Source: Streptomyces sp. ISL-43 (GTDB lineage Bacteria > Actinomycetota > Actinomycetes > Streptomycetales > Streptomycetaceae). Taken from it: DNA of 64,000 bases. Positions 1 through 64,000 of this stretch are shown here, in pieces. The notes below the pieces were generated by a model. It made no database searches, was not told where the DNA came from, and saw only the letters and a list, made by a program, of their open reading frames with translations. Location of the stretch: positions 278,573 to 342,572 of the forward strand of contig NZ_JAGGOT010000002.1 in NCBI RefSeq assembly GCF_018614195.1, read 5' to 3'. A program made the translations under genes and the position numbers. The first letter of the stretch is position 1. Each line of letters opens with the position of its first letter.

Positions 1-552
1 CTCGAGGGGCAGACCACGGCGAGCCGCGATCTCCTCGGGACGCTGCAGGCCCTTGAGCGCAGCCACGGTCGCGTGCACGATGTTGATCGCGTTCGACGAA
101 CCGAGCGACTTCGACAGGATGTCGTGAACGCCGGCGCACTCCAGAACGGCGCGCACCGGGCCACCGGCGATAACGCCGGTACCGGGGGAAGCCGGCTTCA
201 GGAGCACGACGCCAGCGGCACGCTCGCCCGTGATCGGGTGAGGAATCGTGCCCTGGATGCGCGGAACCTTGAAGAAGGACTTCTTGGCTTCCTCGACACC
301 CTTGGCGATGGCCGCGGGAACTTCCTTGGCCTTGCCGTAACCGACACCTACAGTGCCGTCACCGTCGCCCACCACGACCAGCGCGGTGAAGCTGAAGCGG
401 CGACCACCCTTGACAACCTTGGCGACGCGGTTGATCGCGACAACGCGCTCAACGTAAGCGGTCTTCTCGGCGGCAGGGCCACCGTCGCGACCCTTCCGGT
501 CCCGCCGCTCGCCGCCACCGGCACCGCTTCCGCGGCGCTGGGGTCCAGCCAT
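1..552 (-). CDS. rpsE: 30S ribosomal protein S5, 3' end outside window
   Basis: Component of the small ribosomal subunit involved in decoding accuracy. The visible 184 residues start at an ATG (552..550). They have a Gly/Arg-rich N-terminus ([14 protein letters not shown]), then the S5 double-stranded RNA-binding part with [23 protein letters not shown], and then the C-terminal domain with [13 protein letters not shown] and [14 protein letters not shown]. The frame runs off the left edge; the family is usually about 200 residues in Streptomyces, so only a short tail is missing. It follows rplR with a 45-nt gap in the spc operon. The glycine-rich lead is usual in actinobacteria. Confidence 0.96.
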
Positions 553-597
553 TGGATTACCTCTCTCTGTTACGTCCGTGAGTCCCGGAACCGGGGC

Positions 598-981
598 TTA
601 GAACTTCAGCCCGGCTTCGCGGGCGGCGTCAGCCAGAGCGGCAATGCGCCCGGCGTATCGGTTGCCACCGCGGTCGAACACGACGGTCTCGACACCCGCA
701 GCCTTGGCACGCTCGGCGACGAGCGCGCCGACGGCCTGGGCCTGGGCGCTCTTGTCGCCTTCGCCACCGCGGATCGAGGTGTCCAGGGTCGACGCGGACG
801 CCAGGGTGTGACCCTGGAGGTCGTCGATGACCTGAGCAACGATGTTGCGGTTCGAACGCGTCACGACGAGGCGCGGACGCTCCGCCGTACCCGAGACGTT
901 CTTGCGGATGCGGATGTGGCGGCGGGCCTTGGCGGCACGCTTGTACGCGTCGCCCTTGGCGATCTTTACACCGTATGCCAT
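598..981 (-). CDS. rplR: 50S ribosomal protein L18
   Basis: Large-subunit protein that binds 5S rRNA with L5 and L25. The 127 residues are full length. The conserved parts are visible: [31 protein letters not shown] in the middle and [28 protein letters not shown] at the end. The gene sits two bases after the rplF stop in transcription order, which fits tight translational coupling in the spc operon. The overlapping frame on the plus strand is a shadow produced by biased codon use. Confidence 0.97.
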
Positions 982-983
982 GG

Positions 984-1523
984 CTACTTACCAGCCTTTC
1001 CGACCTTGCGGCGGATGACTTCGCCGGCGTACTTGACACCCTTGGCCTTGTACGGGTCGGGCTTCCGCAGCTTGCGGATGTTGGCGGCGACCTCGCCGAC
1101 CTTCTGCTTGTCGATGCCCTCGACCGAGAACTTGGTGGGCGACTCGACCTTGAAGGAGATGCCCTCGGGCGCCTCGATCAGGATCGGGTGGCTGTAGCCA
1201 AGCTGGAACTCCAGGTTGGAGCCCTTCGCGGCGACGCGGTAACCGACACCGCTGATCTCGAGCGCCTTGACGTAACCCGCGGTCACGCCGGTGATCATGT
1301 TCGCCACCAGCGTGCGGGACAGGCCGTGCAGGGCCTTGTTCTGACGCTCGTCGTTGGGGCGGATGACGTTCAGAACGCCTTCCTCACCCTTGACGATCTC
1401 GATGGGCGCAGCGACGGTGTGCGAGAGGGAACCCTTGGGGCCCTTCACCGCGACCGTGCGGCCATCGATGGTGACGTCCACACCGGCGGGAACCTGGATG
1501 GGGAGCTTGCCGATTCGCGACAT
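984..1523 (-). CDS. rplF: 50S ribosomal protein L6
   Basis: Large-subunit protein near the factor-binding site. It has 179 residues, the usual length, starting [17 protein letters not shown]. The two repeated L6 folds can be followed, with [20 protein letters not shown] between them. The conserved C-terminal signature is [21 protein letters not shown]. It is preceded by rpsH and followed two bases later by rplR, all in the spc operon. Confidence 0.97.
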
Positions 1524-1543
1524 TGCTTTTCCTCCGTTCCCGA

Positions 1544-1942
1544 CTACCAGACGTAGGCGAGGACTTCCCCACCTACGCCCTTCTTGCCTGCCTGCTGGCC
1601 GGTCAGGAGACCATGGGACGTGGAGATGATCGCCACGCCCAGGCCGCCGAGGACCTTCGGCAGGTTGGTGGACTTTGCGTACACGCGCAGACCGGGCTTC
1701 GAGATCCGCTTGATGCCCGCGATGGAGCGCTCACGGTTCGGCCCGAACTTCAGCTCGAGGACGAGGTTCTTGCCGACCTCGGCGTCCTCGACCTTCCAGC
1801 CGGTGATGAAACCCTCCTGCTTGAGGATCTCTGCGATGTGCGACTTGATCTTGCTGTGCGGCATCACCACGGTGTCGTGGTACGCCGAGTTAGCGTTACG
1901 CAGACGGGTCAGCATGTCTGCGATCGGGTCAGTCATGGTCAT
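1544..1942 (-). CDS. rpsH: 30S ribosomal protein S8
   Basis: Small-subunit primary rRNA-binding protein, and in E. coli the translational repressor of the spc operon. I chose the ATG at 1942..1940 ([17 protein letters not shown]), which gives 132 residues, the normal length. An in-frame ATG further upstream would add 45 residues unlike any S8. The C-terminus has the typical [17 protein letters not shown] stretch. The gap to rpsN (about 220 nt, 1943-2165) is unusually large for this operon; I see no gene in it. Confidence 0.96.
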
Positions 1943-2165
1943 GAAGTGGCCTTCGGCCTCTCTCGCCGGGGTTTCCTGTATGCGCCATCCCTCTCCCCAC
2001 TCAGTGGCGGGACGGGTGCGGTGCGGGGACCTACGGCGTAGTAAGTCGTTATGGGCGGCGGACGCCCAACCACACAAGCCTAAGGCATGCGGGGCCGGGC
2101 ATCCGCCGTCCAGATGCTTACCGAGAGTGCCTGGAAGTTCCCAAGTCCTTGCGGACGAGAGGGAA

Positions 2166-2351
2166 TTACCAGGAGCTCTTGGTCACGCCCGGCAGCTCGC
2201 CACGGTGAGCCATCTCACGAAGGCAGACGCGGCACAGGCCGAACTTGCGGTACACGGAGTGGGGGCGACCGCAGCGCTGGCAGCGGGTGTACGCACGCAC
2301 ACCGAACTTGGGCTTACGGGCAGCCTTCGCGATGAGAGCCTTCTTCGCCAT
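2166..2351 (-). CDS. rpsZ: 30S ribosomal protein S14 type Z (zinc form)
   Basis: Small-subunit head protein. At 61 residues it is the short C+ form. Two CxxC pairs, Cys24/Cys27 and Cys40/Cys43, form the zinc ribbon. Streptomyces also keep a longer zinc-independent paralogue elsewhere that is made under zinc limitation (family knowledge, not seen here). The spc position is the usual place for the zinc form. It lies five bases after the rplE stop. Confidence 0.96.
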
Positions 2352-2356
2352 CTCGC

Positions 2357-2908
2357 TTACGCCTCCTTGAAGGGGAAGCCGAGGTGACGAAGGAGGGCGC
2401 GGCCCTCGTCGTCGTTGGTCGCCGTGGTGACCACGGTGATGTCCATACCCCGGGTACGGTCGATCTTGTCCTGGTCGATCTCGTGGAACATGACCTGCTC
2501 CGTGAGACCGAAGGTGTAGTTGCCACGGCCGTCGAACTGCTTCGGCGACAGACCACGGAAGTCACGGATACGCGGCAGCGCGAGCGACAGCGTACGGTCC
2601 AGGAACTCCCACATGCGGTCACCACGGAGGGTGACGTGGCAGCCGATCGGCTGACCCTCGCGCAGCTTGAACTGCGCGATGGACTTGCGGGCCTTCGTGA
2701 CGGCCGGCTTCTGACCGGTGATCGTCGTCAGGTCCTTGATGGCGCCGTCGATCAGCTTGGAGTCGCGGGCGGCGTCGCCCACACCCATGTTGACCACGAT
2801 CTTCACGAGGCCGGGAATCTGCATGACGTTCTCGTAGGAGAACTCTTCACGCAGCTTGCCCGCGATGTCCTCGCGGTACTTCGTCTTGAGACGCGGAGTG
2901 GTAGCCAT
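2357..2908 (-). CDS. rplE: 50S ribosomal protein L5
   Basis: 5S rRNA-binding protein of the central protuberance. It has 183 residues starting [19 protein letters not shown]. The family signature [16 protein letters not shown] is at about residues 32-47, and [21 protein letters not shown] lies in the C-terminal half. Its start codon overlaps the rplX stop by one base (TGATG), indicating translational coupling. Confidence 0.97.
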
Positions 2909-3231
2909 CAGATGTCCTCACCCGTCCGCTTGGCAACGCGGATCTTGTTGCCCTCGTCATCGAAGCGGAAACCGACGCGGGTAACGACCTTCTGGCCGTC
3001 CTTCTCCACAACCAGCTGAACGTTGCTGACGTGGATCGGCGCCTCGACGATCACGATGCCGCCGGTCTGCGAGCCACCAGCGGTCTGGCCGGCCTTGGTG
3101 TGCTTCTTGACCCGGTTGACACCCTCGACGAGGACACGGTTCTCAGTAGGGATGGCCATGATGACCTTGCCCTGCTTGCCCTTGTCCTTACCGGTGATGA
3201 CCTGAACCAGGTCGCCCTTCTTGATCTTCAT
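2908..3231 (-). CDS. rplX: 50S ribosomal protein L24
   Basis: Assembly-initiator protein of the large subunit. It has 107 residues with the N-terminal KOW motif ([20 protein letters not shown]) and the loop [12 protein letters not shown]. It lies two bases after rplN and overlaps rplE by one base, so the rplN-rplX-rplE block is translationally coupled. Confidence 0.97.
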
Positions 3232-3233
3232 GC

Positions 3234-3602
3234 TTACAGCACCTCCGGCGCGAGCGAGATGATCTTCATGAACTTCTTCTCGCGCAGCTCACGGCCCACC
3301 GGGCCGAAGATACGGGTGCCGCGAGGGTCGCCGTCGTTCTTCAGAATGACGGCGGCGTTCTCGTCGAAGCGGATGTACGAGCCGTCCTGGCGGCGGCGTT
3401 CCTTCACGGTGCGAACGATGACCGCCTTGACGACGTCACCCTTCTTCACGTTGCCACCGGGGATCGCGTCCTTGACGGTGGCAACGATGACGTCACCGAT
3501 GCCCGCGTAGCGGCGACCGGAGCCACCGAGAACACGGATGCAAAGGATCTCCTTGGCACCAGTGTTGTCGGCGACACGCAGTCGCGACTCCTGCTGGATC
3601 AC
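3234..3602 (-). CDS. rplN: 50S ribosomal protein L14
   Basis: Large-subunit protein at the subunit interface. It has 122 residues, the universal length, starting [24 protein letters not shown]. The signature [18 protein letters not shown] follows, and the end is the conserved [10 protein letters not shown]. The 124-nt space to rpsQ holds a strong hairpin (3689-3720), so there may be partial termination or RNA processing between rpsQ and rplN. Confidence 0.98.
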
Positions 3603-3688
3603 GTCTATCTCCTGTTTGTCTGCCGGTTCCCGGCGGGGGCATCACTCCGAAGAGCTACCGCCCCCACCGAGCCTGGCGGAACGAACCT

Positions 3689-3720
3689 GAGGGGCCCCCG
3701 GGCGTGCTGCCCGGGGCCTC
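3689..3720 (-). terminator. GC-rich intercistronic hairpin between rpsQ and rplN
   Basis: Twelve-base arms (GAGG and CCCCGGGC paired with GCCCGGGG and CCTC, with a 3-nt bulge) lie directly after the rpsQ stop. No T-run follows on the transcribed strand, so it is more likely a processing or pausing element, or a partial terminator, than a full stop. Confidence 0.5.
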
Positions 3721-3726
3721 AGATAA

Positions 3727-4008
3727 TTACTTGGCCTTCTCGAGGATCTCGACGATGCGCCAGCGCTTGCTCGCCGACAGCGGACGCGTCTCCATGATGA
3801 GGACGCGGTCGCCGACGCCGGCAGCGTTCTGCTCGTCGTGAGCCTTGAGCTTGTTCGTACGGCGGATGACCTTGCCGTACAGGGCGTGCTTCACGCGGTC
3901 CTCGACGGCGACGACGACGGTCTTGTCCATCTTGTCGCTGACGACGAGACCCTCACGGGTCTTGCGGAAACCGCGCTCGGTCTTCTCAGTCACGTTGTTC
4001 TCGCTCAT
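3727..4008 (-). CDS. rpsQ: 30S ribosomal protein S17
   Basis: Primary 16S rRNA-binding protein. It has 93 residues with the OB-fold signature [22 protein letters not shown] and the conserved end [28 protein letters not shown]. The start codon overlaps the rpmC stop by one base. The N-terminus ([16 protein letters not shown]) is a typical short Streptomyces extension. Confidence 0.97.
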
Positions 4009-4232
4009 CAGGCGCTCTCCACCGTCTCGATACCGAGCTCACGCTCGTGCATCAGGGTGTAGATGCGAGCGATGTCCTTACGGACGGACTTGAGCCGGCC
4101 GTTGTTCTCCAGCTGACCCGTGGCCGCCTGGAAGCGCAGCTTGAACAGCTCTTCCTTGGCCTCGCGCAGCTTGCCAACGAGCTCCTCGTTACCGAGCTCA
4201 CGCAGCTCGGACGCCTTGGTTCCCGTCGCCAT
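4008..4232 (-). CDS. rpmC: 50S ribosomal protein L29
   Basis: Small protein at the peptide exit tunnel. From the ATG at 4232 it has 74 residues ([19 protein letters not shown]...), matching the Streptomyces length. A GTG three bases upstream, overlapping the rplP stop as GTGA, would add one residue and cannot be excluded. The signature [17 protein letters not shown] is near the C-terminus. Confidence 0.95.
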
Positions 4233-4651
4233 CACGACTCACCTGCCTCGCGCCGAACAATCCGGCACTTCATCGGAAGCTTGTGAGCAGCGCGGGTGAG
4301 CGCCTCACGAGCAATCTTCTCGTTCGGGTAGGACAGCTCGAACATGACCCGGCCCGGGTGCACGTTCGCGATCCACCACTCGGGAGAACCCTTACCGGAA
4401 CCCATGCGGGTCTCGGCAGGCTTCTTCGTCAGGGGGCGGTCCGGGTAGATGTTGATCCAGACCTTGCCGCCACGCTTGATGTGGCGGGTCATCGCGATAC
4501 GAGCCGCCTCGATCTGGCGGTTCGTCACGTAGGCCGGGGTCAGCGCCTGGATGCCGTACTCGCCGAACGAGACCTCAGTACCGCCCTTGGCCATACCGCT
4601 GCGCTTCGGGTGGTGCTGCTTGCGGTGCTTGACCCTACGAGGGATCAGCAT
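4232..4651 (-). CDS. rplP: 50S ribosomal protein L16
   Basis: Large-subunit protein near the A-site tRNA. It has 139 residues starting [19 protein letters not shown]. It contains [20 protein letters not shown] and [24 protein letters not shown], both highly conserved. It overlaps rpmC at its stop and follows rpsC by five bases. Confidence 0.98.
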
Positions 4652-4656
4652 GTCGG

Positions 4657-5499
4657 TCAGGCCTCCGTTCCGGTGCTCTCGGCCGGAGCGGCGGCGGGAG
4701 CGTCGGCCTTGGGGGCCTCGACACCAGCAGCCTGCTGCGGCTTGCGGCCACCACGGCCGCCGCGCTCGCCACCACGGCCACCACGGCCGGCGGGACGGTC
4801 GCCAGCGCCCTGCGCACCACGGGCCGGGCGGTTACCCGCACGGGCCGCAGCGTTCTCGGCGCGAACCTCGGCGATGTTCTTGACGTCGCCCTTGTAGATC
4901 CAGACCTTCACACCGATACGGCCGAAGGTGGTCTTGGCCTCGAAGAAGCCGTAGTCCACGTTCGCGCGGAGGGTGTGCAGCGGCACACGGCCTTCGCGGT
5001 AGAACTCGGAGCGGGACATCTCGGCGCCGCCGAGGCGACCGCCGCACTGGATCTTGATGCCCTTGGCGCCGGCCTTCATCGTGCCCTGCATGCTCTTACG
5101 CATGGCGCGACGGAAGGAGACGCGGGAGGAGAGCTGCTCGGCAACGGCCTGCGCGACCAGCTGAGCGTCGACCTCGGGGTTCTTGACCTCGAGGATGTTC
5201 AGCTGGACCTGCTTGCCCGTGAGCTTCTCGAGGTCACCGCGGATGCGGTCGGCCTCGGCGCCACGGCGGCCGATGACGATGCCCGGACGAGCGGTGTGGA
5301 TGTCCACACGCACGCGGTCACGGGTGCGCTCGATCTCAACCTTCGAGATGCCGGCGCGCTCCATGCCGGACGTCATCATCCGACGGATGGCGACGTCTTC
5401 CTTGACGTAGTCCTTGTACAGCTTGTCGGCGTACCAACGCGACTTGAAGTCGGTGGTGATGCCGAGCCGGAACCCGTGCGGGTTTACCTTCTGGCCCAT
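4657..5499 (-). CDS. rpsC: 30S ribosomal protein S3 with basic C-terminal extension
   Basis: Protein at the mRNA entry tunnel. It has 280 residues starting [24 protein letters not shown]. The KH domain ([19 protein letters not shown], about residues 78-96) and the C-terminal S3 domain ([15 protein letters not shown]) are visible. After about residue 215 the protein continues as an Arg/Gly/Ala/Pro-rich low-complexity tail, longer than in E. coli but usual in Streptomyces. The start codon overlaps the rplV stop by one base. Confidence 0.97.
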
Positions 5500-5846
5500 T
5501 ACCGGGAACCTTCCTTGCTGCTGACGACCACGGTGATGTGGCTGGTCCGCTTGCGGATCCGGTAGGCACGGCCCTGTGCACGCGGACGGAACCGCTTCAG
5601 GGTCGGGCCCTCGTCCACGTACGCCTCGCTGATGACCAGCGTGGTGGCGTCCGGGTGGTTGTAGTTGTGTGCGGCATTGGCAATGGCGCTGTCGAGCACC
5701 TTGCCAACCGGCACGCTCGCGGCCTGCGGGGCGAAACGCAGGACCGCCTGAGCCTCCGTGGCATCCATGCCACGGATAAGGTCCACCACTCGGCGGGCCT
5801 TCATGGGCGTGACGCGGATGTACCGCGCCTGGGCCCTGGCTTCCAT
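5499..5846 (-). CDS. rplV: 50S ribosomal protein L22
   Basis: Exit-tunnel protein and site of macrolide contact. The ATG at 5846 ([21 protein letters not shown]) gives 115 residues and is preceded by a GAAGGGA ribosome site. An upstream in-frame start would add 12 residues that lack conservation. The C-terminal signature [24 protein letters not shown] is intact, with no deletion in the tunnel loop. Confidence 0.96.
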
Positions 5847-5889
5847 GGTTGTCCCTTCGGTGTAAGTCATAGTCGTAACCACCCCGCCT

Positions 5890-6171
5890 TTAGCGGCGCT
5901 TCGACTTCCGGTCGTCCTTGACGTGGCCGCGGAAGGTGCGAGTCGGCGAGAACTCGCCGAGCTTGTGGCCGACCATCGACTCGGTGACGAACACCGGGAC
6001 GTGGATCTTGCCGTTGTGCACCGCGATGGTGTGACCCAGCATGGCCGGGATGATCATCGAGCGACGGGACCAGGTCTTAATGACGGTCTTGGTACCAGCT
6101 TCGTTCTGAACGTCCACCTTCTTGATGAGGTGTCCGTCGACGAAGGGTCCCTTCTTGAGACTGCGCGGCAT
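5890..6171 (-). CDS. rpsS: 30S ribosomal protein S19
   Basis: Small-subunit head protein that forms a complex with S13. It has 93 residues starting [20 protein letters not shown]. The signature [14 protein letters not shown]-like stretch and [16 protein letters not shown] are present. It is followed by rplV after about 40 bases and preceded by rplB. Confidence 0.98.
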
Positions 6172-6183
6172 CTAAACCCGCTC

Positions 6184-7020
6184 CTAGCGCTTCTTGTTCG
6201 TCTTGCGGCGGCGGACGATGTACTTGCTCGAAGCCTTCTTCGGCGAGCGAGTACGACCCTCCTTCTGACCCCACGGGGAGACCGGGTGGCGACCACCGGA
6301 GGTCTTACCCTCACCACCACCGTGCGGGTGGTCGACCGGGTTCATCGCGACACCGCGGACGGAGGGGCGAACGCCCTTCCAGCGCATACGGCCGGCCTTG
6401 CCCCAGTTGATGTTCGACTGCTCGGCGTTGCCGACCTCACCGACGGTCGCGCGGCAGCGCGCGTCGACGAGACGGATCTCACCGGACGGCATACGAAGGT
6501 GGGCCATGGTGCCCTCCTTCGCCAGCAGCTGCACGGAGGCACCAGCGGAGCGGGCGAACTTCGCGCCACCACCGGGACGGAGCTCGATCGCGTGGATCGT
6601 GGTACCGACCGGGATGTTGCGGAGCGCCAGGTTGTTACCGGGCTTGATGTCGGCCGTGGGGCCGTTCTCAATCCGGTCACCCTGCTTCAGGTTCTTCGGC
6701 GCAATGATGTAGCGCTTCTCACCGTCGGCGTAGTGCAGGAGCGCGATGCGCGCAGTGCGGTTGGGGTCGTACTCGATGTGCGCGACCTTGGCCGGCACGC
6801 CGTCCTTGTCGTGACGACGGAAGTCGATCACGCGGTAGGCGCGCTTGTGTCCACCACCCTGGTGGCGAACAGTGATCCGGCCGGTGTTGTTACGGCCGCC
6901 CTTGCTGTGCAGAGGGCGAACCAGCGACTTCTCCGGCGTGGACCGCGTGATCTCGACAAAGTCGGCGACGCTGGAGCCACGACGGCCCGGGGTCGTCGGC
7001 TTGTACTTGCGGATACCCAT
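6184..7020 (-). CDS. rplB: 50S ribosomal protein L2
   Basis: Core 23S rRNA-binding protein needed for peptidyl transferase centre assembly. It has 278 residues starting [21 protein letters not shown]. The hallmark [18 protein letters not shown] near the C-terminus includes the histidine region implicated in function. The gene lies in the standard rplC-rplD-rplW-rplB-rpsS order. Confidence 0.98.
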
Positions 7021-7059
7021 TTCTCAGTCCTCGTCCGATTCCGGACGACTAGACCTCCG

Positions 7060-7383
7060 TTAGGAGGCCTGGCCGCCGAAGATGTCGATTCGGTCGCCCT
7101 CAGCGAGGGTCACGATGGCGCGCTTGGTGTTCGCGCGCTTGCCGAAACCGGTCTTGGTGCGCTTGCGCTTACCCTGACGGTTGATCGTGTTGACCCCGGT
7201 GACCTTGACCGAGAAGACCGCTTCCACGGCCTGCTTGATCTGGGTCTTGTTCGAGCCGGGCGCGACGATGAACGTGTACTTGTTCTCGTCCAGCAGCGCG
7301 TAGCTCTTCTCCGAGACAACCGGCTTGATCAGCAGGTCGCGCGGGTCGGTGAAGGTCTTGCTGGTAACGGTCGCCTCAGACAT
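7060..7383 (-). CDS. rplW: 50S ribosomal protein L23
   Basis: Exit-site protein that docks trigger factor and SRP. It has 107 residues. [21 protein letters not shown] is the conserved N-terminal part and [28 protein letters not shown] is the basic loop. Its start overlaps the rplD stop by one base. Confidence 0.97.
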
Positions 7384-8033
7384 CAGGCGTCGCTCCCTTC
7401 GGTCTCATCGGCCTTGGGGCCAGACACGAAGGACTCGAAAGCGGCCTGAGTGAAGACCACGTCGTCAGAGACGATCACGTCGTACGTGTTCAGCTGGCCC
7501 GGCTCCAGGATGTGCACCTGGGGCAGGTTGCGGGCGGACAGCCACGCGGCCTCGTCGGCGCGGTCGACGACCAGGAGCAGGTTCTTGCGCTCCGAGATCT
7601 TGCCGAACAGCGTCTTGGCGGCCTTCGTGGAGGCGGCACCCTCGACCACACCGGTGACGATGTGGATGCGGGAGTGACGCGCACGGTCCGACAGGGCACC
7701 ACGGAGAGCGGCGGCCTTCATCTTCTTCGGGGTCCGCTGCGAGTAGTCACGCGGCTGCGGGCCGTGGACGACGCCACCGCCTACGAACTGCGGAGCGCGG
7801 GTCGAACCCTGGCGTGCGCGGCCGGTGCCCTTCTGGCGGTACGGCTTGCGGCCACCACCACGGACTTCGCCACGACGCTTGGTCTTGTGCGTGCCCTGAC
7901 GGGCAGCAGCCAGCTGAGCGACAACGACCTGGTGGATCAGCGGAATGCTGGTCTTCGCGTCGAAGATCTCCGCGGGGAGCTCGACGGTACCGGCCTTGTC
8001 GCCTGCCGGCGAAAGGATGTCAATGGTGCTCAT
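7383..8033 (-). CDS. rplD: 50S ribosomal protein L4
   Basis: Large-subunit protein with a tunnel-lining loop; in E. coli it is also the autogenous regulator of the S10 operon. The ATG at 8033 ([20 protein letters not shown]) gives 216 residues. A longer in-frame start would add 33 residues that overlap rplC and are not L4-like. The basic loop [33 protein letters not shown] is intact. Confidence 0.97.
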
Positions 8034-8037
8034 TACC

Positions 8038-8682
8038 TCAAGCCCCCTTGGCCGCGGTACGGACCAGGACGAGGCCGCCGTTCGGACCGGGGACCGCACC
8101 CTTGATAAGGAGCAGACCCTTCTCCGCGTCAACCGCGTGGATGGTCAGGTTCTGGGTGGTGACACGCTCGTTACCCATACGACCGGCCATGCGCATGCCC
8201 TTGAAGACACGCCCAGGGGTGGCGCAGCCACCGATCGAACCGGGGGAGCGGTGCTTGCGCTGCACGCCGTGGCCGGCGCCGAGGCCCTTGAAGTTGTGAC
8301 GCTTCATGACACCGGCGAAGCCCTTGCCCTTGCTGTTGCCCGTGACGTCAACCTTGACGCCGGACTCGAACACAGCAGCGGTGATCTCCTGGCCGAGCGT
8401 GTACTCGCTGGCGTCGGAGGTGCGGAGCTCCACCAGGTGGCGGCGCGGGGTTACATCGGCCTTGGCGAAGTGACCCTTGAGGGGCTTGTTCACCTTGCGC
8501 GGGTCGATCTCGCCGAAGGCGATCTGGACCGACTCGTAGCCGTCGATCTCGTTCTTACGGACCTGGGTAACGACGCAGGGTCCGGCCTTGACCACGGTCA
8601 CCGGGACGACACGGTTGTTCTCGTCCCAGACCTGGGTCATGCCGAGCTTCTCGCCCAGGACGCCCTTGATCTGCTTTGCCAT
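8038..8682 (-). CDS. rplC: 50S ribosomal protein L3
   Basis: Large-subunit protein adjacent to the peptidyl transferase centre. It has 214 residues starting [21 protein letters not shown]. The conserved central part [20 protein letters not shown] and the [27 protein letters not shown] loop are both present. It lies 14 bases after rpsJ. Confidence 0.98.
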
Positions 8683-8696
8683 CTTCTCGACGCCTC

Positions 8697-9005
8697 TCAG
8701 AGCTTGATCTCGATGTCAACGCCGGCCGGAAGGTCCAGGCGCATCAGCGAGTCAACGGTCTTGGGAGTCGGGTCGAGGATGTCGATCAGGCGCTTGTGAG
8801 TGCGCATCTCGAAGTGCTCGCGCGAGTCCTTGTACTTGTGCGGCGACTTGATGACGCAGTACACGTTCTTCTCAGTGGGCAGCGGCACCGGGCCCGCGAC
8901 CGACGCACCAGTGCGCGTCACCGTCTCGACGATCTTCTTCGCCGACGAATCGATGACCTCGTGGTCGTAGGCCTTGAGCCGGATGCGGATCTTCTGTCCC
9001 GCCAT
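8697..9005 (-). CDS. rpsJ: 30S ribosomal protein S10 (NusE)
   Basis: Small-subunit head protein that also acts in antitermination as NusE. It has 102 residues starting [34 protein letters not shown] and ending with the conserved [18 protein letters not shown]. It is the first gene of the S10 operon. The upstream leader (9006-9140) carries two hairpins described separately. Confidence 0.98.
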
Positions 9006-9080
9006 GGCTACTCCGTAGTCCTGTCTGTTGTGGAAACGCTCTGGTTCTCGGCCGGCTGCGGATCACTCCGCCGCTTTCCT

Positions 9081-9105
9081 CCGACCCACGCGGTCGGGCG
9101 TGTCG
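9081..9105 (-). promoter_or_regulatory. S10-leader hairpin, also present in the rpsL leader
   Basis: A 25-bp element matches positions 26855-26879 at 24 of 25 bases. It contains a perfect 6-bp inverted repeat (CCGACC, 5-nt loop, GGTCGG). It lies 76-100 nt upstream of rpsJ in the untranslated leader. The function is unknown; a shared leader element for coordinated control of S10 and str operons is an inference. Confidence 0.5.
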
Positions 9106-9117
9106 CGCTCCCTCTAC

Positions 9118-9139
9118 AAAAAATTCCCATACGGAAATT
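9118..9139 (-). promoter_or_regulatory. AT-rich terminator-like hairpin in the S10 leader
   Basis: On the minus strand a 7-bp stem (AATTTCC paired with GGGAATT, one G-U pair, loop GTAT) is followed at once by TTTT. It lies about 115 nt upstream of rpsJ and is strikingly AT-rich for this genome. It overlaps a direct repeat AAATTCCC (9121-9128 and 9135-9142). It could be a weak attenuator or part of an upstream promoter. I could not identify a convincing -10/-35 pair for the S10 operon anywhere in 9006-9404, which otherwise holds no gene. Confidence 0.35.
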
Positions 9140-9404
9140 CCCTCGTCCAAGGGGACGCGGTCCCAAGACCGCAGATCGGGGGCGAACACCCACCGAGTAC
9201 CTGGCAGGCACCGTGCTGACGCTTCCCAGAAGATTCCCGTACGTCCGCCCCATTGCTGCCCCGAGAGGCAGGTAAGGCGACGAGTACTGTGGGACTCGCT
9301 TCCGGTCCTCCCGGCGGGAGGCGCGCAGCATCGGCACTCAGCCGAGCAACTTGAGTAGTCTGCCATACGAGGCACGTACCTGGCCAATCGGGCCGAAGAG
9401 AATA

Positions 9405-9445
9405 CCCCGCCACGCTGAGTGGTCAAACTGCACCACGCTGCGGGG
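9405..9445 (-). terminator. Hairpin downstream of the 9465-10604 gene
   Basis: A nested hairpin has outer arms CCCCGC and GCGGGG and inner arms AGTGGT and ACCAC. It lies 20 bases after the stop of the preceding minus-strand gene. No strong T-run follows. Confidence 0.45.
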
Positions 9446-9464
9446 ATCCCTTGCGGGGCCCGGG

Positions 9465-10604
9465 TCAGGTCCGGGACACCGTCCCGCACCCCTCCTCGGT
9501 GGCCTCGGCCAGGTCTTTGCTCCGGTCGTACGGGTCCACGGGCGTGCCGGACGGGGTCGGGCCCGTCATCGCCTGGCTGGAGAAGACCGGGTGCAGGTAG
9601 CCGTCGTAGACGAAGCAAGCGCTGTTGCCGATGTCGTAGAGGTAGGCGCCGAGCTGGATCGTGCCGGGCTCGACCCGCCACTTCTTCGGGTCCGCGAGCG
9701 TGAACTTCATCTGGCGCCGCACGATCGACCTGCTGACCTCGTCGGCTCCGGCCTTCGCCTGCACCAGCGGGTAGACGAAGGTGTAGTCCGCGAGCACGTC
9801 CACCTGGCCGGGCGCGTCACCGGGCTGGAACGACAGCCGGCCGCGCACCTTCACCACGTTCCCGACGAGCCTGGCCTCGGCGCTGTCGGTACGTACGAAC
9901 ATCTGCAGCGGGTCGTGATCCTTCCCGGGCCGGGCCAGGGCCTGCTCCAGCCGCTCCAGCAGCTCCCCCTGGGCCGGGTCGATCAGGTCCAGCGCCGCCT
10001 GGGGGCGCTCGCCCCGCAGGGTGGCCGGGTCCAGGTTGGCCGCCACGAGGAACTGCTTGGCCCGCGCCAGCCCGTCCGCCACCTGCTCCTTGGACAGACC
10101 GCCGAGGGCGGTCGCCTCGGGGACCTCGATGCCGAGGTCCCCGTCGGCCCATTGCAGGGCCGGGGAGCCCTTGAAGGGCTCCCCCGGCGTCGGCCGGTCC
10201 GGGTCCACCGCGGTGGGGGCGGCGCTCGGCCGGACCGTCTCGGCGGGCAGCGGCTGCCCGGCCCTGGCGTCCTGCCCGGCCTTGCCGGTGACCTTGTCGA
10301 TGACCAGCTCGGGCCGGATGGCGATCAGCGCGAGGGCTACGACGAAGGCGATGGCCAGCCCCGCCTTGAGCCGGCGCCCCGCCCTCCCCCGCCGGGTCGT
10401 CTCCTGCCAGGCGGGACCGGTGCGCCGGCCGGGCGGCTGCCCGAAGCCGCCCCGGGCCTCCTCCTCGCGCAGCCGCGCGGCCACCGCGCGCGCCCGCGCG
10501 GACGGCTCCTGGGGCGCCCCGCCGGTCCCCGCCGCGGCCTGCTCCATGAACCGCGCCCACTCCTCGTCGGAGACGGACGGCGCGCCCTCGTCGTTCCCTG
10601 CCAT
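9465..10604 (-). CDS. Membrane-anchored hypothetical protein
   Basis: I do not recognise this family. The 379 residues divide into three parts. Residues 1-75 are a charged, Arg-rich cytoplasmic part (SDEEWARFMEQAAAG near the start). One hydrophobic helix (LKAGLAIAFVVALALIAI) follows at about 79-97. A large extracellular part of about 270 residues follows. The exported region has a Pro/Ala linker and then a mixed alpha/beta domain with ADYTFVYPLVQA and YLYDIGNSACFVYDGYLHPVF. There is no lipobox or catalytic motif. It lies downstream of a secreted amidase gene in the same direction, separated by a terminator (10626-10664), so it probably has its own promoter. A role at the cell envelope is an inference from topology. 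Confidence 0.8.
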   Translation of the reverse strand: MAGNDEGAPSVSDEEWARFMEQAAAGTGGAPQEPSARARAVAARLREEEARGGFGQPPGRRTGPAWQETTRRGRAGRRLKAGLAIAFVVALALIAIRPELVIDKVTGKAGQDARAGQPLPAETVRPSAAPTAVDPDRPTPGEPFKGSPALQWADGDLGIEVPEATALGGLSKEQVADGLARAKQFLVAANLDPATLRGERPQAALDLIDPAQGELLERLEQALARPGKDHDPLQMFVRTDSAEARLVGNVVKVRGRLSFQPGDAPGQVDVLADYTFVYPLVQAKAGADEVSRSIVRRQMKFTLADPKKWRVEPGTIQLGAYLYDIGNSACFVYDGYLHPVFSSQAMTGPTPSGTPVDPYDRSKDLAEATEEGCGTVSRT

Positions 10605-10625
10605 GTCCCCACCCCTGGATGTAGC

Positions 10626-10664
10626 GGCGGGGGTCCCCCGGACCGTGTCCAGGAGACCCCCGCC
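10626..10664 (-). terminator. Terminator hairpin after the amidase gene
   Basis: A perfect 10-bp stem (GGCGGGGGTC at 10626-10635 and GACCCCCGCC at 10655-10664) lies 15 bases beyond the amidase stop codon. Confidence 0.65.
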
Positions 10665-10678
10665 GATGGAACGCCGGG

Positions 10679-13297
10679 CTACTTGGCGAAGTAGCCGGTG
10701 ATGTCCGCGATCAGATCGACGCTGCCGTCGTTGTTGAAGAAGCTGACCTTCCCGTCGACCACGGGCACGACCACCAGGTTCGGGATCGTCTGGCCGGGCG
10801 TGAAGTTCAGGTTCGAGGCACTGGAGCGGGTCGTACCGCTCGGGTACACCGACACGTAGCTCGCCGCCGTCGGGTTGGTGGCGGTCACGTTCAGCACCAC
10901 GGCGGTGACGCCCGTCGCCGGGATGCCGTTGGCGCCGGCGACCGAGAGGGTCACCACACCCTGCGCGCCGACCTTGGCCTGCGGCACGCCCAGACCCGCA
11001 CGCGTGTCCATCAGGCGCTTCGGACCGATGTTGACGTGCGTGGCACCCGTACCGGCCGAGGTGAAGTAGCCCGTGATGTCGGCGATCAGGTCAACCGTGC
11101 CGTCGTTGTTGTAGAAACTGACCTTCCCGTCGACCACGGGCACGACCACCAGGTTCGGGATCGTCTTGCCCGGCGTGAAGTTCAGGTTCGAGGCACTGGA
11201 GCGGGTCGTACCGCTCGGGTACACCGACACGTAGCTCGCCGCCGTCGGGTTCGTGGCGGTCACGTTCAGCACCACCGCGGTCACACCGGAGTCCGGGATG
11301 CCGTTGGTCCCCGCGACCGGCAGGGTCACCACGCCCTGCGGACCGACCTTCCCCTTCGCCACACCCTCACCCGAACGGGTGTCCATCAGGCGCTTCGGAC
11401 CGATGTTGAGGTGCGTGGAACCCGGATCGGTCGACGTGAAGTAGCCGGTGACGTCGGCGATCAGGTCCACGGTGCCGTCGTTGTTGAAGAAGCTGACCTT
11501 GCCGTCGACCACGGGCACGACCACCAGGTTCGGGATGGTCAGACCGGGCGTGACGTTCAGGTTCGAGGCGCTGGAGCGGACCGTGCCGCTCGGGTAGACC
11601 GATACGTAGCTCGCCGCCGTCGGGTTCGTGGCGGTCACGTTCAGCACGACCGCGGTGACGCCCGACCCCGGGATGCCGTTGGTGCCCGCGACCGGCAGGG
11701 TCACCACACCCTGCGGACCGACCTTCCCCTTCGCCACACCCTCACCCGAACGCGTGTCCATCAGGCGCTTCGGGGTGACCGGGACGAACTTGGCGTCCTT
11801 CGCCACCGGAACGTCCGCGACGACGGTGACCGGGAGGCTCGTGGAGACCTTGCCGTTCACGGCGGTCGCCTGGACCTGGATCTTGTGGGTGCCGGTGGCC
11901 AGCACCGCGGACGCCGTACGGGCCGTGCCCGGGGTGCTCGCGGCCGACACGCCGTCCACCAGGAGGTCGAACTTGGCCAGCCGGCCGTTGTCCGTGCTGG
12001 TGGTCCAGTCGAGGGTCAGCGGCCCGGTGGACTTGTAACCGGCGCCCGGCACGGCCGCGGCCCCGTTCACCGTGGTGATCTTCAGCTGCGCGGCCGGACC
12101 CGCGGTCCGGATCGTGCCCAGCTGGTCGTAGAGCCCGCCACCCGGGCACACGGTGTTGAAGCCGTCCTTGTGGCCCGAGAGCGTCTTGAACGTGTACGAC
12201 TGGCCCTCGACGAACGAGGCGCCGAAGTTGTTCGTCTGCGTGGCGCCGGCCCGCAGCGTCGTCGTGCCGTTCATGTCGCCGTCGTACTGGCCGAGCTTGT
12301 AGGCCGCGATCTGGGACACCGACTCGAGCGCGGCGGCCGAGGCCCCGGCGGTCTGGTAGTCACCGATGACGGCGATGCCCGTCGACTCGGAGTTCCAGCC
12401 GTAGGTGTGCGCACCCTGGACCGGCTGGTCGATGCCGCCCTTGCGGCCCTCGAAGATCGTGCCGCACTTGTCGACCAGGAAGTTGTAGCCGATGTCGCGC
12501 CACTTCTCCGGTCCGGTCACGTGGTACACGTGCATGGCCCGGACGATGGCCGCGGACTGCGAGCAGTCGTACTCCTGACTCACGGTGTGGTGGACGAAGG
12601 CGGCCTTGATCTTGGCGCCGGCAAGGTAGAGCGGGCCCTCGCTGCTCAGGCTCTCGTCGGCCTCCCACTCGACCCGGGAGACCACCTTCGGCTGCGGCGC
12701 GGTGGAGACCGGTCCGGGTTCCACCGCGGGGGCGGCGAAGGCCACCGGCTGGGCGGGCAGATCGCCCTTCTTCTTCTTGGCGGCGCCATTGCCCGGGTCC
12801 ACCAGGTTCAGCTCCAGGCCGGCGGGGAGGTCACCGCCCTTCACGCGCACCTCGGCACCGTTCGACGGGCCGACCCACACGGGCTCGGTGGCGCCGAGCG
12901 CGCCGGGGCGCTTGCCGTCGAGCCCGGACTCCGCGGGTTCCAGGGCGATCCACTTGGACCACTTCCCGGTCTCCGCGCTACGGGAGCGGGCCTCGATGGT
13001 GCCCTTCACCTCGGCCTCGGGGTCCGTCCAGGACACACCGAGGAGGCCGAAGAGCTCGGTCCCCTGCTGGGGCAGTCCGGCCTCGCCGGCGCCCTTCGAC
13101 TGCAGGGCGAGCTTGCGTATCTCGCCCTTGACGGGTCCGGTCTGCTCGGCCCCGGCGCTGTACGCCTTCGCCTCCCCCGACCCCTTGGCGTCGGGGGAAT
13201 CCGGTCCGGATCCACCCGCCATCCCTTGAAAACCGAGTACCGCTGCCACACCGAGTGCGGTGGCCAGAGCGGTACCGCGCACACGACCCAGTCTCAA
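10679..13297 (-). CDS. Secreted PGRP-type N-acetylmuramoyl-L-alanine amidase with three C-terminal repeats
   Basis: Predicted peptidoglycan amidase (872 residues) acting outside the cell. A signal peptide is at about residues 1-30 (MRLGRVRGTALATALGVAAVLGF). A linker with a beta domain fills about 60-165. The PGRP/amidase-2 domain spans about 204-395. Zinc-ligand candidates are His236 or His237 (FVHHT), His376 (SGHKD) and Cys384 (TVCPG). An Ig-like segment follows at about 410-495. Three tandem repeats of about 124 residues complete the protein, each starting PKRLMDTR and ending in a FFNNDGxVDLIADxTGYF-type motif. Similar RLMDTR repeats occur in secreted actinobacterial proteins (general family knowledge), probably as beta-rich wall or glycan-binding modules. 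The gene is flanked by terminators and appears monocistronic. Confidence 0.88.
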   Translation of the reverse strand: MRLGRVRGTALATALGVAAVLGFQGMAGGSGPDSPDAKGSGEAKAYSAGAEQTGPVKGEIRKLALQSKGAGEAGLPQQGTELFGLLGVSWTDPEAEVKGTIEARSRSAETGKWSKWIALEPAESGLDGKRPGALGATEPVWVGPSNGAEVRVKGGDLPAGLELNLVDPGNGAAKKKKGDLPAQPVAFAAPAVEPGPVSTAPQPKVVSRVEWEADESLSSEGPLYLAGAKIKAAFVHHTVSQEYDCSQSAAIVRAMHVYHVTGPEKWRDIGYNFLVDKCGTIFEGRKGGIDQPVQGAHTYGWNSESTGIAVIGDYQTAGASAAALESVSQIAAYKLGQYDGDMNGTTTLRAGATQTNNFGASFVEGQSYTFKTLSGHKDGFNTVCPGGGLYDQLGTIRTAGPAAQLKITTVNGAAAVPGAGYKSTGPLTLDWTTSTDNGRLAKFDLLVDGVSAASTPGTARTASAVLATGTHKIQVQATAVNGKVSTSLPVTVVADVPVAKDAKFVPVTPKRLMDTRSGEGVAKGKVGPQGVVTLPVAGTNGIPGSGVTAVVLNVTATNPTAASYVSVYPSGTVRSSASNLNVTPGLTIPNLVVVPVVDGKVSFFNNDGTVDLIADVTGYFTSTDPGSTHLNIGPKRLMDTRSGEGVAKGKVGPQGVVTLPVAGTNGIPDSGVTAVVLNVTATNPTAASYVSVYPSGTTRSSASNLNFTPGKTIPNLVVVPVVDGKVSFYNNDGTVDLIADITGYFTSAGTGATHVNIGPKRLMDTRAGLGVPQAKVGAQGVVTLSVAGANGIPATGVTAVVLNVTATNPTAASYVSVYPSGTTRSSASNLNFTPGQTIPNLVVVPVVDGKVSFFNNDGSVDLIADITGYFAK
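10682..11787 (-). repeat. Three tandem ~371-bp coding repeats in the amidase gene
   Basis: The three units begin (in coding order) near 11787, 11409 and 11037 and encode the PKRLMDTR modules. Long stretches are identical at the DNA level, including the segments around 11210-11250 and 10830-10870. This suggests recent duplication or gene conversion rather than old divergence. Confidence 0.85.
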
Positions 13298-13430
13298 GTT
13301 GTCCCCAACCCCTGTTTTTCGAACTCTTCAGGTGAAACAGCTGATCCGCCCGGATGCTACTGGCACGCGTTCCCGGGGAATCCGGCGGGGCCGCCCCTGC
13401 GAACTCCCAGCGGTGGGCCACACGCACGAA

Positions 13431-13460
13431 CCCCGGTCCGCCGCGATCGGCGGACCGGGG
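13431..13460 (-). terminator. Strong terminator after the GT-C gene
   Basis: A perfect 13-bp stem (CCCCGGTCCGCCG and CGGCGGACCGGGG, loop CGAT) lies 20 bases past the stop at 13480. It separates the glycan operon from the amidase gene. Confidence 0.75.
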
Positions 13461-13479
13461 TCCTCGTCGTTTCGAGCCG

Positions 13480-15303
13480 TCACCGACGGCGCCAGAGCAC
13501 CCATCCGTGCGTCTTGTCCGCCTTGGCGACGTACCAACCCGCGGGCGCCCGCAGCCAGGTGTCCTCCGCCTTGGCGTCCTTCGAGGTCAACTGCAGCACC
13601 GCGGCGTCCGCCTGGGCCGGCGGCTCCTCACCGTGCTCCAGGTCCCTCGTCCAGACCCGCCCCTCGTACACCTCGTACGTCTGGGCCATCCGCAGGCCCC
13701 AGTCGACGTCCCAGTCCATCACCAGGTTCTCGCCCGGCTTGAGGCCCGTGGACTCGGTGAATCCGATGGCCAGGGGCTTGCGGTACTCGATGTACGGTCC
13801 GGCCACGTTCGAGGTGACGGTGGCCGTCGCGTACGTCGCGAACAGAGCCAGCGAGACCGCCACGGCCCAGATCACCCGGCGTCCGCCGGCCAGTCGGAAG
13901 AGCACGCAGGCGCCGAGCACCAGCAGGGCTCCGGCGATCGTGCGCCACATGTGCAGCTTCGTCCACTCCGAGGCCAGGAACAGCGCGTCCGGCATGGCCC
14001 ACTGAATGATGTTCAGCCTGTAGAGGCCCTTGCCGACCACGAGGATGACGAACTCGGCGGTGACCACGGTGAGCAGCACCGCGCCCAGCACCAGCCGCAG
14101 CAGCGCACCGGCCCGCGCCCGCCACAGCACGGTGACGCCCACCAGGAAGAACGCCGGTACGAGCGGGGCCAGGTAGCGGGCGTAGACCCAGTTGTCGATC
14201 CGGTCGTCCGTCGGCAGTCCGGCCGCCGCGGCGAGCGCGATGCCGCACAGCAGGGCGACCATGACGAAGGAGACCACCCGCGAGGCCCGGGTGAAGCGGG
14301 GGCTGAACACCGCGAACACGCACAGGGCGACGGCGAGCGCGCCGAAGCCCCAGGACGAGACCGAGAAGTACCAGAGCTGGCCGATCGTACGGGTCACCGT
14401 GCGGCGCAGCAGATCGGGGTCCACGAGGTTCTCCAGGACCTGCGTGCCCACCGAGCTCGGCGGCTGATCCTTGAACTGCGCCTCCAGCCAGGTGGACAGC
14501 AGCTTGGCGCCCAGCACGGAGACGGCGAGTGCGCCCCACGCGGCGAGCGTCGACCGCAGCGGTGCCCACTTGAAGACGAGCGCGCCCACCAGCACAGCCG
14601 CGGTGAGGGCCACCACCACGCCGCCGCGGTCGTGCACCGCCATGGAGAAGCCGGCCAGGAGACCGGCCCCCACGCCGTACCGCACGCGCCGGCCCGGATC
14701 GCCCTCGCTCAGCCAGCCGTGCAGGGTGATCAGCCACCCGAGGAGGACCACGGGGAGCAGGGTGTCGGACATCGCGAACTGGGAGTAGAAGACCACGGGC
14801 GGCATCAGCGCGGCCGCCATGGCGATCAGGACCGAGAGTCCCTTGGGCACGTCGAGCCTTCGCAGGGCGACGTAGGCCAGGGGGAAGACGAGCGCGTTGA
14901 TCAGCGTGTTGATGCCCATGACCAGCTGGTACGCGGTGACCGGGTCGTCCGCGAACCGCAGGGCCGGGGAGATCAGCAGCGAATAACCGCCGGGGATGAC
15001 CGATCCGACCGGCATCTCCGTCGTCGGCCGCCCCGCGAGCACCCGGGCCAGCACGAGGTACGAGGACTCGTCCGCGTGCACCGAGGGGTAGCTGTTGCCC
15101 CACACCAGGGAGAGCCGGAACAGCACCTGCGTCAGATATCCGGTGGCCAGCGCCGCCGGCCAGAACCACCGCCGGCGCACGACGGAGGCCCGCAGTGCGA
15201 GCAGCCGATCGGTCCTGGCCGGCCTCCCGGCCCGCTCAGGAGCGGACGCGTCGGCCGCCTCAGCCGCGTCCATCGTTTCGGTTCCCGACTGCACCCCTGG
15301 CAC
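13480..15303 (-). CDS. GT-C type polytopic glycosyltransferase-like membrane protein
   Basis: A 607-residue integral membrane protein with about 10-12 hydrophobic helices. The first periplasmic loop has the acidic motif SYPSVHADESSYL after the first helix. This is the place where GT-C enzymes, which use polyprenyl-phosphate sugars, carry catalytic acidic residues. A soluble C-terminal part of about 110 residues ends in GWVLWRRR. It lies last in the glycan operon, 48 bases after a GT2 gene. I infer that it transfers a lipid-linked sugar onto an envelope glycan; the substrate is unknown. The GTG start (15303) is the longest option and an ATG 10 codons downstream is possible. Confidence 0.75.
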   Translation of the reverse strand: MPGVQSGTETMDAAEAADASAPERAGRPARTDRLLALRASVVRRRWFWPAALATGYLTQVLFRLSLVWGNSYPSVHADESSYLVLARVLAGRPTTEMPVGSVIPGGYSLLISPALRFADDPVTAYQLVMGINTLINALVFPLAYVALRRLDVPKGLSVLIAMAAALMPPVVFYSQFAMSDTLLPVVLLGWLITLHGWLSEGDPGRRVRYGVGAGLLAGFSMAVHDRGGVVVALTAAVLVGALVFKWAPLRSTLAAWGALAVSVLGAKLLSTWLEAQFKDQPPSSVGTQVLENLVDPDLLRRTVTRTIGQLWYFSVSSWGFGALAVALCVFAVFSPRFTRASRVVSFVMVALLCGIALAAAAGLPTDDRIDNWVYARYLAPLVPAFFLVGVTVLWRARAGALLRLVLGAVLLTVVTAEFVILVVGKGLYRLNIIQWAMPDALFLASEWTKLHMWRTIAGALLVLGACVLFRLAGGRRVIWAVAVSLALFATYATATVTSNVAGPYIEYRKPLAIGFTESTGLKPGENLVMDWDVDWGLRMAQTYEVYEGRVWTRDLEHGEEPPAQADAAVLQLTSKDAKAEDTWLRAPAGWYVAKADKTHGWVLWRRR

Positions 15304-15351
15304 TTCCTGTTCTGGTTGGGGCCGTTTCGCACGCGCGGGTGCGGGAGCGGC

Positions 15352-16251
15352 TCAGCTCTGCCCGGAGGTGAAGGCGTGCCGGGCCAGCGTACGGGCGCCC
15401 TCACGGTGACCGCGGCGCAGCGCCCCGGGGAGCATCGTGAGGGCGTGGAGGCGGGAGGCGCTGTGGAAGCGCGCCGCGCGGGCCGCCTTCGGCCAGCCGC
15501 GGGCGTCCAGGCGCTCGGCCACCGCGGAGAAGTACCGCTCGGCCTCGGTGAAGCGCGTGCCGGAGAAGGCCTGGACCGACGACTCGCTGACGGCGTGCCG
15601 GCGGTACTGGAAGACCGTGGTGGAGTTGTCGATGACCATCTGCTCGTCGCCTTCGAGCAGGTCGACCACCAGCGCGAGGTCCTGGATCACCGAGTAGTCG
15701 TCCCGGAAGTCCACCTTGCGCAGCGCCTCGCCGCGCCAGGCGATCGAGGGGAAGTAGAGCCAGTTGCCGCGCAGCACGCTGGCGGCCAGCTCCTCACCGG
15801 CCATCAGCCGGCTGCCCTTGACCGGCGGTGCGTACAGCCGCTTCTTGGTGTTGTCCGCCAGGCCCTGCGTCACGACCCCGGCGCCGTCGATCACCTCGAC
15901 ACCGGGCTGGACCATGCCGATGCCCGGGTGGGCCCCGATGATCCCGCGAACGGTCTCCAGGTAGTGCGGGTGCAGCAGGTCGTCGCAGCCCATGATGACC
16001 ACGTAGTCGGCCTCGGAGAGCCGCACGCACTTCTGGAAGTTCTTGGTGATGCCGAGGTTCTGCTCGTTGCGGGTGTAGTGGACCCGCTCGTCGCCGAGCT
16101 CCGCGAACCAGCCGGGGACGTCCGGTTCCTTGCCGTCGTCGATCACGACGAGCCGGAAGTCCGGATCCGTCTGCGCCAGGACACTGTGGACCGCGTCCTG
16201 CATCAGCTGGACGTCCCCGTAGTAGGGGAGCATGAAGTCGAAGGTCACCAC
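15352..16251 (-). CDS. Glycosyltransferase family 2
   Basis: A 299-residue cytosolic GT-A fold enzyme. The nucleotide-binding start is FDFMLPYYGDVQLMQDAVHSVL. An Asp pair is at 38-39 (VVIDDG), and the metal-binding DD is at 90-91 (VIMGCDDLLHP). The GTG start is preceded by GAGGA at a good distance and lies nine bases after the preceding gene. Its place beside rhamnose genes suggests that it extends a rhamnose-containing envelope polysaccharide (inference). Donor and acceptor cannot be read from sequence. Confidence 0.85.
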   Translation of the reverse strand: MVTFDFMLPYYGDVQLMQDAVHSVLAQTDPDFRLVVIDDGKEPDVPGWFAELGDERVHYTRNEQNLGITKNFQKCVRLSEADYVVIMGCDDLLHPHYLETVRGIIGAHPGIGMVQPGVEVIDGAGVVTQGLADNTKKRLYAPPVKGSRLMAGEELAASVLRGNWLYFPSIAWRGEALRKVDFRDDYSVIQDLALVVDLLEGDEQMVIDNSTTVFQYRRHAVSESSVQAFSGTRFTEAERYFSAVAERLDARGWPKAARAARFHSASRLHALTMLPGALRRGHREGARTLARHAFTSGQS

Positions 16252-16260
16252 GATGGTTCC

Positions 16261-16689
16261 TCAGGCCTTGACGGAGTCTGCGGGCTCGGCGGGCGCTGCG
16301 GGCTCGGCCGGAGCTGCCGGCTGGGCGGCGTCGCCGCCGAGGCGCGCGTCGTTGTGGCGCGCACCCTCGCTGAGGGCCACCGTCCGGGCCAGGTCGGTGA
16401 TCTTCTTCTCCAGCGAGCGGAAGCGCAGGAAGGTGTTGAGGGTCAGGAAGCCCATGGCCAGGACCATCACGTACAGCACCAGGTCGGTGCCGCGGCCGAC
16501 GCCGAGCTGGTGGGCGAGCCAGGTGACGTCGGTCGGCCGCAGGACGGCGTAGACGTTGACGAGGACGAAGACCGAGAAGGCGATGCGCTTCCAGGCGCGG
16601 GTCTTGGCCTGGTCCCAGTTGCGTATGAACATGAGGGCCAGCGAGACGGAGCCCAGGATGAGGACCAGCTGGATCCAGAAGTACTTCAT
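16261..16689 (-). CDS. DUF2304-like small membrane protein
   Basis: A 142-residue protein with three hydrophobic helices in the first 90 residues (WIQLVLILGSVSLALMFI; IAFSVFVLVNVYAVL; LVLYVMVLAMGFLTLNTFLRF). A short helix and an Ala/Pro-rich tail with a repeated PAEPAAP motif follow. The arrangement and its place directly after a DPM1-like GT2 fit the DUF2304 family, whose members usually neighbour such transferases. It overlaps the preceding gene as ATGA. It may help anchor or partner the GT2 (inference). Confidence 0.75.
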   Translation of the reverse strand: MKYFWIQLVLILGSVSLALMFIRNWDQAKTRAWKRIAFSVFVLVNVYAVLRPTDVTWLAHQLGVGRGTDLVLYVMVLAMGFLTLNTFLRFRSLEKKITDLARTVALSEGARHNDARLGGDAAQPAAPAEPAAPAEPADSVKA

Positions 16690-17447
16690 CGGCGGCCACG
16701 CTCCCGCAGGGTGATGTCGAAGAGGATGTTGACGCCGTTGATCAGGGACTGACCCTTGGCGCGCGAGTACTCGGTGTAGAGGATGTCCACGGGGACCTCG
16801 ACGACGCGCAGTCCGGAGCCGGCCAGGTAGCCGACGATCTCGGAGGCGTGGGCCATGCCGTTGTGGGTGATCTGCAGCTGCTCCGCCGCCTCGCGGCCCA
16901 GTACGCGCAGGCCGTTGTGCGAGTCGGTGAGGTTGAGCTTGCGGGCGGTCGGGCTGACGGCCGCGGCCGTGCGCAGCACGACCCGCTTGATCCACGGCAC
17001 CTGGCCGTTCTGCTCGATGAAGCGCGAGCCGAGCACCACGTCGGCCTCGCCGGAGCGCAGGACGGCGACCATCTTCTCGACGTCGTCGGTCTGGTGCTGG
17101 CCGTCCGCGTCGAAGGTGGCGAAGTAGCGGGCACCCGGCTGGGAGAGCGCGTACTTCAGGCCGGTCTGCAGGGCCGCGCCCTGGCCGAGGTTGACCGGGT
17201 GCTGCACGAGGTGGGCACCGGTGGTCGCGATGTGCTTGGCGGAGTCGTCCGAGCTGCCGTCGTCGACGACGACTATGTTCGGAAAGGTCTTGCGCGCTCC
17301 CTCGACGACATCGGCGATCACCTGGCCCTCGTTATAGGCCGGTATGACCAGCCAGACATCGTCGTATTGAGACACGGTAACTCCAGCAGGACGTGGCACA
17401 TGCGAGTGCACGGGGATCGGTGGTACTTCGGAGACGGCCATGGTCAC
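16686..17447 (-). CDS. GT2 glycosyltransferase, DPM1/GtrB-like
   Basis: A 253-residue transferase of the polyprenyl-phosphate sugar synthase type. It has LVIPAYNEG (34-41), VVVDDGSSDD (59-68) and the DxD motif at 113-115 (FDADGQHQ). GSRF and the NGLRV stretch near TDSHNG follow. It lacks its own transmembrane part, which the DUF2304-like neighbour may supply. The start is GTG at 17447 (GTGA overlap with the flippase stop), with ATG at 17441 as alternative. The likely product is a lipid-linked sugar for the GT-C enzyme encoded in the same operon (inference). Confidence 0.85.
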   Translation of the reverse strand: MTMAVSEVPPIPVHSHVPRPAGVTVSQYDDVWLVIPAYNEGQVIADVVEGARKTFPNIVVVDDGSSDDSAKHIATTGAHLVQHPVNLGQGAALQTGLKYALSQPGARYFATFDADGQHQTDDVEKMVAVLRSGEADVVLGSRFIEQNGQVPWIKRVVLRTAAAVSPTARKLNLTDSHNGLRVLGREAAEQLQITHNGMAHASEIVGYLAGSGLRVVEVPVDILYTEYSRAKGQSLINGVNILFDITLRERGRR

Positions 17448-18787
17448 TTCCCGCCCGCGGCGGTGCCCAGGGGGCTCGCGGTGTCCGTCTGCCCGGGGCC
17501 TTCGACCGCTTCGGCAGCGGCTGCCGCAGCCGCGCCCGGGAACCCCAGCCGCAGCGCCGCCAGCATAGCGAGCACCGTGGCCAGAGAGCCGAGAGCGTAG
17601 GCCAGGATCACACGGAGAGCCACATCACCCGGGGCGAAGGTGACGCCGACCAGCACGGCGGTACCGACGGCCCAGCAGAGCAGCTGCAGGTTGTGCCGCT
17701 TGAATACCATCAGCGCCTGGCCGAGCACCATCGCGAACATGTACGCCACGGTGCCTGCGGACAACAGGAAGAAGTCGAAGCAGCCCAGGGCCGGCTTGGC
17801 GCCGAAGAGGACGCCGATCAGCCAGGGGCCCAGCACGGTGGCGGGGATGCCGCCGAGCAGGCCGAGCGCCCCGACGACGGCGCCGATCCGGCGCAGCATC
17901 GCGGAGAACGCGGCCCGGTCGCCCGCCTGGTAGGCGGCGCTCAGCCCGTTGAGCAACGAGGCCTGGAGCGAGCCGAAGACGAAGAGCGGCACGCGGGCCA
18001 GCACCAGCGCGTTCAGCAGGGCCGCGATCAGCACGCTGTCGGTGGGCGCCAGCAGCTTGGTGCTCATCACCGCGGCGTTGACCACGACCTGGGAGAGCAG
18101 GGTCGAGCAGATCAGCAGGCCCAGCCCGGCGGACAGCTCGCGCCAGCCGATCTCCTCGCCCGGCTCCGCCGCACGCAGCAGCGCGGGCAGCGTGACCAGG
18201 GCCGCCACGACGGGCGCGACGGCCAGTACGAGGCTGAAGGCGAGCGCGGTGTGCAGTCCGAAGACGGCGCAGCCGAAGGCGAGGACGATCCGCAGCCCGC
18301 CGTCGATGGCGAGCTGGGTGCCGTACGCGCCGAACCGGCCGAGGCCGGCCAGGACGCCGCGGGTGAGGTAGCAGACGGCCATGCCGGCGAAGGCGCCGCC
18401 GAGGGCCGCGACCAGGCCGCGGTCGCCGTGGAACAGCAGGTCCGCGATGGGGCCCGCGCCGACGGCGAGTACGAGCAGGGTCGCGCCGAGCATCGCCGCG
18501 GTGAGCAGGGTGGCCCGCCGCAGGACGGGGGCGGCTCCGTGGCCGTCGACCGCACGGGCGGCGACGATCCGGGTGAGCTCCTGCTCGACGGGGAAGAAGA
18601 TGCCGAGCCCGATCGCCATCACGATCGTCCACAGCACCGAGACGTTGGCCATGGCCTCCGTCGACAGGCTGTGGCCGGCCACGCCCAGGTGGACGTACGA
18701 GGCCGCACCGAGCACGACGGTGCCGCCGGCCACCGCGACGGTGCCCGGCGGCAGCGCCGCGGTGATCTTGCCCAGCAGGGTTTTCAC
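17444..18787 (-). CDS. Polysaccharide flippase-like membrane protein (MATE/Wzx superfamily)
   Basis: A 447-residue protein with about 12-14 hydrophobic helices spread along its whole length and short loops. LWTIVMAIGLGIFFPVEQELTRIVAARA near the start resembles oligosaccharide flippases. The GTG start overlaps the rfbD stop as GTGA. In a cluster with rhamnose synthesis and glycosyltransferases, it most likely moves a lipid-linked glycan across the membrane. The low-complexity Ala tail and the final GTAAGGK are unremarkable. Confidence 0.8.
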   Translation of the reverse strand: MKTLLGKITAALPPGTVAVAGGTVVLGAASYVHLGVAGHSLSTEAMANVSVLWTIVMAIGLGIFFPVEQELTRIVAARAVDGHGAAPVLRRATLLTAAMLGATLLVLAVGAGPIADLLFHGDRGLVAALGGAFAGMAVCYLTRGVLAGLGRFGAYGTQLAIDGGLRIVLAFGCAVFGLHTALAFSLVLAVAPVVAALVTLPALLRAAEPGEEIGWRELSAGLGLLICSTLLSQVVVNAAVMSTKLLAPTDSVLIAALLNALVLARVPLFVFGSLQASLLNGLSAAYQAGDRAAFSAMLRRIGAVVGALGLLGGIPATVLGPWLIGVLFGAKPALGCFDFFLLSAGTVAYMFAMVLGQALMVFKRHNLQLLCWAVGTAVLVGVTFAPGDVALRVILAYALGSLATVLAMLAALRLGFPGAAAAAAAEAVEGPGQTDTASPLGTAAGGK

Positions 18788-19704
18788 TCCGCGCTGCCGC
18801 TGCGGTCCGCGCCGGCCGGCGCCGCGAAGGAGGGTCGGGTCAGGGCTTCCGCCAGCTGCTCGCGCCAGTCGGCGAGCGGGGCGAGCCCGGCCTCGGCCCA
18901 GCGGTCGTGCGCGAGCACGCTGAAGGCCGGGCGGACGGCGGGGCGCACGAACGCGGTCGAGTCGGTCGGCCGGATCCGCTCGGGATCCAGGCCGCTCAGC
19001 CGGTAGGTCTCGCGGGCCAGCCCGAACCAGGTGGTCCGGCCGCTCGCGGTGCCGTGGTAGACCCCGCCGGGGGCGCGGCCGTCCAGCGCGGCCGTACCGA
19101 GCTCGACCAGGCGACGGGCCAGCGCGTAGGACCAGGTGGGCTGGCCGTGCTGGTCGTCGACCACGTCCAGGGTGTCCCGCTGGGCGGCCAGCTTGAGCAT
19201 GGTGGCGACGAAGTTCGGACCGTGCTCGCCGTACAGCCAGGCGGTGCGGACCACGTAGCCGTCCTGCGGCAGCAGCTCGGCCACGGCCTGCTCGCCGGCC
19301 AGCTTGGAGCGGCCGTACGCGTTGACCGGACCGGTCGCGGCGTCCTCGGCGTACGGCTGCGAGGCGTCGCCGGGCAGCACGTAGTCGGTGGAGACGTGCA
19401 GCAGGCGGGCGCCGGCCGCGGCGCAGGCCGCGGCCAGGACGCGTACACCGGTGCCGTTGACGGCGGTGGCGGCCTCCTCGGCCGTCTCGGCACCGTCCAC
19501 GTCGGTCCAGGCGGCGCAGTTCACGACCACGGCCGCGCCCTCGACGGCGGCCCGGACGGAGGCCGGGTCGGTGATGTCGAGATCGGCGCGGCGCAGGCCC
19601 GCGGCCTCGATCCCGGCGTCCTTGAGGACGGCCAGGACGTCCTGGCCGAGCATGCCGGCGGCGCCGGTGACGAGCCAGCGGGCGCCGGCGGGGTTCGGGC
19701 TCAC
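18784..19704 (-). CDS. rfbD: dTDP-4-dehydrorhamnose reductase
   Basis: Last step of dTDP-L-rhamnose synthesis, reducing dTDP-4-keto-L-rhamnose with NAD(P)H. The GTG at 19704 overlaps the rfbB stop as GTGA and gives 306 residues. The Rossmann motif GAAGMLG is at 14-20. STDYV is at 105-109, and the catalytic YxxxK is Tyr130/Lys134 (AYGRSK). A longer open frame upstream runs inside rfbB and is spurious. The gene is second in the minus-strand glycan operon. Confidence 0.94.
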   Translation of the reverse strand: MSPNPAGARWLVTGAAGMLGQDVLAVLKDAGIEAAGLRRADLDITDPASVRAAVEGAAVVVNCAAWTDVDGAETAEEAATAVNGTGVRVLAAACAAAGARLLHVSTDYVLPGDASQPYAEDAATGPVNAYGRSKLAGEQAVAELLPQDGYVVRTAWLYGEHGPNFVATMLKLAAQRDTLDVVDDQHGQPTWSYALARRLVELGTAALDGRAPGGVYHGTASGRTTWFGLARETYRLSGLDPERIRPTDSTAFVRPAVRPAFSVLAHDRWAEAGLAPLADWREQLAEALTRPSFAAPAGADRSGSAE

Positions 19705-20678
19705 TTCTGCAGCGCTGCCTTCGCCTTCAGCGGCTCCCACCAGGCGCGGTTCTCGCGGTACCAGTCGATGGTCGCCGCGATGCCTTCCTCGAAGGTGACC
19801 TGCGGGGCGTAGCCGAGCTCGGAGCCGATCTTGCTGATGTTGATCGAGTAGCGCAGGTCGTGGCCCTTGCGGTCCTCGACGCGCTCGACCATGTCCCAGC
19901 CGAGGCCGGCGGCCTCCAGCAGTACGCCGGTGAGCTCCTTGTTGGTGAGCTCGACGCCGCCGCCGATGTTGTAGACCTCGCCGGCGCGGCCCTTGCGCAT
20001 CGCCAGGTCGATGCCGCGGCAGTGGTCGGAGACGTGCAGCCAGTCGCGCACGTTGCCGCCGTTGCCGTACAGCGGGACCTTCTTGCCGTCCATCAGGTTC
20101 GAGACGAACAGCGGGATGACCTTCTCCGGGAACTGGTAGTGCCCGTAGTTGTTGGAGCAGCGCGTGACCACGACGTCCATGCCGTGCGTGCGGGCGTAGG
20201 CCAGCGCGAGCAGGTCGGAGGAGGCCTTGGAGGCGGAGTACGGGGAGTTGGGCACCAGGGGCCACTCCTCGGTCCAGGAGCCCTCACTGATCGAGCCGTA
20301 CACCTCGTCGGTGGAGATGTGGACGAAGCGGCCGACGCCGTGCTTGCGGGCGGCGTCCAGGAGGACCTGGGTGCCCACGACGTTGGTCATCACGAAGGGG
20401 CCCGCGCCGGCGATCGAGCGGTCCACGTGGGACTCGGCCGCGAAGTGCACGACGACGTCGTGGCCGGGCATGACCTGGTCGACGGCCTCGGCGTCGCAGA
20501 TGTCACCCTTGACGAAGGCGTAGCCGGGGTGACCGGCGACCGGGGCGAGGTTGGCTTCGACGCCGGAGTACGTCAGCTTGTCGAAGACGGTGATCTGGGC
20601 CGAGGGGTCCGAACCGAGCTGTTGGCGGACGAATTCTGAACCGATGAAGCCGGCGCCGCCGGTCACAAGGATGCGCAT
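19701..20678 (-). CDS. rfbB: dTDP-glucose 4,6-dehydratase
   Basis: Converts dTDP-glucose to dTDP-4-keto-6-deoxyglucose, the second step of the rhamnose pathway. It has 325 residues with the NAD motif GGAGFIG at 7-13. The active-site Thr123-Asp124-Glu125 lies in ISTDE, and the catalytic pair is Tyr147/Lys151 (YSASK). It is the first gene of the operon. The ATG lies only nine bases after a TAGACT -10-like hexamer and has no ribosome site, so a near-leaderless mRNA is likely. Confidence 0.96.
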   Translation of the reverse strand: MRILVTGGAGFIGSEFVRQQLGSDPSAQITVFDKLTYSGVEANLAPVAGHPGYAFVKGDICDAEAVDQVMPGHDVVVHFAAESHVDRSIAGAGPFVMTNVVGTQVLLDAARKHGVGRFVHISTDEVYGSISEGSWTEEWPLVPNSPYSASKASSDLLALAYARTHGMDVVVTRCSNNYGHYQFPEKVIPLFVSNLMDGKKVPLYGNGGNVRDWLHVSDHCRGIDLAMRKGRAGEVYNIGGGVELTNKELTGVLLEAAGLGWDMVERVEDRKGHDLRYSINISKIGSELGYAPQVTFEEGIAATIDWYRENRAWWEPLKAKAALQK

Positions 20679-20687
20679 AATACAAAC

Positions 20688-20693
20688 AGTCTA
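20688..20693 (-). promoter_or_regulatory. -10 box of rfbB (near-leaderless)
   Basis: TAGACT on the minus strand ends nine bases before the rfbB ATG. The -35 region is G-rich with no clear hexamer. The short distance and the missing Shine-Dalgarno sequence point to a transcript starting at or next to the start codon. Confidence 0.45.
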
Positions 20694-20769
20694 GCCGCCC
20701 GCCCACCCCGCCACGGCCGCCCGCCCACACCGTTATCGGCCCGGAACTCGTACCTCCGGCGCTCTCGCA

Positions 20770-20775
20770 TAGGGT
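20770..20775 (+). promoter_or_regulatory. -10 box of rfbA (leaderless)
   Basis: TAGGGT ends seven bases before the rfbA ATG at 20783, so transcription would begin at the A of the start codon. No clear -35 is seen. With rfbB it forms a 104-bp divergent promoter region in which both genes look leaderless. Confidence 0.5.
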
Positions 20776-20782
20776 TGGGGCC

Positions 20783-21658
20783 ATGCGTGGAATTCTCTTG
20801 GCCGGTGGCACCGGATCCCGACTCTGGCCGCTGACCCGGGCAGTCTCGAAGCAGCTGCTCCCCGTCTTCGACAAGCCGATGATCTACTACCCGCTCTCGA
20901 CCCTGGTCATGGCCGGGATCAGCGAGATCCTCGTCATCACCACTCCGGACGACCGCGACCAGTTCGAGCGTCTGCTCGGCGACGGCTCGCAGTTCGGCAT
21001 CCGGCTGGAGTACGCCGTCCAGGAGCGTCCCGAGGGCATCGCCCAGGCGTTCGTGCTCGGCGCCGACTTCATCGGTGACGACTCCGTCGCGCTGATCCTC
21101 GGCGACAACATCTTCCACGGCAGTGGCCTCGGCACCCGTCTGGCCGAGCACACCGACTCCAAGGGCGGCCGGGTCTTCGCGTACCCGGTGGCGGACCCGA
21201 CGGCGTACGGCGTGGTCGAGTTCGACGAGAACGGCCAGGCCATCTCCATCGAGGAGAAGCCGGTCGAGCCCAAGTCCCGTTACGCCGTGCCGGGCCTCTA
21301 CTTCTACGACAACCGCGTCGTAGAGATCGCCCGCGGCCTGAAGCCCAGCGCCCGCGGCGAACTGGAGATCACCGCCGTCAACGACGCGTACCTCCAGGCC
21401 GGTGAGCTGAATGTCACCATCCTCGACCGCGGTACCGCCTGGCTGGACACCGGCACCTTCGTCTCGATGGTGCAGGCCTCGGAGTTCGTGCGCGTGATCG
21501 AGGAGCGACAGGGCTTCAAGATCGGCTGCATCGAGGAGGCCGCCTGGCGGGCGGGTCTGATCGACTCCGCGCAGCTGCGCGCGCTGGCCGAGCCGCTCAC
21601 CAAGAGCGGTTACGGGGACTACCTGATCGGCCTGCTCGAAGAGGAGGCCGCCCGGTGA
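20783..21658 (+). CDS. rfbA: Glucose-1-phosphate thymidylyltransferase
   Basis: First step of the dTDP-rhamnose pathway, joining dTTP and glucose-1-phosphate. It has 291 residues with the nucleotide-binding signature [13 protein letters not shown] at 6-18 and [16 protein letters not shown] after it. The catalytic EEKP segment follows. It is divergent from rfbB and overlaps rfbC by four bases (GTGA). Together with rfbB, rfbC and rfbD the pathway is complete. Confidence 0.96.
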
Positions 21659-22254
21659 AGTTCCGCGAACTCTCCATCGAGGGCGTCTACGAGATCACCC
21701 CTCAGCAGCACGGTGACCCGCGCGGCATGTTCATGGAGTGGTACCGCTTCGACCGTCTCGCCGAGGTCGTCGGGCACCCGCTGAACCTGGCGCAGGCGAA
21801 CCTCTCGGTCTCCCAGCGCGGTGTGGTGCGCGGCATCCACTTCGCCGACGTGCCGCGCGGCCAGGCCAAGTACGTCACCTGCGTACGGGGCGCCGTGCTC
21901 GACGTCATCGTGGACCTGCGGGTCGGCTCCCCGACCTTCGGCCGCTGGGAAGGCGTCCGCCTGGACGACGTGGACCGCCGTGCGGTCTACATCCCCGAGG
22001 GCATGGGCCACGGCTTCTGCGCGCTGAGCGACGACGCCACGCTGTCCTACCTCTGCTCGGAGACCTACAACCCGACGGGTGAGCACTCGGTGCACCCGCT
22101 CGACCCCGACCTGGGCATCGACTGGCCGGCGGACGTCCCGCTGCTGTCCGCCCGCGACGAGGCCGCCCCGTCGCTGGCCGACGCCATCGCGTCGGGCCTG
22201 CTGCCCGACCACGCCGCCTGCGCCCGGTTCACGGAGTCCCTGCGGGTGAACTGA
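21655..22254 (+). CDS. rfbC: dTDP-4-dehydrorhamnose 3,5-epimerase
   Basis: Epimerises C3 and C5 of dTDP-4-keto-6-deoxyglucose. It has 199 residues. The RmlC-type cupin carries RGVVRGIHF with the catalytic base His62, GHGF with His119, and the catalytic Tyr132 in [11 protein letters not shown]. The GTG start overlaps the rfbA stop. A strong terminator follows at 22285-22314, so the plus-strand unit is rfbA-rfbC only. Presence of the catalytic Tyr favours a true 3,5-epimerase over a 3-epimerase of antibiotic sugars. Confidence 0.95.
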
Positions 22255-22284
22255 CCGCCGCCGCACACGACACGGCGTACAGGA

Positions 22285-22314
22285 GAGGGCCGCACCCACA
22301 CGGGTGCGGCCCTC
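22285..22314 (+). terminator. Terminator after rfbC
   Basis: A perfect 13-bp stem (GAGGGCCGCACCC and GGGTGCGGCCCTC, loop ACAC) is followed by TT. It faces the convergent tuf gene. Confidence 0.75.
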
Positions 22315-22355
22315 TTCGCGTGCCCGCGCGGGACGCGGGCACGTACGTACGACGA

Positions 22356-22397
22356 AGGGCCCCTCCCCCGTCGCGTGAACGACGGGGAAGGGGCCCT
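22356..22397 (-). terminator. Terminator after tuf
   Basis: Eighteen-base arms with one mismatch (AGGGCCCCTCCCCCGTCG and CGACGGGGAAGGGGCCCT) lie 50 bases past the tuf stop on the minus strand. They end the str operon. Confidence 0.75.
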
Positions 22398-22447
22398 CCT
22401 GTCAAACATGGTGCTCGCTCGCACGAGCTACCAGGTCAGAACACGAA

Positions 22448-23641
<1,194 letters not shown>

Positions 23642-23718
23642 GGGGTCCTCCTGGAGAGTGGTTCTGTACGCCTTACTCATCGGCGCCAGGTGATCTTTGC
23701 TGGAAAGCCGGTCCCTCC

Positions 23719-23748
23719 GGGGCAACGGAGGGTTACTCCTGTTGCCCC
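23719..23748 (-). promoter_or_regulatory. Hairpin in the fusA-tuf gap
   Basis: GGGGCAAC and GTTGCCCC form an 8-bp stem about 80 nt before the tuf start. It may belong to the tuf leader or partly end fusA readthrough. No T-run follows. Confidence 0.4.
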
Positions 23749-23789
23749 AGAGGCTCCGGTGACAAGCCTAAAGCGTGTACTCGGAAGAG

Positions 23790-25919
<2,130 letters not shown>

Positions 25920-25958
25920 ATCGGCTCAGTCTTCTCTCGGTCTCGATGTGGGTTGGGA

Positions 25959-26429
25959 CTACCAGCGGTAGTGCGCGAAGGCCTTGTTGGACTCGGCCAT
26001 CTTGTGCGTGTCCTCACGCTTCTTGACGGCCGCACCGAGGCCGTTCGAGGCGTCGAGGAGCTCGTTCATGAGGCGCTCGGTCATGGTCTTCTCGCGACGG
26101 GCGCGGGAGTAGCCCACGATCCAGCGCAGCGAGAGGGTGGCCGCGCGACCGGGCTTGACCTCGATCGGCACCTGGTAGGTAGCGCCACCGACACGGCGGG
26201 ACTTGACCTCGAGGGACGGCTTGACGTTCTCCAGCGCGCGCTTCAGCGTGATGACCGGGTCGTTGCCGGTCTTCTCGCGGAGGCCTTCCATGGCGCCGTA
26301 AACGATGCGCTCGGCGGTGGAGCGCTTGCCGTTCAGGAGGATCTTGTTGATGAGCGACGTCACCAGAGGAGATGCATAGACCGGGTCGATGATGACCGGG
26401 CGCTTCGGGGCGGGGCCCTTACGAGGCAT
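25959..26429 (-). CDS. rpsG: 30S ribosomal protein S7
   Basis: Primary assembly protein of the 30S head and, in E. coli, the str operon regulator. It has 156 residues starting [31 protein letters not shown] and ending with [14 protein letters not shown]. It begins two bases after the rpsL stop, so translation is coupled. Confidence 0.98.
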
Positions 26430-26431
26430 TT

Positions 26432-26803
26432 CTACTTCTCCTTCTTGGCGCCGTAGCGGCTGCGGGCCTGCTTGCGGTTCTTGACAGCCTGGGTGTCAAG
26501 CGCACCACGGATGATCTTGTAACGAACACCCGGCAGGTCCTTCACACGGCCACCACGCACGAGCACGATCGAGTGCTCCTGCAGGTTGTGTCCCTCACCC
26601 GGAATGTAAGCGGTGACCTCGATGCCGGAGGTCAGACGCACACGCGCGACCTTGCGGAGCGCCGAGTTCGGCTTCTTCGGGGTGGTCGTGAACACACGCG
26701 TGCAGACGCCGCGACGCTGGGGCGAAGCCTCAAGCGCGGGGGTCTTTGTCTTCTCGACCTTGTCCTGCCGGCCCTTACGGACCAGCTGCTGGATCGTAGG
26801 CAC
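26432..26803 (-). CDS. rpsL: 30S ribosomal protein S12
   Basis: Decoding-centre protein. The GTG at 26803 is preceded by GGAGAAGTA and gives 123 residues ([20 protein letters not shown]...). The sites linked to streptomycin resistance, Lys43, Lys88 and Pro91, are all wild type. A longer in-frame reading that runs upstream has no S12 character. The leader is about 186 nt from the predicted promoter at 26996-27024. Confidence 0.98.
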
Positions 26804-26854
26804 TACTTCTCCGGTTTCTGTGTGCCGTGTAGTGGAGCTAACCTGGAACATTTG

Positions 26855-26879
26855 CCGACCCACGCGGTCGGGTGTGTCG
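26855..26879 (-). promoter_or_regulatory. rpsL-leader hairpin, copy of the S10-leader element
   Basis: A 25-bp element matches 9081-9105 at 24 of 25 bases and contains the same CCGACC/GGTCGG stem. It lies 52-76 nt upstream of the rpsL start, between promoter and ribosome site. The rest of 26880-26995 has no gene. Confidence 0.5.
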
Positions 26880-26995
26880 GATCCAGCGGACTTCCACGCA
26901 AGCGCGGAAACGCGTGAATCGCGGTGGCCGATACGGCTCAAGTGCGGTTGATGGACACGCACAGGAGCCCAGGCACACCCCAGGCACAAGGTCTG

Positions 26996-27024
26996 AGCGT
27001 ACCTACCGCATCCACTCCGGTCAA
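26996..27024 (-). promoter_or_regulatory. Predicted str operon promoter
   Basis: On the minus strand TTGACC (27024-27019) and TACGCT (27001-26996) are separated by exactly 17 bases, a good match to the housekeeping sigma (HrdB) consensus. The -35 touches the T-rich tail of the terminator of the neighbouring XRE gene. Confidence 0.6.
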
Positions 27025-27047
27025 AACAAAAGCCCCTGACCCGGGGC
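27023..27047 (-). terminator. Terminator of the XRE regulator gene
   Basis: GCCCC, 6-nt loop, GGGGC is followed on the minus strand by TTTTGTTTT, a classical intrinsic terminator and one of the few with a real T-run in this window. It marks the left border of the tail cluster. Confidence 0.7.
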
Positions 27048-27165
27048 GCCGAAGGGCCCACCGGCCAGTCGCCACAGGGCCGAAGCCGGGGTGCGGTCCC
27101 TCCGATGTGCGGATGTGGTGCGCGTGTGCTACGCCGCCCCGCCCGGGCGGGGCGGATCGGGCGGA

Positions 27166-27627
27166 TCAGTCCCGCGCCCGGCGGCGGCCCTCCGCGGCGG
27201 CCGGCGCGTCGGAGGACGCGTCGTCCCCGGCCCCGTCCGGCTCCAGGAACTGGCTGACGACCTTGCCGAAGACCTCGCGGCGGCCCTCGGGAACACCGAG
27301 CCAGCGGGCGAAGTCGTCGATGGTCGGCGGCTTGCCGCCGGGCGGCAGGTCCTGGGAGGCCAGCGGGAGCTCGTCGGGGCTGACCCGGCCGGACCGGATC
27401 AGCATGTCGCGCACGGAGACGCCCAGCAGCGGAGCCATCCGGCGCATGGTCTCCAGGTCGGGCATGCTCTGCCGCTGGAGCAACCGGGTGACGGCGGCCC
27501 GGTGAACCCCCGCCTCGTCGGCGATCCTCGACTTGCCGCCGCCTCTGGGGTTGTCGATGTCGTAGCCGCGCTGCCGCATCAGTCCTTCGACCCAGGCCGC
27601 GAACGCGTCCAATTCGAGAGTGCTCAT
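27166..27627 (-). CDS. XRE-family HTH regulator of the tail cluster (probable repressor)
   Basis: A 153-residue DNA-binding protein. A helix-turn-helix of the lambda-Cro/XRE type spans about residues 30-75 ([20 protein letters not shown], then [26 protein letters not shown]). The C-terminus is Ala/Asp-rich without an obvious LexA-type peptidase motif. The ATG has a GAGGAG site. It is divergent from the whiB-like operon. Its TATAAT promoter is directly followed by an 18-bp palindrome that recurs before the whiB-like operon and the tail operon, so I infer that it binds all three sites, including its own. The role as repressor rather than activator rests on operator position. Confidence 0.85.
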
Positions 27628-27671
27628 GTGCCGCTCCTCAAGTCCGCAGTCCGCACCATGAGATCACAGCC

Positions 27672-27689
27672 TACCGTGCTTGCGCGCAC
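27672..27689 (-). promoter_or_regulatory. Operator O1 at the regulator's transcription start
   Basis: TACCGTGC-TT-GCGCGCAC is the most diverged copy of the palindrome TTGCGYGC-N2-GCRCGCAA. The left arm matches 6 of 8 positions and the right arm 7 of 8. It lies immediately downstream of the regulator's -10 box, where binding would block initiation. Confidence 0.5.
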
Positions 27690-27692
27690 AGA

Positions 27693-27698
27693 ATTATA
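27693..27698 (-). promoter_or_regulatory. -10 box TATAAT of the XRE gene
   Basis: A perfect TATAAT on the minus strand, about 66 nt upstream of the ATG. No good -35 is seen 17-18 bases upstream. Start would fall at about 27686, inside operator O1. Confidence 0.55.
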
Positions 27699-27739
27699 CC
27701 CTTCACCAATTAGCCACACCTTAGGTAAAGGGATCTTGA

Positions 27740-27771
27740 TTGCGCGCTCGCACGCAACGTGTAACAGTGGG
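27740..27771 (+). promoter_or_regulatory. Operator O2 and promoter of the whiB-like operon
   Basis: The palindrome TTGCGCGC-TC-GCACGCAA (27740-27757) is followed by a conserved stretch containing TAACAG. The 32-bp element matches that at 29160-29191 at 27 positions. TTGCGC could be the -35 and TAACAG (16 bases later) a weak -10, so a bound regulator would cover the core promoter. Confidence 0.6.
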
Positions 27772-27812
27772 CTCGCCGTGAGCCACGGCAGTCCCACCGT
27801 CGCGGAGTCGCC

Positions 27813-28091
27813 ATGCCCTTTGTTCCGTACTCAGCCCCGCCCGACACCGCCCCCTCGCCCTGGCAGGCCGCCGCCGCCTGCGCCGCCCTCCCCGCGGACG
27901 TCGTCTTCGCCCGGCGCGCCAAGGACGCGGCCCCCGCGCTGCGCGCCTGCGCCGGCTGCCCGGTCCGGCGCGAGTGCGAAGAGGCCGTCGCGCCGTCCGA
28001 GAGCTGGTTCGACGGAGTCTGCGCCGGACGTCTGTGGCGCAACGGCCGGCCCGCCGCCATCCCCTCGCCCTCCGGGAGCCTCCGTGCCTGA
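27813..28091 (+). CDS. WhiB-like iron-sulfur transcription factor
   Basis: A 92-residue Wbl protein. The four cysteines Cys23, Cys46, Cys49 and Cys55 (C-x22-C-x2-C-x5-C) would hold a [4Fe-4S] cluster. The turn FDGVCAGRLWRNGR replaces the usual G[VI]WGG motif and is followed by basic residues. The ATG has a GGAG site. Phage-encoded WhiB proteins are known in actinophages. As first gene of a three-gene operon under operator O2, it probably acts as a second-level regulator (inference), perhaps activating the weak -10 promoters. Confidence 0.88.
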   Translation: MPFVPYSAPPDTAPSPWQAAAACAALPADVVFARRAKDAAPALRACAGCPVRRECEEAVAPSESWFDGVCAGRLWRNGRPAAIPSPSGSLRA

Positions 28092-28794
28092 CCGCACCGC
28101 CAGCGACACCGCACTCTGGATCGCCTCGCTCATCCGCCAGTTCCCCGAGCTCTGCGAGGAGCTGGCGCCCGGGCGCGCCACCCCCTTCGCGGCCGGCCTC
28201 CCCTCCCCCCGCACCCCGCGCGACGACGCGCTCGTACGCGAGGAGCGGCGCGAGGCGCTGATCGTCCGGCAGCGTCACGGCCTGTCCGCACCCGGCCACA
28301 GCGCCGCCCCCCTGCGCCTGCACGTCTCCGACGCCCTCCGCGACATCACCGACGGAGTGGTCGAGCTGGAGGAGGCCGTGTGCGCCCGGCTCGGGTTCCC
28401 GCGGCCCCGCCGCGCCCTGGTGCCCGTACGTCTGCGCAGGCTCGCCGCCCTGCTGGACGAGATCGCCGCCCATCCGGTCCTGGCCCGGCACGTGCGGGAC
28501 GAGCTGCGGCGCATGGCGCGCCGCTGTGCCCGCGCGCTCGGCGACACCGAGCAGGTGGTGCGGGTCTCCGGCCGCTGCCCGTGGTGCGACTCCGTGTCCC
28601 TGCGCGCCTTCCCCGACCGCCGGGCCGTGCTGTGCGTCAACCCGGCCTGCCGCTGCACCGACGAGGAGTGCGGCTGTCACGACGACCCGGCCTACCGCCA
28701 CCTGTGGCCCGAGAGCGGGTGGACCGCGCTGGCGTCCGACTCGGGCTGCCGCACCGAGGAACTCGACTCCGCGATGGAAGGCAACCCGCGATGA
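28084..28794 (+). CDS. Zinc-ribbon protein of the regulatory module
   Basis: A 236-residue protein from the GTG at 28084, overlapping the whiB-like stop by eight bases. The N-terminal two thirds are helical and Arg/Leu-rich. The C-terminal part has a Cys cluster: CPWCDS, CVNPACRC and EECGCHDD, consistent with a zinc ribbon plus additional Cys/His. I do not recognise a named family. Small Cys-rich proteins next to WhiB and HTH genes occur in Streptomyces phages and integrated elements. A role in transcription control or antitermination of the tail genes is a guess from context. Confidence 0.75.
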   Translation: MPDRTASDTALWIASLIRQFPELCEELAPGRATPFAAGLPSPRTPRDDALVREERREALIVRQRHGLSAPGHSAAPLRLHVSDALRDITDGVVELEEAVCARLGFPRPRRALVPVRLRRLAALLDEIAAHPVLARHVRDELRRMARRCARALGDTEQVVRVSGRCPWCDSVSLRAFPDRRAVLCVNPACRCTDEECGCHDDPAYRHLWPESGWTALASDSGCRTEELDSAMEGNPR

Positions 28795-29042
28795 CCCCTC
28801 CGCCCTCCCCTGTCTCCAGGTTCTCTCCGCTTCCCGCCCTGATCCCGGGGCCGCTGGCCGCTCACGAGGCCGGGGTCGCGCCCGCCACGATCCGCAAGTG
28901 GGTCCAGCTCGGGCGGCTGACGGCGGCCGGCAAGGCCGGGCGCGCGCAGCTGTTCCGGCTGGAGGACGTGTTCGCCGCCGAGCGCGATGCCAGCCGGCGC
29001 ACGCCGAGCGGGATGCGCGGGGCGGGGCCCGCCCCGGCCTGA
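28791..29042 (+). CDS. Small HTH (MerR/excisionase-like) protein
   Basis: An 83-residue protein starting at an ATG that overlaps the previous stop (ATGA). It has a winged-helix-like segment EAGVAPATIRKWVQLGRLTAAGKAGRAQLFRLEDV (about residues 23-57), typical of single-domain MerR or excisionase-type DNA-binding proteins. No integrase is present, so a classical excisionase role is unlikely. It is the last gene of the regulatory operon and is followed by a strong terminator. Confidence 0.75.
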   Translation: MTPPPSPVSRFSPLPALIPGPLAAHEAGVAPATIRKWVQLGRLTAAGKAGRAQLFRLEDVFAAERDASRRTPSGMRGAGPAPA

Positions 29043-29073
29043 CCGTCCTCCCACCACGCCCCCACCACCCGCG

Positions 29074-29118
29074 CCGGATGCCCGGCCTCCTTCCCGGAGG
29101 CCGGGCATCCGGCGTTTT
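29074..29118 (+). terminator. Terminator of the regulatory operon
   Basis: A perfect 17-bp stem (29074-29090 with 29096-29112, loop TTCCC) is followed by CGTTTTCG. It separates the whiB-like operon from the tail promoter at 29160. Confidence 0.8.
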
Positions 29119-29159
29119 CGAACCTTCACGGACCTCGGAAGAACCCACCGCCGAATTAG

Positions 29160-29191
29160 TTGCGCGCGCGCACGCACCATGTCACAGTTGG
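29160..29191 (+). promoter_or_regulatory. Operator O3 and promoter of the tail operon
   Basis: TTGCGCGC-GC-GCACGCAC (29160-29177) followed by CATGTCACAGTTGG repeats the O2 element, 27 of 32 bases identical. TTGCGC and TCACAG (16-bp gap) occupy -35 and -10 positions. The leader to the first tail gene is about 130 nt and holds no gene. Confidence 0.6.
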
Positions 29192-29322
29192 TGCAGCGGC
29201 AGAGCTGCGCCCGCAAGGCGGGACGCGGCACACCGCTCCGCGTCGGGCGGTGTCCGCCCCCCGCCCCCCTCCGGGCACCGCCCGACAGCCCCCTTCCACC
29301 CATCAGCCCGAGGTGAATCGTC

Positions 29323-29730
29323 GTGACCACTCCCCCGAGTGCCTTCCCCGACGTCGAGGCCCTGGTCGTCGACGTCCTCCAAGCTGATCCCGCGCTGTCC
29401 ACGGCCGTCGTCGCCGTCAGCCCGCCCGCCGGATTCGACGGCACCCAGCGGGCCGTCATGGTCAACCGGCGCGGCGGCGCCTGGACCGGCGACCTGCACG
29501 TGGACATCCCGCTGATCGAGTTCGAGGTGTACGGCCCTACCAAGGCCGCCGCGCACACGCTGGCCAATGCCGCCCGGCGGGCCCTGCTCGCCGCGCTCGG
29601 CAGGACGTACGGCTCGAACACCTTCACCGACGTCATCGAGCAGGACGGGCCGCGCTGGCTCCCGGACTACCTGTACCGGGGCGCCAACCGCTACGTCTGC
29701 GTGATCCAGGTGTCCCTCAGCGTCTTCTGA
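29323..29730 (+). CDS. Tail terminator/tail completion-like protein
   Basis: A 135-residue protein from a GTG with a GAGG site. It resembles siphophage tail terminator or head-tail completion proteins, with an N-terminal helix (DVEALVVDVLQAD), beta strands IPLIEFEVYG, a helix KAAAHTLANAARRALLAAL, and a final strand YVCVIQVSLSVF. In phages such a ring caps the tail tube. It is followed by the tube gene as in siphophages, which supports the call. Without a head, capping the finished tail would be its only structural job (inference). Confidence 0.65.
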   Translation: MTTPPSAFPDVEALVVDVLQADPALSTAVVAVSPPAGFDGTQRAVMVNRRGGAWTGDLHVDIPLIEFEVYGPTKAAAHTLANAARRALLAALGRTYGSNTFTDVIEQDGPRWLPDYLYRGANRYVCVIQVSLSVF

Positions 29731-29776
29731 CGCGCCCCTCGCCGGCCGCGCCCCCGCGCCCCGGCCCCCACAGACC

Positions 29777-29802
29777 AAGGCCCTGCCGTCCGGCGGGGCC
29801 TT
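29777..29802 (+). terminator. Hairpin before the tail tube gene
   Basis: A 12-bp stem with one T-G pair (AAGGCCCTGCCG and CGGCGGGGCCTT, loop TC) is followed by T. It would weaken readthrough from the first tail gene into the tube gene unless antiterminated. An AT-rich TATATAAGGAG (29851-29861) with an excellent ribosome site follows. Confidence 0.55.
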
Positions 29803-29871
29803 TGCCGTACCCGGACCCGGACACACCGGTGTTCCGGATCGGCAGACCTCTATATAAGGAGAAGCATCACC

Positions 29872-30474
29872 ATGGCAGGAAACTCTTCCGAGATCCGCGT
29901 AGCCGGCAACGGTCGCCTCTTCGTCGCCGCCGCCGGCACGGCGCTGCCGACCGCCTTCACCGGCAAGCCGGACGTCGACTGGGGCGCCAACTGGAAGGAC
30001 CTCGGCTTCACCACCGCGGACGGCGTCACCTTCGCCAAGAAGGACAAGCTCGAGCCGGTCGACTCGTGGCAGGCCGTCAGCCCGGTGCACTTCACCTACT
30101 CGGACCGGGACCTGAGCATCAAGTTCGCGCTGCTCCAGTTCAACGAGCTGACGCTGCCGTTCTTCATGGGCGGCGGCGCTGTCGTCGACGAGGCCACGCC
30201 CGCCAACGGCATCTACCGCTACGACATCGCGGACGCGCCGAAGTCGGACGCCCGCGCCCTCGGCCTGGAGTTCACCGACACCAAGGCGAGCGACGGCTCG
30301 GTCGTGACCTACCGCTTCTACATCCCGCGCGGCCAGGTCACCGCCTCCGACGACATCAAGCTGGCCCGCAAGTCGGCGTCCACCCTGGGCATCACCTTCA
30401 CCGCCCTGGCCGCGGGCGACGACAAGCCGCTGGCGAGCTTCGTCATGAAGGACGGCGCGTACGCCGCCGTCTGA
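29872..30474 (+). CDS. Major tail (tail tube) protein
   Basis: A 200-residue protein, the expected size for a siphophage tube subunit. The beta-rich sequence has an N-terminal arm (IRVAGNGRLFVAAAGTALPTAF), the central VSPVHFTYSDRDLSIKFALLQFNELTLPFF, and the C-terminal SASTLGITFTALAAGDDKPLASFVMKDGAYAAV. It has the strongest ribosome site of the cluster (AAGGAG) and is followed by a 14-bp terminator stem, both consistent with high-copy expression. The order terminator protein, tube, chaperones, tape measure is the siphophage order. Confidence 0.8.
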   Translation: MAGNSSEIRVAGNGRLFVAAAGTALPTAFTGKPDVDWGANWKDLGFTTADGVTFAKKDKLEPVDSWQAVSPVHFTYSDRDLSIKFALLQFNELTLPFFMGGGAVVDEATPANGIYRYDIADAPKSDARALGLEFTDTKASDGSVVTYRFYIPRGQVTASDDIKLARKSASTLGITFTALAAGDDKPLASFVMKDGAYAAV

Positions 30475-30487
30475 TCCACCCCTTGAC

Positions 30488-30521
30488 GGGGGCGGGGCGG
30501 CCCTCGCGCCGCCCCGCCCCC
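30488..30521 (+). terminator. Strong terminator after the tail tube gene
   Basis: A perfect 14-bp stem (GGGGGCGGGGCGGC and GCCGCCCCGCCCCC, 6-nt loop) lies 13 bases after the tube stop. Partial termination here would give more tube than downstream mRNA. Confidence 0.7.
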
Positions 30522-30567
30522 ACCCCTTCTTCGACTTTTCCCCGCACCCAGAGGAGAACCCATCACC

Positions 30568-30858
30568 ATGGCAGGCTTCGACGTCAACGCGGCCCGCGCC
30601 CAGCGCCAGGAGGCCCTCGGCCGCGCCTGGTCCTTCGAGCTGGACGGCGAGACGTACACCCTTCCCACCGAACTCACCCGGGCCGCCGCCAAGGGGCTGC
30701 GCGGGCTCGACGACAACGACGTGGACGGCCTGCTCCGGCTCCTCATGGGCGAGAAGCAGTTCACCCGCTTCGAGCAGCACGACGTCACGATGCAGGACAT
30801 CGCCGCGATCCTCGAGGCGTACGGCAAGGAGACCGGGCTCGGCCTGGGGGAAGGCTGA
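30568..30858 (+). CDS. Tail assembly chaperone, short form (gpG-like)
   Basis: A 96-residue acidic helical protein (TELTRAAAKGLRGLDDNDVDGLLRLLMGEKQFTRFEQHDVTMQDIAAILEAYGKETG), in the place and of the size of siphophage tail assembly chaperones that coat the tape measure. It ends GLGLGEG-stop. Two codons before the stop is a run of five G followed by AA, where ribosomes could shift -1 into the next frame to make the long form. Confidence 0.78.
   Translation: MAGFDVNAARAQRQEALGRAWSFELDGETYTLPTELTRAAAKGLRGLDDNDVDGLLRLLMGEKQFTRFEQHDVTMQDIAAILEAYGKETGLGLGEG
30846..30852 (+). promoter_or_regulatory. Probable -1 frameshift site
   Basis: GGGGGAA is read as G-GGG-GAA in frame. After slippage the ribosome continues in the -1 frame (R-L-S-L-V-E-F). 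The -1 frame has no ATG, GTG or TTG start near its beginning. The heptamer deviates from the ideal X-XXY-YYZ pattern at the A-site codon. Confidence 0.6.
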
Positions 30859-31268
30859 GCCTCGTCGAGTTCGTCGACGAACACGCCGAGGCCCTCGAAG
30901 CGGACCTGCTCCGCTATTACGGCAAGGACCTGCTGGACTGGCACCGCGGCGAGCTCTCCTCGCGGCGCCTCCAGGTCCTGCTGAAACACCTGCCGCGGGA
31001 CAGCTCCGTCAACCGGGAGCTGTTCGGTGAGGCGTCCGACTGGTCGGTGACCGACCACCTGCTGGCGGCGGCCGTGGACCACCTGGCGGCCGCCAACTGG
31101 ATGTTCGCCTCGGTCAACACGCCCGAGGACGAAGATCCGCCGGAGCGTCCCGATCCGGTGCCCCGTCCCGACGGCACGCCGTACACGGGCTCCGCCGGCG
31201 AGGGCGCCGCCCCGGAAACCGCGGAGCCGGCTCCCTCGGCGGAGACCCTCGTCCGGTTCTTCGGCTGA
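30849..31268 (+). CDS. Tail assembly chaperone, frameshift extension (gpT-like)
   Basis: A 139-residue extension in the -1 frame (LSLVEFVDEHAEALEADLLRYYGKDLLDWHRGELSSRRLQVLLKHLP...) ending ETLVRFFG. It would be made only as a fusion to the first 94 residues of the upstream gene, giving about 233 residues. This mirrors the lambda G/GT arrangement that is conserved in siphophages. The segment near LVRFFG is preceded by a Pro/Glu-rich linker. No independent start codon is available, so this is not a separate gene. Confidence 0.7.
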   Translation, partial: GRLSLVEFVDEHAEALEADLLRYYGKDLLDWHRGELSSRRLQVLLKHLPRDSSVNRELFGEASDWSVTDHLLAAAVDHLAAANWMFASVNTPEDEDPPERPDPVPRPDGTPYTGSAGEGAAPETAEPAPSAETLVRFFG

Positions 31269-31277
31269 GCACCACCC

Positions 31278-31298
31278 GCCCCCCAGGCCCTGGGGGGC
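31278..31298. terminator. Bidirectional hairpin between convergent genes
   Basis: GCCCCCCA and TGGGGGGC with a 5-nt loop sit between the chaperone stop (31268) and the stop of the minus-strand gene (31305). Confidence 0.55.
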
Positions 31299-31304
31299 GC
31301 CGTC

Positions 31305-32279
31305 TCAGCGGCCGCCCTCCGGGGCCACGGGCCGGCTCGCGCCGGACTTCGACTCCATCTCGTCCGCGAGCGCGCGCGCCCGGGCCGCCAGGCTCGGGCG
31401 ACCGGGCCCCGCGGGTGCCTGGGGGTCGGCGGCCGACCCCTGCGCGCGAGGCTGTACGGGGACGGAGTCCAGCGGGGGCACGATCGGCCGCCCGTTGCGG
31501 CGTACGACCTTGCGGCTCACCGGGGGCGTGCGCTTCTCCCGGATCTCCTGCACGGAGAGCAGTGCCCGGGCGGTGGCGCGCGGCGCCCGGCCCTCGTCGG
31601 CCGGTCCGTCGGGCTCGGCGGGCGGGCCGGTCGGACCGGACCCGGACGCGGCCTCCGCCGTCTCGCCGGACCCGGACGCGGCCTCCGCCGTCTCGCCGGA
31701 CTCGGCCGGCTCATCGGACTCGACCGTCTCATCGGGCTCGTCGTGCCGCCGCGACTGTCCGGCTGTCGCGTCGAGTTCGGAGGCGTGGGCGTGGCCGGTG
31801 TCCGACTGCCTGTCGAGGATGGCGTGGGCGCGGCGTACGCGCTCCTCGGCCTCGCGGACGGGAGCGGGTGGTTCGATCAGCGCGGTCACCGGCAGCCGGA
31901 TCACGTCGGCGCCGTGGCCGCCCGGTCCTTGACCGGGGCTCTGGCCCACGCCCAGGACCTGGCCCTGGCTCTTGCCCGCGCTCCTCGGCTCGCCGCGGCG
32001 GCCGGCGGTACCCGCGGCGTAGGCCTCGGCGACCCGCTTCTCGAACTCGCGCCGCAGGCGGGGCAGGTCCTCGCCCATGGCCTCGGCCCAGCCCGCGGTG
32101 AAGGACGCGGTCTCGCGGCGGTCGAGCTCGGAGCGCGGTATCAGAACGAGGTCCTCGGGCGCGTATCCCGCTCCGTGGACGAGTTCGGACAACCGGGCGA
32201 ACAGATGGGGCAGGTCAGCCGCTACTTCGAGCCAGTCGACCGCATGTTCACGCCCCCTGATACCGGTATCCCTGTCCAT
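31305..32279 (-). CDS. Antisense-oriented hypothetical protein inside the tail cluster
   Basis: I do not recognise this 324-residue protein. Residues 1-90 are structured (DWLEVAADLPHLFARLSELVHG; RRETASFTAGWAEAMGEDLPRL). The rest is largely disordered, with Gln/Gly, Glu/Ser and Pro/Ala stretches and a tandem GETAEAASGS duplication, then a short conserved-looking part LLSVQEIREKRTPPVSRKVVRRNGRP. The motif RRETASFTAGWAEAM resembles TRETRAYTLGWNDAL of the 63-residue protein encoded divergently at 32577. It is the only minus-strand gene among the structural genes. It might be a regulator, chaperone or immunity factor; the sequence does not decide this. Confidence 0.7.
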   Translation of the reverse strand: MDRDTGIRGREHAVDWLEVAADLPHLFARLSELVHGAGYAPEDLVLIPRSELDRRETASFTAGWAEAMGEDLPRLRREFEKRVAEAYAAGTAGRRGEPRSAGKSQGQVLGVGQSPGQGPGGHGADVIRLPVTALIEPPAPVREAEERVRRAHAILDRQSDTGHAHASELDATAGQSRRHDEPDETVESDEPAESGETAEAASGSGETAEAASGSGPTGPPAEPDGPADEGRAPRATARALLSVQEIREKRTPPVSRKVVRRNGRPIVPPLDSVPVQPRAQGSAADPQAPAGPGRPSLAARARALADEMESKSGASRPVAPEGGR

Positions 32280-32462
32280 GCGTCAGCACTGCCTTCCCGC
32301 CCCCGGGCTCCCCTCACGCCCCACGCGACCCGCGTTTTCCCAGGCGGGGGAACAGGCATCCAGCGTACCCGGTCGCCCGGAAACCCCACCGTTCCAGCAC
32401 CAACCAGGCGTTGGGGGCAGGGGGGCCGGACACGCCGTCAGGGGTTTCCGGCTCGACAAACA

Positions 32463-32478
32463 TCGAACCGATGTTCCA
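32463..32478 (+). promoter_or_regulatory. LexA (SOS) box-like palindrome
   Basis: TCGAAC-CGAT-GTTCCA differs at one base from the actinobacterial LexA consensus TCGAAC-N4-GTTCGA. It lies in the 297-bp divergent region between the minus-strand gene (start 32279) and the small plus-strand gene (start 32577), 99 bp upstream of the latter. The rest of 32280-32576 has no gene. Confidence 0.5.
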
Positions 32479-32576
32479 AACTCGATTCGTACACCCGTTC
32501 GGCTCACCTGGTGCCCCCGCCCTTCGTCCGCGGCGCCACCACACGGCAAGGGCAAGCAACTGGAAGGCAGGCCTCC

Positions 32577-32768
32577 ATGACCCAGCAGGCTGAGGGCTCA
32601 CCGCAGACCACGCTTCGAGAACGCCTCAGCCGGCTCCTGGACGGACCCGTCCCCCTCGACAAGCGGGCCCTGCTCGACTCCCTGTACGCCGAGGTCACCA
32701 CCCGCGAGACCCGCGCGTACACGCTGGGCTGGAACGACGCCCTCACCGAGATGCGCGGCGCCTCCTGA
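32577..32768 (+). CDS. Small conserved-looking protein with RET-x-x-T-x-GW motif
   Basis: A 63-residue protein starting MTQQAEGSPQTTLRERLSRLL and ending TRETRAYTLGWNDALTEMRGAS. It is the first plus-strand gene after the LexA-like box and is followed by an intrinsic terminator (32789-32814), so it is likely a separately transcribed unit. Its C-terminal motif is shared with the protein on the opposite strand. Function unknown; size and position would suit a small regulatory or assembly factor. Confidence 0.65.
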   Translation: MTQQAEGSPQTTLRERLSRLLDGPVPLDKRALLDSLYAEVTTRETRAYTLGWNDALTEMRGAS

Positions 32769-32788
32769 CGCCGCCCCGCCCGCGCACG

Positions 32789-32814
32789 AACCCGGCCCCT
32801 ATGGGCCGGGTTTT
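32789..32814 (+). terminator. Intrinsic terminator after the 63-residue gene
   Basis: A perfect 10-bp stem (AACCCGGCCC and GGGCCGGGTT, loop CTAT) runs into TTTTC. Confidence 0.75.
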
Positions 32815-32846
32815 CGCATTTCCGCCCGCTGATGAATGGAGGAGAG

Positions 32847-33572
32847 ATGGCGCGAGATCTCCAGAAGATCGACAGTGACCTCGCCTCGGCAGAAAGCACC
32901 GTCAAGACACTCGAGGCCAGCAGTTCCTCACATGCGACGCATATCGTCAATCAGGGCACCAGTATCGCCGAGATACGGAAAGCCCTGGGTTTCGGTACCA
33001 ACGCGAAAGCTCCCGACACGGCACAGCGCCTCACGCAGCTGGAATCCGATGTCGCGAAGGCGCGAGACAAGATCAAGATTCACACCTGGGGCCTGTACGC
33101 CCTGGCGACGAACGCCCTGCTCTTCAAGCTCGACGTACAGCTCCTCACCGTGTCCATGCAGGCCGTCAAATTCGACCTCTCCGTCCTGAAGAAATGGGAC
33201 GAGAAGAGCTTCAAATGGACCGGAGCGCTGAACACGAAGCTCGCCGAGTGGCGGCTCGCCGTCAAGGACAAGTTCTTCCAGAACGCCGCCCAGAGGCAGC
33301 GGGACAAGGAGGCGAGCGCCAAAGCCGACAAGGACCTCGCCAGCGCGATCAAGAAGCTCCCCCCGATCGTCGAGAAGCACGACGGCCGCATCAAGAAGAT
33401 CGAAGACGCGCTGAAATCGGTCCGGGACAGCGCCAAGAAGGCCACGGATTCCAGTACCGGCCGCAAGCACGGAATCGATTCGGCCAGACCGACCCTCAAG
33501 CCGGTGACCCAAGACGTCAGGGCTCTGCGCGAGGCCGTCAATCAGCTCGCCGGAGCCCTCGGCGGTTTCTGA
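32847..33572 (+). CDS. Coiled-coil tail protein upstream of the tape measures
   Basis: A 241-residue Lys/Ala-rich helical protein. The N-terminus (DLQKIDSDLASAESTVKTLEAS) and C-terminal half (KEASAKADKDLASAIKKLPPIVEKHDGRIKKIEDALKSVRDSAKK) look like coiled coils. A hydrophobic part lies near residues 82-115 (GLYALATNALLFKLDVQLLTVSM). The ATG at 32847 has GGAGG just upstream; an earlier in-frame ATG (32832) lacks a ribosome site. It precedes the tape-measure-like genes and could be a third tape-measure segment or a tail-tip component (inference). Confidence 0.65.
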   Translation: MARDLQKIDSDLASAESTVKTLEASSSSHATHIVNQGTSIAEIRKALGFGTNAKAPDTAQRLTQLESDVAKARDKIKIHTWGLYALATNALLFKLDVQLLTVSMQAVKFDLSVLKKWDEKSFKWTGALNTKLAEWRLAVKDKFFQNAAQRQRDKEASAKADKDLASAIKKLPPIVEKHDGRIKKIEDALKSVRDSAKKATDSSTGRKHGIDSARPTLKPVTQDVRALREAVNQLAGALGGF

Positions 33573-33603
33573 ACAACCCTCCCACCCGTGAATTGAGGGA
33601 GAA

Positions 33604-34797
33604 ATGTCTCTCGTAACGTCGCTGCGCTCCTCATCCACCGCCCTGAAGGGCTTCAAGGACCAGGCCGCCGGCGCCGGAAAGGCCGCCGACGGCCTCCGGC
33701 AGAAGGCCACCTCCAGCGGAAGCCGGCTCCGGACGCTCAAGACGTCCGCACAGGGCTCCACCACCCAGCTCAAGAACCTCAAGACCGCCGGCGACCAGGC
33801 CGAGCGGTCCATGGCCAAGGCCGGCCAGACCGGTCAGCGCGCCGGTACGCAGCTCGGCAAGTTCAAGACCGGCGCCGACCGGGCCGCCTCCGGCCAGGAC
33901 AAGCTCAACAAGTCCATGAAGGGCAACTTCCTCGCCCGGCTGCTCGAACTGTTCATGCCGCTCATCGAGAAGATCGTCGAGATGGCGAGCCGATCGAAGG
34001 CCATGCAGACCGTGATCCGGGTGGCCTTCACCGCCATCCGCACCGTGATCTCCGCGGTCATGAAGGCCATCGGCCCGATCATCCGCAGCGCCGGCAATCT
34101 GATCAAGTCGGTCTGGAACAGCGTCAAGGGCGCTGTCATGCCCATCGTGTCGGCCATCGGCAATGCCGTGAAGTCCGCGTTCAACGGCATCCGTTCGGCC
34201 ATCAGCACCGTGATGAACGCGATCCGCTCGGTCATCAGCACCGTGTGGAACGGCATCAAGGCCGTCATCATGCCGGTGGTCAACTGGATCAAGTCGGCCA
34301 TCCCGAACGCCTTCAACTCCGTCAAGAACGCGATGTCCAGCGCCTGGAACGGGCTCAGGGGCATCGCGGCCGCCGCCTTCGGAGCCATCCTCGGGGCGGT
34401 GAAGTCCCCCATCAACTCCGTCATCGGCCTCATCAACTCCATGATCGGCCGGATCAACCGCATCCGCGTCAGCGTCCCCGGCTGGGTCCCCTTCGTCGGC
34501 GGCAAGAGCTTCGGCGTCAGCCTGCCCACGATCCCCATGCTCGCGACCGGCGGTGTGGTCATGCCGCGCAGCGGCGGTGTCCCGGCGATCATCGCCGAGG
34601 CCGGTGAGGCCGAGGCCGTCCTGCCGCTGTCCAAGCTCGACCGCCTGCTGGCCCGTACGGCCGCCCGCGCCCGGATGACGGCCACCGGCACCGGCAACGG
34701 CTCGGCCCTGCACATCGAGAACTACTACGCGCAGCAGGGCAGCGACCCGCAGCGCACCGCCGACGCGCTGATGTACCTGGCGAAGGCGCGCGGATGA
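33604..34797 (+). CDS. Short tape-measure-like protein 1
   Basis: A 397-residue protein. An N-terminal coiled-coil part of about 110 residues (FKDQAAGAGKAADGLRQKATSSG...) is followed by a long hydrophobic helical part (about 110-290) with many ISxVxxxI repeats. The C-terminus carries PTIPMLATGGVVMPRSGGVPAIIAEAGEAEAVLPL, which is typical of the end of actinophage tape-measure proteins. At about 1.5 angstrom per helical residue this would correspond to a tail of only some 60 nm. The gene overlaps the next one by four bases (ATGA). Confidence 0.75.
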   Translation: MSLVTSLRSSSTALKGFKDQAAGAGKAADGLRQKATSSGSRLRTLKTSAQGSTTQLKNLKTAGDQAERSMAKAGQTGQRAGTQLGKFKTGADRAASGQDKLNKSMKGNFLARLLELFMPLIEKIVEMASRSKAMQTVIRVAFTAIRTVISAVMKAIGPIIRSAGNLIKSVWNSVKGAVMPIVSAIGNAVKSAFNGIRSAISTVMNAIRSVISTVWNGIKAVIMPVVNWIKSAIPNAFNSVKNAMSSAWNGLRGIAAAAFGAILGAVKSPINSVIGLINSMIGRINRIRVSVPGWVPFVGGKSFGVSLPTIPMLATGGVVMPRSGGVPAIIAEAGEAEAVLPLSKLDRLLARTAARARMTATGTGNGSALHIENYYAQQGSDPQRTADALMYLAKARG

Positions 34798-36056
34798 GTA
34801 CGCCGGCCATCCCGGCCGATTTCTTCGCGGGGTGGCAGCCTGCGATCAACGGCCTGCGGGCCCAGGCCTCCCAGGCGCGCCAGGCCGTGCGGCGGCAGGC
34901 CGCCTCGATCCGGGGCGCCGCGACCGGCGTGGGCCGGCTGTCCACCGAGGCCGGCCAGGCGGGCAGGGTGCTCGCCTCGCTGAAGACCCGGGCCGGCGCC
35001 GCCGCGCAGTCGGCCGGAAAGCTCGGCCAGTCCGCGGGCCGGGCCGGCGCCGGCACCAAGCAGGCCGGAAACGGCGCCCGCGGGGTCGTCGCCTCGCTGC
35101 GGAAACTGGGCGGGAAGACCGGCGGCGTCCTCGCGATCATGAGCGGCCTGGTGGGAGTCACCGGGATCGTCGCCACCCTGATGAGCACCTTCGGCATCGC
35201 CATGACCGTCGGCTCGGTCGTGATGACCGCGGTCAACGTCGCCATGCGCGCCAACCCGCTCGGCTTCGCGCTCGGGATCCTGATCCCGGTCGCCGCCTGG
35301 CTCATCGAGCTCGCCATGAACTCCGAGACCGGCCGGCGCCTCATCGAGGAGACGTTCGCCCGGGTCGAGGTCGTGTTCACCGAGCTCACCAAGTACCTCG
35401 TCCCGGTGCTCAAGACCACCGGCGAGATCGTCGGTACCTACTTCAGGACGTACTTCGCGGTCGTCTCCGGGGTCGTGGCCGTCCTGCGCGCCGCCGTCGG
35501 CGGCTTCTCCGGGACCGGCGGTTCCGTCGGCTCCGCCACCCGCTCGCTGCGCGGGATCGCCTCCGGCGCGTTCGACGCGATCATGGCCCCGATCCGGCCG
35601 GTGATCAGCTTCCTCACCAGTGGCCTCCCCGGCGCCTTCTCCCGCGTGAGCGGATCCCTCTCCGGGTCGCTCGGCGGCATCGGCCGCATGGTGACCACGG
35701 GGCTGCAGGCCGTACTGGCCGTGGTCACGGGCCCCTTCAACGGCATGATCGCCTTCGCCAACTGGATCATCGACGGCCTCGAGGACCTCAGCTTCGAGAT
35801 CCTCGGCAAGAAGTTCGGCGTCGACCTCGACAAGATCCCGATGCTCGCGGAGGGCGGCGTCGTCTGGCCCCACTCGATGGGCCAGGCCCCGCGCATCAAC
35901 CCCGTGTCGGACCTCGACCACCGCCGCGTCACGCCCTTCGACCCGCACGCCGCGCGCCAGGAGCCGTACCGCGTCAAGGAGTTCCGCGAAGAGGCGGGCG
36001 CAGGCCCCCGGTCCACGGCCGAGGACCTGCTGTTCCTCGTCGCCGCCCACGCATGA
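34794..36056 (+). CDS. Short tape-measure-like protein 2
   Basis: A 420-residue protein with the same plan as its upstream neighbour. It has a Gln/Ala/Arg-rich N-terminal coil (NGLRAQASQARQAVRRQAAS), hydrophobic helices at about 112-175 and 200-330, and the C-terminal motif DKIPMLAEGGVVWPHSMGQ that matches the IPMLATGGVV of protein 1. It ends with RSTAEDLLFLVAAHA. Two consecutive, similar short tape measures are unusual; most siphophages have one long protein. It overlaps the upstream gene by four bases. Confidence 0.72.
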   Translation: MSTPAIPADFFAGWQPAINGLRAQASQARQAVRRQAASIRGAATGVGRLSTEAGQAGRVLASLKTRAGAAAQSAGKLGQSAGRAGAGTKQAGNGARGVVASLRKLGGKTGGVLAIMSGLVGVTGIVATLMSTFGIAMTVGSVVMTAVNVAMRANPLGFALGILIPVAAWLIELAMNSETGRRLIEETFARVEVVFTELTKYLVPVLKTTGEIVGTYFRTYFAVVSGVVAVLRAAVGGFSGTGGSVGSATRSLRGIASGAFDAIMAPIRPVISFLTSGLPGAFSRVSGSLSGSLGGIGRMVTTGLQAVLAVVTGPFNGMIAFANWIIDGLEDLSFEILGKKFGVDLDKIPMLAEGGVVWPHSMGQAPRINPVSDLDHRRVTPFDPHAARQEPYRVKEFREEAGAGPRSTAEDLLFLVAAHA

Positions 36057-36106
36057 CCCCCCGCGCGGATCCACCGCCCCCACCCGAGATGAGGTGACGG
36101 CCCGTC

Positions 36107-37015
36107 ATGGCCGAGACCACACAGACGTACACCGCCGATCTCGAACCCGGCTCGCTCATCACCCAGGACGGGCAGATGCAGTGGGCCGGGATTCTTTTCG
36201 GCCCCGGCACCCCCTACACCATCGAGAAGGCGGGCCTCAGCGGCTGGGAGGACTTGCCCGAGTTCGACAGCTCCGACGCCGAACGCCCCACCGGCCACGG
36301 CTCCTGGCCCGGCGCCCGCTACGCCAAGCCCCGCAAAGTCGGCGGCACCGTCTGGATGGTCCCCGAGCGGGGCGCCTCCCTGGCCACCGTCCGGGCCCTG
36401 CGCCAGGCGCTGACCCTCGGCGACGAGGAGCGCTGGCTCGCGGTCCGGCTGCACGGCGAGATCCTGGCCGTACGGGCCCGGGTCAGCCAGCGCGTCGTCC
36501 CGGCCGACCGGGTGTACGCCACCCAGGGCGCGGCCAAGGCGTCCGTGCAGTGGCTGGCCACCGACCCGCGCCGCTACCTGGTCGGCGAGCAGTCGGCGAT
36601 CGTGTCCGCACCGGAGCCGGAGAGCGGTCTGACCTGGCCGCTGGTCTGGCCCCTGAGCTGGGGCACGGCCTCCAGGACGGGCGACGCGAGCGCCGACAAC
36701 GACGGTTCCGCGCCCACCCACCCGGTCATCACCTTCCGCGGCCCCTGCGGCACGCCCTCGGTGACGGAGCGGCTCAGCCGCCGCCGGCTGCGCTACGCGA
36801 TCGACCTGACCTCCGGCGACGAGCTGGTCGTGGACACCGCGGCCGGCACGGTCACCCTCAACGGCACCGCCTCCCGCCGGCACACGGCCACCGCGGACAG
36901 CGGCCCGGAAGAGCTGTTCACCTTCGAACCGGGCCGGGCCGAGCTCTCCTTCCGCCCGGACAGCGCCGCGTCCGGCGCCACCATGTCCGTCCGCTGGCGC
37001 AGCGCGGAGTGGTAG
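36107..37015 (+). CDS. Distal tail (Dit)-like protein
   Basis: A 302-residue protein in the position and of the size of siphophage Dit, which forms the hub ring at the tail tip. The N-terminal domain has TIEKAGLSGWEDLPEFDSSDAERPTGHG, close to the tail-family signature with the charged P..G.. loop. The C-terminal galectin-like half has THPVITFRGPCGTPSV and DLTSGDELVVDTAAGTVTLNGT. The next genes encode fibre-type and Tal-like proteins, supporting a tip complex. Confidence 0.78.
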   Translation: MAETTQTYTADLEPGSLITQDGQMQWAGILFGPGTPYTIEKAGLSGWEDLPEFDSSDAERPTGHGSWPGARYAKPRKVGGTVWMVPERGASLATVRALRQALTLGDEERWLAVRLHGEILAVRARVSQRVVPADRVYATQGAAKASVQWLATDPRRYLVGEQSAIVSAPEPESGLTWPLVWPLSWGTASRTGDASADNDGSAPTHPVITFRGPCGTPSVTERLSRRRLRYAIDLTSGDELVVDTAAGTVTLNGTASRRHTATADSGPEELFTFEPGRAELSFRPDSAASGATMSVRWRSAEW

Positions 37016-37068
37016 CGGGAGCCCCCGGCCCCGACCCCTCGCGCCCGGCCTCCGGCCCCCGACCGCCC

Positions 37069-37098
37069 GCGCCTGCGCCCGCGCCCGCGCCCGCGCCT
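37069..37098 (+). repeat. CGCGCC hexamer tandem repeat
   Basis: Five head-to-tail copies (second copy TGCGCC) lie in the 131-nt gap between the Dit-like gene and the first fibre gene. They may simply be a slippage product. Confidence 0.7.
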
Positions 37099-37146
37099 CC
37101 GTACGCGTACCCCTTGCACCCCTCCTCTCCCTGAACGGAGTTCCAC

Positions 37147-38334
37147 ATGCCGCTCCACACCAGCTGGCTCTCCCCGACCGGCCAGACCCGCGAGAACACC
37201 CGGGTCAGCCAGATCGGCGCCACCACCCCGATCAACCCGCAGCAGGCCCGTTCGGGCATCCTGCCGGGCTCGTACGGCGGCCAGCACCGGGTCTCCGGGT
37301 TCTGGACGGACGGCGCGTCCGCGATGACCCTCAACGTCAGCAACGGCCGGGCCGTCATCCAGGGCCTGCACGCCCAGGGCTTCTACCAGGTGACCCTGGA
37401 CGGGGGCGCCGTGCTCACCGTCGCCGACGGCGACGCCCAGTACGGCCGCGTCGACCTGCTCGTCCTGCGCGTCTACGACGCCTCGTACGACACGTCCGGC
37501 AAGAACGAGGCGGCGGTCGAGATCATCCGCGGCACCCCCGCCGCCACCCCGGTCGCCCCGGCCACCCCGCCGCTCTCCCTCCCCCTGTACGAGATCGCCG
37601 TCCCGGCCGGCGCCAGCGCCGGCAAGGGCGGCATCGTCTGGAACGGGGCCCTCAAGGACCTGCGCACCACCACCGTCGCGATCGGCGGCATTGTGCCCGC
37701 CTTCGGCGACACCGGTGCCGGCGCCTACCCGGGCCAGTACCAGGACGGCGCCGCCGCCGTCCTGCAGCGCTGGGACGGCTCCGCCTGGGTCCCGTACCCG
37801 TCCGCGCTGGGCGGTATCGCCCCCAAGGGCGCCTTGACCACCGCCAGTTACGTCGGCCAGTACCGCGACACCCCGCAGCGCGTGCTCCAGCGGTGGAACG
37901 GCACCGCCTGGCTGCCGGCCTTCCCCGGGCCGCTCTTCGCCGAGAACCTCGACGCCGGCTTCACCACCTCCACGACCTACTCCCAGACGCTGCAGGACAC
38001 CAGCGTCGCCCAGGTGCAGATCACCTTCCCGGCGCCGGTCTCGGGCGCCGTCCTGCTCACCTACGGGGCCCGCATGGGGCCGGTCGGCAACGCCGCGGCC
38101 GCCGCCTTCACGTCCGTACGGGTGACCCAGGGGGCCACGGAGATCTGGGCCCCGGACGACGAGCGCGGCGTGTGCACCGCCGGCGACCCGGCGACCTCGG
38201 CGTCGACCACCACGCGGCTGGCGGGCCTGACCGCCGACCTCCCGTACACGGTGACCCTGATGCACCGCGTCAGCGTCGCGGGCGTCAAGACCTGGTTCGA
38301 CAACATCTTCCTCCGCGTCGAGCCCCTGATCTGA
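37147..38334 (+). CDS. Receptor-binding/tail fibre protein 1
   Basis: A 395-residue protein. The N-terminal 190 residues (SWLSPTGQTRENTRVSQIGATTPINP..., AQYGRVDLLVLRVYD, APATPPLSLPLYEIAVPAGAS) closely resemble those of the next gene and probably attach it to the tail tip. A middle part repeats the motif YPGQYQDG...LQRWDGSAW and YVGQYRDTPQRVLQRWNGTAW. The C-terminal domain (about 280-395) is beta-rich (PVSGAVLLTYGARMGPVG...TYTVTLMHRVSV-like) and differs entirely from the neighbour. The likely role is binding of the target cell surface. Confidence 0.72.
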   Translation: MPLHTSWLSPTGQTRENTRVSQIGATTPINPQQARSGILPGSYGGQHRVSGFWTDGASAMTLNVSNGRAVIQGLHAQGFYQVTLDGGAVLTVADGDAQYGRVDLLVLRVYDASYDTSGKNEAAVEIIRGTPAATPVAPATPPLSLPLYEIAVPAGASAGKGGIVWNGALKDLRTTTVAIGGIVPAFGDTGAGAYPGQYQDGAAAVLQRWDGSAWVPYPSALGGIAPKGALTTASYVGQYRDTPQRVLQRWNGTAWLPAFPGPLFAENLDAGFTTSTTYSQTLQDTSVAQVQITFPAPVSGAVLLTYGARMGPVGNAAAAAFTSVRVTQGATEIWAPDDERGVCTAGDPATSASTTTRLAGLTADLPYTVTLMHRVSVAGVKTWFDNIFLRVEPLI

Positions 38335-38383
38335 GTTCCGGCCGCACCTGGTCCCACCCCGCACAGCTTTGAAGGAGAACTCC

Positions 38384-39481
38384 GTGAACGTGCGATCCGC
38401 CTGGCTCCCGATCACCGGCCAGACCCGCTCCGACACCCGCGTCGCCTCGCTCGGCGCCCTCACTCCCACCTCCCCGGTCGCCAGCCGGTCCGGCATCCTG
38501 CCCGGTTCGAGTGACGGCAAGTGGCGGATCTCCGGCTTCACCGTCGTCGGCACGACCGCGATGGGCGCGACCGTCTACCCCGGCCGGGCCGTCATCCAGG
38601 GCACCGACAGCCAGGGCGCGTACCCCGTCGTCCTCACCCAGCCCCTGAACCTGACCTTCACCGTCGGCCACGCCCAGTACGGCCGCGTCGACCTCATCGT
38701 GCTGCGCGTCTACGACGACGAGTACGACGCCTCCGGCCGCACCGAGGCCGATGTCGAGGTCATCCGCGGCGTGCCGGCGGCGAACCCGGTCGCCCCCGCG
38801 ACCCCGCCGCTCTCCCTCCCCCTCTACACCGTCGCCGTGCCCGCCGGCACCAGCGCGGGCAACGGCGGCATCGTCTGGGCCGGCGCCCTGGCCGGCCAGC
38901 GCACGGCCACCGTCGCCATCGGCGGCATCCTTCCGGTCACCTCCGACACGACGATCGGCGCCTACCCGGGCCAGTACCGGGACATGGACGGCGCCCTCCA
39001 GCGCTGGGACGGCACCGCCTGGACGCCGTACCCGCCGAAGGCCGCGTGGCAGAACTGGACGCCGGTGTGGACCACCTACACCGGCAACGCCCCGCCCTCC
39101 TTCGGCAACGCCGAGATCACCGCCCGCTGGATCCAGCAGGGCCCGACCGTGCACATGAACTTCGCCATCGCCTTCGGCACCACCACCAACTTCGGCGCCG
39201 GCGCCACCAGCGGCGACAACTGGCGGTTCACCCTGCCGGTCAAGGCGGCGTCCGCGGTCAAGTGCGCCGGCTTCGCCGACCTGATGATGGGGACGCGCGA
39301 GCGCGCCGTCGCCCGGATCCGCTGCACCTCGACGACCTTCTTCGAGCTGGAGATCTCCTCCGGCATGCCGAGCGGCGACTCCGTCGTGATCGCCGGCATC
39401 ACGGACGCCGTCAGCCCGTGGACCTGGGCGGCGGGCCACACCATCATCGGCAGCGCCACCTACGAGGCGGCGACCCAGTGA
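38384..39481 (+). CDS. Receptor-binding/tail fibre protein 2
   Basis: A 365-residue protein from the GTG at 38384, which has GAAGGAG six bases before it. A TTG five codons upstream is a worse start. The N-terminal 190 residues are a clear duplicate of the upstream protein (GILPGS, AQYGRVDLIVLRVYDDEYDASG, PATPPLSLPLYTVAVPAG). The motif YPGQYRDMDGALQRWDGTAW occurs once. The C-terminal part is different (WQNWTPVWTTYTGNAPPSFGNAEITARWIQQG...), resembling receptor-binding tips of actinophage fibres. It overlaps the next gene as GTGA. Confidence 0.72.
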   Translation: MNVRSAWLPITGQTRSDTRVASLGALTPTSPVASRSGILPGSSDGKWRISGFTVVGTTAMGATVYPGRAVIQGTDSQGAYPVVLTQPLNLTFTVGHAQYGRVDLIVLRVYDDEYDASGRTEADVEVIRGVPAANPVAPATPPLSLPLYTVAVPAGTSAGNGGIVWAGALAGQRTATVAIGGILPVTSDTTIGAYPGQYRDMDGALQRWDGTAWTPYPPKAAWQNWTPVWTTYTGNAPPSFGNAEITARWIQQGPTVHMNFAIAFGTTTNFGAGATSGDNWRFTLPVKAASAVKCAGFADLMMGTRERAVARIRCTSTTFFELEISSGMPSGDSVVIAGITDAVSPWTWAAGHTIIGSATYEAATQ

Positions 39482-40581
39482 GCACCGAGACCCCGTACCG
39501 CGCGATCTTCTGCGACGTACGGACCGACCGGACCATCGACATCCTCCCGCTGCGGGACGTGTCCATCGACGACTACATCGGCAAGCCGGGCGCCCTGTCC
39601 GGCAACATCCCGGTGCCCGACGCGGCCATCGCCGCCCGGGTCCGCCGGATCGAGGAGGGCCGTACCGCCGTCTACCTGGAGCGCGGCGGCGACCTGTGGT
39701 GGGGCGGGATCATCTGGACCAGCACGCTGCAGAGCAGCGGCCGGGGCGTCATCACCCTCAGCATCCAGGCGGCGACCTTCGACTCGTACGCGGGCCGCCG
39801 GCGCATCCGCCAGACCTTCGGCCACACGACCCCCACCGACCAGCTGGAGCTGGTCCGGGAGCTGTGGCGCAAGATGCAAGCCTCCGTGGGCGGCGACATC
39901 GGAGTCACCTACGGGGACGAGACCTCCGGCGTCCTGCGCACCGAGTCCTGGCGCGACGGCGACGAGGTCCTGTACTCCGAGGCCATCGAGGCACTGGCCT
40001 CCGCGGAGAACGGCATCGAGCACCAGATCTCCGTCTACCGCGACCCGGTCACCGGGGCCCGCACCCGCCAGCTGCGGCTCGGCAGCCCGCGCATCCACAC
40101 GGGCGTCACCGACCTGGTACTGGACCGGCCCGGCGCGATCCTCTCGTACGCCTTCCCGCGCGACGCGACCCGCGGCGGCACCACCGCCCGGGCCCGCGGC
40201 GCCTCGGTCAACAGCAACCAGGCCGAGGAGTCGCGGCCGGTGTACTCGAAGGAGATGGTCGCGGACGACCTGATCACCGGCGGCTGGCCGCGCATCGACC
40301 TGTCCTCCGACCACAACACGATCAGCGACGGGAACGCCCTGAACCTCCGTGCGGCCGGCGAACTCGCCCAGGCCCGCGGGGCCGTCGTCATCCCCGAGAT
40401 CACGATCCGCCTGGGCAGCGAGGTACCGCCGTCCCTGCTGGGCCGGACCGTGCGCATCCGGATCACCGACGAATGGCACCCCCAGGGTCTCGACGCGCGC
40501 TACCGCATCATCGGCGTCAAGGTCAGCCCGCCCGAGCGGGGCCGCCCGGACACCGCCGATCTCTACCTAGAGGAGGCCTGA
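39478..40581 (+). CDS. Tail-associated (Tal/gp27-like hub) protein
   Basis: A 367-residue protein from a GTG overlapping the previous stop. The sequence (YRAIFCDVRTDRTIDILPLRDVSIDDYIGKPGALSGNIPVPD...YLERGGDLWWGGIIWT) fits the minor tail or hub protein family found after Dit in actinophages. The C-terminal part (HPQGLDARYRIIGVKVSPPERGRPDTADLYLEEA) is typical of it. It would complete the tail-tip hub. It shares one base with the next gene (TGATG). Confidence 0.72.
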   Translation: MSTETPYRAIFCDVRTDRTIDILPLRDVSIDDYIGKPGALSGNIPVPDAAIAARVRRIEEGRTAVYLERGGDLWWGGIIWTSTLQSSGRGVITLSIQAATFDSYAGRRRIRQTFGHTTPTDQLELVRELWRKMQASVGGDIGVTYGDETSGVLRTESWRDGDEVLYSEAIEALASAENGIEHQISVYRDPVTGARTRQLRLGSPRIHTGVTDLVLDRPGAILSYAFPRDATRGGTTARARGASVNSNQAEESRPVYSKEMVADDLITGGWPRIDLSSDHNTISDGNALNLRAAGELAQARGAVVIPEITIRLGSEVPPSLLGRTVRIRITDEWHPQGLDARYRIIGVKVSPPERGRPDTADLYLEEA

Positions 40582-41294
40582 TGCCCCAACTGCCCGAGGA
40601 CATCATCGACCGGCTGACCGCCATGGAACGCCGGATCCAGCAGCTGTCGACCGCCGTCAACACCCGCCCCGCGCTCAACACCGTCAGCGGCGGCACCCTG
40701 AAGATCTCGGACGGCGGCTCGCTGTCCGTGGAGGAGCCGGGCGGCACCCGGATCCTGGGCGTCGGCTTCTGGTCCTCCACCGAGTACGGCATGGAGATCA
40801 AGCGGCAGAGCGGCAAGACCGCGCTCAGCATCCGCAACGCCGTCACCGGCACCTACGACCAGGCCGTGCGCGTGTTCGACGCCTACAACCACGAGGTCCT
40901 CGCGGACGACGTGGTCACCGGCGGCCTGGCCCGCCCCTGGCTCGCGATGCTGCCGCCGCAGGACACCAGCACCACCCGCTGGCCGCAGACCAACGCGACC
41001 GCCTGGACCACCGTCGCCCGCTCCTTCAACCCGCTGTGGCAGCCCCGCCTGCGCGTGTACTGCTACACCGCCGCCGCGGCCGGCGTCACCGGGCAGGTAC
41101 GGATCCTCGTGGACGGCGTCCAGTGGGGCGACCCGGTCACCACCGGGGCGATCCTCGACCGCACCGACAAGGCCGCCGACGACTTCAACGCCCGGTTCGG
41201 CAGCCTGGTCAAGGTCGAGATCCAGGCCATGGTCACCAGCGGCACCGGGCTCGTCTACGCCCAGCCGCTGATGATGTACGGCACCCAGAGCTGA
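40581..41294 (+). CDS. Minor tail/tip protein
   Basis: A 237-residue protein. A short N-terminal coiled coil (EDIIDRLTAMERRIQQLSTAVNT) suggests trimerisation. A stretch with Gly/Ser turns (SGGTLKISDGGSLSVEEPGGTRI) and a beta-rich C-terminal domain (VRILVDGVQWGDPVTTG...) follow. This composition is common in tip or fibre-attachment proteins. It is coupled to the Tal-like gene and contains no enzymatic motif. Confidence 0.65.
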   Translation: MPQLPEDIIDRLTAMERRIQQLSTAVNTRPALNTVSGGTLKISDGGSLSVEEPGGTRILGVGFWSSTEYGMEIKRQSGKTALSIRNAVTGTYDQAVRVFDAYNHEVLADDVVTGGLARPWLAMLPPQDTSTTRWPQTNATAWTTVARSFNPLWQPRLRVYCYTAAAAGVTGQVRILVDGVQWGDPVTTGAILDRTDKAADDFNARFGSLVKVEIQAMVTSGTGLVYAQPLMMYGTQS

Positions 41295-41328
41295 CCCCGC
41301 GCCGCCCACCGCAAGGAGACCCCCGCAC

Positions 41329-41694
41329 ATGAACATCGACCCCGCTCAGCCCTGGGGCATCGCCATCGACTACGCGGGCCGCGCCACGCTCACCGAGGCC
41401 GGCCACAGCATCCAGGTCCGCGTGTACGACGCCGGCCTCGGCGGCACCCTGGAACTGGACCCCGTCAGCGGCTACCCGTCCGTGTACGTCACCGCCCAGT
41501 TCACCGAGACCGGCGACCTCGGCACGCAACTGCGCGGCTCCGGCCAGGTCGTCCTCGACCCCCCGCCCGAGGGCCCGGTCACCCCGGACCGCACGGCCGT
41601 GGCCTCCGCGGTCGCCGCCGCACTGGCCGACTTCGAAGCCCGCACAGCGGCGTACGCGGCGCTGTGCGCCACGTACAGCCCCGTCGGCGTCTGA
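41329..41694 (+). CDS. Small tail-cluster protein
   Basis: A 121-residue protein starting MNIDPAQPWGIAIDYAGRATLTEAGHSIQVRVYDAG, mostly beta in the first 75 residues, then a helix rich in Ala (VASAVAAALADFEARTAAYAALCATY). Not recognised. It lies between the tip genes and the endolysin and is probably a minor structural component (inference). Confidence 0.6.
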   Translation: MNIDPAQPWGIAIDYAGRATLTEAGHSIQVRVYDAGLGGTLELDPVSGYPSVYVTAQFTETGDLGTQLRGSGQVVLDPPPEGPVTPDRTAVASAVAAALADFEARTAAYAALCATYSPVGV

Positions 41695-41766
41695 GGGGCG
41701 CGGGGCCCGGGGCTGAACCCCGGCCACGCCGCCGCACCCGCACACCCACCGGTACACCCCGCCCCG

Positions 41767-41787
41767 AGCCACCCCCGGCCGGGGCTT
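41767..41787 (+). terminator. Weak hairpin before the endolysin gene
   Basis: AGCC and CCCCGG arms with CCGGGG and CT follow the preceding gene and run into TTT. It has almost no loop, so the call is weak. Confidence 0.35.
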
Positions 41788-41811
41788 TCGCATGCCCGAA
41801 GGAGACCTGCC

Positions 41812-42702
41812 ATGGCCACCCCCCTCACCGCCGACACCCTGCTGGAAGCACTGCGCGCGGAGGGCGTCGACGTCGTGGAGCACGACGGCTGGCGCACCCA
41901 CAACCGCAACCACAAGGGCGCCTGGGGCCCGGTGAACGGCGTAGTGATCCACCACACCGTCAGCACCGGTACGGACAGCAGCGTCGCCCTCTGCCGCGAC
42001 GGCTACGCCGAGCTGCCCGGCCCGCTCTGCCACGCCGTCATCGACAAGGCCGGCCGCGTGCACCTGATCGGCCACGGCCGCACCAACCACGCCGGTCTGG
42101 GCGACAGCGACGTCCTGGACGCGGTCGTCGCCGAGTCCGCGCTGCCCGAACCCCGCCGCAACGACACCGACGGCAACGCCCACTTCTACGGGTTCGAGTG
42201 CGTCAACCTCGGCGACGGCCGCGACCCTTGGCCCGCCGCCCAGCTCGACGCCATCGAGCGCGCCTCGGCCGCCCTGTGCCGGGCCCACGGCTGGCAGGCC
42301 CCCTCGGTGATCGGCCACAAGGAGTGGACCGGCACCAAGGTCGACCCGCGCGGTTTCACCATGCAGGACATGCGCGCCCGGATCGCCGCCCGCCTCTCGG
42401 CCGGCCCGGGCCAGGGCACCGGGCCCACCCCGCCGCCGGCCGACCCCGGCCGCCACCAGCCCTTCCCCGGTGCCGGCTTCTTCACCGCCCTCCCGCACTC
42501 GCCGGTCGTCACCGCCATGGGCGAGCGCCTGGTCGCCGAGGGCTGCTCCGACTACGCCGAGGGTCCCGGCCCGCAGTGGACGCAGGCCGACCGCCGCTCG
42601 TACGCGAAGTGGCAGCGCAAGCTCGGCTTCACCGGGTCCGACGCCGACGGCTGGCCGGGCCGCACCTCCTGGGACGCCCTGAAGGTCCCGTACTCCGGCT
42701 GA
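41812..42702 (+). CDS. Endolysin: PGRP-type amidase with C-terminal wall-binding domain
   Basis: A 296-residue lysis enzyme without signal peptide. The N-terminal amidase-2/PGRP domain spans about 20-190, with zinc-ligand candidates His47 or His48 (VIHHT), His169 (IGHKEWT) and Asp178 (KVDPRG). Glu171 is the likely catalytic partner. A Pro/Gly linker (196-218) leads to a C-terminal peptidoglycan-binding-like domain (QWTQADRRSYAKWQRKLGFTGSDADGWPG). It is followed by holin genes. It would cleave the amide bond in the producer's peptidoglycan to release particles. Confidence 0.85.
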   Translation: MATPLTADTLLEALRAEGVDVVEHDGWRTHNRNHKGAWGPVNGVVIHHTVSTGTDSSVALCRDGYAELPGPLCHAVIDKAGRVHLIGHGRTNHAGLGDSDVLDAVVAESALPEPRRNDTDGNAHFYGFECVNLGDGRDPWPAAQLDAIERASAALCRAHGWQAPSVIGHKEWTGTKVDPRGFTMQDMRARIAARLSAGPGQGTGPTPPPADPGRHQPFPGAGFFTALPHSPVVTAMGERLVAEGCSDYAEGPGPQWTQADRRSYAKWQRKLGFTGSDADGWPGRTSWDALKVPYSG

Positions 42703-42739
42703 CCGACCGTCACCGTTCGACCGAAAGAAGGCACCACCC

Positions 42740-43021
42740 ATGTCCGAAGCCGCGAAGCGCACCCTGCGCACACTCGTCCAGACCGCCCTGGCGATAGCCG
42801 TCCTACTGCCCGCCGTCGTGGACGCCTCGGGCGTCCCCGCCGCGCTGCCCTGGGTCGCCGGCGCCCTCGCCGCCGCCGGCGCCCTCACCCGGGTGATGGC
42901 CCTGCCCGGCGTACAGGCCGTACTGCCCGGCTGGCTGCGCACGGAGTGGCCGTACGACGCCGACCGCACGCTGCTCGCCCTCATCGCCCGCGAGGAACGG
43001 GCGAAGGACGAGCGCGCATGA
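42740..43021 (+). CDS. Holin-like two-helix membrane protein
   Basis: A 93-residue protein with two hydrophobic helices (LVQTALAIAVLLPAVVDASGV and LPWVAGALAAAGALTRVMALPGV), a short turn and a charged C-terminus (REERAKDERA). The size and the position between endolysin and XhlA-like gene fit a holin that opens the membrane for the endolysin. It overlaps the next gene as ATGA. Confidence 0.75.
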   Translation: MSEAAKRTLRTLVQTALAIAVLLPAVVDASGVPAALPWVAGALAAAGALTRVMALPGVQAVLPGWLRTEWPYDADRTLLALIAREERAKDERA

Positions 43022-43281
43022 CGGAACCTCACATGCCCGACCCGCTGTCCGTGGCCGTCGAACTGGAGCGGCTGCGCGGCACCATGGAGGCCGGCTTCGC
43101 CCGCGTCGACGGCTCGCTGGCCCTCCTGGTCCAGCGCAGCGACCAGACCGACCGTCAACTCGCCGACCACGAATCGCGGCTGGACGCCCTGGAGCGCGCG
43201 CGCTGGCCGCTGGCCAGCGTCACCGCGCTCGCCGCCGTCTCGGCGATCGCCGTGACGGCCTGGCAGATCACCGGCCAATAG
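43018..43281 (+). CDS. XhlA-like lysis accessory protein
   Basis: An 87-residue protein with an N-terminal amphipathic coiled coil (VAVELERLRGTMEAGFARVDGSLALLVQRSDQTDRQLADHESRLDALERA) and one C-terminal membrane helix (WPLASVTALAAVSAIAVTAWQI). This is the layout of XhlA-type proteins that act with holins in Gram-positive phages. It is the last gene of the tail cluster. Confidence 0.72.
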   Translation: MTEPHMPDPLSVAVELERLRGTMEAGFARVDGSLALLVQRSDQTDRQLADHESRLDALERARWPLASVTALAAVSAIAVTAWQITGQ

Positions 43282-43295
43282 CCCACCGTGCGGCG

Positions 43296-43327
43296 CCGGG
43301 ACGGGTCCGTACGCGGATCCGTCCCGG
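43296..43327 (+). terminator. Terminator at the right border of the tail cluster
   Basis: CCGGGACGG and CCGTCCCGG form the outer stem, with TCCG/CGGA inside. It lies 15 bases after the last lysis gene. The remaining gap to 43437 holds no gene. Confidence 0.6.
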
Positions 43328-43437
43328 TCCCGCCCGCCCCGCGTTCCCGGGCCGGGCGGGCCCCCCTCGCAGCCGACCTAGACTGACGATTCGGACGAAC
43401 CGCCGTACGTGACCGTCGATCAGCAGGGAGCAGAGCA

Positions 43438-45918
43438 TTGGGGACCGTGGCCGTGGAGCCCACGAAACAAGGCAGTCCGCCCCCCGATCAGGACCGGCCG
43501 GCGCCGCGCCGCCGCGCCGCGCGACTGTACGGCCCGCTCCTCGCCTTCCTCGTCACCGCGGGCGCCTTCTGCGCGTCCTGGGCCGCCCGGGGCAGCTTCC
43601 CCTTCGGTGACACCGGCCGCGCCATCAACGACCAGGCCAACCAGTACGTGCCCTTCCACCGGGCGTTGTGGGACCTGGCGCACGGACAGGCCGCGGGCGA
43701 CGCCCTGTTCACCTGGCGCGGCGGCTTCGGCCAGCAGTTCCTGTCCGACTACTACACCTACCTCGGCAACCCCTTCTCCTGGCTGGCCGTCCTCGTCCCC
43801 CGCGCCCACGTGGACCTCGCCGTCTTCGCGGTCACCCCGGTGACGATGGGCACCGCCGCCGCCCTGATGACCGTCTACCTCGGCAAGCTGCACCCCGGCC
43901 CGTGGTGGCAGCGGGGCGTGCTCGGAGCGACGTACGGCCTGTGCGGATGGGCGCTCAGCGACGCCTCGTACATCCCCATGTGGCTGTGGGGGCTGGTCGC
44001 GCTCCCGCTCCTCGGCATCGCCGTCGAGTGGTGCCTGGAGCAGCGCCGCTGGCCCGCCGTGGCGCTGCTGGTCGCGCTCGCCTGGTTCGGGAACTTCTAC
44101 ACCGCGATGATGGCGACGATGGCCGCCTGCGTCCTGCTCGCCATCCGCCTGGTCGTCCTCGACATGACCGGGGCGCAGCGGCTGCGCGCCGTGTGGCGGG
44201 CCGGGACGGCCGCCGCGACGGGCATCCTGCTGACGCTCCCGCTCCTCCTGCCGTCGTTCCTCTCCAGCGGGGCGGCGCAGCCCACCAAGGCCGCCGCCTT
44301 CGATCCCGTGCGGATCGAGATCTTCCTGACGGGCATGCTCCCCGGCACCTACCTGTGGGGCGGCCGGCCCCGGCTCTACGTGGCCTCCCTCGGCCTGATC
44401 CTGGCCGGGACCTTCCTCTTCAACACGGCCGTCGCCCGCAAGACGCGCCTGGTGTGGGCGGCCGCGACCCTCCTGGTGGTCCTCTCCTTCCAGTTCCCGC
44501 CCACCCAGTACCTGTGGCACGGGCTGGCCGTACCGAACGGCAACCCCTACCGCGAGGCCTTCGTCTTCAGCGCGATGGTCGTGGTCCTCGCCTGGCTGTC
44601 GCTGGCCAACCGGCCGCGCCCGCCGCACCTGGCGCTGACCGCCGGCCTGCTGGTCGCCGCGACCTTCGTGCTACGGCACACCAACGACTTCGGCGGGGCG
44701 ACCTGGCCCGCGGTCCTCGGCGGCGGCGCGGTCTCGCTGCTGGCGCTGGTCCTGCTGGCGCTGGGCGAGAAGCGCCGCGTACTGATCCCCGTGGCCGCGG
44801 TCCTCATGGCCGGTGTCGTCCTCGCCGAGTCGACGGCAGCCGCGGCCAACGCCGACGCCCGACGCTCGCGCGAGCGCTGGGCGAAGCCGGCCGTCACCTC
44901 CAGCCAGTCGATCACCCGCCACTTCGAGGCGGTCCGCTCCGTGGAGGGCTGGCCCGCCTACCGGACGGACTCGGGCGCCCCGCAGACCTCGTACAACGAC
45001 GCGCTCGCGCTCCGAGCGGAAGGCCCGCAGTACTACAGCAGCTACCTGCCCGCGGTCACCTTCCAGGCCCTGGAGCCGCTCGGCTACGGCTACAAGAACG
45101 ACGGCCGGACCATGTTCGGCGCGGACAATCCCGTCCTCGACGCGATCTTCTCGATCGGCGCACGGGTCCGGCCCGGGTCCGCCCCGGACACCTGGGCCGG
45201 CTCGAAGTTCCCCGCCCCGCCCCTGGTCACCGTCCGCGACGGCGCCTACGCCTCGCCCAACCCGGCCGGCAGCGTCTACGCCCACCAGGAGGCCGTGCTC
45301 GCCGCCACCGTCTACCAGGTCCCGCGGGTCACCCGGGGCGGCAGCGCCACCGAGCAGACCTACGCCGCCCAGTGCACGCCCGGCTCCGAAGCCTTCTGGT
45401 ACTCCCCCGAGCTCTACGGCACCCTCGCCTCCGGCGGCACGGAGAAGCCCCTGGAGGACCGGATGACCGGCGTCCTGCGCCTCGGCGAGGTCCCCGCGTC
45501 CGGCCTGCTCGACGTGACCGTGAGGACCCGTACGCAGAACGCCACCGCCGGGGAGCACCCCATCGGCTGCCTGGACCGGGCGGCGCTCGCCGAGACGGCC
45601 GCCCGCCTCACCGCCACCGGCGCCACGGAGGTGAGCACGGGCGGCCACACCATCGAGGCCACCCTCCCGAAGGGCTCCACCGGTACCGCGGTCTTCGCGA
45701 TGACCGACGTCCCCGGCTGGCAGTGCACCGCCGGCGGCAAGACCACCACCCCGGTCTCCTTCCACGGCCTGGTCTCGGTCCCGCTGCCCCCCGGCACGGA
45801 CAAGGTCTCCTGCGCCTTCACCCCCAAGGGCCTCACCCCGGGCCTGGCCGCCGCCACCCTGGCCCTCCTGGCCCTCGCCTCGGCCACGGTCGCCGGCCTC
45901 CGCCGCCGCCGGACCTGA
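43438..45918 (+). CDS. YfhO-like polytopic membrane protein
   Basis: An 826-residue integral membrane protein with about 12-14 helices. The first extracellular loop has SFPFGDTGRAINDQANQYVPFHRALWDLAHG, the region that in YfhO/GT-C proteins carries acidic residues. A large extracellular domain (about 500-800) and a final helix follow. YfhO-type proteins take part in glycosylating wall polymers in Firmicutes (family knowledge). The TTG start has GGGAG eight bases upstream; GTG codons three and five codons further are alternatives. It is convergent with rpoC and separated from it by a 19-bp terminator stem. It is probably not part of the tail cluster. Confidence 0.75.
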   Translation: MGTVAVEPTKQGSPPPDQDRPAPRRRAARLYGPLLAFLVTAGAFCASWAARGSFPFGDTGRAINDQANQYVPFHRALWDLAHGQAAGDALFTWRGGFGQQFLSDYYTYLGNPFSWLAVLVPRAHVDLAVFAVTPVTMGTAAALMTVYLGKLHPGPWWQRGVLGATYGLCGWALSDASYIPMWLWGLVALPLLGIAVEWCLEQRRWPAVALLVALAWFGNFYTAMMATMAACVLLAIRLVVLDMTGAQRLRAVWRAGTAAATGILLTLPLLLPSFLSSGAAQPTKAAAFDPVRIEIFLTGMLPGTYLWGGRPRLYVASLGLILAGTFLFNTAVARKTRLVWAAATLLVVLSFQFPPTQYLWHGLAVPNGNPYREAFVFSAMVVVLAWLSLANRPRPPHLALTAGLLVAATFVLRHTNDFGGATWPAVLGGGAVSLLALVLLALGEKRRVLIPVAAVLMAGVVLAESTAAAANADARRSRERWAKPAVTSSQSITRHFEAVRSVEGWPAYRTDSGAPQTSYNDALALRAEGPQYYSSYLPAVTFQALEPLGYGYKNDGRTMFGADNPVLDAIFSIGARVRPGSAPDTWAGSKFPAPPLVTVRDGAYASPNPAGSVYAHQEAVLAATVYQVPRVTRGGSATEQTYAAQCTPGSEAFWYSPELYGTLASGGTEKPLEDRMTGVLRLGEVPASGLLDVTVRTRTQNATAGEHPIGCLDRAALAETAARLTATGATEVSTGGHTIEATLPKGSTGTAVFAMTDVPGWQCTAGGKTTTPVSFHGLVSVPLPPGTDKVSCAFTPKGLTPGLAAATLALLALASATVAGLRRRRT

Positions 45919-45923
45919 TCCGG

Positions 45924-45977
45924 GTACGAAGAAGCCCCCCGCCGCTCCTCTCGGAGCCGCGGGGGGCTTCTTCGTAC
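45924..45977. terminator. Bidirectional terminator between the YfhO-like gene and rpoC
   Basis: A perfect 19-bp stem (GTACGAAGAAGCCCCCCGC at 45924-45942 and its complement at 45959-45977, 16-nt loop) has A/T-containing outer parts that give T-rich flanks in both directions. Confidence 0.85.
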
Positions 45978-45995
45978 TACCTACTGCTCAAGACC

Positions 45996-49895
<3,900 letters not shown>

Positions 49896-49992
49896 TGTGC
49901 GTCAATCCCTCTTTCGGGGTCGAGTCTCAATCATGGTCTGAACGGTCCCGGGGATGACGGGGGGCTCTTGAGCGAGCCCCCCGTCAGGCCCG

Positions 49993-53475
<3,483 letters not shown>

Positions 53476-53653
53476 GAGGGGGTCCTTCCGAGGGCTCGGA
53501 CTCACTACGCGCGTACCGGTCCCAGCTGACACAGAAGACAGGCGCTTCCACCCCGGTCGAAAGACCAGGTCAGGGCGATCAATCAAGTGTGCTCATGCGT
53601 GGGCATGCCCCTGGCGACGGGCAGGGGGCAGCTAACAGGCAGCGCAAAGGGTC

Positions 53654-53682
53654 AGTGTAGCCACTTGGCTCACTGATGTCCA
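53654..53682 (-). promoter_or_regulatory. Predicted rpoB promoter
   Basis: On the minus strand TGGACA and TACACT are separated by exactly 17 bases, matching the HrdB consensus. Transcription would start near 53647, giving a leader of about 170 nt. The rplL-rpoB gap (53476-54060, 585 nt) otherwise holds only this promoter and the hairpin at 53997-54033; I see no gene in it. Confidence 0.65.
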
Positions 53683-53996
53683 GACCAGGTCTCCGGAAAC
53701 CGGCAACAGGCCTTCCCCATGTCGTTTAAACACTGCGTCCAACGCTTCGGCTCCGCACACAGAGCGCGTAACAGTACTGCCCTCTTCGTAGTCGATCCAT
53801 GCCCGATACCGACCCGATCCATGCCTCGGATCCCGGATCGAACGGCCGATCTCACGACGGATCTGAGAATTGCGCGCCGCGTGCCGTTCGTCAAGGCCCC
53901 CTGCTCCGTGCGGATCACCGAAGGACCCTGCCTCAGAGCAACGAAGATCACCCTACTCCCCAACGAGACAGGGGCAAGTCAGGCACTCCGGGTACG

Positions 53997-54033
53997 CCAA
54001 AGGGCGACCACCCTTACGGGTGATCGCCCTTGG
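53997..54033 (-). terminator. Hairpin after rplL
   Basis: Arms of 16-17 bases with a single bulge and a mismatch (CCAAAGGGCGACCACCC and GGGTGATCGCCCTTGG) lie 28 bases past the rplL stop. It probably reduces readthrough from rplJL into rpoBC; rpoB has its own promoter downstream. Confidence 0.65.
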
Positions 54034-54060
54034 TTGGAGCCCTAGAGGGCCCCAGAGGTG

Positions 54061-54441
54061 TTACTTGACCTCGACGGCCGCACCGGCGCCCTTGAGGGAC
54101 TCGGCAGCCTTCTCGGCGACCTCCTTGGCGACCTTCTCGAGGACGGGCTTCGGGGCGCCGTCCACGAGGTCCTTGGCCTCCTTGAGGCCCAGGGAGGTCA
54201 GCTCACGCACGACCTTGATGACCTGGATCTTCTTGTCGCCGGCACCGGTGAGGATGACGTCGAACTCGTCCTGCTCCTCAGGGGCCTCAGCGGCAACCGG
54301 GGCACCCGGACCGGCAACGGCGACGGCCGCAGCGGCGGTGACGTCGAACTTGTCCTCGAACGCCTTAACGAACTCAGAGAGCTCGATGAGGGTCATCTCC
54401 TCGAACTGGGCGAGGAGGTCGTCCTGAGAGAGCTTCGCCAT
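54061..54441 (-). CDS. rplL: 50S ribosomal protein L7/L12
   Basis: Stalk protein that recruits translation factors. From ATG 54441 ([28 protein letters not shown]) it has 126 residues. An Ala/Val/Pro hinge ([20 protein letters not shown]) leads to the C-terminal domain with [29 protein letters not shown]. Translation from an ATG six codons upstream is possible but does not match the family. Confidence 0.98.
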
Positions 54442-54551
54442 GATGGGCGATCCTTCCACTAATTCGGCAGGTGCCGGATGTATATAGAGGCGGGCGTAAC
54501 GGCCCGCTACGACCCACGCACTAGGCGGCGTGGATCAATGCGCGAGCCGAA

Positions 54552-55082
54552 TTACTCGGCACCGCCCTGCTCGGCGAGCTTGACGCGAAGCGCTTCCGCA
54601 GTGCGGACGAACTTCGACGGCAGCGCCTGGAAGAGCGAGGCAGCCTGAGACTGCTTGCCCTTGAACGCGCCGGCCAGCTTGCTGAGCAGAACCTCGCGGG
54701 ACTCGAGGTCCGCAAGCTTCTTGATCTCATCGGCGGTGAGCGCCTTACCATCAAGGACACCCGCCTTGATGATGAGGTTCGGGTTCTCCTTGGCGAAGTC
54801 ACGCAGGCTCTTCGCCGACTCCACCGGGTCACCGGTGATGAAGGCGACCGCGGTCGGACCAGCGAAGTGCTCGTCCAGCGCGGTGATCCCGGCCTGGTTG
54901 GCCGCAATCTTGGTCAGCGTGTTCTTCACCACGGCGTACTGGGCGTTCTCACCGAGAGAACGACGCAGCGTCTTGAGCTGCGCGACGGTGAGACCCCGGT
55001 ACTCGGTCAGCACGGCGGCGTTCGAGCTCTGGAACGCGTCCTTGAGCTCGGCTACCGCGGCAGCCTTGTTGGGCGTCGGCAT
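54552..55082 (-). CDS. rplJ: 50S ribosomal protein L10
   Basis: Stalk base protein that binds L7/L12. From the ATG at 55082 ([41 protein letters not shown]) it has 176 residues. The C-terminal helix for L12 binding ([39 protein letters not shown]) is intact. An upstream ATG would add 16 residues with no conservation. It is preceded by a long leader with an attenuator-like hairpin. Confidence 0.97.
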
Positions 55083-55136
55083 AGTGCGTCGGCCTCCTTC
55101 CGGGTGATGAGGACCGCTCAGAAGGGGCATAAATAC

Positions 55137-55164
55137 AAAACGCCCCGGCGCAGGCGCCAGGGCG
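55137..55164 (-). promoter_or_regulatory. Attenuator-like hairpin in the rplJ (L10) leader
   Basis: On the minus strand a 10-bp stem with one G-U pair (CGCCCTGGCG side and CGCCGGGGCG side, loop of 4) is followed directly by TTTTG, about 55 nt before the rplJ start. It has the form of an intrinsic terminator. L10 leaders are a known class of autoregulatory RNA in bacteria. Confidence 0.6.
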
Positions 55165-55172
55165 TAGCTCTA

Positions 55173-55188
55173 CCGGAATGAATTCCGG
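55173..55188 (-). promoter_or_regulatory. Palindrome upstream of the rplJ attenuator
   Basis: CCGGAAT-GA-ATTCCGG is a perfect 7-bp stem next to the attenuator hairpin and could be part of an alternative fold or a protein-binding site. The remaining gap (55189-55543) is very GC-rich with a duplicated CAGGGGCGGCCCGGGG unit near 55480-55515 and no gene. Confidence 0.4.
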
Positions 55189-55543
55189 GAACTTTCCACA
55201 GTCACCTACGCAGGACGTCCGCAGTTAGCGGATCCTTCGGCCACCGCACCCTTGCGGGCACGGCAACGACCAGCGGTCTTTGGCTTCTCCGGAAGAGTAC
55301 GTGAACGGTGGCGTGCAGAGCAAATCGGTCACCGGCGGCCCCTGGAGCCCCGTCGTGAGGCTCCGGCCCGCGCGGCCGGCCCAGGGCTCCCGGGCCGCCC
55401 GTACGCCCCCGTGAGCACCCGCGCGCACGGTACAGGCGGACGCGCGGACGGTACGGGCGGACGGGCGGGCCCAGGGACGCAGGGGCGGCCCGGGGAGTCA
55501 GGGGCGGCCCGGGGACGCAGGGCGGCGGCCCGGGAGCGCGAAA

Positions 55544-55581
55544 GGGCCCCCCGCCGCCCGGTGAAGGGAGGCGAGGGGCCC
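55544..55581 (-). terminator. Terminator after rplA
   Basis: GGGCCCC and GGGGCCC enclose further GC pairing; the hairpin lies about 50 bases past the rplA stop. Confidence 0.55.
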
Positions 55582-55633
55582 GTTCAGTCAATCAGCGAGC
55601 CGTAGGGCTCGGAGCCCTGGGGCTCGAACCTGA

Positions 55634-56362
55634 TCAGACGGCAGCCGGGTCTTCCTCGACGAGGAGGTTCCGGGTGCGGTTCTGGTCCAGCAGGATGCCG
55701 GGGCCCATCGTGCTGCTCAGGGCGGCCTTCTTGATGTAGCGGCCCTTCGCGGCGGACGGCTTCAGACGAAGGATCTCGTCGAGGGCCGCGCCGTAGTTCT
55801 CGACCAGCTGCTCATCGGAGAAGGAGACCTTGCCGATGATGAAGTGCAGGTTCGAGTGCTTGTCGACGCGGAACTCGATCTTGCCACCCTTGATCTCGGT
55901 GACAGCCTTCGCGACGTCCATGGTGACGGTGCCGGTCTTCGGGTTCGGCATCAGGCCACGGGGACCGAGCACGCGGCCGAGGCGGCCGACCTTGCCCATG
56001 AGGTCCGGGGTGGCCACAACGGCGTCGAACTCGTTGAGGCGGTTGCCCTTGGCGATCTCGTTGATGAGCTCGTCGTCGCCGACAATGTCGGCGCCGGCGG
56101 CTTCCGCGGCCGCAGCACGGTCACCGGTCGCGAAGACCAGGACCCGGGCGGTCTTGCCGGTGCCGTGCGGGAGGTTCACGGTGCCACGGACCATCTGGTC
56201 GGCCTTGCGCGGGTCTACACCCAGGCGGAAGGCGACCTCGACGGTGCTGTCGAACTTGGTCGCGGAGGTCTCCTTGGCGAGACGGACGGCCTCGAGCGGG
56301 GCGTACAGCTTCTCCCGGTCGATCTTGGCGTCCGCAGCGCGGAGAGTCTTGCTGCGCTTCAC
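55634..56362 (-). CDS. rplA: 50S ribosomal protein L1
   Basis: L1 stalk protein and, in E. coli, repressor of the L11 operon. It has 242 residues starting [31 protein letters not shown]. The signature [19 protein letters not shown] is present, and the C-terminal lobe includes [18 protein letters not shown]. It follows rplK by about 90 bases. Confidence 0.98.
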
Positions 56363-56451
56363 TTCTGCTCCTGTGTTGTGACTTCAGGCGTGGAGTCGTG
56401 GTGCGGACCAGCGCTTGGCCCTACCACTGATGGTGCTGGGGGGTGGCTGAA

Positions 56452-56886
56452 TCAGCCTTCGACCGTGATGCCCATCGAACGCGCGGTGCCGGCGATGATC
56501 TTCTCGGCCGCGTCGATGTCGTTGGCGTTCAGGTCAGGCATCTTGAGCGCGGCGATCTCGCGGACCTGGTCACGCGTAAGCTTCGCGACCTTGGTCTTGT
56601 GCGGCTCGCCAGAGCCCTTCTCCACGCCCGCGCTCTTCAGGATGAGGCGCGCGGCCGGCGGAGTCTTGGTGATGAAGGTGAAAGAGCGGTCGTCGTAGAC
56701 CGTGATCTCCACCGGCACGACCATGCCACGCTGCGACTCGGTCGCGGCGTTGTAGGCCTTGCAGAACTCCATGATGTTGACGCCGTGCTGACCGAGCGCG
56801 GGGCCGACCGGCGGAGCCGGGTTGGCCGCACCGGCCTTGATCTGGAGCTTGATAAGCCCCGTGATCTTCTTCTTCTTGGGAGGCAT
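56452..56886 (-). CDS. rplK: 50S ribosomal protein L11
   Basis: GTPase-centre protein and thiostrepton target, needed for RelA activation. It has 144 residues with the Pro-rich N-terminal domain ([29 protein letters not shown]) and the rRNA-binding C-terminal domain ([47 protein letters not shown]). It is followed by rplA and preceded by nusG. Confidence 0.98.
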
Positions 56887-56992
56887 TGCTCTCTCCGGGT
56901 CCTAGTGAGAGTTTCGCGCCGCCAATCCGGTCATCCGGATGGAGGCATACCGCACCACGATAACGGGTATCGGCGCGGGGCTAAAAACCGAG

Positions 56993-57028
56993 CAGGTCAG
57001 ACCGCCCGCAAGGGGGCAATCTGACCTG
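56993..57028 (-). terminator. Hairpin between nusG and rplK
   Basis: A 9-bp outer stem (CAGGTCAGA and TCTGACCTG) and inner GCCC/GGGC pairing are followed some bases later on the minus strand by TTTTT. It probably attenuates nusG transcripts before rplK. Confidence 0.6.
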
Positions 57029-57057
57029 TCCGGAAGCGTGAGTCAGAAGACTGTGGA

Positions 57058-58023
57058 TCAGTTCTTCTGGATCTGGTCGAAGCTCAGCTCGACCGGGGTC
57101 TCGCGGCCGAAGATCTCGACGAGACCCTTGACCTTCTTCGAGTCCGGGTTGATCTCGTTGATGGTCGCCTGCAGCGTCGCGAACGGGCCGTCGGTGACGG
57201 TGACCGAGTCGCCGACCTCGAAGTCCAGGACCTCGATGGTGCGCTTGACGGAGGGCGCGGGCAGGCCGGCCTCTTCCGCGGCCAGCTTGGCGGCCTTCTC
57301 CTGGGCTTCCGGGGCGAGCATCTTGACGATCTCGTCCAGGGTCAGCGGGTACGGGTCGTACGCGTTGCCGACGAAGCCGGTGACGCCAGGCGTGTTGCGG
57401 ACGACGCCCCAGGACTCGTTCGTCAGATCCATGCGGACGAGAACGTAACCGGGCAGCTTGTTCTGCCGGACGTTCTTGCGCTCGCCGTTCTTGATCTGGA
57501 CGATCTCTTCCTCGGGCACCTCGGCCTGGTAGATGAAGTCCTCGACGTTGAGCGAGACGGCGCGCTGCTCGAGGTTCGCCTTCACGCGCTTCTCGTAGCC
57601 GGCGTAGGTGTGGATGACGTACCACTCGCCGGGCAGGAGGCGCAGCTCGTCGCGCAGGGCCTGGATGGGGTCGACCGGCTCGGCGGGCTCGACGTCGGCG
57701 GCCTCTTCGGCCTCCACGTCGGCCTCGGCCTCGGCGGCCTCGTCCTCTTCGGCCTCGGCGGCGTCCTCGTCGGAAGCCTCTTCGGCCTCGTCCTCGGTCT
57801 CGTCGGAGTCGTCGTCGGCCTCTTCGGCCTCGGCGTCGTCCTCAGCCTCGGCGTCGACCTCGCCCTCGACGTGCAGCGCGGCCTCCTCGGCGGCGACACC
57901 CGCCTCGGCGTCGGCGAGCTCGGCCTCGTCGGGGTCCACAGCGTCTGCCGCCTCGACGATGTCGAGCGCGTCCTCGACGGACTCGACGGAGTCGGGGCTC
58001 GCGTTCAGGTTCGGGTCAGACAC
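57058..58023 (-). CDS. nusG: Transcription termination/antitermination factor NusG
   Basis: Binds RNA polymerase and couples it to Rho or ribosome. The GTG at 58023 ([21 protein letters not shown]) gives 321 residues. Residues 1 to about 125 are an acidic low-complexity extension (runs of Glu, Ala and Asp). The NGN domain starts at [16 protein letters not shown] (132). The C-terminal KOW domain has [24 protein letters not shown]. Streptomyces NusG proteins are known to carry acidic extensions. A reading that continues upstream is not conserved. Confidence 0.97.
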
Positions 58024-58071
58024 GGTGGCTGCTTCTTCCTGGATACAAAAGGTGGTCGAACATGCGAAAAC

Positions 58072-58097
58072 GGGCGGCACCCATCAAGGCGCCGCCC
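58072..58097 (-). terminator. Hairpin between secE and nusG
   Basis: GGGCGGC and GCCGCCC form a 7-bp stem followed on the minus strand by GTTTTCG, giving an intrinsic-terminator look inside the secE-nusG unit. Confidence 0.5.
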
Positions 58098-58107
58098 TCC
58101 GCGGGTA

Positions 58108-58389
58108 TCAGCCGAAGACGAACTTGATGGCTTCCTGGAATCCATAGTCAATCACGGTCACCAGACCGATCATGATGACGACGAAGACAATCACCACAGT
58201 GGTGTACGTCGTCAGCTGGTTGCGAGTGGGCCATACAACCTTGCGGAGTTCCGCGACGATCTGGCGGTAGAACAGCGCGAGCCGGCCCAGAGGGCCCTTC
58301 TTGCCGCGCTTGCCGCCCTTGCGGGCCTTCTTCTCGCGAGTGTCATCCTCGGCGTCAGGCATGTCGATGGAGCCCAGGGCGTCCGTCAC
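58108..58389 (-). CDS. secE: Preprotein translocase subunit SecE
   Basis: Essential clamp subunit of the SecYEG channel. The GTG at 58389 (VTDALGSIDMPDAEDDTREKK) gives 93 residues. A basic cytoplasmic part and the conserved LFYRQIVAELRKVVWPTRNQL lead into the single membrane helix TYTTVVIVFVVIMIGLVTVIDYGF. It is the first gene of the secE-nusG-rplKA unit, about 105 bases after tRNA-Trp. Confidence 0.97.
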   Translation of the reverse strand: MTDALGSIDMPDAEDDTREKKARKGGKRGKKGPLGRLALFYRQIVAELRKVVWPTRNQLTTYTTVVIVFVVIMIGLVTVIDYGFQEAIKFVFG

Positions 58390-58493
58390 GTCTCTCACCT
58401 GAATCCGGGTCGTGGCCGTTGCCGCGCCCGGTTGCGCCGCACGGCGTTGCATCTAAGTACGTACCTGCGCACACATCCGGAAGGAGTGTGGAG

Positions 58494-58566
58494 CAGGGCC
58501 GGAGGGACTCGAACCCCCAACCGCTGGTTTTGGAGACCAGTGCTCTACCAATTGAGCTACGACCCT
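58494..58566 (-). tRNA. tRNA-Trp (CCA)
   Basis: A 73-nt cloverleaf. The acceptor pairs AGGGTCG with CGGCCCT (one G-T pair), and the discriminator base is G. The D-arm is GCTC/GAGC. The anticodon stem CTGGT/ACCAG has loop CTCCAAA with anticodon CCA. The T-arm contains GGTTCGAGTCC. CCA is not encoded. Placement next to secE-nusG is typical of actinobacteria and many other bacteria. Confidence 0.97.
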
Positions 58567-58756
58567 TTGCGTGCCCCAACCTACCGCATCCAGACGAGTG
58601 CACGGTGTGCTCACTTCTGCAGCGGCCGACGAGGGCCAACGACGGTTGAGTGTACGTGGTCCGGGCCCTGACGTCGAACAGCGCCATCCGAAGACGCCGC
58701 GTCCGGTAAGTGAAACGGCGTGCGGCGCTTCTTTGACGTCTGGGACGATTGGCCGC

Positions 58757-59983
58757 ATGACCTCTGAAACGCCTTCCGCCGAGCGCCGCGTGTCCGCCCG
58801 CATCGGTGCCATCTCCGAGTCCGCCACCCTCGCCGTCGACGCCAAGGCCAAGGCCCTCAAGGCCGCCGGGCGTCCGGTGATCGGTTTCGGCGCCGGTGAG
58901 CCCGACTTCCCGACCCCGGACTACATCGTCGACGCCGCGGTCGAGGCCTGCCGCAACCCGAAGTACCACCGCTACACGCCGGCCGGCGGCCTGCCCGAGC
59001 TGAAGGCCGCCATCGCCGCGAAGACGCTGCGCGACTCCGGCTACGAGGTCGACGCGTCCCAGGTCCTGGTGACCAACGGCGGCAAGCAGGCGATCTACGA
59101 GGCGTTCGCGGCCATCCTGGACCCGGGTGACGAGGTCATCGTCCCGGCCCCCTACTGGACCACTTACCCGGAGTCGATCCGTCTCGCCGGCGGTGTCCCG
59201 GTCGCGGTCGTCGCCGACGAGACCACCGGTTACCGCGTCTCCGTCGAGCAGCTCGAAGCGGCCCGCACCGAGCGCACGAAGGTCGTCCTCTTCGTCTCCC
59301 CGTCGAACCCGACCGGCGCCGTCTACTCCGAGGCGGACGCCGAGGCGATCGGCCGCTGGGCCGTCGAGCGCGGCCTGTGGGTCCTGACCGACGAGATCTA
59401 CGAGCACCTGGTCTACGGCGACGCGAAGTTCGTCTCGCTCCCGGCGATCGTTCCCGAGCTGGCCGACAAGTGCATCATCGTCAACGGCGTCGCCAAGACG
59501 TACGCGATGACCGGCTGGCGGGTGGGCTGGATCGTGGGCCCGAAGGACGTCGTCAAGGCCGCGACCAACCTCCAGTCGCACGCCACCTCCAACGTCTCCA
59601 ACGTGGCCCAGGTCGCGGCGCTGGCCGCCGTCTCCGGCAACCTGGACGCCGTCCACGAGATGCGCACGGCCTTCGACCGCCGCCGCCAGACCATCGTGCG
59701 GATGCTGAACGAGATCGACGGCGTCTTCTGCCCGACCCCCGAGGGCGCGTTCTACGTGTACCCGGCGGTCAAGGACGTGCTCGGCAAGGAGATCCGCGGC
59801 AAGCGCCCGCAGACCTCCGTCGAGCTCGCCGCCCTGATCCTGGACGAGGCCGAGGTCGCGGTCGTCCCGGGCGAGGCCTTCGGCACCCCCGGCTACCTCC
59901 GCCTCTCCTACGCCCTGGGCGACGAGGACCTGATCGAGGGCATCTCCCGCCTCCAGAAGCTCCTGGCGGAGGCCAAGGCCTAG
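58757..59983 (+). CDS. Aspartate/PLP-dependent aminotransferase, fold type I
   Basis: A 408-residue aminotransferase of subgroup I-gamma, transferring amino groups between aspartate and 2-oxoglutarate. PLP-binding residues are visible: [11 protein letters not shown], the SPSNPTG motif at 181-187, the Schiff-base Lys247 ([16 protein letters not shown]) and Arg254 nearby. It is divergent from tRNA-Trp and ends in an unusually long terminator stem. The family also includes prephenate/arginine-pathway aminotransferases, so aspartate specificity is an inference. Confidence 0.92.
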
Positions 59984-59985
59984 GG

Positions 59986-60051
59986 CGAACGCAGAAACGG
60001 CTGGAGCCGCCGCCCTGTTCAGGGCGGCGGCTCCAGCCGTTTCTGCGTTCG
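59986..60051 (+). terminator. 32-bp perfect inverted repeat after the aminotransferase gene
   Basis: Arms of 32 bases (59986-60017 and 60020-60051) with only a TT loop begin three bases past the stop codon. Rich in C/G at the loop end and A/T-containing at the base. It is longer than usual terminators. Confidence 0.75.
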
Positions 60052-60124
60052 GGTACACGCCCGATCGGTGACATCCGCTGCCGATTAGATGATGCATACG
60101 GCAGGATCACCCAGTGACTCCGCT

Positions 60125-60142
60125 CCCCCACTGATGTGGGGG
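60125..60142 (+). promoter_or_regulatory. Hairpin upstream of the adenosine deaminase-like gene
   Basis: CCCCCAC and GTGGGGG with loop TGAT lie about 107 bases before the start codon. Possibly part of the leader; no known riboswitch is recognised. The rest of 60052-60248 holds no gene. Confidence 0.35.
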
Positions 60143-60248
60143 GCTTCCAACCCGAGGGTTGCGGTCCAGCCCGAACCGGTCCCTCACGGAACGGCCAGAA
60201 CGTACCACGCACCGGCCGAGCCGGTGGCTCGCCGCTTTAGGAGGTCTG

Positions 60249-61268
60249 ATGGGGCACGACCGCGATCTCACGCTTCTGCCGAAAGCCCACCTCCACCTGC
60301 ACTTCACCGGTTCGATGCGGCCGTCGACCCTGCTGGAGCTGGCCGACAAGTACGGCGTCCGGTTGCCGGACGCGCTGACCGGCGGCGAGCCACCCAAGCT
60401 CCGCGCCACCGACGAACGCGGCTGGTTCCGCTTCCAGCGGCTCTACGACGCCGCCCGCTCCTGCCTGCGCGAACCCGAGGACATCCACCGGCTGGTCCGC
60501 GAGGCCGCGCAGGAGGACGTACGCGACGGCAGCGGCTGGCTGGAGATCCAGGTGGATCCCACCTCCTACGCCCCGCTCCTCGGCGGGATGATCCCGGCCG
60601 TCGAGATCATCCTCGACGCCGTCGACGCCGCCTCCCGCGAGACCGGCCTCGGCATGCGCGTCGTCATCGCCGCCAACCGCATGAAGCACCCCCTCGACGC
60701 CCGCACCCTGGCCCGGCTCGCCGTCCGCTACGCCGACCGGGGCGTCGTCGGCTTCGGCCTCTCCAACGACGAGCGCCGCGGCATGGCCCGGGACTTCGAC
60801 CGGGCCTTCGCCATCGCCCGCGAGGGCGGCCTGCTCGCCGCCCCGCACGGCGGCGAGCTCACCGGCCCCTCCTCCGTCCGCGACTGCCTCGACGATCTGC
60901 ACGCCGCCCGCATCGGGCACGGCGTACGGGCCGCCGAGGACCCCCGCCTGCTGCAGCGCCTCGCCGATCGGCAGATCACCTGCGAGGTCTGCCCGGCTTC
61001 CAACGTCGCCCTCGGGGTCTACGAGCGCCCCGAGGACGTCCCGCTGCGGACCCTCTTCGATGCCGGGGTCCCCATGGCCCTCGGAGCGGACGACCCGCTG
61101 CTGTTCGGGTCCCGCCTGGCGGCCCAGTACGAGATCGCCCGCCGCCACCACGCCTTCACGGACGCGGAGCTCGCCGAGCTGGCCCGCCAGTCGGTGCGCG
61201 GTTCGGCCGCGCCCGCCGACGTACAGGACAAGCTGCTGGCCGGGATCGACCACTGGCTGACCTCGTAG
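60249..61268 (+). CDS. Adenosine deaminase-family protein
   Basis: A 339-residue zinc hydrolase of the amidohydrolase superfamily. The ATG has an AGGAGGT site. Metal-ligand candidates are His16 and His18 (HLHLHF), His200 (APHGGE) and Asp281 (GADDP). Glu203 is the general acid and His224 (IGHG) the base candidate. It would deaminate adenosine to inosine or a related purine. The substrate pocket differs enough between family members that adenine or other nucleosides are possible. Confidence 0.88.
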   Translation: MGHDRDLTLLPKAHLHLHFTGSMRPSTLLELADKYGVRLPDALTGGEPPKLRATDERGWFRFQRLYDAARSCLREPEDIHRLVREAAQEDVRDGSGWLEIQVDPTSYAPLLGGMIPAVEIILDAVDAASRETGLGMRVVIAANRMKHPLDARTLARLAVRYADRGVVGFGLSNDERRGMARDFDRAFAIAREGGLLAAPHGGELTGPSSVRDCLDDLHAARIGHGVRAAEDPRLLQRLADRQITCEVCPASNVALGVYERPEDVPLRTLFDAGVPMALGADDPLLFGSRLAAQYEIARRHHAFTDAELAELARQSVRGSAAPADVQDKLLAGIDHWLTS

Positions 61269-61282
61269 GCGCCGGGGAGGCG

Positions 61283-61699
61283 TCAGCGCGTCAGGCGCAG
61301 GTCGCCCTCGTGGCAGTCGGCCCGCACCCGGGCGCCGTCCGGGAAGCCGATCTCCAGGTGGGTGCGGCCCTGCGCGGGCAGCGCGTACTCGGCGACCGAT
61401 TCGACGGTCTCGCCGAGGTGGCGCAGGAAGGGGTGGTCGCCGAGGTCCTCCCCGACTTCGATGCGGCCCCACTCCCCCATGTCGTAGGGCTCGTGCGGCG
61501 CGGCGCGTTCCACGATGAGGCAGGCGTCGGACCCGGTGGTGATCCGGGTGGATTCTCCGTCGCTGTCGAGGAGCCAGACGTCGAGGGGAGCCTCGGAGCG
61601 TTCGCCGTCGCTGATGTGCCAGGACGCGACGACCCTTCTGATCGTGCGTCCCACCAGCCGGGTGGGGTCCGTACCGGCCCCGTGCAGGGGACAGAGCAT
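61283..61699 (-). CDS. Hypothetical protein
   Basis: A 138-residue protein from the ATG at 61699 (MLCPLHGAGTDPTRLVGRTIRRVVASWHISDGERS). It is largely beta-stranded (PLDVWLLDSDGESTRITTGSDACLIVER..., LEIGFPDGARVRADCHEGDLRL), probably soluble. I do not recognise the family. It lies 17 bases after murB in the same direction, so it is probably cotranscribed with it. Confidence 0.7.
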   Translation of the reverse strand: MLCPLHGAGTDPTRLVGRTIRRVVASWHISDGERSEAPLDVWLLDSDGESTRITTGSDACLIVERAAPHEPYDMGEWGRIEVGEDLGDHPFLRHLGETVESVAEYALPAQGRTHLEIGFPDGARVRADCHEGDLRLTR

Positions 61700-61716
61700 G
61701 GGCAGGCCGGTACTCC

Positions 61717-62772
61717 TCAGATGCTGACGCCGACCGTCACCGGCTCGTTGACGAGGGTGACACCGAAGGCCGCGTGGACCCCCGCGACGACCTCGCGGGC
61801 GAGGGCGAGGAGGTCTTCGGTGGTGGCCTCGCCGCGGTTGGTGAGGGCGAGAGTGTGCTTGGTGGAGATGCGGGCGGGGCCGTCGCCGTAGCCCTTGGCG
61901 AAGCCGGCCTTGTCGATCAGCCAGGCCGCGCTGGTCTTCGTACGGCCGTGGCCTGCCGGGTACGCGGGCGGGGTGGCGCCGGGGCCGAGCCGGTCCTGGG
62001 CGCGGGCGAGGAAGGCGGCGTACGCCTCGTCGCTCAGGATCGGGTTGTGGAAGAAGGAGCCGGCCGACCAGGTGTCGTGGTCGGCGGGGTCGAGGACCAT
62101 GCCCTTGCCGGCGCGCAGCCGCAGGACGGTCTCGCGGGCCTTCGCCGCCGGCACCCGGTCGCCGGCCTCGACGCCGAGGGCGCGGGCGGTCTCGGGGTAT
62201 TTGACCGGCGCGGACAGGCCGCCCGCGTCCTCCAGGGCGAAGCGGACGCGCAGGACGACGTACCGCTCGGGCTGGTGTTTGAAGAGGCTGTCGCGGTAAG
62301 AGAACTCGCATTCGGCGGCCGACAGGGTGACCGTCTCTCGGCGCGTTCGGTCGTAGGCGACGACCTCGGTGATCGTGTCGCAGACCTCCTGGCCGTACGC
62401 CCCGACGTTCTGGATCGGCGTGGCGCCGGCGGATCCCGGGATCCCGGCGAGGCATTCGATGCCCGCGAGCCCGGCCTCGACCGCCCGGGCGACGGCGTCG
62501 CTCCAGTTCTCCCCGGCCGCGAGCTCCAGGCGCGTCCCGTCGAGCGTGAAGCCGGTGGTCGCGATGCGCAGCGCGGTGCCGTCGAAGCCCTGGTCGCCGA
62601 TGACGAGGTTGCTGCCGCCGCCGATGACCAGGAGCGGGGTGCCGCTCCCGTCCGCGGCGCGCACGGCGGCGACCACCTCGTCGTCGGTGGTCGCGGTGAC
62701 CAGGCGGGCGGCGGGGCCGCCGAGACGGAAGGTGGTCAGCGGGGCGAGGGGGGCGTCGTCGAGTTCCTGCAC
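61717..62772 (-). CDS. murB: UDP-N-acetylenolpyruvoylglucosamine reductase
   Basis: FAD enzyme making UDP-MurNAc for peptidoglycan. The GTG at 62772 (VQELDDAPLAPLTTFRLGGPA) gives 351 residues. FAD-binding residues lie in LLVIGGGSNLVIGDQGF (47-63) and GIPGSAGATPIQNVGAYG (110-127). Arg160 is in YRDS, and the catalytic serine is Ser239 (SAGSFFHNP). Longer upstream readings lack MurB character. Type I arrangement. Confidence 0.95.
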   Translation of the reverse strand: MQELDDAPLAPLTTFRLGGPAARLVTATTDDEVVAAVRAADGSGTPLLVIGGGSNLVIGDQGFDGTALRIATTGFTLDGTRLELAAGENWSDAVARAVEAGLAGIECLAGIPGSAGATPIQNVGAYGQEVCDTITEVVAYDRTRRETVTLSAAECEFSYRDSLFKHQPERYVVLRVRFALEDAGGLSAPVKYPETARALGVEAGDRVPAAKARETVLRLRAGKGMVLDPADHDTWSAGSFFHNPILSDEAYAAFLARAQDRLGPGATPPAYPAGHGRTKTSAAWLIDKAGFAKGYGDGPARISTKHTLALTNRGEATTEDLLALAREVVAGVHAAFGVTLVNEPVTVGVSI

Positions 62773-62786
62773 GTGGACAAGAGTAC

Positions 62787-62821
62787 GGTCCGTGCCCCCG
62801 AACAAGGCGGGGCCACGGACC
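62787..62821 (-). terminator. Terminator after the DUF3291-like gene
   Basis: GGTCCGTG and CACGGACC form the outer stem, with 5 further pairs inside. It lies between the stop at 62852 and the murB start. Confidence 0.55.
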
Positions 62822-62851
62822 GCGGTCGCACCACAAGCCCGGTCCGAGGGC

Positions 62852-63250
62852 TCAGTAGCCCGACTTCTGCTCGGCGAGGCGGCGCTCCGCCTCTGCCCAG
62901 GAGATGGGGAGCTCACTCGCCGGGACGGTCCAGAAGGTGAATCCGGACTCCTTCATGTAGGCGGCGGCCGATTTCGAGCTGGAGCGGTGCGGCTCGCTGC
63001 GCGCGAAGCGGTAGAGCGCGTCGCGGTCCTCCCAGGCGGACAGGGTCAGGAAGGTCCGGCTGAAGACCCGGGCCCGCAGGGCGACCCCGTGCGCGCCGGG
63101 GGCCTTGCGGATCTGGCCGATGATGCCGGGCGACTTCAGGAAGAACCGCAGGGCTCCGGTCAGGCTCTCGGTCTCGAAGCGGGAGGCCATGACGTAGACC
63201 TCGGCGTCGGGGGCGGCCGGGGTGGGCGTGGACCAGGGGATGTCGGGCAT
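62852..63250 (-). CDS. DUF3291-like small protein
   Basis: A 132-residue protein with the dimeric alpha/beta-barrel look of DUF3291/antibiotic monooxygenase-like families: VYVMASRFETESLTGALRFFLKSPGI..., FSRTFLTLSAWEDRDALYRFARSEPHR..., YMKESGFTFWTVPASELP. No cofactor motif is visible. Function unknown. It lies between a terminator and the MFS exporter gene. Confidence 0.75.
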   Translation of the reverse strand: MPDIPWSTPTPAAPDAEVYVMASRFETESLTGALRFFLKSPGIIGQIRKAPGAHGVALRARVFSRTFLTLSAWEDRDALYRFARSEPHRSSSKSAAAYMKESGFTFWTVPASELPISWAEAERRLAEQKSGY

Positions 63251-63320
63251 GACGGGCTTCTCCTTCTCGACTTCTCGACGAGTCGTACGGATCTTCGTGC
63301 TGCTCTCGCGCTGCGGTTCT

Positions 63321-63349
63321 CCAGGGGCCGCGCACCGCGCGGCCCCTGG
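63321..63349 (-). terminator. Terminator after the MFS exporter gene
   Basis: A perfect 13-bp stem (CCAGGGGCCGCGC and GCGCGGCCCCTGG, loop ACC) lies 18 bases past the stop at 63367. Confidence 0.7.
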
Positions 63350-63366
63350 CCCCGCCGGCGGGACGG

Positions 63367-64000
63367 TCAGCCGGCGGCGGCCGTCTTCTCCAGAGCGGGG
63401 GCGGAGGCGGAGGCCGCGGGCACCGCCGGGTCCGCCTGCTCGTGAGCCTGATGGTGTGCCTGGTCCTGCTCGTGTGCCTGGTCCTGCTCGTGTGCCCGGT
63501 TCGCGTGGGCCTGCTCGTGCTCCCAGGCCTGGGCGGCCTGCGCCTGCTCCTTCGCCCGGCCGGGGAGCAGCAGTGCCAGCCCGGCCGCCACGGCGACGAC
63601 CACGGCGCCGATCCAGATGGCGGGGATGGTGCCGTCGGTGAAGGAGTGCGCGGACTCGTAGCCGCCCTGGGAGGAGAAGACGGAGGCGAGGACGGCGACG
63701 CCGAGGGCTCCGCCGACTTCGCGCAGGGCGCTGTTGGCGCCGGAGGCCTTGCCCTGGTCGGCGGGGGCGACGGTGGACATGAGGGCGTTGGAGGCGGGGG
63801 CGAAGAACAGCCCCATGCCGATGCCGCTGAGGATCAGCGGCGGCAGCTGGGCCGCGTAGGAGACGTCCGTAGCGAGGATCATGGCGAACCAGCCGAGGCC
63901 GAGGGCCTGGAACGCCAGCCCGGCGACGACGACGGGGCGGCTGCCTATCCGGTCGGAGAGGATCCCGGCGATCGGGGCGGCGATCATGGGCATGCCGGTC
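63367..64000 (-). CDS. MFS drug exporter, C-terminal part (5' end outside window)
   Basis: At least 211 residues of a major facilitator of the 14-helix (EmrB/QacA) type. The loop GILSDRIGSRPVV is a version of the MFS motif A, helices follow, and the typical ALMSTVAPADQGKASGANSALREVGGALGVAVLASVF is the DHA2 signature. The protein ends with a Glu/Gln/His/Ala-rich cytoplasmic tail containing repeated AHEQDQ units. The start lies beyond position 64000. Substrate unknown. Confidence 0.88.
   Translation of the reverse strand, partial: TGMPMIAAPIAGILSDRIGSRPVVVAGLAFQALGLGWFAMILATDVSYAAQLPPLILSGIGMGLFFAPASNALMSTVAPADQGKASGANSALREVGGALGVAVLASVFSSQGGYESAHSFTDGTIPAIWIGAVVVAVAAGLALLLPGRAKEQAQAAQAWEHEQAHANRAHEQDQAHEQDQAHHQAHEQADPAVPAASASAPALEKTAAAG

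What the first reader, a model, noticed from the sequence alone, without database searches (positions are those of the whole stretch)
27166..43281. Headless siphophage-tail (F-type tailocin-like) cluster inserted between the str operon and rpoBC
Seen: about 16 kb with regulators, tail terminator, tube, chaperones with frameshift, tape-measure-like proteins, Dit-like, Tal-like, two fibres, endolysin, holin and XhlA-like genes, and no capsid, portal, terminase, integrase or replication gene. Known: non-contractile F-type bacteriocins (F-pyocins, monocins) have this content. Inference: this is a vertically maintained phage-tail bacteriocin of Streptomyces sitting between rpsL and rpoC, a position that disfavours frequent mobility. 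Whether it is already described in the literature I cannot tell from sequence.
Basis: partly seen in the sequence, partly recalled or inferred. Interest (0 to 1): 0.88.

Follow-up and report, generated by a model that had tools for sequence, protein, structure and literature searches.

The report
Headless phage tail in Streptomyces chromosomes
Many Streptomyces bacteria carry, often beside their core ribosome and RNA-polymerase genes, a well-kept set of virus-tail genes with no virus head, probably a protein weapon released when the cell bursts, though I found no report that the particle has been seen or tested.

Summary
Window 27166-43281 encodes a non-contractile (siphophage) tail plus an endolysin, led by a divergent repressor and WhiB-like, zinc-ribbon and MerR-like proteins. 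No capsid, portal, large terminase or integrase gene was recognised in it, and the whole genome gave no Phage_capsid or Phage_portal match. The locus recurs in Streptomyces: the zinc-ribbon marker is in 80 of 392 genomes, and in 65 of the 80 best named loci rpsL is beside it. The chaperone frameshift site is the same in all 27 clusters examined. A palindromic operator candidate precedes the repressor, the regulator operon and often the tail operon, but none of six other cluster genes tested. Tail tip, lysis end and repressor resemble temperate Raleighvirus-type phages; the tube half does not. Descent broadly follows the host tree, with exchange, loss (remnants in several relatives) and copies elsewhere. 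Best explanation: an F-type tailocin-like particle, derepressed and released by lysis, that binds relatives through tandem fibres. Particle, killing and trigger are untested. New details: a hypervariable gene before the tape measure, and a regulator without match in phage records. Ten searches of an open-access library listed no description of it.

The parts
27166..27627 (-). XRE-type repressor, divergent from the rest
   Evidence: phrog_3949 transcriptional repressor 1.3e-11; 29-36% identity, in the rows listed, to repressors of Streptomyces phages incl. Raleighvirus
27740..27757 (+). palindromic operator candidate TTGCG-N8-CGCAA between repressor and WhiB genes
   Evidence: exact match; such sites (<=2 mismatches) precede XRE in 104 of 111 and WhiB in 85 of 88 distinct upstream stretches, 2.7% (70 of 2584) of random stretches; binding not shown
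27813..28091 (+). WhiB-like regulator
   Evidence: PF02467 4.2e-6, over cut-off
28084..28794 (+). conserved regulator-like protein with C-terminal zinc-ribbon-like cysteines, marker of the locus
   Evidence: no match in 50,697 phage records at E<=0.01; no Pfam match over cut-off and no NCBIfam match; 80 of 392 genomes; model pLDDT 82, no PDB match at E<=0.001
28791..29042 (+). MerR-like HTH protein
   Evidence: phrog_2474 1.1e-11
29160..29177 (+). second operator candidate, 146 bp upstream of the tail terminator gene
   Evidence: 1 mismatch; similar sites in 58 of 106 (<=2 mismatches) or 84 of 106 (<=3) distinct stretches upstream of the terminator gene
29323..29730 (+). tail terminator
   Evidence: phrog_123 6.5e-21
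29872..30474 (+). major tail tube protein
   Evidence: PF25681 1.7e-58, phrog_117 3.8e-35
30568..30858 (+). tail assembly chaperone (g)
   Evidence: phrog_10551 4.2e-28
30568..31268 (+). frameshifted chaperone (gT), -1 shift inferred at CTGGGGGAAG just before the g stop
   Evidence: phrog_5813 1.4e-24 on the -1 frame; sequence identical and -1 frame open in 27 of 27 clusters examined
31305..32279 (-). conserved minus-strand gene of unknown function
   Evidence: hits in 43 of 80 named loci; no Pfam/PHROG/NCBIfam match
32577..32768 (+). small conserved gene of unknown function
   Evidence: hits in 40 of 80 named loci
32832..33572 (+). coiled-coil protein at a hypervariable gene position before the tape measure
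   Evidence: ORFs at this position median 25% identical (11 of 16 clusters usable) against 58-90% for other cluster genes
33604..34797 (+). tape measure protein 1
   Evidence: phrog_3981 6e-28
34794..36056 (+). tape measure protein 2 (related to the first)
   Evidence: phrog_3981 9.9e-18; shared 66-bp stretch, 76% identical
36107..37015 (+). distal tail protein (Dit)
   Evidence: phrog_5577 2.7e-79, PF22768 2e-10
37147..38334 (+). fibre / receptor-binding protein 1
   Evidence: phrog_3398 3.1e-60; predicted fold's best viral match is a Streptomyces phage minor tail protein, TNF-like lectins among PDB rows
38387..39481 (+). fibre / receptor-binding protein 2, tandem paralogue
   Evidence: phrog_3398 5.8e-62; 300 bp at 79% identity, spacing 1237
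39478..40581 (+). minor tail protein at the Tal position
   Evidence: phrog_1885 3.8e-61; 48% identity to phage ToastyFinz minor tail protein
40581..41294 (+). protein of unknown function after the Tal-position gene
   Evidence: phrog_9849 1.4e-54
41329..41694 (+). small conserved protein of unknown function
   Evidence: hits in relatives; no family
41812..42702 (+). N-acetylmuramoyl-L-alanine amidase endolysin
   Evidence: PF01510 8.2e-23, phrog_880 4.7e-73
42740..43021 (+). holin-like small membrane protein (inferred)
   Evidence: phrog_4316 unknown function 1.2e-22; hydrophobic segment 8-37
43018..43281 (+). XhlA-like small protein (inferred), right end of cluster
   Evidence: phrog_5225 unknown function 1.9e-29; hydrophobic segment 63-84

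Best explanation
The locus is a domesticated non-contractile phage tail (F-type tailocin-like) of Streptomyces. It most likely descends from a mosaic temperate phage, with tail tip, lysis end and repressor of Raleighvirus type, that lost head, packaging, replication and integration genes. The XRE repressor is proposed to sit on palindromic operators before its own gene, the WhiB/zinc-ribbon/MerR operon and the tail operon. On an unknown trigger it lets go; the tail is built (tube, terminator, frameshifted chaperone, tape measures, Dit, tandem fibres, tip proteins) and the endolysin with small membrane proteins lyses the producing cell or hyphal compartment. The released tails bind surface structures of related bacteria and probably kill by breaching the envelope. 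Shown here: gene content, lack of recognisable head genes, conservation, operator pattern, remnants, phage affinity. Inferred: repressor-operator binding, frameshifting, particle formation, lysis release, killing.
For: Tail and lysis genes by profile; gene order from tape measure to lysis much as in phage ToastyFinz and repressor homology to the same phage group. No PF05065 or PF04860 match in the whole own genome; in 29 other genomes no match within 0.5 Mb of a cluster on the same contig. Conservation: marker in 80 of 392 genomes, rpsL beside it in 65 of the 80 best named loci, slippery site and open -1 frame in 27 of 27 clusters examined. Median dN/dS in 16 clusters 0.20-0.32 for XRE, zinc-ribbon, gG and the last gene, 0.38-0.59 for terminator, Dit, TMP1, endolysin and tube. 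Operator candidates before three transcription units and in 0 of 528 stretches before six other cluster genes. Fibre C-terminus varies and resembles phage receptor-binding folds.
Against: No particle, induction or killing data; F-type membership rests on homology. Fibre dN/dS of about 0.86 and the hypervariable gene's 1.45 are distorted by GC-rich codon bias and poor alignment. 312 of 392 genomes lack the marker and some keep only remnants, so any benefit is conditional. Tube, terminator, chaperone and tape measure gave no tblastn match (E<=1e-4) in the ToastyFinz stretch, so the ancestor was not simply a Raleighvirus. The fibre proteins match PHROGs filed under head and packaging (phrog_3398; phrog_9534 'head protein' at about 1e-6; phrog_5339), and the MerR-like HTH weakly matches terminase small subunits (0.002-0.005) and excisionases (0.02-0.07); I read these as tail and HTH similarity. 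The fibre model is moderate (pLDDT 72), its best viral match has TM 0.41-0.45, and its PDB list holds unspecific beta-sandwich rows such as Cry toxins at TM about 0.2. The operator is weaker at the tail promoter (58 of 106), and the Raleigh phage repressor region lacks this motif. Whole-genome head-gene searches covered two families only.
Confidence: 0.72

Rival explanations
1. A headless tail particle is made, but its main job is not killing rivals: for example self-directed lysis in development or stress, or delivery of a cargo protein encoded at the hypervariable position, as contractile systems of Streptomyces act inside the producer.
For: Streptomyces contractile systems act in the producer's own cell death (PMC10020575 title and start of abstract in listing; passage in PMC10598620). 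The hypervariable gene before the tape measure could be cargo.
Against: Variable fibre C-termini with phage receptor-binding folds and a lysis gene fit release and outside binding. No TTA codon in the genes listed, unlike the bldA-controlled contractile cluster (PMC8910223 passages).
Confidence: 0.16
2. A decaying prophage remnant without function.
For: Truncated remnants exist at the same place in some relatives (G011, G018, G083, G074; G008 partial at a contig end), and 312 of 392 genomes lack the marker.
Against: In the window all frames are open; order is conserved, the frameshift site is identical in 27 of 27 clusters examined, median dN/dS is at most 0.59 for regulators, terminator, tube, chaperones, TMP1, Dit and endolysin, and operators are conserved.
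Confidence: 0.05
3. A tail module that serves another genome: a satellite or helper element that joins heads supplied in trans, or a prophage with head genes elsewhere.
For: The tail terminator, normally the joining point for heads (recalled), is kept.
Against: No PF05065 capsid or PF04860 portal match anywhere in the own genome; no integrase in the cluster. Other capsid and portal families were not searched genome-wide.
Confidence: 0.04

Closest known systems
F-type tailocins: F-pyocins (Pseudomonas), monocin (Listeria), rhizoviticin (Allorhizobium)
   Same: Non-contractile, headless tail; rhizoviticin likewise joins a regulator block to a tail and lysis block without head genes (PMC10811719 abstract and passages).
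   Different: Actinophage-type tail in another phylum; WhiB and zinc-ribbon regulators, two tape-measure genes and a hypervariable gene before them are not mentioned for those systems in the passages read. No killing shown here.
Streptomyces temperate phages of the Raleighvirus group (ToastyFinz, Raleigh, SoJo)
   Same: Order tape measure-Dit-fibre-minor tail protein-endolysin-two small genes; Dit, fibres, minor tail protein, phrog_9849 protein, endolysin end and last gene match there; minor tail protein 48% identical; related repressor.
   Different: Phages have capsid, connector and serine-integrase genes, one tape measure and one fibre at this place; tube, terminator, chaperones and tape measure show no match in ToastyFinz, the tube's listed phage matches are 27-31% identical; zinc-ribbon regulator has no match in phage records.
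Streptomyces contractile injection systems (SLP / CIS)
   Same: Phage-tail-derived structures widespread in the genus (PMC8505568 start of abstract in listing; PMC8910223 passages).
   Different: Those are contractile; no sheath family appears among this cluster's matches, and the genes listed here have no TTA codon.

Membership tests
F-type tailocin | Siphophage tail genes: tube, terminator, chaperone frameshift, tape measure, distal tail protein | tested here: met
   (frameshift inferred from sequence)
F-type tailocin | No contractile sheath | tested here: met
   no sheath family among the matches shown for the cluster's proteins (for tape measure 1 only the best 25 of 51 PHROGs were shown)
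F-type tailocin | No head, packaging, replication or integration genes | tested here: met
   whole-genome PF05065 and PF04860 negative. Against: weak HTH similarity to terminase small subunits and excisionases, and the 'head and packaging' label of PHROGs matched by the fibre proteins
F-type tailocin | Receptor-binding fibres that vary between strains | tested here: met
   alignment A4 and identities, between species; fold matches
F-type tailocin | Lysis genes for release | tested here: inconclusive
   endolysin clear; holin only inferred
F-type tailocin | Dedicated regulation, silent until triggered | tested here: inconclusive
   repressor and conserved operator pattern; no expression data
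F-type tailocin | Headless flexible tail particles by electron microscopy | not testable with these tools
   needs induced lysates
F-type tailocin | Kills related bacteria without replicating | not testable with these tools
   needs spot tests
Complete prophage | Capsid/portal/terminase and integrase genes present | tested here: not met
Contractile injection system / R-type tailocin | Sheath gene | tested here: not met
   none among the matches

The most novel reading that the evidence does not exclude
The Streptomyces tail is a non-contractile delivery device with an exchangeable payload or partner: the hypervariable coiled-coil gene fixed immediately upstream of the tape measure (often with a hydrophobic segment) encodes a cargo, pore-former or self-protection factor that changes with the lineage while the tail stays constant, all under a lysogeny-type repressor switch.
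Probability: 0.2. Interest if true: 0.85.

Novelty: new variant of a known kind. Interest (0 to 1): 0.7.

Why it matters
Streptomyces are studied for small-molecule antibiotics and for contractile injection systems. A non-contractile headless tail whose marker gene is in about a fifth of the genomes sampled, often beside rpsL, would be a further, protein-based means of competition. Type strains named here could test it at once, and its natural history (phage-type repressor kept, head lost, repeated decay, exchange at a fixed place) can be followed across dozens of species.

Tried and rejected
Fold search of the zinc-ribbon regulator model: no PDB match at E<=0.001. PDB sequence searches of tube and fibre: nothing at E<=0.1. 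Rfam at gathering score: nothing. Sigma-70 promoter and terminator scans: no more than shuffles. PADLOC on ten proteins (six from the window, four from other occupants of the interval): only weak matches. Operator of phage Raleigh: the tailocin palindrome is not there at two mismatches or fewer; other palindromes are. Strict cospeciation rejected: 8 of 18 strong core splits conflict. 'Never had the cluster' rejected for G074, G083 and G011, whose intervals hold 292, 990 and 1438 bases matching intact clusters; the other 13 of 16 cluster-free intervals fetched show none. A looser operator pattern was discarded because 31% of random stretches matched it; the stricter one was used.

Rows dropped before counts: five of 16 ORFs at the hypervariable position (L036, L155, L159, L166, L168), because my ORF caller over-extended them (they are still in the 26); L161 and L162 left out of the tree comparison because they are not beside rpoC, leaving 25 of 27 clusters, some genes having only 22-23; upstream stretches shorter than 250 bases or identical to another left out. 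The 27 clusters are those with the same full gene set; more distant types (L038, L043, L045-L050, L164, L171, L177-L183) were not checked for the frameshift site. The 16 intervals were picked by me, not at random.
Full report
WHAT IS THERE. The region 27166-43281 begins with a minus-strand repressor gene and continues with plus-strand regulators, a non-contractile tail set (interrupted by one minus-strand gene) and a lysis end. Profile searches give tail terminator, tube, chaperone pair, two related tape-measure proteins, Dit, two tandem fibre-like proteins, a minor tail protein at the Tal place, a phrog_9849 protein and an amidase endolysin. Two small last genes match PHROGs of unknown function and carry a hydrophobic segment; calling them holin and XhlA-like is inference. 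No sheath, capsid, portal, large terminase, replication or integrase family was among the matches shown, with these labels to discuss: the fibre proteins match phrog_3398, and more weakly phrog_9534 and phrog_5339, which PHROGs files under head and packaging, yet the ToastyFinz gene that they hit lies between the genes hit by Dit and by the minor tail protein; and the MerR-like protein weakly resembles terminase small subunits and excisionases, as HTH proteins do. The whole own genome gave no match to Phage_capsid PF05065 or Phage_portal PF04860. Among the 30 genomes searched 9 had matches to each; on contigs that also hold a cluster none lies within 0.5 Mb of it (nearest G167, about 0.5 Mb), and those of G041, G081 and G103 are on other contigs of fragmented genomes.

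HOST.

DISTRIBUTION AND PLACE. The tube protein is found in 31 of 150 genomes (own included) at E<=0.001, many of the weaker ones probably ordinary prophage tails. Positions of rpsL and rpoC and maps of fetched stretches put the cluster inside the rpoC-rpsL interval in nine of the 91 same-genus genomes of that set: G000, G003, G004, G015, G025, G066, G068, G076 and G079. The zinc-ribbon protein, which has no match in 50,697 phage records at E<=0.01, marks the locus: 80 of 392 genomes of the genus have it at E<=1e-10. A scan of named genomes found at least 137 relatives; in the best 80, rpsL lies in the same stretch in 65, the XRE repressor in 78, MerR in 78, WhiB in 63, the tube in 70. Of the 15 without rpsL several are short contigs. 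Of the 20 stretches fetched, four (L161, L162, L164, L171) show neither rpsL nor rpoC, and neither do the seven lower-scoring ones fetched whole (L177-L183): the more diverged the cluster, the more often it sits elsewhere. Some clusters elsewhere share flanks with each other, so there are further fixed sites.

DECAY AND INHERITANCE. G011 and G018 keep only regulator genes and the last gene at the site. G083 keeps fragments of repressor, fibre/Tal region and last gene. G074, whose RpoC is rounded to 100% identical, keeps 292 bases matching intact clusters, in the region of the two small last genes, and its left flank aligns 67 bases into the repressor gene. G008 keeps part, at a contig end. Of 16 cluster-free intervals tested, three hold such remnants and 13 none. 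Distances of 17 cluster genes correlate with rpoC (Mantel r 0.55-0.81, 22-25 clusters per gene), and 8 of 22 splits are shared, but 8 of 18 strong core splits are contradicted by strong rpoC splits. I read this as descent that broadly follows the host, with loss and exchange; rpoC is a single-gene yardstick.

SELECTION. In 16 related clusters median protein identity is 90% (chaperone g), 86% (repressor, terminator), 84% (Dit), 81% (tube, tape measure 1, endolysin), 65% (fibres) and 58% (phrog_9849 protein). Median dN/dS is 0.20-0.87 for all cluster genes but the hypervariable one (1.45); rpsL gives 0.05. In GC-rich genomes synonymous change is compressed, so only the ranking is trusted. The frameshift site reads CTGGGGGAAG in all 27 clusters examined, with the -1 frame open beyond; the shift itself is inferred from phage chaperones (recalled knowledge).

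HYPERVARIABLE GENE. Between the chaperone and tape measure 1 lies, in most clusters, a gene of about 190-340 codons (one 137; five over-extended by my caller), coiled-coil-like, with median identity 25% among 11 usable of 16. A hydrophobic segment passed a simple threshold in 19 of 26 ORFs at this place, not in the window's own. Profile matches are weak, some of them to tape-measure and tail families. Its role is open: tape-measure accessory, payload or self-protection.

REGULATION. A palindrome of the form TTGCGYGCNCGCWCGCAA lies at 27740-27757 between repressor and WhiB genes and, with one mismatch, at 29160-29177 before the tail operon. With at most two mismatches it occurs upstream of XRE in 104 of 111 distinct stretches, WhiB 85 of 88, terminator 58 of 106 (84 at three mismatches), and in none of 528 stretches upstream of MerR-like, tube, g, tape measure 1, Dit and endolysin genes; random 360-bp stretches match in 2.7%, a figure that includes the real sites. 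Repressor and WhiB stretches overlap, and the species are related, so counts are not independent. The repressor resembles repressors of Raleighvirus-type and other Streptomyces phages at 29-36% identity; Raleigh also has a divergent Cro-repressor arrangement, though with other palindromes. No TTA codon occurs in the genes listed.

FIBRE. Fibre N-termini are conserved and C-termini diverge. The AlphaFold model of fibre 1 is moderate (pLDDT 72); its best viral match is a minor tail protein of Streptomyces phage Mojorita (E 7e-25, TM 0.41-0.45). PDB rows include a Bdellovibrio domain (target TM 0.52) and TNF-like lectins (target TM 0.61-0.64), beside unspecific rows such as Cry toxins and lambda central fibre at TM about 0.2.

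LITERATURE. In ten searches of the open-access library no title or abstract start that I saw listed describes a non-contractile tailocin in Streptomyces or this locus; some lists were cut. I saw passages of PMC13102240, PMC10811719, PMC8910223 and PMC10598620. The rhizoviticin paper calls F-type tailocins rare, naming F-pyocin and monocin as the exceptions among known ones. Preprints and most subscription journals were not searchable, so absence from print is not claimed.

VERDICT. A real, widespread, maintained headless tail locus, F-type tailocin-like in the features that sequence could decide (lysis and regulation remain partly open); function as a weapon likely but untested.

Noticed in passing
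L054:3423-9079, L068:2018-7461: In other Streptomyces the rpoC-rpsL interval holds another gene set: a Crp-like regulator, unknown proteins of about 250-330 and 710 residues and, in L054, an M48 peptidase; similar gene sizes recur in several intervals. The interval looks like a site with alternative occupants.
   Followed up: partly
G012 (L042, L062, L063): The cluster is split: rpsL, repressor and WhiB near 1.67 Mb, tail genes and last gene near 8.67-8.69 Mb, zinc-ribbon gene near 8.97 Mb, rpoC near 5.45 Mb. Large rearrangement or misassembly.
   Followed up: no
L095: The record titled Microtetraspora glauca NRRL B-3735 has the contig length (187,317) of G076:C9, a genome of the window's genus; the record name is probably wrong.
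   Followed up: no
L037, L040, L038, L108, L111, L114, L115, L117-L120: The regulator block is inverted relative to the tail genes in one group of species.
   Followed up: no
window 37147-39481: The two fibre genes are tandem duplicates; in L154-L160 extra space between Dit and Tal hits suggests more fibre copies.
   Followed up: partly
G041 C225 and C182: rpoC, the last cluster gene and a partial repressor lie on one contig while the rest of the cluster is on a separate 16-kb contig; assembly gap or rearrangement.
   Followed up: no
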